From positions 1 to 44,992 of the IMG/VR virus record IMGVR_UViG_3300005340_000018: DNA of 44,992 nt; one strand, given 5' to 3'. Positions 1 to 44,992 of this stretch are shown here, piece after piece (the first letter of the stretch is position 1; each line of letters opens with the position of its first letter). The notes beneath the pieces were generated by a model, which saw nothing but the letters and a program-made list of their open reading frames with translations, searched no databases and was not told the DNA's origin. A program made the position numbers and the translations under genes. The DNA is from a virus.

Positions 1-221
1 ACCGCGATGGCTTCAACCGCGATGGCTTCAACCGCGATGGCTTCAACCGCGATGGCTTCGACCGCGATGGCTTCAACCGCGATGGCTTCGACCGCGATGG
101 CTTCGACCGCGATGGCTTCAACCGCGATGGCTTCAACCGCGCTGGCTTCAACCGCGATGGCTTCAACCGCGCTGGCTTCAACCGCGCTGGCTTCAACCGC
201 GATGGCTTCAACCGCGCTGGC
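1..221 (+). repeat. 15-bp tandem repeat array, left end
   Basis: About 14.7 head-to-tail copies of the unit ACCGCGATGGCTTCA. Variation is limited to two places: the last base (A or G) and GAT versus GCT. In the frame that fits the flanking gene this reads Arg-(Asp/Ala)-Gly-Phe-(Asn/Asp). The same array is at the right end of the window, so the contig was probably broken inside one longer array. Confidence 0.97.
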
Positions 222-242
222 GAAAAACTTCCACCGCTATGA
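3..242 (+). CDS. C-terminal part of the RDGF(N/D)-repeat protein (continues from the right end of the window)
   Basis: Reading from base 3, the array encodes about 14 pentapeptides of the form RDGFN, RAGFN or RDGFD. It then gives a short tail, GEKLPPL, and stops at TGA 240-242. The stop overlaps the ATG of the next gene (ATGA at 239-242), the junction style used throughout this genome, so this is the coding frame of the array. The frame also joins the gene that begins at 44582 if the two window ends overlap by the shared ACCGC. With that minimal overlap the whole protein would be about 215 residues, but the true repeat number is unknown because assembly may have collapsed the array. The MASTA-repeat reading in another frame is a shadow. 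Confidence 0.75.
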   Translation, partial: RDGFNRDGFNRDGFNRDGFDRDGFNRDGFDRDGFDRDGFNRDGFNRAGFNRDGFNRAGFNRAGFNRDGFNRAGEKLPPL

Positions 243-826
243 GTATAAGCTACGAGATTTCCATCATCTGCGATTGTTGCTCAGAAATGACCAGCAGCGG
301 ACCCTTTGAAGGTCCAGACGCAATTCAAGCGGTCAAGGATGCGGAGAGAAGCGGGTTTATGACTTCGCTTCACAATGGCCAAGTCATTCACCGATGCCGT
401 GAGTGTGTTGATGCAAGAAAGTATCCGACAATTCCGAAAGGAGGCCGCGTGAAACACCGATTCAAATTACTCGAAGGCGCGGTCCGTAGAATCCAGCAAC
501 TCGAAAAGACCGTGGATCATTACGATAGAATTTGCACACGCCTCAGGCGCGGAGAGGCGGCTGATGGCAATGCTGGCCTCTCAAAGGCCAGAGTTTTTCA
601 ACCCACTCGTGGCTTCCGGTGCGGAGTTGTTGCGCGACGAAATTCTAAGGGAGGCCGCATGAAACCAACCTCTCTCATAGTCCTCCTCGTCCTGCTGGCA
701 ATAGGCTTCACAGCCTTCGGGATAAAATTCCTGTTGCAAGATGGACGGTGGATTTTGGGACCGTGTGATTTAGTTGCTGCGAGCTTTTGTTGGATCATGG
801 CCTGCAAGCTTGGGAGGAAGGAATAA
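239..826 (+). CDS. Cys-rich, coiled-coil small phage protein with C-terminal membrane segment; may be several genes in one frame
   Basis: The 195-residue frame opens with a likely zinc-binding region (C11, C13, C14, then C53 and C56). A charged helical stretch follows at about residues 75-100, then an Arg-rich low-quality stretch, and it ends with a hydrophobic segment at about 144-165. The start overlaps the stop of the repeat protein (ATGA). Two strong ribosome binding sites lie inside and in frame: AAAGGAGG before GTG 449 and TAAGGGAGG before ATG 659. The last 55 residues (from 659) look like a complete small membrane protein. Between about 528 and 662 a different frame reads much more like protein and ends with an ATGA at 659. 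The region may therefore be two or three small genes, one of them frameshifted. No function recognised. Confidence 0.55.
   Translation: MSISYEISIICDCCSEMTSSGPFEGPDAIQAVKDAERSGFMTSLHNGQVIHRCRECVDARKYPTIPKGGRVKHRFKLLEGAVRRIQQLEKTVDHYDRICTRLRRGEAADGNAGLSKARVFQPTRGFRCGVVARRNSKGGRMKPTSLIVLLVLLAIGFTAFGIKFLLQDGRWILGPCDLVAASFCWIMACKLGRKE
437..451 (+). promoter_or_regulatory. Strong internal ribosome binding site before GTG 449
   Basis: AAAGGAGG (437-444) is followed four bases later by GTG (449-451), in the same frame as the gene that starts at 239. It suggests an internal or alternative start for a coiled-coil protein beginning VKHRFKLLEG. Confidence 0.5.
646..661 (+). promoter_or_regulatory. Strong internal ribosome binding site before ATG 659
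   Basis: TAAGGGAGG (646-654) is followed four bases later by ATG (659-661), which also forms ATGA with a stop in another frame. Translation from here would give a 55-residue protein made of one hydrophobic segment and a short charged tail. It probably marks the true start of a separate membrane protein. Confidence 0.55.
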
Positions 827-828
827 AA

Positions 829-1134
829 ATGACCATTCTCGGTTTCACCAACGATGGACCCTGGGACATGCCTGGCCTTGGTCCGCATTTGCAATTTACC
901 TGTCGCAACAGTCCGGCGAAAGACCCATGTGCTGGCGCGACGTTCTACATTCCAGTCAGCAATGCTTCCAAGAGACGGATTATGAAACGCGCCAAGCAGG
1001 TTCGCGCAGACTTTCAGCAGAATAAGAAACAAGCGCGGATCAAAGTCCAGACCGCACTAGCTAACTGCAACTATTGGAAGCGGCTGGCCGAAAAGGGTGC
1101 GGCTGCAATTGTTAAATGGGGTATGGGGAAATGA
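829..1134 (+). CDS. Hypothetical protein, 101 aa
   Basis: Start chosen at ATG 829, just after the upstream stop at 824-826 and behind a GGAAGGA-type ribosome site. A longer frame from 787 would overlap the upstream gene without a better start. The first half is neutral with two Cys (CRN... and DPC). The second half is strongly basic and helical (many Lys/Arg), suggesting nucleic acid contact, but I recognise no family. It ends in an ATGA overlap with the next gene, so it belongs to the leftmost operon of small early proteins. Confidence 0.75.
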   Translation: MTILGFTNDGPWDMPGLGPHLQFTCRNSPAKDPCAGATFYIPVSNASKRRIMKRAKQVRADFQQNKKQARIKVQTALANCNYWKRLAEKGAAAIVKWGMGK

Positions 1135-1460
1135 GTGAAATAATCGGAAGAATTCAGCCAGTGATCATTTTGCCACTGGACATGATGAGTAAAAAGGACA
1201 TTGCCATTTTGCGCCGAAACATGCTTTGCGTCGTTGAGTGCAAAGACCCGTCAGCCGTGCGATTTTGCGAACCGCCACCAAACGGTTATTCAGAGCAAGA
1301 GAAGGCCGCGATCAAGTTATGCCGATACGTCATGTCGCAAAACTCAACCGTTGGCTGGACGAAAAGAGATCTGGCTGAAAGGCTTGCTGACTTTTTTATT
1401 GCTGGTTCTCCATTGGAAGGCGCGACAAGGGTGCCGACCGTTCCAACGACAAAGAAATGA
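1131..1460 (+). CDS. Hypothetical protein, 109 aa
   Basis: Start at ATG 1131 in an ATGA overlap with the gene before. A start at 1116 is possible but would overlap more. The N-terminus is hydrophobic without being a clear membrane segment (IIGRIQPVIILPLDMM). The middle contains AVRFCEPPPNGYS, and a helical part ends near residue 90. No known motif. The tail is Thr/Pro-rich and low in complexity. It overlaps the next start by ATGA and is probably co-translated with its neighbours. Confidence 0.7.
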   Translation: MSEIIGRIQPVIILPLDMMSKKDIAILRRNMLCVVECKDPSAVRFCEPPPNGYSEQEKAAIKLCRYVMSQNSTVGWTKRDLAERLADFFIAGSPLEGATRVPTVPTTKK

Positions 1461-1777
1461 TCGTTTCAATTTCTATATTCGTTTTTCTCGCCTGCTGGTC
1501 GGGTCTGGTTCTGATGGCGGCGAGAGTGGCCTGGAGGCGATCTGCACCGCCTTCAGGTCAGACTTTTGCTGCACCGTCGCGCGGTCGCAACGTGCGCGGA
1601 TCGGGATCGCTTCCCGAGACTCCGTTAAATGACCATGGAAATCCTCAGTTTGTGGACAGCTTAAAGCGAAAGCGGACGTGCGGAGGAAGGTTGCAGCAAA
1701 ACATTTACTTCGTGCCGAGAGAACGGCTTGCGTCGTTTTTGATGGCCATTGCGCCGACGATTAGGAGGGTGAAGTGA
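1457..1777 (+). CDS. Small membrane-anchored protein, 106 aa
   Basis: Begins in an ATGA overlap. Residues 2-25 (IVSISIFVFLACWSGLVLMA) form one hydrophobic segment, followed by basic residues, so the N-terminus is probably a membrane anchor with the rest in the cytoplasm. The remaining 75 residues are Arg/Lys/Ser-rich with no recognisable domain. The stop overlaps the GTG of the next gene. The frame is supported mainly by its position in the coupled series. Codon quality in the second half is less convincing. Confidence 0.6.
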   Translation: MIVSISIFVFLACWSGLVLMAARVAWRRSAPPSGQTFAAPSRGRNVRGSGSLPETPLNDHGNPQFVDSLKRKRTCGGRLQQNIYFVPRERLASFLMAIAPTIRRVK

Positions 1778-2070
1778 CACGCGACCGAGCAAAGGCATTG
1801 CTTCCGATAATTGCGGCTTACGCCAATGGTGAAACGATTCAGGAATGGATCAAGCGATGGCCGGACTGCGAGAACCCAAAGTGGATCGACATTGATTTTC
1901 CGCCATTCGGTAATGCTTCAAAAGTTTTCCGCATAAAACCCAAGCCGCGTGAATGGTGGATTGTTGGCGATTATGCCTTCCTTACACAAAATGAGGCTTT
2001 GGATTACGCAGACAGGCGCTTTCCACCGACTACACCGCCTCTCCCGATTCACGTCACAGAAACCCCATGA
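1774..2070 (+). CDS. Conserved small phage protein, 98 aa
   Basis: GTG start overlapping the previous stop (GTGA). The pattern TRDRAKALLPIIAAYANG at the N-terminus, then WPDCENPKWIDIDFPP, then FRIKPKPREWWI, resembles a widespread phage protein of unknown function: an N-terminal helix followed by a segment ending in RIKPxPREWWI. Function unknown. It sits in the early operon upstream of RecT and ends in ATGA with the next gene. Confidence 0.82.
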   Translation: MTRDRAKALLPIIAAYANGETIQEWIKRWPDCENPKWIDIDFPPFGNASKVFRIKPKPREWWIVGDYAFLTQNEALDYADRRFPPTTPPLPIHVTETP

Positions 2071-2348
2071 ACCCAAAATTAAAAGCCATCGCCGAGTCCG
2101 CCGCCGCCGATCTTGTCGATCTGGTTGCGGAAAAAGAAACCGAAATTCTCGAAGCCTGGAATGCAGCCGAGGAAGAGGCGCAGCTTCAGGAAACGAAACC
2201 GAAGTTCAGGCTCGGGTTGGCGATCACGCTGGACCTTGATCAAGATAAAATGGAGACCGCTTTGACTTTCGGCATTCGGATCAAGGCGTCCACGTTTAAA
2301 GAAATTCCTGACCCGGATCAAAAAGACCTGCCGTTAAAGGCAGCGTAA
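2067..2348 (+). CDS. Small conserved phage protein upstream of RecT, 93 aa
   Basis: ATGA overlap with the gene before. The protein is acidic. The first half (about residues 1-50) is a long amphipathic helix. The second half (LGLAITLDLDQDKMETALTF) looks like paired beta-strands. I recognise the shape from small proteins that sit beside RecT-type recombination genes in other phages, but no function is known to me. A 31-base gap separates it from recT. Confidence 0.78.
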   Translation: MNPKLKAIAESAAADLVDLVAEKETEILEAWNAAEEEAQLQETKPKFRLGLAITLDLDQDKMETALTFGIRIKASTFKEIPDPDQKDLPLKAA

Positions 2349-2379
2349 AGACAAACCCAAAACGAAAGAGAAAACAGTT

Positions 2380-3501
2380 ATGACAACCCAAGCAGTAGCA
2401 GAACCGACAAAGCTTTTCGAGCGGCCAGCACGCGGCCAGGTTGCGCAAACCAAAAAGACAATTCGAGACGAAATCAGCGGCGACCGCTTCAAGATGGCGC
2501 TGGCCAAGATCCTGCCAAAGCACGTGACGGCAGATCGAATTATCAGCGTGGCGATCTCCGCGCTCACTCGCAACCCCGACCTTGCCAAATGCGACCCCGC
2601 AACTTTTTACCAAGCCTTGATGAAGCTGTCCGCGCTCGGCCTCGAGCCGGATGGCTACCAGGCGCATTTGATCCCCTTCTGGAATTCGAAGCGTAACTGT
2701 TTCGAATGCGTCCTCATCGTGGACTATAAGGGACTCGTTGAGATAGCGATGCGAACCGGCATGTTTTCTCAGCCGCCAATCGCGCAGGTCGTTCGCTGGA
2801 ATGATGACTTTGTTTGGGACAAGGGGTCCGTGATTCGGCATGTGGTTGACTGGAAGTCTGACCGTGGCGCCGTGTATGCGGCTTACGTGATCGTTAAAAG
2901 CAAGGCAGGCGGCGAGATTGGACACGTCATGTCCAAGGACCAGATCGAGGACATTCGAAAGCGCAGCAAGTCACCAAATAAAGGTCCGTGGCTAACTGAC
3001 TGGGACGAGATGGCAAAGAAAACGGTCTTCAAACAAATGAGCAAATGGCTACCTCGCTCGCCAGAGTTTCGGGACACACTGGAAGCCGACCCAGACATTG
3101 ACCAGCGCCGTTTTGAGGCGTCTCGGCCTATCTTTGACGCAACGCAGAACGCGCCAGCTATTGAGGACCGCGAGCCGGAACAGCTCGCCGAGCGCCAGGA
3201 ATACGAACCAACGGATCGGGACGACCCAGGTGATCAGGAAGCGCGAACAGAGGCCGAACCGTCCAAAGAGAAACCCGCAGCCAAACCCGTCCAAAACTAC
3301 GTCAAAGCCGTCAAGGGTTTGCTCAACCTTTCAGGAATAAGCGAAGTTGATCTGATCTCCTACCTTCACCAAACAGGCCAGCTTGACGAAGGGATCGGCA
3401 CAGTCGCGGCAATGGCCGAGGTCGCAGCTACGACGCTTCAAAAGTGTCATGATAACTGGAACCAGATCGCGACTGAGGTTAAGACGAGGAAGGCGGCCTA
3501 A
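2380..3501 (+). CDS. recT: RecT-family single-strand annealing protein
   Basis: Phage recombinase that coats single-stranded DNA and pairs complementary strands. The RecT core spans about residues 25-240, with the family pattern KILPKHVTADRIISVAISAL, then NPDLAKCDPATFYQALMKLS, GLEPDGYQAHLIPF and VDYKGLVEIAMRTG. It ends in a WLTDWDEMAKKTVFKQMSKW segment and LPRSPEF. The C-terminal 130 residues are acidic and Pro/Glu-rich, then helical; this tail is long for the family. The nuclease gene two places downstream (4202) is the expected partner, giving a RecE/RecT-like or Exo/Beta-like pair. Start at ATG 2380 after a purine-rich leader. Confidence 0.95.
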   Translation: MTTQAVAEPTKLFERPARGQVAQTKKTIRDEISGDRFKMALAKILPKHVTADRIISVAISALTRNPDLAKCDPATFYQALMKLSALGLEPDGYQAHLIPFWNSKRNCFECVLIVDYKGLVEIAMRTGMFSQPPIAQVVRWNDDFVWDKGSVIRHVVDWKSDRGAVYAAYVIVKSKAGGEIGHVMSKDQIEDIRKRSKSPNKGPWLTDWDEMAKKTVFKQMSKWLPRSPEFRDTLEADPDIDQRRFEASRPIFDATQNAPAIEDREPEQLAERQEYEPTDRDDPGDQEARTEAEPSKEKPAAKPVQNYVKAVKGLLNLSGISEVDLISYLHQTGQLDEGIGTVAAMAEVAATTLQKCHDNWNQIATEVKTRKAA

Positions 3502-4205
3502 TGAAAACCTATTGGGATTATACTGACCAGGAAAGGTCTGAGTTGCCAGAGGTGACAGTGATCGAATTACTAAGGGTTGAGCTTATGGTTGCTGGCGTAG
3601 CCAGCCCAAAGCCACCAGTGCTTTTAGACGTGCCAGAATCACCGCTTGGCGGTCGCAAGAAATACTTTGGCGTTGTTGGAAAGTCCAGATACGGAAGCGA
3701 CGAGTTTCTCGATCCGGTATTTGAGACGCCGGAAAAGGCCCAGGCATTCTTGGACATGCTCGCTTGTCGCCGGGGTTACGATTACGAGATCGGCACCGAT
3801 ACTGAGTACGCCATACCGATCACGGACGCCAAGATCCAGCAAGTGGAACTTTACAGTCTCGATCAGATCAACTCCTTTCGGTCTGAGTTAAAAAACCGCA
3901 AAGCAAAGAGTGAGGCCAATGCCAAGGCTCAGTCAGAATTTACCGAGGCCAGCAATAAGGCTGAAAAGGTAACGGAGAGAGTTTGGGAGGACTGGAACAA
4001 GCAAAGGCAAATGCGCCAAAGCTTGCGCGAGATCGTTTCCCGATTCTCTGAGTATGTTGGCCTGACAGGCGGCGAGGAACAGACCGCACTTAAGTTTCTT
4101 CGAAAGGCCAATTCCATTTACGAAATACAGGCCGCAAGAGAATGGTTTCCCGGAATGATCCCCGAGTTGGAAACCGTCATTGACCAAGCACCCGAGGCGG
4201 CATGA
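3501..4205 (+). CDS. Hypothetical protein between recT and the nuclease, 234 aa
   Basis: Starts in a TAATG overlap with recT. The N-terminal 110 residues are mixed alpha/beta (GGRKKYFGVVGKSRYGSDEF). Residues about 115-180 are highly charged and coiled-coil-like, and the C-terminus is helical. I recognise no enzyme motif. Its place between a single-strand annealing protein and its nuclease suggests a role in recombination or in regulating the pair, but this rests on context only. It ends in ATGA with the nuclease gene. Confidence 0.85.
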   Translation: MKTYWDYTDQERSELPEVTVIELLRVELMVAGVASPKPPVLLDVPESPLGGRKKYFGVVGKSRYGSDEFLDPVFETPEKAQAFLDMLACRRGYDYEIGTDTEYAIPITDAKIQQVELYSLDQINSFRSELKNRKAKSEANAKAQSEFTEASNKAEKVTERVWEDWNKQRQMRQSLREIVSRFSEYVGLTGGEEQTALKFLRKANSIYEIQAAREWFPGMIPELETVIDQAPEAA

Positions 4206-5395
4206 ACTTTTCGTCCTCCCAAGAAGCTCCGGTGAAGACATCTGCAACTAAGCTATCCGGCGATGTTGAGGGAGGACGGAAGACTTTAGACGAGCGATGC
4301 GGGTTGACCTCGGCGAGCGCAGCGCAGCGGCATTCTCTTTGTCCCGGCTCTTACCTTCTCGAACGCGACCAGCCTGAAATACCGTCACCCGACGCCGAGT
4401 CAGGAACGCGCATTCACGAAGCGTTGGCAGCGTTTAGTCCAGCCGGACTGTCGCCGGAAGAGGCTGAGACTTATCAAATGTGCGCGGACATGGATCGCGC
4501 TGGCGCCGAGACTTGGGGTGTTGGAAACGTGCGCAATTGCGTCGTTGAGGAGCGACTGTGGCACCATTGGTGGAAGCATGGCGAGGGCCAGCTCTCCCAC
4601 TCAGGCAAACCCGACCGCGTTTACTTTTCAGAAGGCAAACGCGCTCGCATAGTTGACTTCAAAACCGGACGTAATGAGCCGCCTGAGAGTTCAAGGAACA
4701 AACAGCTTCGCGATCTTGCCGTCCTTGTCTGGAAAAACTATCCGATAATTGACGAGATAACCGTGGAAATTATCCAGCCTTGGGTCACGCGCACTCCGTC
4801 GCCTTGCGTTTACCATTTGCGAGACCTTGAGCGAGCCGCGAAGGAAATGGAAGCGAGGGTTGAAGCTTCGCACCGTGGGGGACCAAGGACGCCAAGCATT
4901 GAGGCGTGTCGCTGGTGCCGAGCTTGCGCGATATGTCCTGAATTCATGGCCGCTGGAATGCCGCCAGCAACGGTCAGCCGCGACCTTGGAAAAGTTCCTT
5001 GGATAGAAGCGTCCATTGCGAGACTCACCGGCGATCAACTCGGCCAATTCCTTCCTATGGTGCGCCTATGCGCCGAGGTTGCTGAAGCTGAGGTTCGCGC
5101 AAGGATTGCCGCCGATCCTAATGGCGTGGCTGGCTGGAAACTTTCGCCTGGACGAATAACCGAGAAGATCATTGATCCACAAACTGTATTCACGCGCTTC
5201 GTCGCGCTAGGTGGCACTCAGGACGCTTTTCTTAAAACGGTGAGCGTTGGGAAGGGGAAGCTTGAGAACGCGCTGTGTGACGTAACCGGCGCTAAGGGGG
5301 TGGCCTTAAAGAACGAGGTGGCTAGAGTCATTGAAGGCGCGACCGAGGCCAAGCAGGGTGCCGAAATGCTGGAAAGGGACAATGGAAACCACTGA
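4202..5395 (+). CDS. PD-(D/E)XK exonuclease, DUF2800/Cas4-like, RecT partner
   Basis: Likely 5'-3' exonuclease that makes the single-stranded DNA used by RecT. Visible are the N-terminal CPGS motif with C47, then GTRIHEAL (H72) and GKPDRVYF (D138). The core DFKTG (D152, K154) is the D-x-K of the PD-(D/E)XK fold, followed by Q168 in a KQLRDLAVLVW helix. Four Cys at 236, 239, 242 and 245 (CRWCRACAIC) resemble the C-terminal iron-sulfur cluster ligands of Cas4/AddB-type nucleases, with C47 as the possible distant ligand. Residues from about 260 on are a helical C-terminal domain common in the DUF2800 group. Starts in ATGA with the gene before. Confidence 0.9.
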   Translation: MNFSSSQEAPVKTSATKLSGDVEGGRKTLDERCGLTSASAAQRHSLCPGSYLLERDQPEIPSPDAESGTRIHEALAAFSPAGLSPEEAETYQMCADMDRAGAETWGVGNVRNCVVEERLWHHWWKHGEGQLSHSGKPDRVYFSEGKRARIVDFKTGRNEPPESSRNKQLRDLAVLVWKNYPIIDEITVEIIQPWVTRTPSPCVYHLRDLERAAKEMEARVEASHRGGPRTPSIEACRWCRACAICPEFMAAGMPPATVSRDLGKVPWIEASIARLTGDQLGQFLPMVRLCAEVAEAEVRARIAADPNGVAGWKLSPGRITEKIIDPQTVFTRFVALGGTQDAFLKTVSVGKGKLENALCDVTGAKGVALKNEVARVIEGATEAKQGAEMLERDNGNH

Positions 5396-5594
5396 TCAAC
5401 TTCCATTTGCTGAAAAGGCTAAAACCTGGCGCGTGCAATGGCGAATTGGTGACTCGGGAACCTGGAAGCTTTGGCCGGAATGGGCCGACATTCCCGACGA
5501 AGAATGGCTACGCGAAGAGGACGCTCAGCAAAGGTTGAAATACTGGGAGACGAGAGGGTTTCCGCTAAACTTTAGAATTGTTGAAAGTCAATGA
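5382..5594 (+). CDS. Small acidic Trp-rich protein, 70 aa
   Basis: Start at ATG 5382, just inside the end of the nuclease gene and behind GGAAAGGG; an upstream start at 5331 would overlap more deeply. The protein has six Trp in about 50 residues (TWRVQW, TWKLWPEW, EEWL, YWE) and ends in NFRIVESQ. The tail FRIV(E/Q) is shared with the next two small cistrons (see the TTTAGAATTGT repeats). The stop overlaps the next start (ATGA). Function unknown. Confidence 0.75.
   Translation: METTDQLPFAEKAKTWRVQWRIGDSGTWKLWPEWADIPDEEWLREEDAQQRLKYWETRGFPLNFRIVESQ
5571..5581 (+). repeat. TTTAGAATTGT repeat, copy 1
   Basis: Eleven-base sequence 20 bases before the start at 5591. It recurs exactly before the starts at 6387 and 6869, and each time encodes FRIV near the end of the upstream frame. 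Confidence 0.8.
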
Positions 5595-6361
5595 GTGATC
5601 CAATCCACATAATCAGCCTGGGTGCTGGCGTGCAATCTTCAACCATGGCGTTGATGGCTGCCGCTGGCGAGATAATGCCGATGCCGCAACTTGCCGTTTT
5701 CGCTGACACGGGAGACGAGCCGTCAGAGGTTTACGATTGGCTCGAACTGTTGAAAAGGCTTCTGCCTTTCCCTGTCAGGGTTGGCCACTATTGCCGACTA
5801 TCGGACCATCTCTTTGATTCTGGACATACCGAAATTCCATGCTTCATCAAAAACGAGGATGGGTCAGTAGGCTTAGGCCGTCGGCAATGCACGCGAGATT
5901 GGAAGTTGCGCGTTATCTCTCAACAAGTCAGGCAACACTTTGATTGCACTCGGCGGCGATTGCCTGACGGATTCTTTACTCAGTGGATCGGTATTAGCCT
6001 GGATGAGGTGTCTCGCGCAAAGGATTCCCGCGAAGGCCATACAAAGCACCGCTTCCCACTACTTGAAAAGCGGCTTACACGCTTTGATTGCGTTCGATGG
6101 TTGGAAAGTCGCGGTCATAGGCCGCCGAAGTCAGCTTGTGTTTATTGTCCATATCGTGGCCCGAAACAATGGCGAGACAGCAAGGCTAAGGGTGGTGCTG
6201 AATGGGACCTGATCCGAACGGTTAGCGCAAAGCTTGCCGCTCGCGGCGAATTTCTAACGGCGCACTGCTTGCCGATTGATGAGGTTGATTTCTCGACCGA
6301 GGAAGAACGCGGGCAAATCAACCTGTTCAATAATGAGTGCGAGGGGATGTGTGGAGTATGA
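5591..6361 (+). CDS. Phage PAPS-reductase-like (adenine nucleotide alpha hydrolase) protein
   Basis: Member of the PP-loop ATP pyrophosphatase superfamily often labelled phosphoadenosine phosphosulfate reductase in phages. The ATP-binding loop is SLGAGVQSSTMALM (residues 9-22), a phage variant of SGGxDS. AVFADTGDEPSEVYDWL (about 36-52) follows as the second conserved block, then RRQCTRDWK and a Cys-containing SACVYCPYRG block. These match phage members of the family, whose substrate is unknown; DNA or nucleotide modification (DndC- or QueC-like chemistry) is one possibility. Start in ATGA with the gene before. The stop overlaps a 10-codon mini-frame. Confidence 0.9.
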   Translation: MSDPIHIISLGAGVQSSTMALMAAAGEIMPMPQLAVFADTGDEPSEVYDWLELLKRLLPFPVRVGHYCRLSDHLFDSGHTEIPCFIKNEDGSVGLGRRQCTRDWKLRVISQQVRQHFDCTRRRLPDGFFTQWIGISLDEVSRAKDSREGHTKHRFPLLEKRLTRFDCVRWLESRGHRPPKSACVYCPYRGPKQWRDSKAKGGAEWDLIRTVSAKLAARGEFLTAHCLPIDEVDFSTEEERGQINLFNNECEGMCGV

Positions 6362-6390
6362 CACTCAAATTTAGAATTGTGCAAGTATGA
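6358..6390 (+). CDS. Ten-codon mini-cistron MTLKFRIVQV
   Basis: ATG 6358 overlaps the stop of the PAPS-reductase-like gene (ATGA), and its own TGA overlaps ATG 6387 of the next gene (ATGA). It therefore bridges the two genes by coupled translation. The peptide repeats the FRIV tail seen at the ends of the genes at 5382 and 6387. It could be a translated linker that keeps ribosomes coupled, or a remnant of a duplicated gene end. Expression is unproven. Confidence 0.4.
   Translation: MTLKFRIVQV
6370..6380 (+). repeat. TTTAGAATTGT repeat, copy 2
   Basis: Exact copy of the 11-base sequence, here 17 bases before the start at 6387 and inside the ten-codon mini-cistron. Confidence 0.8.
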
Positions 6391-6872
6391 CTTCGCTCTT
6401 TCCACAGTCCGAACAGTTGCCGCGTGCGTCAAAGCATTGGTTTCAAACGCGAGATGGCGACCCATACGGCTATGAAATCTCACGCCGCCACTATTCTGCA
6501 AGGCGTTACCGCGAACAAAGGCAGCGTTTGTTCGTTGGGCCTGGGCGCAAGCTAGTCTTGCTGTCCGCAGATGGGGCGGCCCTTTTTGTATGGCGGGCAT
6601 TTAAGGACAATACCCAACCAGCGCAAATCGGTTTTAACTGCGCATTGTTCCGAAACGAAGGCGACTCTCTGAGCAGTGACCTTATTCGTGAAGCGGTGGA
6701 AATTGTCTTTGACCGCTGGGGTCGTGACCGCTGTTACACGTTGGTTAACCCAGCGAAGATCCGCAGCTCAAACCCCGGCTTTTGTTTTCAAGCGGCTGGC
6801 TGGCGCAAATGTGCGGTAAGTAAAACGGGGAAGGTTATTCTTGAATTTAGAATTGTGGAGGTGGGGAAGTGA
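6387..6872 (+). CDS. GNAT-like conserved phage protein, 161 aa
   Basis: Resembles a conserved phage protein with an acetyltransferase-like layout. A substrate-side N-terminus with Arg/Tyr-rich helices (RRHYSARRYREQRQ) leads into VGPGRKLVLLSADGAALFVW, then NCALFRNEGDSLSSDLIREA. RCYTLVNPAKIRSSNPGFCF and AAGWRKC follow, a pattern like GNAT strand beta-5 and the N-P-G turn. The classical acetyl-CoA loop is not obvious, so catalytic activity is uncertain. It lies directly downstream of the PAPS-reductase-like gene and is coupled to it through the mini-cistron, so the two may act together. The C-terminus ends in EFRIVEVGK. Confidence 0.8.
   Translation: MTSLFPQSEQLPRASKHWFQTRDGDPYGYEISRRHYSARRYREQRQRLFVGPGRKLVLLSADGAALFVWRAFKDNTQPAQIGFNCALFRNEGDSLSSDLIREAVEIVFDRWGRDRCYTLVNPAKIRSSNPGFCFQAAGWRKCAVSKTGKVILEFRIVEVGK
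6846..6856 (+). repeat. TTTAGAATTGT repeat, copy 3
   Basis: Third exact copy, 23 bases before the GTG start at 6869 and followed by a GGAGG ribosome site. Confidence 0.8.
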
Positions 6873-7147
6873 CACTTCAACAATTCCTTCGAGAACTGGG
6901 TAAGATTAAGGGGTGGACCTTGTGTTCCAATGGCTGGATAAGGCGTGATTGCCGATGTCCGATTGAGGCCGTGGTAGGTTGTGAGGTATCTGGTTGGGTT
7001 TACGATGCGGCAATTGGCCTCGGGCTTCGTCCAATGGTCGCCTGTGCAATAATATCAGTCGCCGATAGTCCCACTAAAACCCTTACACCAAGCCATCAAC
7101 GTCTCCGTAAGCGCCTGCTCAAAGCCTGCGGGTTGAAAGAACCATGA
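6869..7147 (+). CDS. Hypothetical protein, 92 aa
   Basis: GTG start overlapping the previous stop (GTGA), with GGAGG 10 bases upstream. The N-terminus (TLQQFLRELGKIKGWTLCSNGWIRRD) is followed by CRCPIEAV. The Cys at C19, C28 and C30 could bind metal, but the spacing fits no family I know. The C-terminus is basic and helical. The layout recalls small phage proteins of unknown function that sit among replication and recombination genes. ATGA with the next gene. Confidence 0.75.
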   Translation: MTLQQFLRELGKIKGWTLCSNGWIRRDCRCPIEAVVGCEVSGWVYDAAIGLGLRPMVACAIISVADSPTKTLTPSHQRLRKRLLKACGLKEP

Positions 7148-7380
7148 ACCTAAACCCCACCGACCACAACTTCAGGCCGGACAAATTCTGGCCAGGCTAT
7201 TTCGTCTGCCTGACCACCGGCAACGTCTGCGACCTGGCCGAGACCCAGCGTATTATTCGGACGCGGCTTTGTGCTGCAGAGGCCAAGGCCGCGAATTTGG
7301 CACCGGCTTTAAGTCGTGAGGAAGTTAAGGAGAAGATGCGGGGTAGGTTTGAGGAAATGAGGAAGGAAGCAGCGGCATGA
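7144..7380 (+). CDS. Hypothetical protein, 78 aa
   Basis: ATGA overlap at both ends. The N-terminus is Asn/Pro/Phe-rich (NPTDHNFRPDKFWPGYF) and the C-terminal half a charged helix ending MRKEAAA. The final codons overlap the ribosome site of the next gene. No recognisable family. Confidence 0.7.
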   Translation: MNLNPTDHNFRPDKFWPGYFVCLTTGNVCDLAETQRIIRTRLCAAEAKAANLAPALSREEVKEKMRGRFEEMRKEAAA

Positions 7381-7598
7381 AGAAACCAAAACTTGTGAGG
7401 GTTTTCGGAAATGGCGCAACCGCCTGTTTCGACGATCAAGGTCAGCAAATAGGAGAATTACAGGAAGGTCTGATCGTGCTCTGGGCCGAACATGCAACCA
7501 GGCTTGGGTGGGACGTGGACGGTTTGATAGTCGATGGCCATTTTGGAAAATGTAGAATTTTCAAGACCGAGATCGGCTGGAACTGGGAGAGTGCATGA
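7377..7598 (+). CDS. Hypothetical protein, 73 aa
   Basis: ATGA overlap at both ends. A small, mostly beta protein: KLVRVFGNGATACFDDQGQQ, then DGLIVDGHFGKCRIFKTE, ending WNWESA. No domain recognised. It is translated immediately before the RusA resolvase and belongs to the same coupled operon. Confidence 0.72.
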   Translation: MKKPKLVRVFGNGATACFDDQGQQIGELQEGLIVLWAEHATRLGWDVDGLIVDGHFGKCRIFKTEIGWNWESA

Positions 7599-8131
7599 CC
7601 ATCACCTTCGAAGTCTTAGGCCATTGCCAAACAGCAGGCAGCAAACGCGGCTTCGCCATCGCGCGCAAAGGCCAACCCATGACCTTGAATGGCAAATTCA
7701 ATGGCCGAGTCCTGATCACGGACATGAACCCTAAAGGTCGAGAGTGGAAAAACAGGATCGCTGACATTGCCAGCCAGGCCATGGCCAAACTGGATTTACC
7801 ATTTCAGGAACCACTACTTACCGGACCCGTCGAAGTCTGGTTTGAATTCAGGATGCCACGACCGCAAAGCCATTATCGCACTGGACAGTTTTGCGGACAT
7901 TTGAAGGACTCGGCGCCGACCTGGCACATTGGAAGGCCGGACGCGCTAAAGCTGGCACGTTGCGCTGAAGACGCATTGACCGGCGTGGTATGGCGCGACG
8001 ATTCGCAGATCGTGAAGGAACACCTTGAGAAAGTTTATGGCGATGTGCCTGGAATGAATGTCACGATTTGCACGCTGGCTGTGGCGGTGGAAAGGGTGAT
8101 GGAGAAACAGGCTGGGTTGGCGCTGGCATGA
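7595..8131 (+). CDS. rusA: RusA-like Holliday junction resolvase
   Basis: Endonuclease that cuts Holliday junctions and branched DNA before packaging. The RusA pattern is clear. An N-terminal strand (TFEVLGHCQTAGSKRGFAI) is followed by EVWFEFRMPRPQSHY and RPDALKLARCAEDALTGVVW, then RDDSQI at about residues 113-139. The Asp/Glu residues in RPD, CAEDAL and RDDSQ are the acidic metal ligands expected for the family. At 178 residues it is longer than E. coli RusA (120) because of an insertion around residues 85-110. ATGA overlaps on both sides couple it to the gene before and to the methyltransferase. Confidence 0.93.
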   Translation: MTITFEVLGHCQTAGSKRGFAIARKGQPMTLNGKFNGRVLITDMNPKGREWKNRIADIASQAMAKLDLPFQEPLLTGPVEVWFEFRMPRPQSHYRTGQFCGHLKDSAPTWHIGRPDALKLARCAEDALTGVVWRDDSQIVKEHLEKVYGDVPGMNVTICTLAVAVERVMEKQAGLALA

Positions 8132-9435
8132 ATATGAGTGTGCAAATCATCCAAGGTGACGCGCTGGAACGTTTGCGTGATCTGCTGGATGGATCTGTTC
8201 AAACTTGCGTTACGTCGCCGCCGTACTGGGGTTTGAGAAATTACCAAACTGGTAAATGGGTGGGTGGTGACGAGAAATGCGAGCACGCGGGAAGTGAACG
8301 CTACTATACCGAACAATCAGCCGCGGTGTCTGGTGGCGAGGCGTTCTCCGATCCTGGGGTCGCCAACTCAGACCGAGTGAAAAAGGCAAGATGGCGGGAG
8401 GCTGGAACCTGCAAGTGTGGCGCGAGGTATGTGGACCAGCAACTCGGTCTTGAGTCCACGCCGGCGGAATACGTGCGCAAAATGGTTGCCGTATTTTCCG
8501 AGGTTAAGAGGGTGCTTCGCGACGATGGCACACTTTGGCTGAATTTGGGTGATAGTTACTCACAAGGCAATAAAGGCAACTCAGGCGAGTTAAGAGAAGT
8601 CCAAAAGCAGTCCACTAATCACGGTTCACATGATACCCGCCGCGGCGCGGCCATTTCACCAAATCGAAAGAATGGAACCAGCGGGACATGTAAACCAAAG
8701 GATTTGATCGGTCTTCCTTGGATGGTCGCTTTCGCGCTGCGTGATGACGGTTGGTTTCTCCGCAGTGACATTATCTGGGCCAAAAAGAACACCATGCCGG
8801 AATCAGTCACCGACCGGCCGACCAAGAGCCACGAACACATTTTCCTTTTAACGAAACGAGCGAACTATTTTTACGATCACGAAGCGATCCTTGAGCCATG
8901 CAGCGAAGGCACGCACGCCAGAATCTCGCAAGACTTGCAGAATCAGGTTGGAAGCTGGCGGGCGAACGGCGGCGGAAAAACAAACGGTCCAATGAAACCG
9001 GTCGCCACGCAATCCCCGGCAAGCTGGAAAGGCAGCGAATTTCACACCGGCAAGACCGCAGACCACCAACTTGGACGCGCGTCTCAGAATAGAAAGGTTG
9101 CGCCTGCAGGAAGCGGGATAAAATCGAACGAGTCTTTTGAGGCAGCTTGCGTAATGCCGGTAATTGCACGCAACAAGCGAGACGTGTGGTTTGTTGGAAC
9201 GCAGCCATATTCAGAAGCTCACTTCGCCACGTTTCCTCCAGACCTTATCAAACCCTGCATTCTCGCTGGCAGCAGGCCGGGAGACACAGTGTTAGACCCA
9301 TTCGGCGGATCGGGCACGACCGGCATGGTCGCGCTAGAACTTGGACGCAAGGCGATATTGATCGAACTCAACCCGGAGTATTGCCAGCTAATACGCCAGC
9401 GAACGAACGTAACCCCAGGACTTCAACTCGCATGA
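8128..9435 (+). CDS. Site-specific DNA methyltransferase, beta class (TSPPYW)
   Basis: Amino-methyltransferase (N4-cytosine or N6-adenine) that probably protects phage DNA from restriction. The catalytic motif IV TSPPYWGLRNY (about residues 28-38) comes before the AdoMet-binding motif I DPFGGSGTTG (about 389-399), the order of beta-class enzymes. WLNLGDSY and SDIIWAKKNTMPESV give further family blocks. Cys/His residues in two places (CEHAG and CKCGA, about 50-100) suggest a small zinc knuckle in the insert, common in phage members. Start at ATG 8128 in ATGA with rusA. No restriction enzyme partner is seen, so it is an orphan enzyme. Confidence 0.93.
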   Translation: MNMSVQIIQGDALERLRDLLDGSVQTCVTSPPYWGLRNYQTGKWVGGDEKCEHAGSERYYTEQSAAVSGGEAFSDPGVANSDRVKKARWREAGTCKCGARYVDQQLGLESTPAEYVRKMVAVFSEVKRVLRDDGTLWLNLGDSYSQGNKGNSGELREVQKQSTNHGSHDTRRGAAISPNRKNGTSGTCKPKDLIGLPWMVAFALRDDGWFLRSDIIWAKKNTMPESVTDRPTKSHEHIFLLTKRANYFYDHEAILEPCSEGTHARISQDLQNQVGSWRANGGGKTNGPMKPVATQSPASWKGSEFHTGKTADHQLGRASQNRKVAPAGSGIKSNESFEAACVMPVIARNKRDVWFVGTQPYSEAHFATFPPDLIKPCILAGSRPGDTVLDPFGGSGTTGMVALELGRKAILIELNPEYCQLIRQRTNVTPGLQLA

Positions 9436-9662
9436 AAACCCTTAGCATTATCGAGCGCGCCAGTCTCAGGCTGGAAAGCCTCGGCGTTTACAAGCGAAAT
9501 TGTCACACGACGAATTTTCTTGAGGGGAAAGGCGTGCTAGTGGTGAGACGGTTTCCGTGCGAGAACCTTTCGATCGGCGCACAACTTGAGCCGGTGTTTC
9601 ACACGTTTGAGCCGACAGCGCCGGCGAAGGTCGTGCTTGAGGCGTTTATGTGTTTGGGATGA
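9432..9662 (+). CDS. Hypothetical protein, 76 aa
   Basis: Start at ATG 9432 in ATGA with the methyltransferase. The longer frame from 9147 lies inside the methyltransferase gene and is not credible. Short mixed protein (TLSIIERASLRLESLGVY, then GVLVVRRFPCENL, ending VLEAFMCLG) with no known motif. It is the last gene of the left operon. About 200 bases with little coding follow. Confidence 0.7.
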   Translation: MKTLSIIERASLRLESLGVYKRNCHTTNFLEGKGVLVVRRFPCENLSIGAQLEPVFHTFEPTAPAKVVLEAFMCLG

Positions 9663-9726
9663 AGGCGGAATTTTCAGGGCAAGTAATACCTGTTTTGTTG
9701 ACAGGCCAGTTTTATTGCGACGTTTT

Positions 9727-9870
9727 GTGAAACGAAAACCGAAAAGACTTACCACCGCTGCCGGCACAGGCTCACCCTCCAGGTGTTCACATGGCGTCGC
9801 AACCAATGACGCCGGCAGCATTGGTCAGTCACCTCGGTTTTTGAAAGTAAGTAATCCCTTTTTATGTTAG
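9727..9870 (+). CDS. Possible small basic protein, 47 aa
   Basis: GTG 9727 opens a frame whose first ten residues are strongly basic (VKRKPKRLTT), followed by a Gly/Ser-rich stretch ending KVSNPFLC. The residue use is plausible for a real peptide and its stop lies inside the start of the next small gene (ATGTTAG), but the ribosome site is poor. Listed as a weak call in an otherwise empty 200-base stretch (9663-9863). A TTGACA at 9698 has no matching -10 box. Confidence 0.3.
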   Translation: MKRKPKRLTTAAGTGSPSRCSHGVATNDAGSIGQSPRFLKVSNPFLC

Positions 9871-9974
9871 CGCGAGATATTCGTAGAAATTATTTCCGCC
9901 TTTTGAGAGACCCTCGCTGGGAATTGCGGCTCAAGGAATTGCTGGCTGAAAAAGCCGCTGATAAATTTAAGTAG
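9864..9974 (+). CDS. Small basic helical protein, 36 aa
   Basis: ATG 9864 to TAG 9972-9974. The peptide is charged and helical (RRNYFRLLRDPRWELRLKEL, ending AADKFK). It ends four bases before the replication gene at 9979. Composition and position favour a real small gene, perhaps DNA-binding. No family recognised. Confidence 0.5.
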   Translation: MLARDIRRNYFRLLRDPRWELRLKELLAEKAADKFK

Positions 9975-9978
9975 AGTT

Positions 9979-10722
9979 ATGCCATACTTAAACCTAGACC
10001 TAGACTACTTCGACCATCCTAAAACGATGCGATTGGTCAGACTGCTGGGAGTGGGCGCTGAACTGTTTCCAGTTCGACTGTGGTGCTATTGCGGAAAGTT
10101 CCACTACGAGGATGGGCGGTTTGAGGGCTACTCCCCGGAGGAGATCGAATCTCGCGCCGGTTGGAAGGGGAAGGAAGGTCTCATGCTTCAGACCATGAAA
10201 CAAGTGGGTTACATGGAAAGAAGCGCAGGACATTGGCAGATGTGCAACTGGAATGAGCACCAGGGACACATAGCGAAATATAGGGAAAGGGGCAGGCAGG
10301 CAGCCATTGCTCGATGGTCGAAAGCGAGGGATGATCTTGATGCCACAAGCAATGCCACAAGCATTGCGGGAAGCAATGCTCCAGCCTTACCGACTAAACC
10401 GACTGATCCAAACCAGCCAGCTAAACGATTAAACGGTGAACGGTTAACCACGATCGAGGATCGATCCAATGGGGAATTAACCGTTACCCGTTCATCGATT
10501 AACCGCGATAAGGAAACGGAATTGATGGGACGGCTGACCACCGCGCTTGGCATAGACGAAATGGAAACAACCGGAGGCCATTGGCGAGTTAACCACGTGA
10601 GAAAGCACCCGGCACTGTTGGAGCGTGCTATTGCCGAGGTGGAGCGAATGACGAAGGAAGGCGAGACGTTCACAGTCAATGCCGCAGCCTGCCTTGAAGA
10701 TCTGGTGAAGCGATGGAAGTAA
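9979..10722 (+). CDS. Phage replication initiation protein (DnaD/primosome-like, Lin1244/Lin1753-type N-terminus)
   Basis: Probable origin-binding or replisome-organising protein. The N-terminal 95 residues (LNLDLDYFDHPKTMRLVRLL, then LWCYCGKFHYEDG, then YSPEEIESRAGW) match the winged-helix N-terminus of many phage replication proteins. A Ser/Thr/Asn/Pro-rich linker covers about 120-180. The C-terminus (VRKHPALLERAIAEVERMTK, then AACLEDLVKRWK) is a small helical domain. The linker DNA carries repeats that may be the origin (10341-10505), as in lambda O. No helicase or polymerase is present, so the phage probably recruits host machinery. Confidence 0.82.
   Translation: MPYLNLDLDYFDHPKTMRLVRLLGVGAELFPVRLWCYCGKFHYEDGRFEGYSPEEIESRAGWKGKEGLMLQTMKQVGYMERSAGHWQMCNWNEHQGHIAKYRERGRQAAIARWSKARDDLDATSNATSIAGSNAPALPTKPTDPNQPAKRLNGERLTTIEDRSNGELTVTRSSINRDKETELMGRLTTALGIDEMETTGGHWRVNHVRKHPALLERAIAEVERMTKEGETFTVNAAACLEDLVKRWK
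10341..10380 (+). repeat. GCCACAAGCAATG-type short direct repeats inside the replication gene
   Basis: TGCCACAAGC occurs at 10341-10350 and ATGCCACAAGC at 10352-10362, followed by ATTGCGGGAAGCAATGCT. These are close direct repeats with a small inverted repeat (AGCATTGC / GCAATGCT). They lie in the linker-coding part of the replication gene. Confidence 0.55.
10426..10505 (+). repeat. Iteron-like RTTAA repeats, candidate replication origin
   Basis: Four related elements lie within 80 bases: CGATTAAACGG (10426-10436), CGGTTAACC (10441-10449), GAATTAACCG (10474-10483) and CGATTAACCG (10496-10505). Two are inverted relative to each other (CGGTTAA against TTAACCG), with GATCGAGGATCGATC between them. 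Iterons inside a replication protein gene are known from lambda O. The origin role here is inference. Confidence 0.5.
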
Positions 10723-10919
10723 TTCCTATCAACGTCGCACTCAAGCCAACGTGCCGCGAATGGCGCGGCATTGTGGGAGCTTTGGCAAAAACAAATTCAT
10801 TACCAATGCGATTTTTTGAAAAAAACAGGATTTCCGCGAAAAATCGCCATTTCAGGTTACCTGTCGCTACCGACAAAAAACCGCAGAGTTTTCAAATTTT
10901 CGTTTTAACTAAAACGTGA
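10713..10919 (+). CDS. Hypothetical basic protein, 68 aa
   Basis: ATG 10713 overlaps the end of the replication gene by ten bases, and the stop overlaps the GTG of the HNH gene (GTGA). Basic, with Lys/Arg/Phe-rich stretches (MRFFEKNRISAKNRHFRL). The DNA here (10790-10920) is distinctly AT-richer, with runs of A and T, than the flanking genes, which suggests a different origin or a structural DNA role. No family recognised. Confidence 0.6.
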   Translation: MEVIPINVALKPTCREWRGIVGALAKTNSLPMRFFEKNRISAKNRHFRLPVATDKKPQSFQIFVLTKT

Positions 10920-11599
10920 TAATCCACCAATCCCAAGCCAAGAAGCCGTGCGGGTTGTGCCTTTACCGGGTTGGTTTTGGCCTCACATTCATTTCCACTC
11001 GGCTTGCGGTAAATAAAAAGACGGCGTGGAAGTGGTTTGCTGATTCACCACCAGAGCGAAGGCTTACGAGAAATACAAAACCATTTCAGCCATCCAAAAC
11101 AGACAGTGCCGAAAAGGCTAGACGCAACGCAGTTAGACTTTTCTTAGATCAGCTTCGCGCCACCATTCAGTTTTCCAGATCGTATTTTATCACCCCGCAC
11201 GAACTCGCCAGGGCCGCGAGGGCTTATTACCACGCGAACAAAGATCGGATAAAGCGTGTTTTAAAAAAGAGCGACAATCCCGAACGCAGGCTTATTCGCG
11301 CAATGCGGTCGCGCACGTGGAAGGTTATACACGATCAAAGGTCAAACAAGAGACTTAGCTGGTCGCGTGAACCGATCGGATGTGACCGGACAACTCTCAT
11401 GAACTGGCTTCAGTCAAAATTCCAACCGGGAATGAATTGGAACAACTACGGTCCAGTTTGGGAGGTGGATCACGTAAAGCCTTGCTCAAATTTCAACCTT
11501 CTCGAGGAGGAGGAGCAGCGGAAGTGTTTTCATTACACAAACCTTCAACCACTTTTTAAAACAGAAAACCGAAGGAAGCACGCGAGGGTTTTGGTGTGA
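10916..11599 (+). CDS. HNH endonuclease next to terminase
   Basis: The C-terminal HNH domain is clear at about residues 181-222: WEVDHVKPCSNFNL gives the DH pair, and NLQPLFKTENRRKH gives the N and H. The N-terminal 170 residues are basic and helical (ELARAARAYYHANKDRIKRV), typical of free-standing phage HNH enzymes. GTG start in overlap with the gene before. Its place immediately upstream of the terminase genes matches HNH proteins that assist DNA packaging in HK97-like phages. A homing endonuclease is the alternative. Confidence 0.88.
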   Translation: MIIHQSQAKKPCGLCLYRVGFGLTFISTRLAVNKKTAWKWFADSPPERRLTRNTKPFQPSKTDSAEKARRNAVRLFLDQLRATIQFSRSYFITPHELARAARAYYHANKDRIKRVLKKSDNPERRLIRAMRSRTWKVIHDQRSNKRLSWSREPIGCDRTTLMNWLQSKFQPGMNWNNYGPVWEVDHVKPCSNFNLLEEEEQRKCFHYTNLQPLFKTENRRKHARVLV

Positions 11600-12054
11600 G
11601 CAAAAACCCGGACACCATTTCCGCGAAAGAACTTTGTGAATATACCGGACTAACCGATCAGCGCCATCGGCAGTTAGCGAAAGCGAACTGGTTTCCAGAC
11701 CCAGTGGAAGGGATGTATAAGCGCAAGGCCACAATTCGCGGCGTGATCAATTACTACCAAAAGACAGATGAGCGCACTCGCAGCACAAAGGAGGCAATCG
11801 CGCAAGAGAAGCTAAAGAAAGAGAAGCGCGAGAACGATGAGGCCGCAAAATTGCTAGTCCTCAAATCCGACGTGGCGGAAGACTTGGGAAAATTTATCAC
11901 ATCCGCACTTTCCTTTATTCGTCAGAAGTTTGAAAACGATCTCCCAATGTCTATGAGTGGAATGGGGGTTCCAGAAAACAGAATTATAGGCGAGAGGCTT
12001 TACGATGACCTGGCAAAAAGATTCAGGGATGAGTTGATGAAATGGAAAGTATAA
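11596..12054 (+). CDS. terS: Terminase small subunit (Nu1-like)
   Basis: DNA-recognition subunit of the packaging motor. The N-terminal helix-turn-helix (SAKELCEYTGLTDQRHRQLA, residues 9-28) and the following GMYKRKATIRGVINYYQ match Nu1-type small terminases. A charged helical linker (TKEAIAQEKLKKEKREND) and a C-terminal helix that probably contacts the large subunit complete it. GTG start in overlap with the HNH gene. Its end overlaps the large terminase start by 13 bases. The 152-residue length fits the family. Confidence 0.85.
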   Translation: MSKNPDTISAKELCEYTGLTDQRHRQLAKANWFPDPVEGMYKRKATIRGVINYYQKTDERTRSTKEAIAQEKLKKEKRENDEAAKLLVLKSDVAEDLGKFITSALSFIRQKFENDLPMSMSGMGVPENRIIGERLYDDLAKRFRDELMKWKV

Positions 12055-13877
12055 GCAAATACCTTGCGGAGAATTGCTGCGCGGACCCAGACCGACGACC
12101 CATGCCAGAGTGGGCGGCTGAAAATATGGAGTTGTCCCCGCCGATTACCGAGGAGGGTAAATTCAATCCGTCCAAATCCAGACACTTTTTAGAAATCTTT
12201 GCGGCCCTGGACGATCAGCGCACGCGCGAGGTAAACGTGTTAAAGCCAGTGCGCGGTGGGGGTTCTCTTGTCGGAGATGTTTGGATCACGTCATCTTTGG
12301 GAAAGCGACCAACGCAGACGATGTGTGTGTTTCAAACCGACTCAGATGCAAAGATTCATTTCTTCGACCGATTGAAAAAGGACATTGAGAAATGCAGGTT
12401 CACGGCGCCGTTGCTTCCGGCGCGCTACGAGTGGTCGGAAATCTTCATGACGAGCGGTCACACGCTTTATATCGGCGGTCCGGGGATAAGCAATCTGCAA
12501 TCCAAAGGCGTATGCCACCTTTGGATGGATGAACCTTGGCTTTATCCTTTGGGCCGCATGGCAGACGGGGAGGCACGTGTCGGAGACTATCTCAAAAAGC
12601 ACATGTCGAAGATATTGCGCACGTCGCAAGCTGGCGTGTGTGATGGCCGCAATCTAACAGACTGCGACTGGTATCGCGCCTGGTCAACCGGCGAACAAAA
12701 CGAGTGGGAGGTTGCCTGCCAGCATTGCGGTCGATATTTCGAGCCGGTATTCAGCGGTACTCGAGAAGACGGCAGCTTTTGGGGTGTCACTTGGAACCAT
12801 CACCGATCGGCCAATGGCGACTGGGACGTTGCGAAATGCACGCCGACCGTGCGTTTTGAGTGTCCGCATTGTGCCAAGCCGATTATGGACACGGCGCAAA
12901 CCAAGCGAGAATGGAATCGGACTGGGCGCTATCACTTGATAACTGAGGCCAATGTGAGACGCCGCGGGTTTCATTGGGAAAGCGTAATCGATTACCCCTG
13001 GGACGAACTCGTTTTTCTCTGGCTGAACGCTTGCAACGCTTTCTCGCGTGGGGACATTCGGCCAAAGCTACAGTTTTTCCAGAAACGCCGAGCGATATTC
13101 AAAGACGAAGAATCGATCCTGCGCGGCGGCCTAAACCTTCGCCGAACAGTTTACGAAATCAAATCCGACTGGCCGGATGAGAAGGCAAGGTTTCTCTCAG
13201 TGGATCGACAAGAGGAAGATCTGTTTTGGTGGTCAGTGCGCGCCTGGTCATTGGAAAAGTCTCGGCGCCTTGGTTTCGGCAAGTGCTACGGGTTTGCGGC
13301 GGTCGAAGAGATCCGAAAGAAATTCAACGTGCCGGCAAACAGGACGTTTATGGACTCAGCCTATATGCCGAAAGGTGATCACGGTGTTTATTCAGCGTGC
13401 GTCAAATACGCGTGGACGGCCGTCAGGGGTGCGCCGGAACATTTTTTCATTCACAGGCTGAGAAACAAGAGGCTTGTGCAAAAGTCCTATGCGCCAGCCA
13501 CGTTTGGCGATCCTGGCGCCGGGACTCCGACTGAAGGTCGCCGCCACTGTCCATTGATCCGCTTCTCGAAGCCGCAAATGAATCAGAAAGTCCAGGAGTT
13601 GATCGACCATGGTCATTGGGAAGAGCCGATCACCGGCGAAGATCCTGAAATGGAAAAGGAGTATTCGGCGCAAATGTCAGCCAGGGTCAAAAAGACCTCT
13701 TACAACGCGAAGACTGGCGAGGCGTCGGTTTTCTGGCGTGAAGCGAAAAATGATCATGCGAGGGACTTGGCGAATCAACAGGTTCTCGGCGCGATCCTTC
13801 GGGAATTGTTACCAGACCCGGCGAGCGAGAGGCTGACGCCGAGCGAGCAGAAGGAAGTGGAGGTTGTGGCGGCGTGA
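12042..13877 (+). CDS. terL: Terminase large subunit, GpA family
   Basis: ATP-driven DNA packaging motor with a nuclease domain. The N-terminal block has PEWAAENMELSPPITEEGKF, then a Walker-A-like loop KPVRGGGSL (about residues 68-76), CVFQTDSDA, and the Walker B strand CHLWMDEP (about 157-164). A zinc-ribbon pair CQHCG (about 227) and CPHC (about 274) is typical of GpA. The nuclease domain begins near LSVDRQEEDLFWWSV (about 385), with the catalytic Asp in SVDRQ. At 611 residues it is close to lambda GpA (641). A GpA-type motor predicts lambda-like capsid genes, which do follow. Confidence 0.93.
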   Translation: MESISKYLAENCCADPDRRPMPEWAAENMELSPPITEEGKFNPSKSRHFLEIFAALDDQRTREVNVLKPVRGGGSLVGDVWITSSLGKRPTQTMCVFQTDSDAKIHFFDRLKKDIEKCRFTAPLLPARYEWSEIFMTSGHTLYIGGPGISNLQSKGVCHLWMDEPWLYPLGRMADGEARVGDYLKKHMSKILRTSQAGVCDGRNLTDCDWYRAWSTGEQNEWEVACQHCGRYFEPVFSGTREDGSFWGVTWNHHRSANGDWDVAKCTPTVRFECPHCAKPIMDTAQTKREWNRTGRYHLITEANVRRRGFHWESVIDYPWDELVFLWLNACNAFSRGDIRPKLQFFQKRRAIFKDEESILRGGLNLRRTVYEIKSDWPDEKARFLSVDRQEEDLFWWSVRAWSLEKSRRLGFGKCYGFAAVEEIRKKFNVPANRTFMDSAYMPKGDHGVYSACVKYAWTAVRGAPEHFFIHRLRNKRLVQKSYAPATFGDPGAGTPTEGRRHCPLIRFSKPQMNQKVQELIDHGHWEEPITGEDPEMEKEYSAQMSARVKKTSYNAKTGEASVFWREAKNDHARDLANQQVLGAILRELLPDPASERLTPSEQKEVEVVAA

Positions 13878-14113
13878 ATGATCGCTCAACAGATCCTTTC
13901 GGGTATTGGGTTGAGATTCCAAAGCCGCCAGCAGGACCGACCACGCTTGAAATTCTGCGCGAGATAGCAATTTCAAAACTCAAAGCTTTAGACGAAAGCG
14001 ATCCTGAAGGCTCGCACGCGAAGGCCGACGAAATTCTCTGCGAGCTACTGAAAAGCCTGGGCTGCGCGGACGTGGTCAAAGAGTTTGAAAAGCTGGAAAG
14101 GTGGTATTCGTGA
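13874..14113 (+). CDS. Small acidic protein after terminase, 79 aa
   Basis: GTG start overlapping the terminase stop (GTGA). Mostly helical from about residue 23 on (LEILREIAISKLKALDES, ending KEFEKLERWYS), with a Pro-rich N-terminus (VEIPKPPAGP). No family recognised. It closes the terminase operon. The next gene has its own promoter. Confidence 0.72.
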   Translation: MNDRSTDPFGYWVEIPKPPAGPTTLEILREIAISKLKALDESDPEGSHAKADEILCELLKSLGCADVVKEFEKLERWYS

Positions 14114-14140
14114 AATGTTCGTTATCGTTAAAGAAAGGCA

Positions 14141-14168
14141 TTGACACCCCATTTACACCTCCTATAGT
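14141..14168 (+). promoter_or_regulatory. Near-consensus sigma70 promoter
   Basis: TTGACA (14141-14146), a 16-base spacer, then TATAGT (14163-14168). The transcript would start near 14175, about 23 bases before ATG 14198. It is the best promoter match in the window and drives the regulatory-looking cassette 14198-15533. Confidence 0.8.
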
Positions 14169-14197
14169 CGCTCAAACAGAACCTGATTGGCGCATAA

Positions 14198-14662
14198 ATG
14201 AAGGCAACCGAGTTTCGGGACCCTGCGGAGTCTAACGAAGCCAGCGCCATCGACACCCCCGGTGATCACTTTCTCGAAGCGCACTGTCCGCAATGCCAGC
14301 ACGCGGTTGATGCGGTTTGTCCAGGGTGCGGCTTCCACGTGGAACAATCGGGCGCGTCAAGTTCTACCGGCACAACCGGCCTATCCGAATATCACCGACG
14401 CCTGATCCTTCTCGTAATGAACTCGCGTAATGCGAAGTTCACGCTGCAATGCCTTCTCATCGCCACCGGGGACGCCTTTGCTGACGGGTTCTCTATGACT
14501 GACTTTGCCAAACGCTGGGGTGTCGGTCGCGCCACCGTATCGAAGCATTGCAGACTGATTTGCACACAGCTTGAGATTGTTCCATCGCGCTACATGATGG
14601 CTGAAGAAATGGCGGGGAAGTTTAGGCTGGCTAATCGGAGGCCGAGTAAGGTGAAGGCGTGA
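14198..14662 (+). CDS. Zinc-ribbon helix-turn-helix DNA-binding protein
   Basis: Probable transcription regulator. Four Cys at 30, 33, 41 and 44 (CPQCQHAVDAVCPGC) form a zinc ribbon. A Ser/Thr-rich linker follows, then a helical domain ending in a helix-turn-helix at about residues 99-121 (MTDFAKRWGVGRATVSKHCR), where the Gly-Val-Gly-Arg-Ala-Thr-Val turn is typical of recognition helices. It is the first gene behind the strong promoter and starts a three-gene unit inserted between the terminase and portal operons. A role in switching to late expression is possible. The family is not named here. Confidence 0.8.
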   Translation: MKATEFRDPAESNEASAIDTPGDHFLEAHCPQCQHAVDAVCPGCGFHVEQSGASSSTGTTGLSEYHRRLILLVMNSRNAKFTLQCLLIATGDAFADGFSMTDFAKRWGVGRATVSKHCRLICTQLEIVPSRYMMAEEMAGKFRLANRRPSKVKA

Positions 14663-14895
14663 AGAAAAAGAGAAAGATCCCGCGGCGCAAGGTGGTGAGA
14701 ATTCCCTTTATCGAAAGCGGCTATTGCCTGCGAACTGTCGGCCTGGCACTCATTCAGGGCACGCTCAGAGAATCACCTGCCGAGTGCATTCGGATGCTGC
14801 CAAATTTCAAAGGGTGCGAGGTTGTTCATATAACGATAACTAAGGTCTTCAAAGGTCAGATATTGGACCGAATTGAGCCTTGGTATTGGAAATAA
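14659..14895 (+). CDS. Small basic protein, 78 aa
   Basis: GTG start overlapping the previous stop (GTGA). Very basic N-terminus (KKKRKIPRRKVVRIPF), then mixed alpha/beta with ECIRMLPNFKGCEVVHIT and a final IEPWYWK. No domain recognised; nucleic acid binding is possible from charge alone. TAATG overlap with the next gene. Confidence 0.72.
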   Translation: MKKKRKIPRRKVVRIPFIESGYCLRTVGLALIQGTLRESPAECIRMLPNFKGCEVVHITITKVFKGQILDRIEPWYWK

Positions 14896-15533
14896 TGACC
14901 GACCTCACCGACAACGGCCTGCAAATCGACCTTGCCTCAACTGGCGCACGTTTCACCCCGGTTGAGTTGAAGCTTCCCGAGGACATGCCGAAAGCTGAGT
15001 GGGTTCACGTCGGCCAGAAGCTTTTGCGAGCCGATCAGGTCATGCAATGGTGGATCGGTGACTGGGCACAGTTCGGGGCCGGGAATCCAGACAAGGAAGG
15101 GTGGCGACAAAAGGGTGCTTTGATCGAGTTTTGCAAGGCGAACAGGGTGGATTATGGGAATTTGAGGAATAAGAGTTGGGTTTCAGGTTCTATCCACCTT
15201 CAGCTACGGCGTGACAGCGTCTCGTGGGGCTTTTATCAGGAAATAGCTCCACTTCGACCACGCGAGCAAAAACTCTGGCTCGAAAAGGCGATCTCTCAGG
15301 AATTAAGCAGATCCTCGCTACGCCAAGCGATCCGCATAGCAAACGGCGAGGAAAATGCACTCTTGAGCGACGGGCCACGCATTGAATTCGGCACACAATA
15401 CTTTGACAACCTCAAGGGCTGGCTTTTGAAGCGGCCGCCAGAGTTTTGGACCGAGAACAGGCGTGAGGTTTGGGAAGGTCGGATCATGGAATTGGCAAGA
15501 ATTGTTTCAGGGACCGTCTGTCACGCCGCGTGA
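14895..15533 (+). CDS. ParB-like/KorB-like DNA-binding protein, 212 aa
   Basis: Start at ATG 14895 in TAATG; the frame is open to 14880, but that start overlaps the gene before. The pattern ADQVMQWWIGDWAQFG, then FCKANRVDYGNLRNKSWVSG, then SVSWGFYQEIAPLRPREQKL and ELSRSSLRQAIR resembles a group of bacterial and phage DNA-binding proteins. In that group a WxxGDW(L/A)xFG helix is followed by YxxLRNxxWV and a final helix-turn-helix, often described as ParB- or KorB-like regulators. This is similarity by eye. It is the last gene of the cassette behind the 14141 promoter. Confidence 0.7.
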   Translation: MTDLTDNGLQIDLASTGARFTPVELKLPEDMPKAEWVHVGQKLLRADQVMQWWIGDWAQFGAGNPDKEGWRQKGALIEFCKANRVDYGNLRNKSWVSGSIHLQLRRDSVSWGFYQEIAPLRPREQKLWLEKAISQELSRSSLRQAIRIANGEENALLSDGPRIEFGTQYFDNLKGWLLKRPPEFWTENRREVWEGRIMELARIVSGTVCHAA

Positions 15534-15537
15534 CATT

Positions 15538-15549
15538 GCGAAATTTCGC
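15538..15549. repeat. Perfect 12-bp palindrome GCGAAATTTCGC
   Basis: Perfect inverted repeat in the 42-base gap between the regulatory cassette and the head operon, four bases before the GTTGAC box at 15554. Its size and place fit an operator for a dimeric repressor, perhaps one of the cassette proteins. Confidence 0.6.
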
Positions 15550-15553
15550 ATTT

Positions 15554-15581
15554 GTTGACCGTTCGCCAAGTGCGAATGGCG
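15554..15581 (+). promoter_or_regulatory. GTTGAC box plus start-codon hairpin, copy A
   Basis: GTTGAC (15554-15559), then CGCCA (15564-15568) that can pair with TGGCG (15577-15581). The start codon ATG 15576 sits at the loop/stem border. No Shine-Dalgarno is visible. Three other virion genes have the same layout. Confidence 0.6.
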
Positions 15582-15986
15582 TTCAACCCTTTTATCGGCT
15601 GGTCACAAACCGAGCTTGAGAACGAATTAGAGCTTGCGCAGACCGACCTCGCGCAAGGAAAGACCACGACGCAGGCCGGGGATGGCAATGTCATGGTCAA
15701 AAGCCAGATTTCAGCGCGTCCCGAGGTGCGGATTGAGACCATTTTACGCGCGCTGAACCGAATTGCGCCGAGCACTTACCCACTGGCCGACTGTTTGCGG
15801 ATCACTTCGGCCAGGATCGTTTTCTCAGACGGTCCAGGCGCTTCCAGCGCGGCACCAGTAACTCCACCGGTTCAAAACGCCATCACCTATTCTGGGCCGC
15901 CGTCGATCAACCCTCCTTACATTGCGGCGATCGTTGTCGATTCTGATGGTCGCCAGTGGCAATACTTCCAGGGGTCATGGCATTGA
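15576..15986 (+). CDS. Head completion protein, gpW-like position
   Basis: Start at ATG 15576 (MAFNPFIGWSQTELENEL), chosen over the TTG at 15552 because the family begins this way. The N-terminal 70 residues (ELAQTDLAQGKTTTQAGDGN, then EVRIETILRALNRI) resemble small proteins that sit between large terminase and portal in lambda-like phages and act in head completion. A Pro/Ser-rich linker and a short beta-like C-terminus (VVDSDGRQWQYFQGSWH) extend it beyond the usual gpW size (68 aa). Its end overlaps the portal start by ten bases. Confidence 0.78.
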   Translation: MAFNPFIGWSQTELENELELAQTDLAQGKTTTQAGDGNVMVKSQISARPEVRIETILRALNRIAPSTYPLADCLRITSARIVFSDGPGASSAAPVTPPVQNAITYSGPPSINPPYIAAIVVDSDGRQWQYFQGSWH

Positions 15987-17662
15987 GGACCAAAGCGCGA
16001 CATTCAGCCAAGCTTCCGGCGCCAGCACGTAACGGCTTCCAGGCCGCCGCCGAGCCTTATAAGATTGTAGATCGCCGATCTTCCTTCGGATACGCGAACA
16101 CCTTAATCGAGTCCGCAACCCAGACCCAGGACCGAAAAAAGGTCGATCTCGTCGATTACGACATTCACCGAACGGTCAGCAGCTTTGGCCGGCGCACGTT
16201 GATGAGCCTGGCGCGCACGATGGTTTGGAGGATGCCGGCGCTGGCCGCGTCCATCCTCGAGCAAGCAAACCTGGCAGTAAACCCGTTCCAGCCGATTTAC
16301 CTTGGATCTGATGAGAGATGGGGGAAGCAGGCGCGCGAATGGCTGGATGGATTCCATGCGGTCATAGACGTTGCTGGCTGGCCTTACAATTACGAGAGTT
16401 ACTGCGAAAGCCTGATTTTTAACAATGTCGTTGATGGCGACATCTTCACGCTTTTGACCGAGGACGCCAGCGGCAATGCCAGGGTCCAACAGATAGGCGC
16501 ACACCGCGTCGGTGGTCGGTATCAGACCGGAGGCACTTGCGCCGTGCGTTACGAAGGAAACAAGCTTTTCATTGATAAGGTATTGATCGACGATTCCCTG
16601 CCTTACACCTACGCGACCGCCGTGGAATGGGAGGCGCCGATCATTGATGGGGTTATCCTGGACGACCTCAGCCGCGCGATTGCCTATCGGGTTTATTACG
16701 ACCCGTCTGTCAGTGACAAATACCGCGATATTTCCTCAAGAAACCTGTTTCCCGCCTTCCTGCCGATCATTCCCGGCCAGGTGCGCAACTTCTCGTTGCT
16801 GGCCTCTTCGATATTCGACTGGCAAGACCTTCAGGAGTTCAAACGCTGGGAAATGCTGGCGCAAAAGGCGTTTTCGACAAAGACAATCGTCGAAGAGAAC
16901 GAGACTGGGGACGTGGACACGTCGAAAGCGGTTATTGCATCGCCAGCAACTATGGACACGGACGGCAACCAGACCGCGCCGACGATGCAGAAGCTGGACG
17001 GGGGGATATACACCTATTTCAAGAGCAATACGGGATCGAAACTGACGGCTTTCAATTCCGGTGACCGGCCTGGACGCGGCACGAAAGACTTCATGGACGC
17101 GACCGTTCGCGACGCCTTCCGCGGCACCGAATGGGACGTTTACTTCTCCCTAGATCCTAGCCTTGGCGGTGCTCCGATGCGCACAGTTGTTGATCGCGTC
17201 AATCGCACGCTTAAAAAGCGTCGGCGCATGGTTGAGATGAACGTCAGGCGCGTGGACGTTTACGCACTGGCCAAAGCTATCAAGTCGGGTCAATTGCCGG
17301 CCAATAACGAGTTTTGGCGCTGGACCTATCGTCCGCAAGCCGACATCACCGCGGATCGACGATACGAGTCACAGACGGACATCAAGGAATACGAGAAGGG
17401 GTTTGTGAACTTAGAGGATATTGTCGCGAAACGTTCTGGGGACTGGCTTCAGCGACGCACCCAGCGTGAGGCCGAGGCTCACGACAAACTGACGCGAGCA
17501 AAAGCACTCGCCGACGAGTTTGATATTTCGATCCAGGAAGCATTGAACGAGCTCGGCGAGACCGGCGCAGTCAGCTTCTCAATGGCGCGGCGTGACACCG
17601 GCGAGGACGCGCTGACGACTGATGACGCCGAGGACGAAGGGAAAGGACAGAACGCAAGCTAA
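15977..17662 (+). CDS. Portal protein, lambda type
   Basis: Forms the ring through which DNA enters and leaves the head. Start at ATG 15977 behind CAGGGG; a GTG at 15956 would add seven residues. The sequence begins with a basic arm, then LMSLARTMVWRMPALAASIL and AREWLDGFHAVIDVAGWPYN. The middle has VDGVIL-type strands and FKRWEMLAQKAFSTKTIVEE. The C-terminus (RTVVDRVNRTLKKRRRMVEM, then YEKGFVNLEDIVAKRSGDWL, then an acidic tail) is typical of lambda GpB-like portals (Phage_portal_2). TAATG overlap with the protease gene. Confidence 0.93.
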   Translation: MALRTKARHSAKLPAPARNGFQAAAEPYKIVDRRSSFGYANTLIESATQTQDRKKVDLVDYDIHRTVSSFGRRTLMSLARTMVWRMPALAASILEQANLAVNPFQPIYLGSDERWGKQAREWLDGFHAVIDVAGWPYNYESYCESLIFNNVVDGDIFTLLTEDASGNARVQQIGAHRVGGRYQTGGTCAVRYEGNKLFIDKVLIDDSLPYTYATAVEWEAPIIDGVILDDLSRAIAYRVYYDPSVSDKYRDISSRNLFPAFLPIIPGQVRNFSLLASSIFDWQDLQEFKRWEMLAQKAFSTKTIVEENETGDVDTSKAVIASPATMDTDGNQTAPTMQKLDGGIYTYFKSNTGSKLTAFNSGDRPGRGTKDFMDATVRDAFRGTEWDVYFSLDPSLGGAPMRTVVDRVNRTLKKRRRMVEMNVRRVDVYALAKAIKSGQLPANNEFWRWTYRPQADITADRRYESQTDIKEYEKGFVNLEDIVAKRSGDWLQRRTQREAEAHDKLTRAKALADEFDISIQEALNELGETGAVSFSMARRDTGEDALTTDDAEDEGKGQNAS

Positions 17663-18477
17663 TGAAGCAATACCCGCACATTATTTCTGAGCTTTTCCAC
17701 AAACCACTATTGATCACGCAAGCCAGGCACGCGGCAATTGTTCGGATACTTGAAGCGCGGATTGAGGGTGGTTCAACTGATCGACGCGCGGAGATCGAGG
17801 TAAATCCACCTGACGAATCCGAGCAAGATCCAGCCGTTCAAGTCTTCGGACCATGCGCGATCATTCCCGTGCATGGCGTTGTCACGCGCTACGCTTCCGA
17901 CATTCCAGCTTCGAGTTGCGGGTGCGGCATGGACGTAGTGTCCGCAATGATCGACGAGGCGCAGGCCGACAGAAGCGTTCAAACCATTCTGTTCGACTTT
18001 CGCACGCCAGGCGGATCGGTAAATGGAATTCCTGAAATGGCCGCCAAAATTGCCAGCAGCCGAAAGCAAACCGTCGCGTTTACAGGATCGGAATGCTGCT
18101 CTGCTGGCGTATGGCTGGCTACGCAATGCCAAAGCTTCTTTTGCTCACCGTCTGCCACGGTTGGATCGATTGGTGTCTGGACAGCTTATGCCGACCTGAC
18201 GAAGCAAATGAAAAAGGAAGGCGTGGCAATTCAGAGTATCAGCGCCGGCAAATACAAACTCATGGGTGCCTACTGGAAACCTTTGAGCGACGAAGAAAAG
18301 GCCATGTTGCAGGCTGACGTGGACAAGATTTATGCGCAGTTCAAGGATGCCGTGAATGCGCGAAGGCAGGTCGATGATGAATTTATGAACGGTCAGGTTT
18401 TCGACGGCGAGAAGGCTTGCGAGATTGGACTTTGTGATGGCTTAATCGATGAGATTGGGGAGTTGATCGAGGACTAA
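17662..18477 (+). CDS. S49-family prohead protease (GpC-like)
   Basis: Serine protease that processes the prohead. The fold is shown by CAIIPVHGVVTRYAS, then TILFDFRTPGGSVNGI, then CCSAGVWLATQ with the likely nucleophile Ser147. SPSATVGSIGVW and the AGKYKLMGAYW block follow, with Lys197/Lys199 as the catalytic base. Lambda GpC carries a scaffold part (Nu3) at its C-terminus. Here the protein stops after the protease domain (271 aa), and a separate scaffold-like gene follows, so the two functions are split. Start in TAATG with the portal gene. Confidence 0.92.
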   Translation: MKQYPHIISELFHKPLLITQARHAAIVRILEARIEGGSTDRRAEIEVNPPDESEQDPAVQVFGPCAIIPVHGVVTRYASDIPASSCGCGMDVVSAMIDEAQADRSVQTILFDFRTPGGSVNGIPEMAAKIASSRKQTVAFTGSECCSAGVWLATQCQSFFCSPSATVGSIGVWTAYADLTKQMKKEGVAIQSISAGKYKLMGAYWKPLSDEEKAMLQADVDKIYAQFKDAVNARRQVDDEFMNGQVFDGEKACEIGLCDGLIDEIGELIED

Positions 18478-18480
18478 TTT

Positions 18481-18512
18481 GTTGACGTCCCGCGTTGCCT
18501 TGGAATGGCAAC
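18481..18512 (+). promoter_or_regulatory. GTTGAC box plus start-codon hairpin, copy B
   Basis: GTTGAC (18481-18486), then GTTGCC (18494-18499) pairing perfectly with GGCAAC (18507-18512). The start codon ATG 18505 spans the loop end and the 3' arm. No Shine-Dalgarno is visible. Confidence 0.65.
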
Positions 18513-18969
18513 ATTTAAGATTTTCCACATTTCTAAAGCGAACGCGCGAATCGAGGAACTCGAAACCCAGCTAACGGCGGTCACCAAGGAACGTGACGAA
18601 GCGCGCACCGCACTGGAATCCAACGCCAGCGAGGTTTCCGCCAGCGCAGAGCAGCTTCAAAGGGATCTCGATACCGCCAAGCAGACCATCGGGACGCTTA
18701 CCGGCCAATTAAGCGCGGCCACGACCACTGTCACCGCCAAAGACACCGAGATCGCGGCACTCACCACAAAACTTTCATCCAAGGACGGCGAGGTAAAAAT
18801 TCAAGTCGCGCAACAGGTCGCGCAGACCCAGGCCGCGCTTGGCCAGCCGCCAATGCCGTTGGTTCCCGAAGGCGCGAAAGCCGCAACAAACGGATCGACC
18901 GGCCTTGAAAAGATTGTCGCCGGTTGTCGCGCTGGCCTAGAAGCCGGTGGATTCAAACGCCAGAACTGA
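18505..18969 (+). CDS. Coiled-coil scaffold-like protein
   Basis: From about residue 12 to 100 the sequence is continuous coiled coil, with Glu/Leu/Thr heptads such as ARIEELETQLTAVTKERDEA and ending LTTKLSSKDGEVKIQVAQQV. Then comes a Pro/Gly-rich link and a short helical C-terminus (GLEKIVAGCRAGLEAGGFKR). A coiled-coil protein between protease and capsid genes is the usual place and shape of a scaffold. No sequence family recognised. The start is set by the GTTGAC hairpin element, with no ribosome site. Confidence 0.8.
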   Translation: MATFKIFHISKANARIEELETQLTAVTKERDEARTALESNASEVSASAEQLQRDLDTAKQTIGTLTGQLSAATTTVTAKDTEIAALTTKLSSKDGEVKIQVAQQVAQTQAALGQPPMPLVPEGAKAATNGSTGLEKIVAGCRAGLEAGGFKRQN

Positions 18970-18973
18970 TTTC

Positions 18974-19246
18974 ATGTCCACCGCATCTGACAAAAAGCAG
19001 CACTCCGCACCCTCGCACAAGGAGACGCTAAAATCTCACCACTCAAGAATTGATACCGAGAGGTCAAAGGCAGCTGCTGAGCACGAGAAGCTTCACGATC
19101 TAATCGTCGAGATCCAGAAAATGGATATGCCGACCACTCCCGCTTTTCGGAAGCACATGGACAAGACTCAAGAACAAAGCTCGAAGCTGGGCGGGGTTCT
19201 CGTGGCCTTGAGCGACCTTAAACACCCCGAAATTTCCGAAAGCTAA
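18974..19246 (+). CDS. Small charged protein, 90 aa, between scaffold and capsid
   Basis: Start at ATG 18974, five bases after the scaffold stop; an upstream GTG at 18947 would overlap it. Rich in His, Lys, Glu and Ser (SDKKQHSAPSHKETLKSHHS) with helical segments (AAAEHEKLHDLIVEIQKM) and a C-terminal LGGVLVALSDL. No family known. Its place suggests an assembly or minor head protein. Confidence 0.75.
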   Translation: MSTASDKKQHSAPSHKETLKSHHSRIDTERSKAAAEHEKLHDLIVEIQKMDMPTTPAFRKHMDKTQEQSSKLGGVLVALSDLKHPEISES

Positions 19247-19264
19247 ACCACCGAACAAAAATTT

Positions 19265-20251
19265 ATGGCTGACACATTTTTAACGCTGCTCGACATCACC
19301 AAGCAGAACGGCACCGATCAGGCCGTCGGCGTGGTGGAAGAGGTCCGCACTTACGCTCCTGAAGTCGATGTTTTACGGGGTCGCGCCATCAAGGGGACAA
19401 CCTACAAAGCTCTTGTGCGAACAGCCCTTCCAGGCGGCCCCGCTTTTCGTGCAGCCAATACCGGCGCGGCGGTTATAGCCAGCCGCTGGGATCAGCGCGT
19501 CAATCAAGCTTTCTTCCTCGATGGCCAGGTCCGTATCGACGAAGCGGTTTTGAACGCTTCCGAGTTTGGACCTGAATTTGTGATGGCCAACGAGGTGACC
19601 GGCGTGGTGAAGCAGAAGATGATCGCGCTCGGCAATCAGGTTTACTACGGCAACCCCTCAACGACTGACTTCGGTTTCGCTGGCTTCGTTTATCTCTACG
19701 ACCCGGTCGCAATGGAAGTCACCGCGAACGCAACCGGATCTCTTGGCGCCACCACTTCGAGCGCCTGGCTCGTCGTAAACAAGCCTGACTGTGCTGAATT
19801 CATTTACGGCAACAACAAGGGCCTTGAAATGGGTCAGTGGATGAAGCAGGCCATCATCGGCACGAATACGCAATACATGGGTTGGGTGAACAATCTCAGC
19901 GGCTATGTCGGACTGTCTTTCAATTACGCCAAGTCAGTTTGCCGGATAAAGAACCTGGCCGCCTACGGCACCGCATCAAACACAGGTTTGACTGATGAGC
20001 TGGTCGCCGCGGCACTGGCAAAATTCCCGGTTGGAGTGGTTCCGACTCACCTGTTTTGCACACGCGCACAGCGGTTCTTCCTGCAATCCAGCCGCACGCC
20101 GGTTTATTCGAGCGCCGGCAAGGCTGGGGTCACCGCCAGCCTCAGCTTGCAGTATGCGCCGACGCCGACCGAATCCAACGGCATTCCATTGATCGTGACT
20201 GACTCAATCCTCGACACCGAGACCGCGACAACTGCCGCCACGCCTTACTAA
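19265..20251 (+). CDS. Major capsid protein (HK97-fold candidate)
   Basis: Called from position (after protease and scaffold, before a cement-like protein), size (328 aa) and composition: Ala/Thr/Gly-rich, few Cys, mixed beta. Recognisable capsid-like parts are DQAVGVVEEVRTYAPEVDVL at the N-terminus, DGQVRIDEAVLNASEFGPEF, a long helix MANEVTGVVKQKMIALGNQV, VYYGNPSTTDFGFAGFVY, and AQRFFLQSSRTPVY near the C-terminus. These resemble major capsid proteins of phages with GpC-type proteases. Family-level identity needs a structure or profile search. Confidence 0.85.
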   Translation: MADTFLTLLDITKQNGTDQAVGVVEEVRTYAPEVDVLRGRAIKGTTYKALVRTALPGGPAFRAANTGAAVIASRWDQRVNQAFFLDGQVRIDEAVLNASEFGPEFVMANEVTGVVKQKMIALGNQVYYGNPSTTDFGFAGFVYLYDPVAMEVTANATGSLGATTSSAWLVVNKPDCAEFIYGNNKGLEMGQWMKQAIIGTNTQYMGWVNNLSGYVGLSFNYAKSVCRIKNLAAYGTASNTGLTDELVAAALAKFPVGVVPTHLFCTRAQRFFLQSSRTPVYSSAGKAGVTASLSLQYAPTPTESNGIPLIVTDSILDTETATTAATPY

Positions 20252-20282
20252 ACCGTAACGACGAAACGACCAAGCACACTTT

Positions 20283-20702
20283 ATGGCAACACAAGTTTTG
20301 AACACTCGGTTGATGCGCGATGCCGCACTGGTCATCACCAAGGCTCTCCCAGGCACCAGCGCGAGCAACACGACCGACGCGATTGACATCGGCTCTGGAC
20401 CTTTCCGACCTGAAGAAGTCGTGGTTGAGGTTAAGATCCCGGCCATCGCCGAGCACGTCACCGCAGGCAATCATATCGTTATCGCGCTTTGGCACGCGGA
20501 TACCACGACCCTGGCCGCGCCAGTGGAGCCTGTCCCGGCTATCACTATTGATCGGATAGGCGTGGTTTCAACTGGATCTCTTGGCAGTGTGTGGCGCTTC
20601 AAACTTCCGATTGGAACGAAGCGGTATATCGGCTTCCGGCAAACGGCTGGCGGCACGGACACGCTGTCCGGTTCATCGATCACATACTCGATTTTGGTAT
20701 AG
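20283..20702 (+). CDS. Capsid cement/decoration protein (Bbp16-like)
   Basis: A 139-residue, all-beta, Thr/Ile/Val-rich protein directly after the capsid gene. The N-terminus (LMRDAALVITKALPGTSASN, then AIDIGSGPFRPEEVVVEVKI) resembles Bbp16-type cement proteins, which begin with a DAQAIT segment, a D-(I/L)-G turn and then strands. The end has SVWRFKLPIGTKRYIGFRQT. Likely stabilises the expanded head. It is the last gene of the head operon; a strong terminator follows 29 bases downstream. Confidence 0.72.
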   Translation: MATQVLNTRLMRDAALVITKALPGTSASNTTDAIDIGSGPFRPEEVVVEVKIPAIAEHVTAGNHIVIALWHADTTTLAAPVEPVPAITIDRIGVVSTGSLGSVWRFKLPIGTKRYIGFRQTAGGTDTLSGSSITYSILV

Positions 20703-20730
20703 GGTCACGGGTGATTGTTTAGGGTTCTGA

Positions 20731-20771
20731 TTGGCTGGCTGGCTCGCGCTGGCCAGCCAATTTGGTTTTTT
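20731..20771 (+). terminator. Rho-independent terminator after the head operon
   Basis: TTGGCTGGC (20731-20739) pairs perfectly with GCCAGCCAA (20752-20760), followed by TTTGGTTTTTT. Nine base pairs and a T-rich tail make it the clearest terminator in the window. It separates capsid genes from the signal-peptide fibre cassette. Confidence 0.9.
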
Positions 20772-20776
20772 AAGAT

Positions 20777-21493
20777 ATGAAAAAGAAATTCGCTTTTGCC
20801 GCTCTTTGCCTGATCGCTTTGGCTGTATTCGCCGAGGACATTGTCAATCGCACGATCCGCTACCGAAAAGACGCGGTGATCAGCATTGATGGCACCGTTG
20901 TTTTCAAGGACGAAGATGCGGCGTGGACAAACAAGAGTCCGAACTTCCGGGCGCTTTCATTTATGAGCGGGTCGCTGGTGGACGGCGCTCCGGCCTTACA
21001 GTTCGGATCTCAGAACTTTATTTTTGAGGATGCCACAAATGGCGGAAACAATGGGATAGTCTCTATCGGTAACGGTTCATGGGATCGCGACTTTATATTT
21101 TATGGAGTCAGCGGCCAGCTCTGGATGAGGGGCGCGATTATGATGGGAACAAACGATCCATCGCAATGGCCAACAGCGCCAACTGGTGGAGGTGGCTCGG
21201 CTGTTGTAAACTCGAACGGCACAACCTACCTCCTTTCCTCCCTACCCAACACAGCGACGTGGGCCTCAACCAATCCCGTAGCTCCAAATATACGATTCGG
21301 GACTTCTGCAACCGGAAACAATAAGTCAGTCACGAACACATTCGCTCCGGGGTTCTCAAGCACGCCAGTTGTTACCATAGCCGCCGGAACAAACGACTTG
21401 CCTCACCTGATAACCGTCACAACGACAAACGTCATTTTCGGCGCGGCACAAACAAACGCTTCGATTCGCTGGATTGCGATTGGATCACCATGA
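20777..21493 (+). CDS. Secreted fibre-like protein with Sec signal peptide, 238 aa
   Basis: Residues 1-19 (MKKKFAFAALCLIALAVFA) are a textbook signal peptide with a likely cut after AVFA. The rest is beta-rich and full of Asn/Thr/Gly/Ser. It includes a GGGGS hinge near residue 137 and ends in a small domain with PVVTIAAGTNDLPHLITVTT, which resembles the receptor-side beta-sandwich of fibre tips. It follows the capsid terminator directly and is coupled by ATGA to another signal-peptide protein. Whether it joins the virion is unknown. An export signal on a phage structural protein is unusual. Confidence 0.78.
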   Translation: MKKKFAFAALCLIALAVFAEDIVNRTIRYRKDAVISIDGTVVFKDEDAAWTNKSPNFRALSFMSGSLVDGAPALQFGSQNFIFEDATNGGNNGIVSIGNGSWDRDFIFYGVSGQLWMRGAIMMGTNDPSQWPTAPTGGGGSAVVNSNGTTYLLSSLPNTATWASTNPVAPNIRFGTSATGNNKSVTNTFAPGFSSTPVVTIAAGTNDLPHLITVTTTNVIFGAAQTNASIRWIAIGSP

Positions 21494-21906
21494 AAAAAGA
21501 CACCATCCTTCTACTGTTTGTCTGCTCGATTATTTTCGCAGCGGCGCTCTATTTGATTCCTGAGTCTCGCGCTACCAGCTTTCCCCCTGGCCAAGCCAAC
21601 AACACAATCAACCTGACGCTGCTTTCGACAACCACGTCGAACAAGACTGGCAGCGCCTTTTTTGTCGAGAGTGTCAGCCTGCACACGCTTCAGCTAACCA
21701 CATTTGCCGGGACGAACGTTTGCAGCAATATCATTTCCGCAAGCTTGGACGGCGTCGGGTGGGTCAATATCGCAACGCAGTCTTACGGCACAAACTCACT
21801 CACAAACTTTCTGACGTTCTCGGGAAGGTATTCGTATATCCGCGCATCCTTCGGAACGACAACCAACACCACAAACACGATACTTTATCTCGGCGGCAGG
21901 CAGTAA
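21490..21906 (+). CDS. Secreted Thr/Asn-rich beta protein, 138 aa
   Basis: ATGA start. N-terminal residues 1-28 contain a hydrophobic core (TILLLFVCSIIFAAALYLIP) and end in SRAT, so it is exported or anchored. The mature part is Thr/Ser/Asn-rich beta (NLTLLSTTTSNKTGSAFFVE, then FAGTNVCSNIISASLDGVGW). It could fold as a small jelly-roll-like or fibre-tip domain. No family recognised. It is the second of four consecutive signal-peptide frames (20777-23877). Confidence 0.7.
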   Translation: MKKDTILLLFVCSIIFAAALYLIPESRATSFPPGQANNTINLTLLSTTTSNKTGSAFFVESVSLHTLQLTTFAGTNVCSNIISASLDGVGWVNIATQSYGTNSLTNFLTFSGRYSYIRASFGTTTNTTNTILYLGGRQ

Positions 21907-21913
21907 AAAACGC

Positions 21914-23800
21914 ATGAGGGTTTTCGCGCTCATCTTTTTGCTTCCACTGGCGGCCTTGGGTGCTGGCAATATCTACGTAGGCCAGTTCTACGGCAATGGC
22001 GCTGGCCTCACCAATGTTTCAGGTGGTGGCGGCGGAACCGGCCAAACGAATTGGTCAATTTTCGACATTACCAATTCGGCCTATCTGACAAATTGGTCAT
22101 TGCTTTCGACGAACGACTTCACGTCCACGAATGACGTTCGGGTTTTGAACCTGACGAATGCCGCCAACACTCTCGGTGGTGACGGATCTGCACTGACTGC
22201 GCTTAACGCCTCATCTATATCGAGTGGAACGATTCCTGATGCCAGGCTGAGTCAGAAGGTTGCGACAACTGACGCAGAGAACAGGTTCACCGTTTCAAAC
22301 CATTTTACTTCTTACGTCACAATTGAAGGACCAATGAACACTGCTGGCATAACGAATGTCGGCGATGTTAAAAGCACGACATTTACCGGAAGCGGATCGG
22401 GATTAACCTCCATCCCACTCGCCTCGCTTCCTGATGGTGTGCTGACCAATAACCGAACAGCATCCACCACGTTCTCAAACGATGTCGCGATAGATCCAGC
22501 GCACACGCTAACCGCAAACGGTGGAATTACTGCGGGGAGTGTTAGCGCTATCGGCGGCGACGTTTACGCAAATAGATTTTTTGGCCTGATAAATACCAGC
22601 CAAGCATACACGGGACATGGGGGCGGCCTTACGAATCTGACTGGTGGGAATGTTATCGGCGCAGTGGCACAGGCGACGCACGCGACGAATGCGGATAATG
22701 CGACGACGGCGACCAGCGCGACCACGGCCACAACTGCCAGCTTCGTCACCCAAGCAACGCTAACAAATGCGGTTACAAACCTTCCTCCAATCGGCACGGC
22801 GGGAACCTACACAAAAGCCACGTTTGATGCGCAGGGCCGAGAGATAAGCGGGACGACGTTGAGTGCGAGCGATATTCCGACGCTGACCATATCAAAACTC
22901 TCTGATGCGGGCACAGCGGCCTACTCCAACGCGACAGCTTTCGCTTTGGCGGCTTCAGTAGTGACCACGAACAACCTAACAGCGACGAATGACACGCGGT
23001 CGCTAAAACTTACCAACGCGGCGAACATTTTCGGCGGTGATGGATCTGCACTGACTGCGCTTAACGCCTCTTCAATTTCCAGCGGCACCCTTCCCCTCGC
23101 CAATCTTACCGCAACCGCAACGACTAACAACGCAGTGTTAACCAGTGGCCGAGTGCAAGTCGGTGATGGTGGCCGAGGTGTCGCTAACGCTACCGCGTCC
23201 GGTGCTGTGCCGATTGATGCGGATGGGACGGCGACGATAGCCTCTCAGGTTGGCACTCTCTTTCTTGGAACGTTAAGCGGTTTGCAAATTGGGGGGACGG
23301 CTACTCCGACGAGTGGGTTGAGTGTGAGTAATAGCGCGAATGCTTCGGGGGTGCTTATTCAGACCAACGGAGGATTGAGCATTAGCGGTTCTCAGACCAA
23401 TGGTGGTCTGGATTTCAAATTTGTCGGTGCTGGGGTTACAAGAATCAGAGGTCCATCAAGTCAGGTGTTTGCATTTCTTGGCGGAGGCGGCGGCGCGTAT
23501 TTCTCTGACGGTGGTAATTCAATGGTCATGTTTAATAATGTCTTTTATCCAGATGTTTCAAGGGGGGTGAGCATTGGTAAGGCCGGAAACTTCGTAGATG
23601 CCATTGTTGCCACCACGGTTTCTGCTACAAACACAATCACGGCCACGAATGGCTTTATCCTTCCACTCACAGCTACGCCCCCCGCGATTGCTCAAAATGG
23701 CGCTCAACTGTGGTCAGATGGAACAAATCTTTGCGTAATTCTTCAGAATGCTGGAGGAGTTAAGACGACCAACAAAGCAACGCTGAGTGCCTGGCCGTGA
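21914..23800 (+). CDS. Fibre protein with signal peptide and GDGS repeats, 628 aa
   Basis: Residues 1-17 (MRVFALIFLLPLAALGA) are a signal peptide. The mature protein is a long repetitive beta fibre: YGNGAGLTNVS, LTNAANTLGGDGSALTALNA, FTGSGSGLTSIPLASL and GGGLTNLTGGNVIGAVAQAT. SSGTIPDARLS (about residue 102) and SSGTLPLANLT (about 390) are phage fibre motifs. The two LTNAAN...SGT modules share a 29-base identical DNA block, so the protein grew by internal duplication. The C-terminus (LPLTATPPAIAQNGAQLWSD, then NLCVILQNAGGVKTTNKATL) is a typical fibre end. Position after the cement gene suggests head fibres or a variable adhesin. Confidence 0.8.
   Translation: MRVFALIFLLPLAALGAGNIYVGQFYGNGAGLTNVSGGGGGTGQTNWSIFDITNSAYLTNWSLLSTNDFTSTNDVRVLNLTNAANTLGGDGSALTALNASSISSGTIPDARLSQKVATTDAENRFTVSNHFTSYVTIEGPMNTAGITNVGDVKSTTFTGSGSGLTSIPLASLPDGVLTNNRTASTTFSNDVAIDPAHTLTANGGITAGSVSAIGGDVYANRFFGLINTSQAYTGHGGGLTNLTGGNVIGAVAQATHATNADNATTATSATTATTASFVTQATLTNAVTNLPPIGTAGTYTKATFDAQGREISGTTLSASDIPTLTISKLSDAGTAAYSNATAFALAASVVTTNNLTATNDTRSLKLTNAANIFGGDGSALTALNASSISSGTLPLANLTATATTNNAVLTSGRVQVGDGGRGVANATASGAVPIDADGTATIASQVGTLFLGTLSGLQIGGTATPTSGLSVSNSANASGVLIQTNGGLSISGSQTNGGLDFKFVGAGVTRIRGPSSQVFAFLGGGGGAYFSDGGNSMVMFNNVFYPDVSRGVSIGKAGNFVDAIVATTVSATNTITATNGFILPLTATPPAIAQNGAQLWSDGTNLCVILQNAGGVKTTNKATLSAWP
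22184..22212 (+). repeat. 29-bp direct repeat in fibre gene, copy 1
   Basis: GGATCTGCACTG... continuing to ...CGCCTC is identical over 29 bases to 23042-23070, inside a longer, less exact duplicated module that encodes GDGSALTALNASSISSGT. Confidence 0.85.
23042..23070 (+). repeat. 29-bp direct repeat in fibre gene, copy 2
   Basis: Second identical copy, 858 bases downstream in the same frame. Recombination between copies would delete an in-frame module of 286 residues. Confidence 0.85.
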
Positions 23801-23877
23801 GATTCCTCCTTCCAATGCTGTTTGCGGTGAGTGCGATGGCGCAAGAGTGCTTTGACCTATGGCCAACAGCCTACTAA
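23797..23877 (+). CDS. Micro-gene for a 26-aa signal-peptide-like peptide
   Basis: GTG 23797 overlaps the fibre stop (GTGA). The frame reads a hydrophobic export-like segment (RFLLPMLFAVSAMA) ending in Ala-Met-Ala, then QECFDLWPTAY and stop. The stop lies 19 bases inside the next gene (ATG 23859), so it may couple the two. The shape matches the neighbouring signal-peptide genes. It could be a tiny exported peptide, a membrane peptide or the remnant of a longer secreted protein. Confidence 0.45.
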   Translation: MRFLLPMLFAVSAMAQECFDLWPTAY

Positions 23878-24224
23878 GCGCCGAAATGGAACGAGCCGCT
23901 TCCGCGTTGCAAACCGCGATTGCGGATGGCGAGATCGACGCATCCTCGACCTTCACTTGGAAAGGGACGGACTATCCCTGCATCGGCGTCTGGAACGAGA
24001 CGAGCTACATGGGACCAGGCGGAATGACCCCACTGGACGATCTGACGTTGCAAGTCTTGAAAACTGAGTTTAGCGGCGGATCAACCATTTTCACCGGCGT
24101 AGATTTCCCGAAACTCAAGGACGACGTGATCTTTCAGGGTAAAACTTTCAGGATCGATATTATCCAGCATTCGCCGGGGAATTACATCAAATACACCTGC
24201 ATTGACCCGGCGAAGGGGAGTTGA
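23859..24224 (+). CDS. Head-tail connector/minor head protein, 121 aa
   Basis: Helical N-terminus (LLSAEMERAASALQTAIADG), then a beta-rich domain (FTWKGTDYPCIGVWNETSYM, VLKTEFSGGSTIFTGVDFPK, IFQGKTFRIDIIQHSPGNYI). The pattern of strands with a final I-x-x-x-GxYI(K/R)Y recalls head-tail joining proteins of lambda-like phages, and the downstream genes are connector and tail genes. Function by context and shape only. The next gene is a homing endonuclease that appears to interrupt the operon. Confidence 0.72.
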   Translation: MANSLLSAEMERAASALQTAIADGEIDASSTFTWKGTDYPCIGVWNETSYMGPGGMTPLDDLTLQVLKTEFSGGSTIFTGVDFPKLKDDVIFQGKTFRIDIIQHSPGNYIKYTCIDPAKGS

Positions 24225-24249
24225 AATTTTGGTGTTTTCCGTCTAAAAT
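24221..24249 (+). promoter_or_regulatory. Sigma70 promoter for the homing endonuclease, possibly leaderless
   Basis: TTGAAA (24221-24226), a 17-base spacer, then TAAAAT (24244-24249). The expected transcription start falls at about 24256, the A of the start codon, so the message would have no leader. The gap is clearly AT-richer than its surroundings. Confidence 0.65.
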
Positions 24250-24255
24250 CCAAGC

Positions 24256-24771
24256 ATGAAAATAGCCTTGGGAAACGGTCTTTTTGCGGAGATTGACGAC
24301 GCGGATTATGATTTGATTTCTCGGTTTCGCTGGCACGTCACAAAAGGGCCGAAGGTCGCACGAACTTTTTACACTCAGGCCTATGTTGGTGGCGGACACA
24401 AGAACCAAATCTCCACATCAATGCACCGGCTGATTATGTCGACACGCGATGGTGAAATGGTTGATCATATTGACGGGGATGGCTTAAACAATCGGAGGAG
24501 CAACCTTAGAATCTGCAATCAGATTCAAAACTGCGCAAACTCCCGACCGCACCTCGATAGCAAAATGAACTTCAAAGGGGTGCGATTCAAAAATGATGCC
24601 AACCGAAAGAAGCCATACGCCGCCAGAGTTAGATTCAATGGGTCTTTTTATCATCTCGAGCACTTCACAACCGAGAAGGAGGCCGCAGAAGCTTACGATG
24701 CAAAGCGGCTAGAGCTATCAATGGAATTTGCTGGCACAAACGCCAAGGTCGCCAGCGGGGGATTTGCCTGA
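24256..24771 (+). CDS. HNH-AP2 homing endonuclease
   Basis: Selfish free-standing endonuclease. The N-terminus (ALGNGLFAEIDDADYDLISR, then FRWHV) is the usual substrate-like lead of this family. The HNH part is MHRLIMSTRDGEMVDHIDGD (residues 56-75), followed by GLNNRRSNLRICN. The AP2 DNA-binding domain is at about residues 107-155 (FKGVRFKNDANRKKPYAARV, ending EKEAAEAYDAKRLEL). It has its own promoter and lies between two structural genes whose products should be adjacent. It ends in a TGATG overlap with the next gene. Probably a recent insertion. Confidence 0.92.
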   Translation: MKIALGNGLFAEIDDADYDLISRFRWHVTKGPKVARTFYTQAYVGGGHKNQISTSMHRLIMSTRDGEMVDHIDGDGLNNRRSNLRICNQIQNCANSRPHLDSKMNFKGVRFKNDANRKKPYAARVRFNGSFYHLEHFTTEKEAAEAYDAKRLELSMEFAGTNAKVASGGFA

Positions 24772-25487
24772 TGCCTGTCGGATGGAACCAGGAAGGCTTC
24801 GACAACGCTTTCAAGGAACTGATCAGGAATTGCGAAAGCTCGAAATGGCCTCGGTCACTTAACAAGCACGGTTTATTCGTCACCCTCCGGGCACTCAAGG
24901 AAACCGAGCGCGCCAGTCCTGAAAAGATATTCCATGAACTTGGTCGCGAGATAACCGCCAAGCGCGAGAATGGCACCAGTGGACCCCTACCGATAAGCAT
25001 CGCCATCGCGGCAAAACGCGCCTCGAGGTCCTGGACCAAGCAAGGCGACATCACCGGCCATTCGAAGGCGCAGAAGGCGAAGGAGATTCGCAAACTGAGC
25101 ATTAAAGCCTGGCGCAACCAGATCACAAAGAAACTCAAAGGCATGTTGAAAGGCCGAGAAATCTCAACCTCATTCATCAAGTCCGGCTACGTGACGATCA
25201 TTCAAAAGCTGGGACCGATCATTGGTGGACGGTACGATCGCAGCGGGGGCCGCGGCGTCCCTGTCAGGGGATCTGCCAAGGGTCGAGTAAGTCCAGCGAC
25301 ACCAGGAAACCTTCAATTAGTGATCGAAAACTCGGCATCGGCTAAAACCGAAAAGCGCGGCGGGTTTCATAGGGTGGCGGATCGAGCCTTTCAGATAGCC
25401 TTGGACGCCGAAGCGAACCAGATCCTCAATCACCTTACCGACGAAATGAAGCCGGAAGTTGACCATTTCAACCGGCGCCAGCATTGA
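24771..25487 (+). CDS. Minor head/tail completion protein, HK97 gp10-like
   Basis: A basic, helical 238-residue protein (TLRALKETERASPEKIFHEL, AAKRASRSWTKQGDITGHSK, AKEIRKLSIKAWRNQITKKL). It ends in VADRAFQIALDAEANQILNH, a helix like the end of HK97 gp10-type tail completion proteins. It sits where a neck or tail completion protein is expected, before the tail terminator and tube genes. Assignment is by position and general shape. Confidence 0.62.
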   Translation: MPVGWNQEGFDNAFKELIRNCESSKWPRSLNKHGLFVTLRALKETERASPEKIFHELGREITAKRENGTSGPLPISIAIAAKRASRSWTKQGDITGHSKAQKAKEIRKLSIKAWRNQITKKLKGMLKGREISTSFIKSGYVTIIQKLGPIIGGRYDRSGGRGVPVRGSAKGRVSPATPGNLQLVIENSASAKTEKRGGFHRVADRAFQIALDAEANQILNHLTDEMKPEVDHFNRRQH

Positions 25488-25505
25488 CCGCCAGCCGCTA
25501 TTGAT

Positions 25506-25766
25506 ATGAATACACTGATAACGTTAGCGGATTTTTCATTGCGAACAGGCGGAAGCGACAATGGCTTTATTAACGCCCTGCTCACACTGCTTGTAATTGG
25601 GGTTTGTGTCGGCCTTATTTGGGCTTTTGGTCGGTGGATAATCCAGAAATTTGCAGCTCCTCCGGCTGTGATGGTTTGCCGGAATGGCCTCTTTTTGTTC
25701 CTGGGACTTATCTTCGTTATCAACTTCTTGGTCTCTTTGACGGGACACCCATTCATTCGGCTGTAG
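25506..25766 (+). CDS. Two-segment small membrane protein, 86 aa
   Basis: Two clear hydrophobic segments: ALLTLLVIGVCVGLIWAFG (about residues 25-43) and GLFLFLGLIFVINFLVSL (about 61-78), joined by a short basic loop with a Pro pair (KFAAPPAVMVCRNG). This is a class II holin-like layout, but it is surrounded by tail genes, far from the lysis cluster at 37.6-39.7 kb. TTGAC lies 17 bases before its ATG, without the hairpin seen in the four GTTGAC elements. It could be a holin, a superinfection exclusion protein or a membrane-active tail component. Confidence 0.72.
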   Translation: MNTLITLADFSLRTGGSDNGFINALLTLLVIGVCVGLIWAFGRWIIQKFAAPPAVMVCRNGLFLFLGLIFVINFLVSLTGHPFIRL

Positions 25767-25775
25767 GGTTCAAAA

Positions 25776-26291
25776 ATGGACCTCCTTTCCTTAGCCGATC
25801 GCGCTTTGGTCGCTTACATCCAGTCCGTGCTTATCGGCACCGACGCGGCTGACAACGTCAGGCCGGCCAAGGACTCCGAGATCAAGTATTTGCCGCAAAC
25901 CGTTTGCTGGTCGCACTCATTCAAGATTTGTGACGATCAGGAATACTCTGGCAATTTCGATGTTGAATCTTTTATCGAGATCCGCACTGACGCGGTTATT
26001 CAAGAGAACCAGTCACCGGAGGAACCGAGCGTTAACGCGCGCAACCGTATTAAGGCCACATTCGAGCTATTCCTGACGCCTAACAGCGACGAGTCCGGCT
26101 CGGCATTAGGTGTGGCCATTACGGACGCGGCCAGGGCCTCGAGCAGCGACTTCAACAACTTCACGATCCAATGCTGCCGAATCGTCGAAGGGAACCAGGG
26201 GTTTAACCCGAAGACACTAAGGGATCGTGGCAACGCCTGGGTGGACGTGATTCATTTGGAACTGATTTGCTGTCCGTCGGACGTGCAATGA
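25776..26291 (+). CDS. Tail terminator-like protein, 171 aa
   Basis: Acidic mixed alpha/beta protein (LLSLADRALVAYIQSVLIGT at the N-terminus, then VESFIEIRTDAVIQENQSPE, NRIKATFELFL, and WVDVIHLELICCPSDVQ at the end). It has the size of, and lies in the slot used by, tail terminator or tail completion proteins just before the tail tube gene. No motif proves this. Several Cys (CWSHSFKIC, QCCRI, LICC) are unusual for a virion protein. Confidence 0.65.
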   Translation: MDLLSLADRALVAYIQSVLIGTDAADNVRPAKDSEIKYLPQTVCWSHSFKICDDQEYSGNFDVESFIEIRTDAVIQENQSPEEPSVNARNRIKATFELFLTPNSDESGSALGVAITDAARASSSDFNNFTIQCCRIVEGNQGFNPKTLRDRGNAWVDVIHLELICCPSDVQ

Positions 26292-26292
26292 C

Positions 26293-26320
26293 GTTGACGC
26301 TTTGGCCATTGCAGAATGGC
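26293..26320 (+). promoter_or_regulatory. GTTGAC box plus start-codon hairpin, copy C
   Basis: GTTGAC (26293-26298), then GCCATT (26305-26310) pairing perfectly with AATGGC (26315-26320) over a four-base loop. The start codon ATG 26316 lies in the 3' arm. No Shine-Dalgarno is present. Confidence 0.7.
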
Positions 26321-26774
26321 TGATGAAGTCCAAACAGGCAAAGCGACAATCCACGGCATCCGATCCTCCGGCAGTGCTTTGGGAATCACCGGCAGCGACT
26401 CAACCCTTGCGGGTTACGTAACCTTCATTTGGGATTCTGCCAAGGCTGGCCACAAGTGGGACACCGAGTTTATCAAGGACGAAAAGAATTTCGACGCCGC
26501 GGCGGTCGCCACGAACGCGCACATCGAACTCGACATCATGTTTACGCCGGCTGGCACCTCACGCTCTGACGTGGCCGGCAAAGCAAAGTTTGTTCTGCCA
26601 AACGCGAAGGTGACTCTCTCAGGTTTCGAGTCCGAAGATTTCAACGGGGATTATCTCTTACTCTCCGACCACGCTTTGGATCTCTCGAAGAAGGAAGCTA
26701 AAATGTCCATGAAGCTGCGCAAGTATGACGACGAAACGCAAAACGCTTCCATGACCACGACCGTCAGCGGATAA
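26316..26774 (+). CDS. Tail tube (major tail) protein candidate, 152 aa
   Basis: Beta-rich, with few Cys and helical ends: GKATIHGIRSSGSALGITGS, TLAGYVTFIWDSAKAGHKWD, AHIELDIMFTPAGTSRSDVA, and YLLLSDHALDLSKKEAKMSM. Size and place between terminator-like and tape-measure genes fit a tail tube protein. Its start is controlled by the GTTGAC hairpin element, which may help to boost or time this abundant protein. Family not recognised by sequence. Confidence 0.7.
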   Translation: MADEVQTGKATIHGIRSSGSALGITGSDSTLAGYVTFIWDSAKAGHKWDTEFIKDEKNFDAAAVATNAHIELDIMFTPAGTSRSDVAGKAKFVLPNAKVTLSGFESEDFNGDYLLLSDHALDLSKKEAKMSMKLRKYDDETQNASMTTTVSG

Positions 26775-26805
26775 ACCCACCACTTTTTGAAAGGATCATA
26801 AAATT

Positions 26806-27210
26806 ATGGCAGCAGCAAAACTAACGGTGACACACAAGGTTTCCTGGGTGCCTGGCGGCGGGGACAGTATCGTATTTGTCGGCCAGGAAAGTCTTTCCCA
26901 GGTCGGAAACGATGCGAGCGAGCGCACGCAAGCTTTCACCTCTACCACGAGCGCGGTGGTTGTCGGAGCTTGCACTGGCGACAAGTATTTGGGAGTCAGA
27001 AACAGCACGGAACTCGGCGACAATCCCACGGCAACCCAGATCACAAACGCGACACTCTACCTTGATATTGTGACTCCGGTTGTCCCGAGCACTGCGCAAT
27101 TTAAGCTTCCTCCCGGCAAGGCCATGCTGATCTTCACCGCTCAAGATACGTGGTATGGGATCACAGGGTCGGCTGGAGCGAATGCAATTGTCGCCGCCGT
27201 CGAGTTGTAA
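26806..27210 (+). CDS. Small beta-rich virion protein, 134 aa
   Basis: ATG 26806 behind a good AAAGGA ribosome site. Thr/Val/Ala-rich beta protein (KLTVTHKVSWVPGGGDSIVF, then QAFTSTTSAVVVGACTGDKY, ending FTAQDTWYGITGSAGANAIV). It resembles small tail or decoration proteins in general, without a specific family. Alternatives are a second tail tube-like protein or a capsid- or tail-surface decoration. Confidence 0.7.
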   Translation: MAAAKLTVTHKVSWVPGGGDSIVFVGQESLSQVGNDASERTQAFTSTTSAVVVGACTGDKYLGVRNSTELGDNPTATQITNATLYLDIVTPVVPSTAQFKLPPGKAMLIFTAQDTWYGITGSAGANAIVAAVEL

Positions 27211-27221
27211 CCCTCAATTTT

Positions 27222-27860
27222 ATGCACGAGTCGCTGCTTGCGCGGGCAGCGAGACCCGCACTGGTTGTTATTCTCGGCCTCTTAATGAGGCCGTTTTCTA
27301 TTGGTCACAAGCTTCTGTTGGTGCGCGAGGGAAACCCACTGGCCGAGGATAATGACGCACCAGCCGAAAAGTTAGCCGAGGCCGCGTTGCTCTGTTCTCA
27401 GTCGTGGACTCAGTCGGCTAGAATGCCGTTTGACCCACTGATCCGTTTCAAGCTTTGGCTTTGGGGTATTCGCGTGCGTCGGCTATTGAAAAAGCAGGGT
27501 GTGTATTCCCAACTCAAAGCGTTCGTCGATTATCGCAACGCTGGCTCAATGGCGTTTGCGCCGAGCGACTTCATTGAAAGGCCAGACTCGTCCAATGGAA
27601 TGAAGCCAAGGCCGCCGCGCGGCACCCCGCCGATCCTGATCCTTCAACAGTTTTTAGTTTCACAGCTTCACCTAACCGATGACCAAGCCTGGGATCATCC
27701 TTACGGCCTGGCCATGATGCGCTGGCAGTCTCACTGGGAAGGCGAGGGGTGCTTTATCGTGTATAACGAATGGGATGCAAAACAGGACGCCTTCATTTCA
27801 AAAGAGGAAGCGGCGCGCATTAATAAAGAACAGGAGGAAAAATGGCTGGCCCGACCTTGA
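27222..27860 (+). CDS. Tail assembly chaperone candidate, 212 aa
   Basis: Start at ATG 27222 (MHESLLARAARPALVVIL); a longer frame to 27150 would run into the previous gene. The block LLMRPFSIGHKLLLVREGNP is one I recognise from proteins placed just before tape measure genes. The C-terminus is Lys/Glu-rich. It overlaps the tape measure start by 19 bases. In many long-tailed phages this slot makes chaperones by frameshifting; I see no convincing slippery sequence here. Function by position. Confidence 0.68.
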   Translation: MHESLLARAARPALVVILGLLMRPFSIGHKLLLVREGNPLAEDNDAPAEKLAEAALLCSQSWTQSARMPFDPLIRFKLWLWGIRVRRLLKKQGVYSQLKAFVDYRNAGSMAFAPSDFIERPDSSNGMKPRPPRGTPPILILQQFLVSQLHLTDDQAWDHPYGLAMMRWQSHWEGEGCFIVYNEWDAKQDAFISKEEAARINKEQEEKWLARP

Positions 27861-29218
27861 TGGCGATTTTGGGTTTGAATACGGGGCCGTTTAAGGCGGC
27901 GGCCCATGACGCGCAACACGTGGCCTCACACTTGGGCAATCAAATCAAGGGGGCGCTTGCCGGTTTCATGGGAGAAGAGGCGATCCGGCAAACCATCGAG
28001 TGGGGGGAATCTATTTTCAACACTGCGGTCAAGCTCGGAATGACAATAGAAGAGGTTCAGAGGCTGGATTACGCCTTGAGACTTCAGGGAACATCGCTTT
28101 TAGAAAACAGCAAGTTCTTTGAGATGCTGTCTGTCGCACGCGATAAATACTCGCGTGGGGCCGCCAAGCCAGAACAGGTGAGCGCGTTTAAGAATTTTGG
28201 GCTGACACCAGCCGATGCAGCGAATAAGGATGTCAGCTTCGTTAGAGCCATTGCCGAATCGGTCAGTGCCGGGGGGATGGATCAGGACCGCTTGATGGCA
28301 AGTCTTAAAGCCGTCGGTGGAAGGGGAGCAGCCGCGATGATTACCGCTTTCAAAATGGGGCTGGTCGATCTCATGGATGACGCGCCAATTGTTGATGATG
28401 AAACAATAAAAAGGCTCAAAGAGGTTGCGGATGAAATGAAGGATCTTTTCATTCAAATAAAAACAGGCATGGCGCTAATAGTCAGCGAGATCACACCCAT
28501 GTTTCACACGTTGTTAACTGGGTTGAACGTGGGCTTAATAAAAATCTTCGGGGATCTCTCCTATGCTTTTGGTGGCAACCTTACCGGCGAGCAATTGGTG
28601 GCTGGCTACATGGAGAATCAGGTTAAAAAGGATATGGCCAGAACGATAGCAATGGAAAAGGCGCTTCATGCTGGGGCCGCTGGCGATGATCCGTCCGACC
28701 CCGCCGGGGAGAAGGCACGCGAAAAATCCAAAGAGAAATTCGATAAAGAGATAGCGAAGCTGGCCAAGGAAAGACACGACACTGAGCAAAAAAACTATTA
28801 CAACAGCCTCTCACTCGAAGGCAAGCTTGCCGACGCGCAGATCCGCCGAAAGAATCTGGTAGCAGAGATCGCTAGACTTCATAAAGAAGAGGACCGCTGG
28901 AACTCGGCTTCAGATGAGGAAAAGAAGGGAGCTGGATGGATCTCCGGTGCTCGAAATGTCGCGGAGCTTATCGCGCAAGCTGAGGTTGAAAAAGCAAAGC
29001 TGGACACCGAATTTGCCGGACTATTCAAGAAGGAAAACAAAAAAACACATCACCACGCCGCAGACCTTAACTCGCTTCAACGAATCGGCGGCATGTTCGT
29101 CTCTTCACCCCTCGAAATGAGCACGCTCGAAGTTGCGCGCAAGACAGAGCACAATACTCGCCGACTTCTCGAACACTTCCACGGAAACAAAACCGGCTGG
29201 CATAGTCGAAATCACTAA
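27842..29218 (+). CDS. Tape measure protein (short)
   Basis: Sets tail length. Residues 1-70 begin the usual helical pattern (AILGLNTGPFKAAAHDAQHV, then GNQIKGALAGFMGEEAIRQT). The middle is Ala/Gly-rich and amphipathic with hydrophobic stretches (MALIVSEITPMFHTLLTGLN). Residues about 280-400 are a charged coiled coil, and the C-terminal SLQRIGGMFVSSPLEMSTLE...TRRLLEHF block is typical of tape measure ends. At 458 residues it predicts a short tail of roughly 65-70 nm by the usual 1.5 angstrom per residue. Strong AGGAGG site. TAATG with the next gene. Confidence 0.82.
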   Translation: MAGPTLMAILGLNTGPFKAAAHDAQHVASHLGNQIKGALAGFMGEEAIRQTIEWGESIFNTAVKLGMTIEEVQRLDYALRLQGTSLLENSKFFEMLSVARDKYSRGAAKPEQVSAFKNFGLTPADAANKDVSFVRAIAESVSAGGMDQDRLMASLKAVGGRGAAAMITAFKMGLVDLMDDAPIVDDETIKRLKEVADEMKDLFIQIKTGMALIVSEITPMFHTLLTGLNVGLIKIFGDLSYAFGGNLTGEQLVAGYMENQVKKDMARTIAMEKALHAGAAGDDPSDPAGEKAREKSKEKFDKEIAKLAKERHDTEQKNYYNSLSLEGKLADAQIRRKNLVAEIARLHKEEDRWNSASDEEKKGAGWISGARNVAELIAQAEVEKAKLDTEFAGLFKKENKKTHHHAADLNSLQRIGGMFVSSPLEMSTLEVARKTEHNTRRLLEHFHGNKTGWHSRNH

Positions 29219-29976
29219 TGCCTCAAGTCAGAATCAACGGCAAGATCGGACCGATCCGGCAGCGGATCAAGATCAGTTATGATCCGCAGCACGGTCAGAC
29301 TATCGGCATCCCATTTGAAAGCGCAGGCTTTGGTTTGCAAGGATTGGCTTCCGAACTCGAAGCCTTGCGTGTCGCGTATGATCTTGAGCCGAACGAGCGC
29401 AAGAGCACACTTGTTGCAAAGCCGTCGGGTGGCCAGCTCGGGATTCCAAACAAGACCGTTGATGAGTGGCAGCTATTGCCGAACGAGCAGCAGTTGAGCA
29501 TTCAATATGCTCCGCGAGCAATAGCTCTTGGACAAACCCAACTGGACGCAATTGCAAAAGCGGTTCGTGACAATGAAGATTCGACGTTTAGCGGGGACGC
29601 GGCGGAAGTATTTTCAAGGCTGTTAAGTGGTGAAGCGCACTTTGCGACAAGCCAGCAGGTTCTCCACCACAATACGAATGTCTGGGATGGATACCCCGGC
29701 AATGTGGCGAACGTGAACGCTGGAAGGATTTATACGACCGCTCAACTTCTCGACGAGTGCAGCAATACGAATTACTGGGTGTATCCGATACCGGCTGGAA
29801 TTGTCGGCGCGGTCGAAGCAGAAGAGGCGAGCGGTCCTCCTGCTCAATCCGGCTGGCAAATCGGCTGGCGCAAGCTCAAGCCGAAATTTGCGACCGCGGC
29901 AGGCAATAGGATTTCAGTCTCAACCGAATACTGGTTTGGTCAGTGGGATCTTTTCTATTACTCGCTGGCGACATGA
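29218..29976 (+). CDS. Distal tail/baseplate protein, 252 aa
   Basis: TAATG start in overlap with the tape measure gene. Mixed protein: VRINGKIGPIRQRIKISYDP, GLQGLASELEALRVAYDLEP, then AIALGQTQLDAIAKAVRDNE. A Trp/Tyr-rich C-terminus follows (WVYPIPAGIVGAVEAEEASG, then WQIGWRKLKPKFATAAGN). Located where distal tail genes lie in long-tailed phages. No family recognised. Confidence 0.7.
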   Translation: MPQVRINGKIGPIRQRIKISYDPQHGQTIGIPFESAGFGLQGLASELEALRVAYDLEPNERKSTLVAKPSGGQLGIPNKTVDEWQLLPNEQQLSIQYAPRAIALGQTQLDAIAKAVRDNEDSTFSGDAAEVFSRLLSGEAHFATSQQVLHHNTNVWDGYPGNVANVNAGRIYTTAQLLDECSNTNYWVYPIPAGIVGAVEAEEASGPPAQSGWQIGWRKLKPKFATAAGNRISVSTEYWFGQWDLFYYSLAT

Positions 29977-30545
29977 TCGGTTACAACCCAACGATCCCCG
30001 GCGGAACAGATCCAGAGTCTGTGTGGAAGCGTTCCGTTGAGGAAAGGCTGAGGGCCTTGCGCATTGTCGAAGTCCCGAACGCGACGGTCGAGCGCACAAA
30101 TCGCGGGACAAAGATCATCCCAAAAGCCATAGCGATCAAAGGCGGCTCGGCGCCAGCCAAACCCACAACCTTCATTTTGAAACTGGTGATGGGTGATTAT
30201 CTCGTATGCGATGGGGGTGGGGAACTCGACGTTAAGATCGCAAAAAACCCAAAGCTTAGAAACTCGATCCTGATGGAAGACTTGCCGAGCATTGATGGAC
30301 TCATTCACGCGACTTATGAATATACGAGCACTGAGGTTAGGGTCGCGACGTTCCATGATCCCGGTTCAGGCCTTACGATTACAGAAACCCAAGTGATCGT
30401 GCCGCGCTACCTTCTCGGCGATCAGATCCTTGCGATGAAAGTTACTGGATCGACTTCGGTCGATGATCCAGATGTTGAAGGAACAAAGATCCCATGGATC
30501 GACTTGAACAACGACGCCAGGGCATGGTCAAGGAGTTACGCATAA
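29973..30545 (+). CDS. Tail/baseplate protein, 190 aa
   Basis: Start at ATG 29973 in ATGA with the gene before. Opens with a Pro/Gly-rich stretch (YNPTIPGGTDPESVWKR), a helix (VEERLRALRIVEVPNATVER), then a basic beta region (KIIPKAIAIKGGSAPAKPTT) and strands to the end. The next gene starts directly after its stop. No domain recognised; assigned to the tail by context. Confidence 0.7.
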   Translation: MIGYNPTIPGGTDPESVWKRSVEERLRALRIVEVPNATVERTNRGTKIIPKAIAIKGGSAPAKPTTFILKLVMGDYLVCDGGGELDVKIAKNPKLRNSILMEDLPSIDGLIHATYEYTSTEVRVATFHDPGSGLTITETQVIVPRYLLGDQILAMKVTGSTSVDDPDVEGTKIPWIDLNNDARAWSRSYA

Positions 30546-31874
30546 ATGCCACGTCTGGACATTGCGTTTTCTGAGTCTCGCGCAAGGCAGTTTGTTGAAA
30601 GTCCTGGACGCCAAAGAGACACGCCGCAGATCACAAGGTGGAATCGCTGGTGCCACGTTCAAAAGGAGATGGGCGGAATAAATTCTTTTCTCTACTTCCC
30701 GCAGTTGTCGAACGCGACGAATAACCCGTTTGAATTGGATCGAAGGTTGTTTTCGAGGTGGGACACCATCACCGACAAGGTTGATTACGTCCAGGGAGTG
30801 ATACGAGACGACGGAGGAAACATTTCAAGAAATGCAACCGATGTTCATTACACGGGAACAGGTCAAAGAATTGGTCCGGGCTTGCACGCGATCTCTTCGG
30901 GTTATCAGGATATTCCACATCCGGGAAACGACTTTTTTCCGCCTCAACTTCCGCAGAGATTTTATCGCTATGGACCGCCAGATCCTGTTGGCCAATTCAA
31001 TATCCCTGGCGAAAGTGGCGCCGCACCATCCTGGCCATACATAAACCGAAACTGGGACATGGTGGCAGACTTTGTCGGCATGGATGACACGTCGCTAGGG
31101 ATGCACCACACTCCGATTGATACCGGCGACCCAAACTATAGTGACGCTGACATCACGTTAAGGTCGGAGTTGTCAGATCCTACGGACTGTTCGGGGATGT
31201 TTTCAAGGTGCAGGACAGACCTGAAGAATGAGGTTTTTCCAGTGCCGCTAACAGGCGGGCCGAGCAGGTTGATTATTTACAACGACGGGTTTGGCAGTCC
31301 CTGGAAAATTGATAACGGAAATTTTGACACCCAAGCGCACATCCCCTCTCTTTACGATGGGGCCTTGCAACGGATCGAGGGGTTTGGATTGTCTGATATT
31401 TTCGTTTTTCCTTATCTCGATTATCGCGTGATTTCATTTTCAGGCTGGGCTTTATCGCCAAGCCTATGGGGGAGCCATTCCAAATTGTATCTTGAGCCAG
31501 ACCTTCAAGCTGGGGCGGCCTTTGGATTCCCAGACCTGTTTTTGGCTCGCGGCCAATTCGGCCTGGCTGGATATGGTCGGCAGCCTTACTGGATCGGTCG
31601 ATGCCGAACGTGCGGGCCGTCCACCGGCAACATGCGGCTATTCCCGCTTATCGGTGACGGCCATTGGCTTTGCACAACTGAGGTGATTGAAACCGGCATA
31701 TTCACAAGTTCGATAGTTGCCGAGATAACCTTTCCCGACGATTCGAGTCCCTACCCACTTCAGCAGATCGGTGATGGAATGGTGGCTCAAGACGTTATTT
31801 TCTTTGCTTTGGGAGAAGTCCCGACAAACCCGAATGACTTGCTGACCCCAGGAGCGCACTTTGCGCCACCTTGA
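30546..31874 (+). CDS. Large tail/baseplate protein, 442 aa
   Basis: Starts immediately after the previous stop. Beta-rich and aromatic (RFYRYGPPDPVGQFNIPGES, WDMVADFVGMDDTSLGMHHT, IFVFPYLDYRVISFSGWALS), with a CGPSTGNMRLFPLIGD stretch near the C-terminus. Composition and position between distal tail and fibre genes suggest a baseplate hub or a host-contact protein. I do not recognise a family. Confidence 0.72.
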   Translation: MPRLDIAFSESRARQFVESPGRQRDTPQITRWNRWCHVQKEMGGINSFLYFPQLSNATNNPFELDRRLFSRWDTITDKVDYVQGVIRDDGGNISRNATDVHYTGTGQRIGPGLHAISSGYQDIPHPGNDFFPPQLPQRFYRYGPPDPVGQFNIPGESGAAPSWPYINRNWDMVADFVGMDDTSLGMHHTPIDTGDPNYSDADITLRSELSDPTDCSGMFSRCRTDLKNEVFPVPLTGGPSRLIIYNDGFGSPWKIDNGNFDTQAHIPSLYDGALQRIEGFGLSDIFVFPYLDYRVISFSGWALSPSLWGSHSKLYLEPDLQAGAAFGFPDLFLARGQFGLAGYGRQPYWIGRCRTCGPSTGNMRLFPLIGDGHWLCTTEVIETGIFTSSIVAEITFPDDSSPYPLQQIGDGMVAQDVIFFALGEVPTNPNDLLTPGAHFAPP

Positions 31875-31879
31875 CCCAT

Positions 31880-31907
31880 GTTGACGCCTTAGCCATAGCG
31901 AAATGGC
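31880..31907 (+). promoter_or_regulatory. GTTGAC box plus start-codon hairpin, copy D
   Basis: GTTGAC (31880-31885), then GCCAT (31892-31896) pairing with ATGGC (31903-31907) across a six-base loop. The whole start codon ATG 31903 lies in the 3' arm. No Shine-Dalgarno is visible. Confidence 0.68.
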
Positions 31908-32538
31908 GTGGCGCAGCATTTATGTCGATACGGACTCAAATGACGTAGTCACGTCGCCTACCGACAACACCCCCGCTCCGCTTCCTCCGATGGTCCAGGG
32001 TGATGTCTTGTCGTTGCGCATTTACCTTCTTTCGCGGAACGGTGGACAGTTCGGACCCGCTCCGTATTCAATCATCAACAACTCGGGACTGACGTTGCGC
32101 GCCGGCATTGGTCCGAAGGATGGAACTACCGGCAGCGCGCTTTACACCTCTCAGTTTTCGTGGACGCCTGACACCCTTAACCAGTATTTCGCCGGCGATT
32201 TCCCATTAAACACGACCGGCATCGGGACGGCCATTGGACCGAACGAAAGCGCGGATCTTTGGTTTGAATTGGAGCTAACCAACTCGACGGGGTTCCCGTG
32301 GACGGTGCTTCAAAAGAAAGTTTCGGTTCAAGCCGAAGTGATCGAAAGCGCGGCTGTCGAAGTGCCGGTTGGCCAGGTCGCGCTGACGTTGGCTGACGCT
32401 CGGTCACAGTTTCTTGCTCGAGCTCACCTGAAGGCTATTTATCTAGAGGACATCAACAACGACGGTCAATACATCGTCCTATTTAACGAGAACGGGACTT
32501 TGGTTTCGACCCCGGTGACGGGGACACCCATTTTCTAA
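31903..32538 (+). CDS. Fibre-adjacent baseplate protein, 211 aa
   Basis: Begins MAWRSIYVDTDSNDVVTSPT. All-beta with PMVQGDVLSLRIYLLSRNGG, then SGLTLRAGIGPKDGTTGSAL and SADLWFELELTNSTGFPWTV. The C-terminal VALTLADARSQFLARAHLKA leads to YLEDINNDGQYIVLFNENGT. It looks like a baseplate protein that links fibre to tail. Its start carries the fourth GTTGAC hairpin, and its stop overlaps the fibre gene (TAATG). Confidence 0.72.
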   Translation: MAWRSIYVDTDSNDVVTSPTDNTPAPLPPMVQGDVLSLRIYLLSRNGGQFGPAPYSIINNSGLTLRAGIGPKDGTTGSALYTSQFSWTPDTLNQYFAGDFPLNTTGIGTAIGPNESADLWFELELTNSTGFPWTVLQKKVSVQAEVIESAAVEVPVGQVALTLADARSQFLARAHLKAIYLEDINNDGQYIVLFNENGTLVSTPVTGTPIF

Positions 32539-35500
32539 TGAAACGCCTTGGAATAATTCTTACGCTTTTGCTGTTGGCCTTGCCTGGGTTTGCTGCGCAG
32601 ATCGTTACTGCGACCGTGACCATAACGAACGCAGCCGGAACCACTGAAGGGGATACCCTGACGGTGAACGGGATCACTCGGACCTTCCGGGATTCTATAG
32701 TCACGGCGCACAGCGACATTCAGGCGACGAACGCCATTGCGGAGGCGGCGACAAACCTTTTCACGCAAATTGCCTCATTCATGTTCCAGAATCTCACCCT
32801 GTCGCTGAGCGGAACCAACGGCATTAACCTCGGGACCGCGCCAAACGGGGCTTTGTCAGTTTCGCTCTCGGCAGGGTGGGGCACTGTCGCGCTGACCACA
32901 AACACAATCGGCACTGGGGGAGCCGTTGCGAATATACCCTATACGCTCAATTCCGCAGCACAGCAAACCAACATCACAAGCGGGATCGTGGCTATGGTTG
33001 GTGCTGCTGAGAATACGAACACCATTGCGGAGACCGCCCGGGCTGTGACAAACCTTGTTGGAAGATCGAACGCGCAGACTGTCACCGGGGCAAAGACTTT
33101 CACCGGCGCGAACACCTACAGCAATTCCAGCCAGCTTTTCTCGGGTGGAATAGTGACAAACGTAATCATCACCAACGCGATCAGGATCAGTGGGACAACG
33201 GCGAGCCTGACCAATGGAGGCTATCTAAATCCAAGCCTGACGAATGGGCAAAACTTCGGCAATGCATTCAGCAGTCCCGGCAAAGCTGGAATTTTATCGG
33301 AGGAGTTCGGATTGCAGGCAATTGCAAGCGGGGATTACACCACAGCTTTGGGGGCTGGGAGCAAGGCTAGTAATTTACTTTCAACAGCCATTGGTGCGCT
33401 GGCATGGGCAACGCAAACCAACTCCACGGCCTTTGGCGCCGCCGCACAAGCCAGGGCAGTGGGGGCAACGGCGATAGGATCGGCGAGCACGAGCATCTAT
33501 GAGAATTCGACAGCTATTGGCACGGGTTCCAGCACTACGACTTCAAACCAGATGCGCATCGGCACAAGTTCGGAATGGGCCAGCATCCCCGGAAATCTTA
33601 CCGTGGACGGCAGGATTACCAACATTACGGCGGCTGGAATGGCGAATTGGCCGGCAGGTTCTGACATTGCCTTTGCACGGTATGCGCTGACAACCATCGC
33701 CAACGGCGTGAACTCGGGGATCATTGTCGGAACAAATACTTTCGTTGAATTGTCGGGTCCGACGGCGGCATTCAACACTGCCGGGTTTGCCGGTGGCCGA
33801 AACGGAAAGCTTTTGATCATCATTCAGCGCACAGGTCAGTTGTGGACCATTCCCAACGAGAGCGGAAGCGAACCTGTCTCGGGGAACCGCATTGCTACTT
33901 TCACCGGCGCTGATGTGCTTCTGCCTGGGTCGGCGGGCGCAATCCTGATTTACAATTCAGCGGCGGCACGCTGGAACATTCTGACCACAAGTGTCGGTGG
34001 GAGTGGCGGCGGTGCAACCAACGCAATCGCAAACACGAATGGCTTCGGCTACGGGATCGTCACGTTGCAGGGAGTCGTTGCCACGAACTTTTATGGGGAC
34101 GGTTCAGGCCTTACAAATCTCAGCGTGAGCGGGTCGGCGGGTATTGCGACGAACGGAGGCACCGGCATCAATAACATCTTTACGAACGCGCTGAACTATC
34201 AAACGACTTCGGCAGGTGTTCGCACGCAATGGATCGACACGGTGACAGGAAACCTTTTGACGTTTGACAACACCGGCGCTTTCGGCTGGCACTACAGCAC
34301 ATCGATTTATTCCCCGTCGTTCATCGGCAACGGTCCACTGCTTACAAACATCAACGTCTCGAAGCTCGCGGTTGGTAACACCTCGACGAGCAATAACTGG
34401 GTCGGTACGTTCACTGGCGATGGTTCTGGGATAACCGGAATCGTGGCTCAAAAGACTGATTACGTCTCGGACATTTCTACCAACCAGATCCCCGGATCTG
34501 GTGTCACGAATGCTGTCAGCCAAGCAACCCACGCAACAAATGCCGACTTTGCAAGCTACGTCGCCAACACCTCGAGCAATCAGATCCCATACACAGCGAT
34601 CACAAATGCGCCATGGTCCACATCGAACTCGACCAACCTGCCGATCACGATCACGGGAACAGCCAACCGGGTCACGGTGTCAGGCTCTCCGGTTTACCTT
34701 GGCGGAACGGTTACGCTGTCAGGTCCGCAGGACTTGAACACAAATTCATCGCCGCTCTTTTCCGGCGTGAAGCTGTCGGGGTTGAGTCCGAGCAAATTAA
34801 CGCGGACGGATTCAAACACAAACCTGGCATCGGCGGCGACCGCTGGAACCTTGTCATTTGACGGGACGACTTTGACCGGGCTCGGGATTCTTACCAATAA
34901 CGGCGCCGGAACGAACAACACCTTTACCACACCGGCGATTATTGGGAAGGCGACGGTCAAGGGCATCGACGGGGATGTTTTAGGATTGGGCGGCGGTCCG
35001 TTTGACACGCTGCCGGATGTTTCCGCGTATGGCGGTGGTGGCGTTCTACTGTCTCCGTTGAGTGGCGTTGGGATCTATTTTTACAATCGAACAGCGGGAA
35101 GCTCGCCGCACGTAACATGGTATCAAGATTTACGGTCTGGCGTCGGAGGCTCCGAGCTAATCGGGCCGCGCTCTTACTGGCAAAACAACCGCACGGAAAA
35201 CGGCGCGACCTACACAAGCTATGCCGATTCGATGGGCGGCAGTGCCGGCGCTATGCGCGATCTTCCTTCGCGCGGCAACGAAATTTGGAGCAACCAAAGA
35301 AAGCCAGCGTTCGTGATCGCTATCTCTGACGTTTCAACGCACGCAACGAATGCAACTCAGCAAGGAATGACTAACCTGATCAACTCGTTTTATAGCCGTG
35401 GTTGGGGTGGGTTGACCAATTACGGCATTCCGTTGGTGTATGACCTGGAAAACTATTGGCTGACGAATCACCGAAGCTCGACCGGAGTTTTGCAATGGAA

Positions 35501-37637
35501 CACCAACAAGTTTCCCATGGCGACGACTCCGAGCAACGTCAGTTATTATCTCGGAACGAACGGGTTTGAGCTGTGGCTGATGATGTATGCCGACACAGCT
35601 TCGCCAAGAGGGGCAAACACAGAATACGATATTGACGCGCTGACCGGCGCTACGTCATGGGAATACCCGGACGGTGTAAATAATATTCCTGGCGGTGGAC
35701 TTATGCAGCCGACCATCACCCCGAATTGGCTGCACGGGGACGTTACAACATTCTACCAGTGGGGGGTTGGCGGGATCACCCTACAGGACACAACTACGCT
35801 GGCCGCTTCTGGTATTGGATACGAAGAACAACTTTGGTCAATGTTCGGCAAGGCCAGTTGTTATCCGGGGCCGTTATCTTATCCGAGCGTCCGCGCGGAA
35901 GGTCACTGGCAAAATAACTATCCAAATCGCCTGAACAGTCACGGCATGGTTTTGAACTTCCTTTTTCCTCCCGAAAGTCATCCATTCCCCATGGCTATGG
36001 AGTATGCGGCGAATGGCGCCGCGCTTGAGAGCGGAAGTTTTCCTGTTGAAGCTGGGACAAGCGGATTGCTAAGGAATTTTATATCAATGCTTCGGGTTTC
36101 CGCTTACTCGCTGACGAACTGGATGCCTCATACGATCTACTGGGTCCTTAACTCGGATTACTTGGCTTATGACGGATGGAATTACGGGGATTGTAAAGAC
36201 TTCCTTTCCGGCGTTGCAATGTCCACGGCTCACGAGTGGATCAGATCAAATGATGGCGGCGCACTCACAAACACCACGCTTCGAGACTTTAGCACGAACG
36301 CGAACTATATCAGCATTTGGCAAGACCCGGCGCAAAACAGAATGCACTCTGCATTTTTCGGAGCAACCAATTTGGCGATGGTTAAGCCATTAAGCGACGG
36401 GAGTTTCGCGCTTTGGCTTGTGAATGAAGACGCGGCCATAGCCACCAACCTAACGGTGAACTGGTCGCAAGTTGGAATTCAAAGCAACGTCACGGCCAGG
36501 GCGGTGGAGATGTGGACCAATACGACGCTCGGGGTTTACACGAATTCTTTGACGGTGAATGTCCCAGCCGCAAGCAGCACATTGATCAAGCTTATCCCGG
36601 ATGCGCCAGGGATGCAGGCGCTTTACGTCAGCAATTTTTATTCAACACTCATCGAGGGCGACACTTTCCACGGCAAGATCACTATTGTCTCGAATGTTTT
36701 TGCAACCAACATTTTCGCCACGAACATTTTCGTAAATGGAAGCCTGAACCTGTCCAACATTGCGGCGAATAAGATATTGAGATCGACAACGAATCAATCT
36801 GTCGGCGTCGTGACTGTTGGTGCTGGGTTGGACTTTGATGGCACCAACCTGATCTCTACCGCCAACGCTCTGACCAATCACGACGCGCGCGGCGCAATTG
36901 ATTTCACAAACACAAGCCTGACGGTTTACGGCGCGTTCACAAATACCGGCTTTTCCAAGGGGACGACGAACTACATGGACAGGCTCTATCTTTCAAACGA
37001 TGCCGAGCTCTACCGGGAAAGTTCATCTTTTATCAAGTCGGCTCAACCTGGGGACGGCGGATCTATTGGGTTGCATGGTTACGATTTGAAATTCGACAAC
37101 CGACTTTATCAGGGGGCGACGATGGTGATCTCTGAAAACGCAGACGCGTTTTTGCGGGATTTCACGACAAGGATTGTTTCCGGCCAGAGCTCCAGTTTCA
37201 CGAATGGCTTTTCTTCGGACGGCAGCCATTACACAAAAATGCCGACGAATACGCCGGGGGATGGCCAGGTGATAACGGCGGTTGGAACGGCAGGAGTGAC
37301 GAAGTGGGCAACGCCATCGGCTGGAGGATCGTCGGGGACAAACTTCGACAACATCACGGTGACGAACGGCATTGCGAGCCTGAATGGGAACCTCGGTTCG
37401 TTGAGTGGCGGGTTGCTTACGTTTGGAAGTCCTAAGTCGGTTACAAATACGACGACCTATAATGTGCAGGCTTTTATTGATGACGACACGGCTGGTGCGG
37501 CAACTATAACAGCAGTTTCGATTAACGGTAATTCGGTTGGGAAAGCGTGCCGTTACACCATCCTTCAGCCTGGGGAATACCTGACGATTTCATGGAGTGC
37601 GAGCCAGGCTCCGTCGGTGTGGCAGAGGCCGTTTTAG
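32538..37637 (+). CDS. Giant fibre/adhesin with signal peptide, YadA-like head repeats and a GH27-like glycosidase domain, 1699 aa
   Basis: Residues 1-19 (MKRLGIILTLLLLALPGFA) are a Sec signal peptide. About 255-345 has YadA-type left-handed roll repeats (SGDYTTALGAGSKASNLLST, STAFGAAAQARAVGATAIGS). GDGSGLTN fibre motifs lie near 520 and 626. About 920-1355 resembles a GH27 alpha-galactosidase: GFELWLMMYADTASPRGANT near 1010, QWGVGGITLQD with D1084 as the likely nucleophile, and a C-terminal beta domain (ARAVEMWTNTTLGVYTNSLT, ending SSTLIKLIP). The C-terminal 300 residues return to fibre repeats. Likely binds and cuts a host surface glycan. The enzyme assignment is by motif reading only. Confidence 0.85.
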   Translation: MKRLGIILTLLLLALPGFAAQIVTATVTITNAAGTTEGDTLTVNGITRTFRDSIVTAHSDIQATNAIAEAATNLFTQIASFMFQNLTLSLSGTNGINLGTAPNGALSVSLSAGWGTVALTTNTIGTGGAVANIPYTLNSAAQQTNITSGIVAMVGAAENTNTIAETARAVTNLVGRSNAQTVTGAKTFTGANTYSNSSQLFSGGIVTNVIITNAIRISGTTASLTNGGYLNPSLTNGQNFGNAFSSPGKAGILSEEFGLQAIASGDYTTALGAGSKASNLLSTAIGALAWATQTNSTAFGAAAQARAVGATAIGSASTSIYENSTAIGTGSSTTTSNQMRIGTSSEWASIPGNLTVDGRITNITAAGMANWPAGSDIAFARYALTTIANGVNSGIIVGTNTFVELSGPTAAFNTAGFAGGRNGKLLIIIQRTGQLWTIPNESGSEPVSGNRIATFTGADVLLPGSAGAILIYNSAAARWNILTTSVGGSGGGATNAIANTNGFGYGIVTLQGVVATNFYGDGSGLTNLSVSGSAGIATNGGTGINNIFTNALNYQTTSAGVRTQWIDTVTGNLLTFDNTGAFGWHYSTSIYSPSFIGNGPLLTNINVSKLAVGNTSTSNNWVGTFTGDGSGITGIVAQKTDYVSDISTNQIPGSGVTNAVSQATHATNADFASYVANTSSNQIPYTAITNAPWSTSNSTNLPITITGTANRVTVSGSPVYLGGTVTLSGPQDLNTNSSPLFSGVKLSGLSPSKLTRTDSNTNLASAATAGTLSFDGTTLTGLGILTNNGAGTNNTFTTPAIIGKATVKGIDGDVLGLGGGPFDTLPDVSAYGGGGVLLSPLSGVGIYFYNRTAGSSPHVTWYQDLRSGVGGSELIGPRSYWQNNRTENGATYTSYADSMGGSAGAMRDLPSRGNEIWSNQRKPAFVIAISDVSTHATNATQQGMTNLINSFYSRGWGGLTNYGIPLVYDLENYWLTNHRSSTGVLQWNTNKFPMATTPSNVSYYLGTNGFELWLMMYADTASPRGANTEYDIDALTGATSWEYPDGVNNIPGGGLMQPTITPNWLHGDVTTFYQWGVGGITLQDTTTLAASGIGYEEQLWSMFGKASCYPGPLSYPSVRAEGHWQNNYPNRLNSHGMVLNFLFPPESHPFPMAMEYAANGAALESGSFPVEAGTSGLLRNFISMLRVSAYSLTNWMPHTIYWVLNSDYLAYDGWNYGDCKDFLSGVAMSTAHEWIRSNDGGALTNTTLRDFSTNANYISIWQDPAQNRMHSAFFGATNLAMVKPLSDGSFALWLVNEDAAIATNLTVNWSQVGIQSNVTARAVEMWTNTTLGVYTNSLTVNVPAASSTLIKLIPDAPGMQALYVSNFYSTLIEGDTFHGKITIVSNVFATNIFATNIFVNGSLNLSNIAANKILRSTTNQSVGVVTVGAGLDFDGTNLISTANALTNHDARGAIDFTNTSLTVYGAFTNTGFSKGTTNYMDRLYLSNDAELYRESSSFIKSAQPGDGGSIGLHGYDLKFDNRLYQGATMVISENADAFLRDFTTRIVSGQSSSFTNGFSSDGSHYTKMPTNTPGDGQVITAVGTAGVTKWATPSAGGSSGTNFDNITVTNGIASLNGNLGSLSGGLLTFGSPKSVTNTTTYNVQAFIDDDTAGAATITAVSINGNSVGKACRYTILQPGEYLTISWSASQAPSVWQRPF

Positions 37638-37657
37638 GCCAATCCCAACTGTGAATA

Positions 37658-38032
37658 ATGGAAGCCAAAGAACTAAAAGAAGTGGGGAGGCAAATAGCCG
37701 TTGCCATCTTCGAGAACAAAAGCATCGAGGAAACTGTCTTCGGGCTTGGCAAGGTTCTCAGCTATCTCGAAAGCGAGCAGGATAAGCGGCGCAACCTGGA
37801 GATTGCCATTCATGAAAACAGCCGTTCAACAAAAATAAACACCGAAAAAATGGAAGAGCTACAACGTCAACTGTGGGGCAGCGTTGAAAAACCCGGAGTC
37901 ATCCATCAAATCAACTCCATCAAGGAGAACAGTGAGCGCAACAGTAAGTTACTCCGGGGTATTTTCGGCACTATGGGCGCGGCGCTATTGCTGGAGCTTC
38001 TTCGGCTTGCCATGACTCACATCAAAATATGA
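37658..38032 (+). CDS. Coiled-coil protein with C-terminal membrane segment, 124 aa
   Basis: Helical throughout. A charged coiled coil spans about residues 1-75 (LGKVLSYLESEQDKRRNLEI, then INTEKMEELQRQLWGSV) and one membrane segment lies near the C-terminus (GIFGTMGAALLLELLRLAM). This is the layout of XhlA-like or holin-accessory proteins. It is coupled by ATGA to a holin-like gene, so a role in lysis or membrane attachment is likely. No family named. Confidence 0.75.
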   Translation: MEAKELKEVGRQIAVAIFENKSIEETVFGLGKVLSYLESEQDKRRNLEIAIHENSRSTKINTEKMEELQRQLWGSVEKPGVIHQINSIKENSERNSKLLRGIFGTMGAALLLELLRLAMTHIKI

Positions 38033-38349
38033 CCAACAAAACTCGCAAATGGATTCGCAGCGGCATCGAGGTTTTGATTCATGGCGGAACGGCGGCTATC
38101 GTGTCCACGATTGCGGCGGCCAGCATCGACTCGAAAGATTGGGCCTACTTCACGCCGAACTTTTGGAAAATGCTTGGATCGACATTCATGGGGACTGGTG
38201 TCGTGAGATTCTTTCAATGGTGGTCAAATAATCCACTTCCGCCGGAGAGCGACAGCAATCCACCGTTCCCCAGTGTCACTCCCGTTGTCAGCTTGAATCC
38301 GTTAACCAAAGTTCAAGCCATACCGAAAGATGAGCTGACTCAAAAATAG
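38029..38349 (+). CDS. Holin-like membrane protein, 106 aa
   Basis: ATGA start. Two hydrophobic segments, EVLIHGGTAAIVSTIAAAS and NFWKMLGSTFMGTGVVRFFQ, with a basic N-terminus and a long Pro/Ser-rich tail. This resembles small phage holins with a hydrophobic pair and a soluble tail. It is the best holin candidate by position, followed by lipoprotein genes. No recognisable endolysin lies beside it. Confidence 0.68.
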   Translation: MTNKTRKWIRSGIEVLIHGGTAAIVSTIAAASIDSKDWAYFTPNFWKMLGSTFMGTGVVRFFQWWSNNPLPPESDSNPPFPSVTPVVSLNPLTKVQAIPKDELTQK

Positions 38350-38379
38350 TGAACTGTCCAAACTGCAACGCGGTCATCC

Positions 38380-38625
38380 ATGAATACGACGAGCACTATA
38401 GCAACACTTGGGTTTGTCGGCCTAATCGGATGCTCGACTCCACAAAAAACAGTGACTCACGGCACGCCGTCGAATCACGCAGTGGCGCACGCAAAACGAA
38501 TGCGCGCACAAAGGCCGTTTCAATCTCCGGCGGGGTTCACAAACATTTCGATTGTCGAATACCAAGGGCTAAGATCCGCGGCGGCTTCGACAACCGATCA
38601 TCCTTACTCTGAAAGGCAGCGGTGA
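38380..38625 (+). CDS. Small lipoprotein, possible outer spanin, 81 aa
   Basis: N-terminus MNTTSTIATLGFVGLIGC is a lipoprotein signal with Cys18 in the lipobox position. The mature part is short, basic and unstructured (KTVTHGTPSNHAVAHAKRMR). Short lipoproteins near the holin are the usual outer spanins. An overlapping frame from GTG 38349 (MNCPNCNAVIHEYDEHYSNT) starts with a CxxC pair but then turns into poor sequence. The lipoprotein frame is preferred, but both could be used. Confidence 0.58.
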   Translation: MNTTSTIATLGFVGLIGCSTPQKTVTHGTPSNHAVAHAKRMRAQRPFQSPAGFTNISIVEYQGLRSAAASTTDHPYSERQR

Positions 38626-38638
38626 AATTAAACAAGCC

Positions 38639-38986
38639 ATGAAAAAACTAATACCCATTATCGCGCTGGCCTTCCTGGTTGGTTGTGCCAGCTTCCAAAA
38701 TACGGCGGGTAAATTACTCGCCAGCACGGCGGCTACCGTTGATGCCGCAATGAAAGGTTGGGCCGCTTACGTTGTCGCTGGCGGTGCTACTGACGACCAG
38801 CAAAAACAAGTCCGAGAATCATACGGACGTTATCAACTCGCCATGAAAGGCGCTGAGTCGGCTTACCTCGCCTCGGTTAAGAATGCCGACCGATCAGGCT
38901 GGGCCGCCGCGTCTGCGGCATTGACCGCAAGCTCGTCTCAAATACTGGCACTCGTTCAAAGCTTCCAACTGAAAGGAAAAACATGA
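38639..38986 (+). CDS. Lipoprotein, 115 aa
   Basis: MKKLIPIIALAFLVGC with Cys16 is a strong lipobox (LVGC). The mature part is Ala-rich and helical (AGKLLASTAATVDAAMKGWA, then SYGRYQLAMKGAESAYLASV), the shape of proteins that lie along the inner face of the outer membrane. A spanin or surface-exclusion role is possible. ATGA overlap with the next small gene. Confidence 0.75.
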   Translation: MKKLIPIIALAFLVGCASFQNTAGKLLASTAATVDAAMKGWAAYVVAGGATDDQQKQVRESYGRYQLAMKGAESAYLASVKNADRSGWAAASAALTASSSQILALVQSFQLKGKT

Positions 38987-39174
38987 CAGCAGCAATGATC
39001 ATGCAACTAGTGATCCAGCTCGGGCCGCCGGCGTTCCAACTAATTCAGGATCTCATTGCCGTGTGGCATAAGCCAGATCTCACCCCGGAAGAGGTGAAGG
39101 CAATCGTCGAGAAGTCGCAAAAGTCTTACGACGAATATATCGCCGAAGCGCGCCAAAGCATTGGTCCGCCATGA
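38983..39174 (+). CDS. Small helical protein, 63 aa
   Basis: ATGA overlap at both ends. A hydrophobic N-terminal half (MIMQLVIQLGPPAFQLIQDL) and a charged helical second half (TPEEVKAIVEKSQKSYDEYI). Related by shape to small proteins that accompany phage holins. No named family. Confidence 0.68.
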   Translation: MTAAMIMQLVIQLGPPAFQLIQDLIAVWHKPDLTPEEVKAIVEKSQKSYDEYIAEARQSIGPP

Positions 39175-39299
39175 TAATCCTCCTCCTGATTCTCGTTCTG
39201 TTTTTGGTCGCGGCGTGCTACGCGCGGCTAAAATTGGATCTCGATAACGCAGAGGACCGAATTATCGAGGCTATCGAGGGCGACCGCCTTCGCAAGTGA
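39171..39299 (+). CDS. Small membrane protein, 42 aa
   Basis: ATG 39171 overlaps the previous stop (ATGA). Residues 2-17 (IILLLILVLFLVAACY) are a membrane segment, followed by a charged helix (LDLDNAEDRIIEAIEGDRLR). It resembles very small inner spanins or holin-accessory peptides. Confidence 0.6.
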   Translation: MIILLLILVLFLVAACYARLKLDLDNAEDRIIEAIEGDRLRK

Positions 39300-39303
39300 T
39301 TGT

Positions 39304-39651
39304 ATGGCACATGGATTTAACACGGCTTGGAGATGTTTCTGGTCACATTTCCTGCCGGCGACTAAACACGACCTGCAAAGATTGGAAGCAATAATTATGG
39401 CTACGACTCAAGAACTGATTCAGCAATTGAACGCCGTCAAAGCGGAGCAGCAAGCGAGCGCCGATCAAATTGTCAAAATCGGCACAGAGATTGACGGTCT
39501 GCAAAAGACCGTCCAAGACCTGAAAGATGCCTTGGCTAATCAAACCGCTCCCTCTCAGGAGTTGGTTGATGCGGTCAACGCTGTTGTGGCCGGAAGCTCG
39601 GCGGTCAAAGCTGCGACCCAAGCCGATGACGACAAAGTTCCCGACGCGTAA
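39304..39651 (+). CDS. Coiled-coil protein, 115 aa
   Basis: ATG 39304, five bases after the previous stop. The N-terminal part FWSHFLPATKHDLQRLEAII resembles a lead often seen before small coiled-coil phage proteins. Residues 32-115 are a helix with Gln/Glu/Ala heptads (LIQQLNAVKAEQQASADQIV, then IDGLQKTVQDLKDALANQT). A later start at ATG 39397 is possible. Function unknown; perhaps a structural or lysis-timing protein. Confidence 0.7.
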   Translation: MAHGFNTAWRCFWSHFLPATKHDLQRLEAIIMATTQELIQQLNAVKAEQQASADQIVKIGTEIDGLQKTVQDLKDALANQTAPSQELVDAVNAVVAGSSAVKAATQADDDKVPDA

Positions 39652-39709
39652 ATAATCCGGGGCAGACTGGCGTTTTCTCGAATTGAATTCTGGCAGTTTG
39701 CCTTTGAAA

Positions 39710-39749
39710 GCCAGTCACCTCGGCAACTGTTTTGCCGGGGTTGGCTGGC
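39710..39749 (+). terminator. Long imperfect hairpin before the beta-propeller gene (terminator or attenuator)
   Basis: The arm from GCCAG (39710) through CACCTCGGCAA pairs with TTGCCGGGG through to CTGGC (ending 39749), about 17 pairs with one bulge. GAAAAGTTTT follows. CTGGC at about 39690 can pair with the same GCCAG, giving a competing hairpin. It could end the lysis transcript or control the next gene. Confidence 0.6.
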
Positions 39750-39761
39750 TGAAAAGTTTTA

Positions 39762-41444
39762 ATGATTAAAATCCTGATAATGGCCGCGCTGGTATCGTCA
39801 GATGTTCCACCGCCGCCTCCCGGCTACGTTCCACCAAAGACAAAGTTGATCTCCCCGAAGGCCGCGGATCTGCAATCGGGATCGGCAATGGTCAAGGCGG
39901 CCGCAATTCCCGCCTTCGTTCCCCCTTCTGGCTTCGTCATAACCAATATCACGGTCGTAAACGGCCAGGTCTCGCTCGCTTGGCAAAAAGGCACAAATAC
40001 CGGCTTATTCCAGGCTGAAGGTGCTATCGAGCCGTCAGGACCATGGCTTGCGCAAGGACTTCCGACCACGGGGAACAGCTCTAGCTTTCCAGCCAGCATT
40101 TGCCACTACTGGCGCGTAATGGCCACAGCGGCCGTACAGCCGCCGCAAACCACTTGGGCCAAGCGTTTAGGCGGATCCGGTACAGACTTCGGCTGTGTCG
40201 TGACCACTGACGCCATTGGCAACGTGCTTGTGGCCGGGGTATTCGAAGGCTCGGTTGACTTCGGAAGCGGCACGCCATTGGCCAGCGCCGGCGGCTACGA
40301 CGTGTTTCTAGCGAAATACACACCTACAGGCACCCACCTTTGGTCAAAACGCTACGGCGGGGTAAATAGCGAAGTCCCTAAGTGCATTGCGCAAGACTCG
40401 CTGGGGAACATTTTCCTTTGTGGAAGTCTGCAAGGCGGCTCACTGATGAAGCTGGACGCTTTAGGCACGCTTTTATGGACGAAGGGACCAGTCGCCACCG
40501 GCTTGCAAAACGTCAATTTCGCAAGTATCGCGACTGACTCGGCTGGCAACGTTATCGCTACAGGGTCGTTTGTGGCCGGCTTCTCGACGCCAATGGACTT
40601 CGGCGACGGTCACACGCTCTCGAGCGCTTTTGGCTCCACAGACGCTTTCCTGGCCAAGTATTCCCCGCTGGGCACATGCTTATTTGCTAAGAGTTTCGTC
40701 AATTTCGGCGATACAGAATACGGCACCGGCGTCGCCACGGACCATTCGGACAACATTTTGCTGGCCGGTTACGCCTTTGCTGGCATTGACCTCGGCGGCG
40801 GCGACCTTGAAAATGGGGGATATGGCGCCTATGGCTACCTTGCCAAGTTCTCACCTGCAGGCGCTCACCTTTGGTCACGAAAGACTGGCGATAAAGCCGC
40901 TGGAAGTCCGACGGCCGCATTTTCACGCACTCGCGGCATAAGCCTGGACAGCAATGGCGACGTGGCTATCTGTGGGGATTGGAATTATCAAGCGGACTGG
41001 GGAGGCGGGCCCGTAGTCGCGTCAGCACCCAATGCCAACGGCTTTGTGGCGAAGTATGCGAATGGGGATGGTCACTATCTCTGGGCGTCGATTATAACGG
41101 GAAACCTGAATATTACACCGACTTCAATGGCGACGGACGGCCAGAACAACGTTGTTTTGACCGGGGTATTCAAAGGCACTTACAACTTCGGCGGCCAGAC
41201 GATAACCACAACCGGCCAATGGGACATTGATGATTGCTTCGTGGCTAAGTATTCCGGCTCAGGTAGCGTCGTCTGGGCTCAACACTTCGGCGGCACCAGT
41301 GGCGATAATGGGAACTCGATAGCGGTGGACCTCGCTGGCTATCCGTTTGTCACTGGCGCTTTTCAGGGAACGGGGAATTTTGCCGGTCAAACGCTGGTGA
41401 CCGCTGGCGGGTTGGATGCGTTTTTGATTAGGGTTGCGCCGTGA
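39762..41444 (+). CDS. Secreted beta-propeller protein with SBBP-type repeats, 560 aa
   Basis: After a short N-terminal hydrophobic stretch (KILIMAALVSS) and a Pro-rich link comes a small beta domain (VVNGQVSLAWQKGTNTGLFQ). Then about eight repeats follow of the form W-(A/S)-(K/R)-x-x-GG, DAxGNVLVAGVFEG, DVFLAKYTPTGTHLWSK. These are SBBP/delta-60-like repeats that form beta-propellers. Such proteins are common in secreted proteins of environmental bacteria. In a phage this is a likely host-derived adhesin or glycan-binding protein. The export signal is short and uncertain. Its stop overlaps a tiny membrane gene (GTGA). Confidence 0.8.
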   Translation: MIKILIMAALVSSDVPPPPPGYVPPKTKLISPKAADLQSGSAMVKAAAIPAFVPPSGFVITNITVVNGQVSLAWQKGTNTGLFQAEGAIEPSGPWLAQGLPTTGNSSSFPASICHYWRVMATAAVQPPQTTWAKRLGGSGTDFGCVVTTDAIGNVLVAGVFEGSVDFGSGTPLASAGGYDVFLAKYTPTGTHLWSKRYGGVNSEVPKCIAQDSLGNIFLCGSLQGGSLMKLDALGTLLWTKGPVATGLQNVNFASIATDSAGNVIATGSFVAGFSTPMDFGDGHTLSSAFGSTDAFLAKYSPLGTCLFAKSFVNFGDTEYGTGVATDHSDNILLAGYAFAGIDLGGGDLENGGYGAYGYLAKFSPAGAHLWSRKTGDKAAGSPTAAFSRTRGISLDSNGDVAICGDWNYQADWGGGPVVASAPNANGFVAKYANGDGHYLWASIITGNLNITPTSMATDGQNNVVLTGVFKGTYNFGGQTITTTGQWDIDDCFVAKYSGSGSVVWAQHFGGTSGDNGNSIAVDLAGYPFVTGAFQGTGNFAGQTLVTAGGLDAFLIRVAP

Positions 41445-41539
41445 TCTTATTCGCTGCCGGATTTTTAACCGCTATTGCCGTCGAAGTGTTTCTGCTTTGG
41501 CTTGGACTCAGGCGTTGCGACCGGCGTCCGCACGGCTAA
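41441..41539 (+). CDS. Tiny membrane peptide, 32 aa
   Basis: GTG 41441 overlaps the propeller stop (GTGA). One hydrophobic segment (ILFAAGFLTAIAVEVFLLWLGL) is followed by basic RRCDRRPHG. The gene runs into the 3' end of the opposing gene (41465-42004) by 75 bases, so the two transcripts collide. Confidence 0.45.
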   Translation: MILFAAGFLTAIAVEVFLLWLGLRRCDRRPHG

Positions 41540-42004
41540 TGCAACCGACACCACCCTTCCACGTATCTCCAACTTGCCCGGACCGTCCAAAAGCAGGACA
41601 AGACGTTCGGCGCACCGTCTTATTTTCCTCCTCGTTAGCTCGCTCGTGCTGTTGATCGTGAACCCTCGGCACTCGGCTAAGGCGGCTTTGAAGCCGAAAA
41701 AGCCAGCGCGGTAACGTCGATACACTTCGTCGGGTGCGCGGGATACGCGGAGGATTTCGGAGATGCGTGGGTGTGGAAAATGTTTCTCAAGCAACTTTCT
41801 TACCTCATTATCACTCAACTGGTTTTGGCGAATGAGATCGCACATGCGCATGTAGAGGCTATGTATGGCTTCGCAGCCTTTGACGAGGGTTTCAGCTAAA
41901 GAGGACAACTCCCGAGCGGCTGAAACTGTGTCGTGTTTTTGAATTGTCCAGCGTGACGGAAACTCTACGATAGTGGGTGCGCAAAGGTCCATGTAACGTG
42001 TCAT
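41465..42004 (-). CDS. Minus-strand regulatory-region protein, 179 aa
   Basis: One of two minus-strand genes in the window. Helical, with paired Leu/Arg stretches (ELSSLAETLVKGCEAIHSLY, then LSDNEVRKLLEKHFPHPRIS, then RAPDEVYRRYRAGFFGFKAA) and a basic C-terminus. The VRKLLEKHFPHPRISEILRV region could be a DNA-binding helix-turn-helix. Start at ATG 42004 (a later Met follows at residue 5). Transcription opposite to the lytic genes and nearness to the divergent RHH pair suggest a lysogeny or control function. No family recognised. Confidence 0.65.
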   Translation of the reverse strand: MTRYMDLCAPTIVEFPSRWTIQKHDTVSAARELSSLAETLVKGCEAIHSLYMRMCDLIRQNQLSDNEVRKLLEKHFPHPRISEILRVSRAPDEVYRRYRAGFFGFKAALAECRGFTINSTSELTRRKIRRCAERLVLLLDGPGKLEIRGRVVSVALAVRTPVATPESKPKQKHFDGNSG

Positions 42005-42192
42005 TACGTCGGCGTACGAAGCAGGGTGCGTGCCGTTGTTTGACTTTGAAACCGCGTGAACATTGGGGAATTATTTTCGCTTCGGGAATTTTCTTACATT
42101 GTCCGTAATATGCTCAAATTTGCGCTGAAGCACCCCAATGGTGCGACCGTCACTTCCAGATCGCGCTCGCGCTCCAACTAGCCGCGATCCTT
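42005..42192. other. Non-coding gap between two minus-strand genes, with inverted repeats
   Basis: No credible gene in 188 bases. Two inverted repeats are visible: GCACC/GGTGC (42130-42144, loop CCAAT) and GATCGCG/CGCGATC (42159-42165 and 42183-42189). The second lies right after the end of the minus-strand RHH gene and may be its transcription end, though no T-run follows. An upstream AT-rich stretch (42065-42110) may hold a promoter for the 42004 gene. Confidence 0.5.
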
Positions 42193-42441
42193 TTAAGCTG
42201 CGATACGATACCCGTCCAGTTGGAGATCGGGTTGATTAAAAGACAGTTCCTTTAGTGCCTGGGTTTGCTTGTAAGCCAGTTCCGCTATCACCTTTTTTCC
42301 GCATTCCCGCATGGCTTCATTGAGTATTTGCGCCATTGTCAGGCCTGCGCTTTGCGCCTTGTCCACCATCTCTTCAACGTCGCGATCTGGCTCAAAGGAA
42401 TAGATCCGACGCTTCTTTTTTACCCCGTCCTTATTTTTCAC
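42193..42441 (-). CDS. Ribbon-helix-helix-like repressor, 82 aa
   Basis: GTG start at 42441, reading toward the left. The first part is basic (VKKKRRIYSFEPDRDVEEMV), followed by DKAQSAGLTMAQILNEAMRE and a Lys/Leu helix. The pattern RxxxSFxPxxDVxxMxDxAxxxGxTxxxIxNEx, a strand followed by two helices, is what one expects of Arc/Mnt/CopG-type RHH repressors. The protein encoded divergently at 42556 shares it closely. Probably binds the TGCAT repeats in the gap. Confidence 0.75.
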   Translation of the reverse strand: MKNKDGVKKKRRIYSFEPDRDVEEMVDKAQSAGLTMAQILNEAMRECGKKVIAELAYKQTQALKELSFNQPDLQLDGYRIAA

Positions 42442-42452
42442 AAGTCCAAATG

Positions 42453-42561
42453 TGCATGAATTGCATTACAAGTCAATGCAAATCTACCATACCTAAAAAG
42501 TATAGTGGGAAATGAAATAATCCTTGCATGGCACGCATGACATGCCTTATACGTCATGCAT
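42453..42561. promoter_or_regulatory. Operator-rich divergent promoter region
   Basis: In about 110 bases TGCAT or its complement recurs. TTGCATT/AATGCAA (42461-42467 and 42475-42481) is an exact 7-bp inverted repeat. GCATGACATGC (42535-42545) is a perfect palindrome. ATGCAT at 42556-42561 sits on the start of the rightward gene. TTGCAT (42524-42529), 17 bases, then TTATAC (42547-42552) is a possible rightward promoter overlapping these repeats. TATAGT at 42501 is another -10 candidate. The leftward promoter is less clear (TTGACT on the minus strand at 42476-42471). Confidence 0.65.
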
Positions 42562-42759
42562 ATGAGTGAAAACGCGGATAGAAACAAAAGGGTAATCAAG
42601 AGTTTTGAACCAGACCCGGACGTGCGGGCCATGCTTGATCGCGCGGATAAGGACGGGATCACGCTAGTCCACATCTGCAATGAGGGGGTGCGTGCTTGGC
42701 TGATAAAGAAGGGTTACGCGCGGAAACAGGACCAATTGGAAATGGCAAAAGCGGCCTAA
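42556..42759 (+). CDS. Ribbon-helix-helix-like repressor, 67 aa, paralogue of the minus-strand one
   Basis: Core RVIKSFEPDPDVRAMLDRAD, then GITLVHICNEGVRAWLIKKG, shares the SFEPDxDVxxMxDxAxxxGxTxxxIxNE pattern with the 82-residue minus-strand protein; about half the core positions agree. The two probably arose by duplication and now form a two-repressor switch. Two in-frame ATGs (42556 and 42562) are possible; the second is nearer the expected transcription start, giving an almost leaderless message. Confidence 0.78.
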   Translation: MHMSENADRNKRVIKSFEPDPDVRAMLDRADKDGITLVHICNEGVRAWLIKKGYARKQDQLEMAKAA

Positions 42760-42786
42760 TCCCCTGCCCTGCTGAACTGAACGGCA

Positions 42787-43908
42787 ATGGACATTTTATC
42801 CATTAAGATCCCTCCCCGGACTCGAAAGGAGTTTGGCGACCTGAAGGCGCTGGCCGCGAGCATTAACGAAGTCGGCCTGCTTCACCCCATTGTTATCGAC
42901 GGCAAAAACAACCTGATCGCCGGTGAGCGCCGATTGCGCGCTGCGGCCTTGCTTGGATGGAAAGAAGTTCCGACGCGGATCATTGCCAAGCTGGACGATG
43001 CCTTGTTGGCGTTAAGTGCCGAGCGGGACGAGAACACTTGCCGCGAACCGTTTCGGCCTACCGAGGCCGTGGCGATGGGTGAGCGGTTGGAAAAGCTTTT
43101 GAAGCCGCTGGCGGAAAAGAGGAGAGAAGAAACTCAAGGCAGACCAAAAAATGGTTCAAAAAGAACTGCCGGAAATTTACCGGCAGTTTCCGAAACCCGA
43201 GATGCTGTTGGGTCCGCTGTCGGCATGTCCGGCAAAACCTACGAGGCCGCGAAGTCTGTAGTTGAAGCCGCAAAGCTAAACCCTGTTCTCGCTCCGGTCG
43301 TGGAGGAAATGGATCGGACTGGAAACGTCAATCGAGCCGTCACCGCGATAAGGCAACACAAGAAACTTTCTACAACTCCGGTCAAGGTTGAAACCCCCGG
43401 CTTCCCCGACGGTCCATTTCGCTGTGTCGTTATCGATCCCCCTTGGCCAATTAAAAAGATCCAATTCGACCGCAGGCCGGTGGAAAAAGAGTCAATGGAT
43501 TACCCCACCCTTTCACTTGATGAGATAAAGGCGCTTCCAGTGAACCGCCTATGCAATCAGGACGGCACGCACGTTTATCTATGGGTGACGCACAAGTTTC
43601 TACCGTTCGGGCTCGAACTATTTGAAGCCTGGGGGGTTCGTTACGAATGCCTTTTGACGTGGAACAAGCGAACCGCGCAGCCGTTATGGTGGCGCTTCAC
43701 AACCGAGCATTGCCTTTTCGGAAAGGTTGCCAGCTTGAGTCCACTGAAAAAGGGTGAGGACGTAGCTTTCGATGCGCCACAGCAAAAGCACTCACACAAG
43801 CCGGAACAGTTTTTCGATCTGGTAAGGCGGGTTTCGCCAGAGCCGCGCCTTACGATGTTCGATGGCAAAAGGGAAGGCTTTGAAAGTTGGGGGATGGTTC
43901 ATGCGTAA
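42787..43908 (+). CDS. ParB-like domain fused to MT-A70-type N6-adenine methyltransferase
   Basis: Residues about 1-95 are a ParB/Srx-type domain (FGDLKALAASINEVGLLHPI, GKNNLIAGERRLRAAALLGW, AERDENTCREPFRPTEAV). A Lys/Arg-rich linker follows. From about 212 an MT-A70 fold begins at VVIDPPWPIK (motif DPPW, about 215-221), then YPTLSLDEIKALPVNRLCNQ, HVYLWVTHKFLPFGLELFEA, WGVRYECLLTWNK and KPEQFFDLVRRVSPEPRLTM. These fusions methylate adenine in phage and plasmid DNA; the ParB part may guide DNA binding. Orphan, with no restriction partner. It overlaps the next gene by eight bases. Confidence 0.9.
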   Translation: MDILSIKIPPRTRKEFGDLKALAASINEVGLLHPIVIDGKNNLIAGERRLRAAALLGWKEVPTRIIAKLDDALLALSAERDENTCREPFRPTEAVAMGERLEKLLKPLAEKRREETQGRPKNGSKRTAGNLPAVSETRDAVGSAVGMSGKTYEAAKSVVEAAKLNPVLAPVVEEMDRTGNVNRAVTAIRQHKKLSTTPVKVETPGFPDGPFRCVVIDPPWPIKKIQFDRRPVEKESMDYPTLSLDEIKALPVNRLCNQDGTHVYLWVTHKFLPFGLELFEAWGVRYECLLTWNKRTAQPLWWRFTTEHCLFGKVASLSPLKKGEDVAFDAPQQKHSHKPEQFFDLVRRVSPEPRLTMFDGKREGFESWGMVHA

Positions 43909-44542
43909 TCACACTAACTTTTTAGGCTCATTCAAGTGGGCGCAAACCTGGATACCCAAAATAGCTCCCATTCTCGGTCGTTACGCATTTAGAGAGTCCA
44001 CATTTGAAGAGGACACAAAGGAAGCGACCGATCTAATAGTGCTAAGGGCCGAGGGATTGAGGGTTGCCTGCAGGGTGCGTAAGCCGGGTTACGTTGAGAA
44101 ATACGCCGGAGAGATTACGATCACCACCCGCCGCGAGACTGGTTCTCCCTGCGAGTGGGATAAGCTGGATCGTGCTGACTGGCTTTTCTATGCGCACGCA
44201 ACCAAGGAGAATATCACAGACGAAGGCGCGAGACTTTGGCCTTACACAATTATTGACGTAAAAAAGGCACTCCCGAAATTGAGGGAACTAAAAAACAGGC
44301 TTCCCGAGCAACCGAATAGGGATGCTCTCGGAAAGCGTTGCTTCTTTACCGCCTTCCGGGTTGCCGCACTTGATCCCGGTTGTTTTATTTACAAGCCGAT
44401 TCTCGGAATCGTGCCAGCGAAGCCAATGGCGGTGAACGGAGGCGGAATGCTTCAGATCGCACGCAAGGAACTACCGGAACCACCGCGCAACGCCGTTCAG
44501 GAAATGCTGAATTTCCCGACAGAGAAAATGCAACTCGCCTAA
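43901..44542 (+). CDS. Conserved phage protein with nuclease-like core, 213 aa
   Basis: Start at ATG 43901, just inside the methyltransferase end. The region FREST-EEDTKEATDLIVL, then GLRVACRVRKPGYVEKYAGE, then ITITTRRETGSPCEWDKLDR and ADWLFYAHA matches a widespread phage protein with an ATDL...RVR...Y...ITIR...E pattern. That pattern resembles a degenerate restriction-endonuclease-like fold. True nuclease activity is unproven. It follows the MT-A70 methyltransferase, which makes a DNA-processing role plausible. Confidence 0.75.
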   Translation: MRNHTNFLGSFKWAQTWIPKIAPILGRYAFRESTFEEDTKEATDLIVLRAEGLRVACRVRKPGYVEKYAGEITITTRRETGSPCEWDKLDRADWLFYAHATKENITDEGARLWPYTIIDVKKALPKLRELKNRLPEQPNRDALGKRCFFTAFRVAALDPGCFIYKPILGIVPAKPMAVNGGGMLQIARKELPEPPRNAVQEMLNFPTEKMQLA

Positions 44543-44581
44543 CCCCATGCTCACCCTCCTCATAACCGTCGAAGAAAAGTC

Positions 44582-44992
44582 ATGACCGAAGAACCTAAAA
44601 CAGAATTGCGCGGACCCGAATTGCTCAAGGCCGCAGTGAATCAAATTTTACTTCACCCCGAGACATGGAATCAACGTTCGTGGCATTGCGAAACTAGGCA
44701 TTGTATCGCCGGATGGTGCCAGGTTCTCGGCGGTAAAACTCAAAGCGATGGTGCTCAATCTGACATGCGCGATCTGGTTGGACTGTCTCACCATGAGGCG
44801 GTATGGCTCAGCGAACCACACCGATCGCTGTCTGAAATTTACTTCTTTGCAAAGGACATTTTAGGAAACCGCGCTGGCTTCGACCGCGATGGCTTCAACC
44901 GCGATGGCTTCGACCGCGATGGCTTCAACCGCGATGGCTTCAACCGCGATGGCTTCGACCGCGATGGCTTCAACCGCGATGGCTTCAACCGC
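44582..44992 (+). CDS. N-terminal part of the RDGF(N/D)-repeat protein (runs off the right end)
   Basis: ATG 44582 overlaps the stop of a 12-codon frame (44547-44585), so it may be translationally coupled. The first 98 residues (LLKAAVNQILLHPETWNQRS, then WHCETRHCIAGWCQVLGGKT, then DLVGLSHHEAVWLSEPHRSL) are a domain I recognise from many bacterial and phage hypotheticals that share the HPETWxQxxWHC...THCIAGW motif. After residue 98 comes the RAGFD/RDGFN pentapeptide array, which runs to the contig end and continues at 3-242. Function unknown; Asp-rich Gly turns could bind calcium. Confidence 0.78.
   Translation, partial: MTEEPKTELRGPELLKAAVNQILLHPETWNQRSWHCETRHCIAGWCQVLGGKTQSDGAQSDMRDLVGLSHHEAVWLSEPHRSLSEIYFFAKDILGNRAGFDRDGFNRDGFDRDGFNRDGFNRDGFDRDGFNRDGFNR
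44878..44992 (+). repeat. 15-bp tandem repeat array, right end
   Basis: About 7.7 copies of ACCGCGATGGCTTC(A/G), in frame with the gene from 44582. The last five bases (ACCGC) equal the first five bases of the window, and overlaying them keeps the reading frame. Confidence 0.97.

Follow-up and report, generated by a model that had tools for sequence, protein, structure and literature searches.

Several virion genes of the phage described here are preceded by a short sequence element, NTTGAC-N13-YR, that recurs at orthologous genes among its relatives, and in the lineage of this phage the start codon that follows lies in a hairpin that appears to be under selection for pairing, a conclusion that is well supported only in that lineage. 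The window, i.e., the whole stretch of DNA analyzed, comprises 44,992 nt of IMG/VR record IMGVR_UViG_3300005340_000018. We favor, at somewhat less than even probability, a two-layer model in which the element would serve as a late promoter that initiates transcription at the YR step and the hairpin would act as a lock on read-through RNA.

A preliminary description of the window, made from the letters alone, reported a GTTGAC box followed by a stem and an ATGGC start codon at four genes that lack a Shine-Dalgarno sequence. This layout was present as described, with coordinates and loops in agreement (Table 1), with stems beginning 4 to 7 nt past the box and with no Shine-Dalgarno sequence at any of the four sites. 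At element 1, a 7-pair stem (CGTTCGC/GCGAATG) that holds the whole ATG was more stable than the stem originally proposed. The joint pattern of box, hairpin, and start gave 4 forward matches in the window versus 0 in a reversed-pattern control; the GTTGAC hexamer itself is rarer there than chance (14 copies versus 23 expected). Our gene labels (head-completion-like, scaffold-like, and tail) are drawn from gene position and weak matches. The gene at 15576 had no PHROG or Pfam match, those at 26316 and 31903 had no family match, and a single-sequence scan with the latter gave no relative. Rfam 15 gave 0 matches above the gathering score in the window.

Table 1. Positions of the elements, associated genes, and terminator in the window
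Feature	Position	Strand	Remarks
Element 1, GTTGAC box	15554..15559	+	22 nt to ATG; orthologous gene in relatives keeps G/A/T-TTGAC
Element 1, hairpin	15560..15581	+	Lowest-energy stem CGTTCGC (15560-15566) / GCGAATG (15572-15578)
Element 1, alternative stem (preliminary description)	CGCCA (15564-15568) / TGGCG (15577-15581)	+	Loop 8
Element 1, YR step (CG)	15573..15574	+	13 nt past box; candidate transcription start
Element 1, gene	15576..15986	+	ATGGC start at 15576, chosen by conservation; small, before portal; head-completion-like; MAFNPFIG family
Element 2, GTTGAC box	18481..18486	+	24 nt to ATG; orthologue alignment
Element 2, hairpin	18494..18512	+	GTTGCC (18494-18499) / GGCAAC (18507-18512); loop 7
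Element 2, gene	18505..18969	+	ATGGC start at 18505; scaffold-like coiled-coil, between protease and major capsid genes; gene position and weak coiled-coil matches
Terminator	20729..20765	+	Strong, intrinsic; 15-pair stem and T run; after gene 20283-20702; closes capsid block
Possible fifth, weaker element, ATTGAC-N13-TG	25483..25505	+	23 nt before ATG at 25506; without clear hairpin
Element 3, GTTGAC box	26293..26298	+	23 nt to ATG; orthologue alignment
Element 3, hairpin	26305..26320	+	GCCATT (26305-26310) / AATGGC (26315-26320); loop 4; YR 26312-26313
Element 3, gene	26316..26774	+	ATGGC start at 26316; first of tail block; box also at G007 and G009 orthologues
Element 4, GTTGAC box	31880..31885	+	23 nt to ATG; orthologue alignment
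Element 4, hairpin	31892..31907	+	GCCAT (31892-31896) / ATGGC (31903-31907); loop 6; YR 31899-31900
Element 4, gene	31903..32538	+	ATGGC start at 31903; precedes 1699-aa distal tail/fibre gene; G007 orthologue with box

Searches of the viral collection with portal, capsid, and terminase sequences recovered about two dozen records with proteins roughly 45 to 100% identical. We sorted these into three working clades by similarity and G+C content, not from a tree: clade A (the window, G003, G007, G009, G019, and L033), clade B, with lower G+C (G010, G018, L028 to L032, L036, and others), and clade C (G004, G006, L011, and L093 to L100). Capsid and terminase profiles found no prophage relatives in genomes. 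The only named relatives were Verrucomicrobia phage P8625 (portal, 28%) and Akkermansia phage Chantilly (capsid, 33%), so the host of the phage probably belongs to the Verrucomicrobiota, members of which have been reported to be poor in Shine-Dalgarno initiation (PMC10783764). The named Akkermansia phage does not carry such a box.

In nine related phage records, GTTGAC was the most enriched of all 4096 hexamers at positions −30 to −18 of gene starts when no motif was specified beforehand (21 seen versus 2.25 expected; z 11.3), and the next unrelated hexamer reached a z of about 5. The box is also kept at orthologous genes, and the observation is far stronger than the preliminary description could tell. 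We collected 54 elements across the three clades, at orthologues of the same genes, and derived the consensus NTTGAC-N13-YR, with the start codon about 20 to 28 nt from the box and the element always in gene orientation. In orthologue alignments the first base of the box is G, sometimes A or T, followed by TTGAC; the box is present in nearly every relative at the head-completion-like and scaffold genes, is present wherever orthologues exist at the first tail gene and at gene 31903, and is absent from the portal, protease, and tape-measure genes. The elements stand at the heads of late gene blocks. When a clade B weight matrix was run on the 39-kb record G010, the best five matches all lay directly upstream of starts in gene orientation, and all strong copies in clade B genomes are directly at starts. 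A translation signal would also account for this placement, which counts against the promoter reading. Scanning the viral collection with the clade B consensus returned the known relatives and three contigs without homology to the window and so gave no sign that unrelated phages share the element.

Aligning the elements on the box revealed a second fixed feature. Positions 10 to 14 carry a weaker GC-rich patch (GCC or GGC), 4 to 8 nt past the box, and offsets 19 and 20, exactly 13 nt past the box, are pyrimidine-purine. This YR step occurs in 46/54 elements (14/17 in clade A, 15/15 in clade B, and 17/22 in clade C; element 2 is among the 8 without it), against a background of 25% and a maximum of 43% at start-anchored positions; after reduction of similar spacers it was found in 20/25. 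Where the start codon is 24 to 28 nt away, YR is kept in 9/12 elements, and it is present in all 10 elements with a start 19 to 21 nt away, where the start codon itself dictates the purine in part. YR was not used as a criterion in collecting the elements. By these counts, the position of the YR step follows the box and not the start codon. A fixed box-N13-YR arrangement of this kind points towards transcription initiation, and the step looks like a transcription start, for which it is a candidate only. The preliminary description overlooked this geometry.

Because stem register varies, MAFFT leaves the 5′ arms of the hairpins unaligned; we therefore replaced the whole-element MAFFT alignment with swaps of spacers and starts and with an alignment anchored on GCCA/TGGC, the portion fixed by Met-Ala. 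Pairing fell when swaps were made among all elements (z 6.7; 0/5000) and when they were confined to the same phage (z 3.9; 0/5000). In clade A the result was clear for stems (z 5.1) and for energy (z −5.1), in within-phage swaps (3/3000), and after redundancy was reduced (z 4.4). The clade B swap was marginal (z 2.0), with energy not significant, and pairing in the clade C swap was not significant. With related elements taken as separate in both counts, the four positions flanking the fixed GCCA/TGGC core paired above swapped ones (P of 0.001 to 0.03, depending on the measure) and the covariation score of the anchored alignment was 0.219 versus 0.099 ± 0.032, a value reached by 1/500 shuffles and lowered by sliding the partner positions. 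Two relatives (G003 and G007) keep the first stem register of element 1, and in the head gene of G007 the start differs from that of the window (ATG to GTG) together with its partner (T to C), a compensatory change in the same register. Pairing beyond the fixed Met-Ala portion, the absence of which the preliminary description took as refuting its proposal of selection on structure, is thus upheld by swaps and flank covariation in the window's own lineage, is marginal in clade B, and is not upheld in clade C. As judged from these comparisons, the box and not the hairpin is the universal part of the element, since clade C retains the box without support for a hairpin, and the hairpin layer is lineage-specific, since neither clade B nor clade C has convincing hairpins.

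Folding energies agreed with a structured start region. Mean energy was −7.3 kcal/mol at starts with a box versus −3.1 kcal/mol at other starts and −2.2 kcal/mol at other ATGGC starts, and the sense strand folded better than the antisense strand in 14/17 clade A elements, as expected of RNA rather than of a DNA palindrome. Starts without a Shine-Dalgarno sequence are generally unstructured (PMC3121790), and the element shows how a start codon may nonetheless occupy one of the more stable local folds in its genome. For most hairpins of clade A, the position of the YR step is between the arms or at the foot of the 3′ arm. When the RNA begins at YR, and thus lacks the 5′ arm, the start codon is predicted to be paired at 0.47 instead of 0.75; other starts treated alike give this lower value as well.

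Under the two-layer model, the NTTGAC box, the GC-rich patch, and the YR step would constitute a phage-specific late promoter that is read by some factor, with transcription starting at the YR purine and yielding an mRNA with no leader or with one of at most 8 nt. Near-leaderless mRNA would fit hosts in which Shine-Dalgarno starts are scarce. In clade A the spacer between box and YR is complementary to the start-codon region; RNA reading through from an upstream promoter would then have both arms, fold, and hide the start codon, whereas RNA initiated at YR would be free of the 5′ arm and translatable, and late genes would be expressed solely from late transcripts of their own. We put forward more tentatively the broader proposal that NTTGAC-N13-YR represents a new class of late promoter, with the box about 15 to 19 nt before the start site, serving near-leaderless virion mRNAs in a phylum where Shine-Dalgarno sequences are scarce, and that one lineage made the spacer complementary to the start codon and so obtained a two-state switch in which only self-initiated transcripts are translated. 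To our knowledge, a TTGAC sequence at about −19 to −15 fits no known promoter class. Regarding the factor, sigma-70 region 2 was not found in six records, the T7-like RNA polymerase profile PF00940 matched 0/6 records (control genomes gave no signal either), and no nonstructural gene common to all clades was found as a candidate box reader. The terminator that follows gene 20283, between elements 2 and 3, is present at the same place in G006, G007, G009, G010, G018, and L030/L032, and this conservation suggests separate units of late transcription.

The main rival to the promoter-and-lock model, and one that we consider rather unlikely, is an RNA switch resembling Mu com/mom, in which a phage or host RNA-binding protein would read GUUGAC on a long late mRNA and open the hairpin or, as a repressor, close it. 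The selection for structure that clade A shows on the sense strand and the constant orientation of the box about 20 to 28 nt from the start would both be expected of such a switch, and in Mu the GUG start of mom lies in an inhibitory stem, beside the Com site, that is opened by Com (PMC6483171). As in Mu, the stem that contains the start codon adjoins a short sequence signal in our elements. However, Mu has one such gene and a known protein, whereas here the element is repeated, its box-YR spacing is fixed, and no annotated protein is a candidate; no Com-like protein was noticed, nor was any phage regulator common to all clades. Moreover, an RNA switch has no need for a YR step 13 nt past the box at any start distance, and clades B and C have the box without support for the hairpin. 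Chance is also a possible source of the pairing: a GCCA conserved at a set place after the box might simply match the Met-Ala ATGGC. For clade B this is largely the case, with GCCAC retained even where starts are ATGCC or ATGAA and with the marginal swap result, but the explanation fails for clade A, where swaps among elements that share both GCCA and ATGGC still lose pairing and the flanks covary; as a general account we find it quite improbable.

An asymmetric DNA-binding site, operator or stoperator-like, in the short late intergenic gaps would suit the fixed bipartite sequence, its single orientation, and its intergenic location, and at some clade B sites an inverted GTCAA(C) copy lies 11 to 20 nt upstream. 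That copy occurs at only a few sites, and neither the strict tie to the start codon nor the pairing in clade A, where the stem sequence is not conserved, would be expected of a DNA site, which we therefore regard as improbable. Translational coupling, in which ribosomes finishing the upstream gene would open the 5′ arm and thereby permit initiation at the next start, gains some appeal from the clade A hairpins that contain the start and from upstream stop codons that precede the box by 1 to 20 nt in the window and lie near it in many relatives (for elements 1 to 4, the distances from the end of the preceding gene to the ATG are 42, 27, 24, and 28 nt). Coupling nevertheless leaves the invariant box, the fixed YR, and the hairpinless clades unexplained and seems very improbable to us.

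The preliminary description knew of no described element like this one, which is too strong a statement in light of T4 genes e, soc, 49, and I-TevI, Mu mom, and sequences of cluster K mycobacteriophages. In the four T4 genes the start region is sequestered in a helix; in gene e and I-TevI late promoters lie within the region encoding the 5′ strand, and for gene e the early read-through RNA is folded while late transcripts, which lack the 5′ strand, are translated (PMC3014915). The proposed arrangement is similar in that the start codon or ribosome-binding site of late genes lies in a helix and the candidate transcript start drops the 5′ arm. Sequestration of the start codon as in a gene e-type lock is predicted here in silico, for clade A only. 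The T4 gene e late promoter, however, is TATAAATA, and late transcription in T4 depends on gp55, whereas the sequence here is NTTGAC-N13-YR and no sigma factor was found; in addition, the present sites have no Shine-Dalgarno sequence and several virion genes per genome carry the element. The start-associated sequences of cluster K (SAS/ESAS), whose function is unknown and for which their authors found little support for RNA hairpins (PMC3203893), are likewise short asymmetric repeats that directly precede the starts of various genes and in some cases have an inverted repeat. SAS, however, is GGGATAGGAGCCC and touches the start codon, in contrast to NTTGAC-N13-YR, which does not match it, and the hosts differ. 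P8625, of the cultivated named phages the nearest and with strain IMCC8625 as its host, has TTGACA-like boxes at four late genes, each exactly 37 nt from the ATG and with 17-nt spacing to a TA-rich sequence, which is compatible with near-leaderless promoters. There too a TTGAC-like box and an inverted repeat lie directly before the starts of pre-portal, tail, and fibre genes, but the geometry differs (37 nt to the ATG) and the palindrome GTATCC-N7-GGATAC is conserved.

Gene regulation in Verrucomicrobiota phages, and translation starts in a phylum where Shine-Dalgarno sequences are scarce, are almost unstudied, and the element offers exact base positions for both a 5′ end and a hairpin predicted at named genes. 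If the promoter-and-lock model is true, the read-through lock of T4 also evolved outside T4, on another kind of promoter and in the absence of Shine-Dalgarno sequences.

Several other readings were rejected. Sigma-70 promoters consist of TTGACA, a 16- to 18-nt spacer, and a TATAAT-like −10 sequence, with the start about 7 nt further on. At the position predicted from the box there is no −10 information, the −10 sequence would fall in the coding region, the transcript would begin inside the gene, and the four sites gave no promoter-like match. The list of candidates in the preliminary description (translation switch, late promoter, or RNA element) was apt, but a promoter of the sigma-70 type combined with an operator is not compatible with the sites. 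Most clade B copies contain a mini-ORF that opens at the TTG of the box and ends in a stop at offset 19, but C predominates at this offset in clade A, where what is kept is a pyrimidine and not a stop. An upstream inverted GTCAA was dropped as a core part (8/61 sites, mostly clade B), and G-T closing mismatches (15 versus 10 A-C) were too weak to serve as proof of RNA. At some virion genes other sequences stand before the start: capsid and decoration-like genes share instead an A-rich run that precedes the ATG and terminates in ATTT or TTTT, and tape-measure genes have AGGAGG-like sequences.

Verrucomicrobia phage P8625 (L068) carries a palindrome, GTATCC-N7-GGATAC, that is conserved in sequence and, with up to two mismatches allowed, matches its genome 24 times against 3.6 matches expected. 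Four of these copies end immediately 5' of late gene starts, where a TTGAC-like box lies exactly 37 nt from the ATG. A term search of the P8625 genome paper found no description of this palindrome. In clade B, the relatives of lower G+C content, an inverted GTCAA(C/T) precedes the NTTGAC box by 11 to 20 nt at the head-completion-like gene and at one scaffold gene, and a conserved TTGACA-N18-TAATCT sequence resembling a classical promoter lies 5' of the terminase region (see the table).

Positions of sequence elements and other genes in the window and in related phage records (L and G handles)
Feature	Location	Remarks
GTATCC-N7-GGATAC	P8625 (L068) 5426; 8089; 9634; 10750; 11267; 15573; 17515	
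Inverted GTCAA(C/T)	L030 4044; L032 2829; L036 1345; G010 4058; G018 27443	clade B examples
TTGACA-N18-TAATCT	L026:70; L027:1263; L034:2323; L039:38	
Intrinsic terminator, strong	window 20729-20765	3' of gene 20283-20702; 15-pair stem and T run
PAPS-reductase-like gene	window 5591-6361	
ParB-like/DNA methyltransferase fusion	window 42787-43908	

Shortly upstream of the first box of the window, a perfect 12-bp palindrome, GCGAAATTTCGC, occupies positions 15538-15549, and near it is a GTCAC..GTGAC inverted repeat common to the window and its clade A relative G003. Immediately 5' of the ATG, the major capsid (19265) and decoration-like (20283) genes have in common an A-rich tract whose last bases are ATTT or TTTT, and nearly all relatives have such a tract at the orthologues. 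The terminator that follows the decoration-like gene has counterparts at the matching place in several other relatives.

Within the second gene of the overlapping pair ahead of the tape measure gene, the hairpin CGGCCTCTTAATGAGGCCG (27275-27293), followed by TTTTCTATT, recurs identically in another clade A record (G007, 10468-10449), although the surrounding proteins are just ~50% identical between the two phages. It is possibly a terminator or a recoding signal. Among the early genes of the window, TTTAGAATTGT occurs at approximately 5571, 6370, and 6846, 17 to 23 nt upstream of the starts at 5591, 6387, and 6869; it is perhaps an early promoter -10 element or another repeat.
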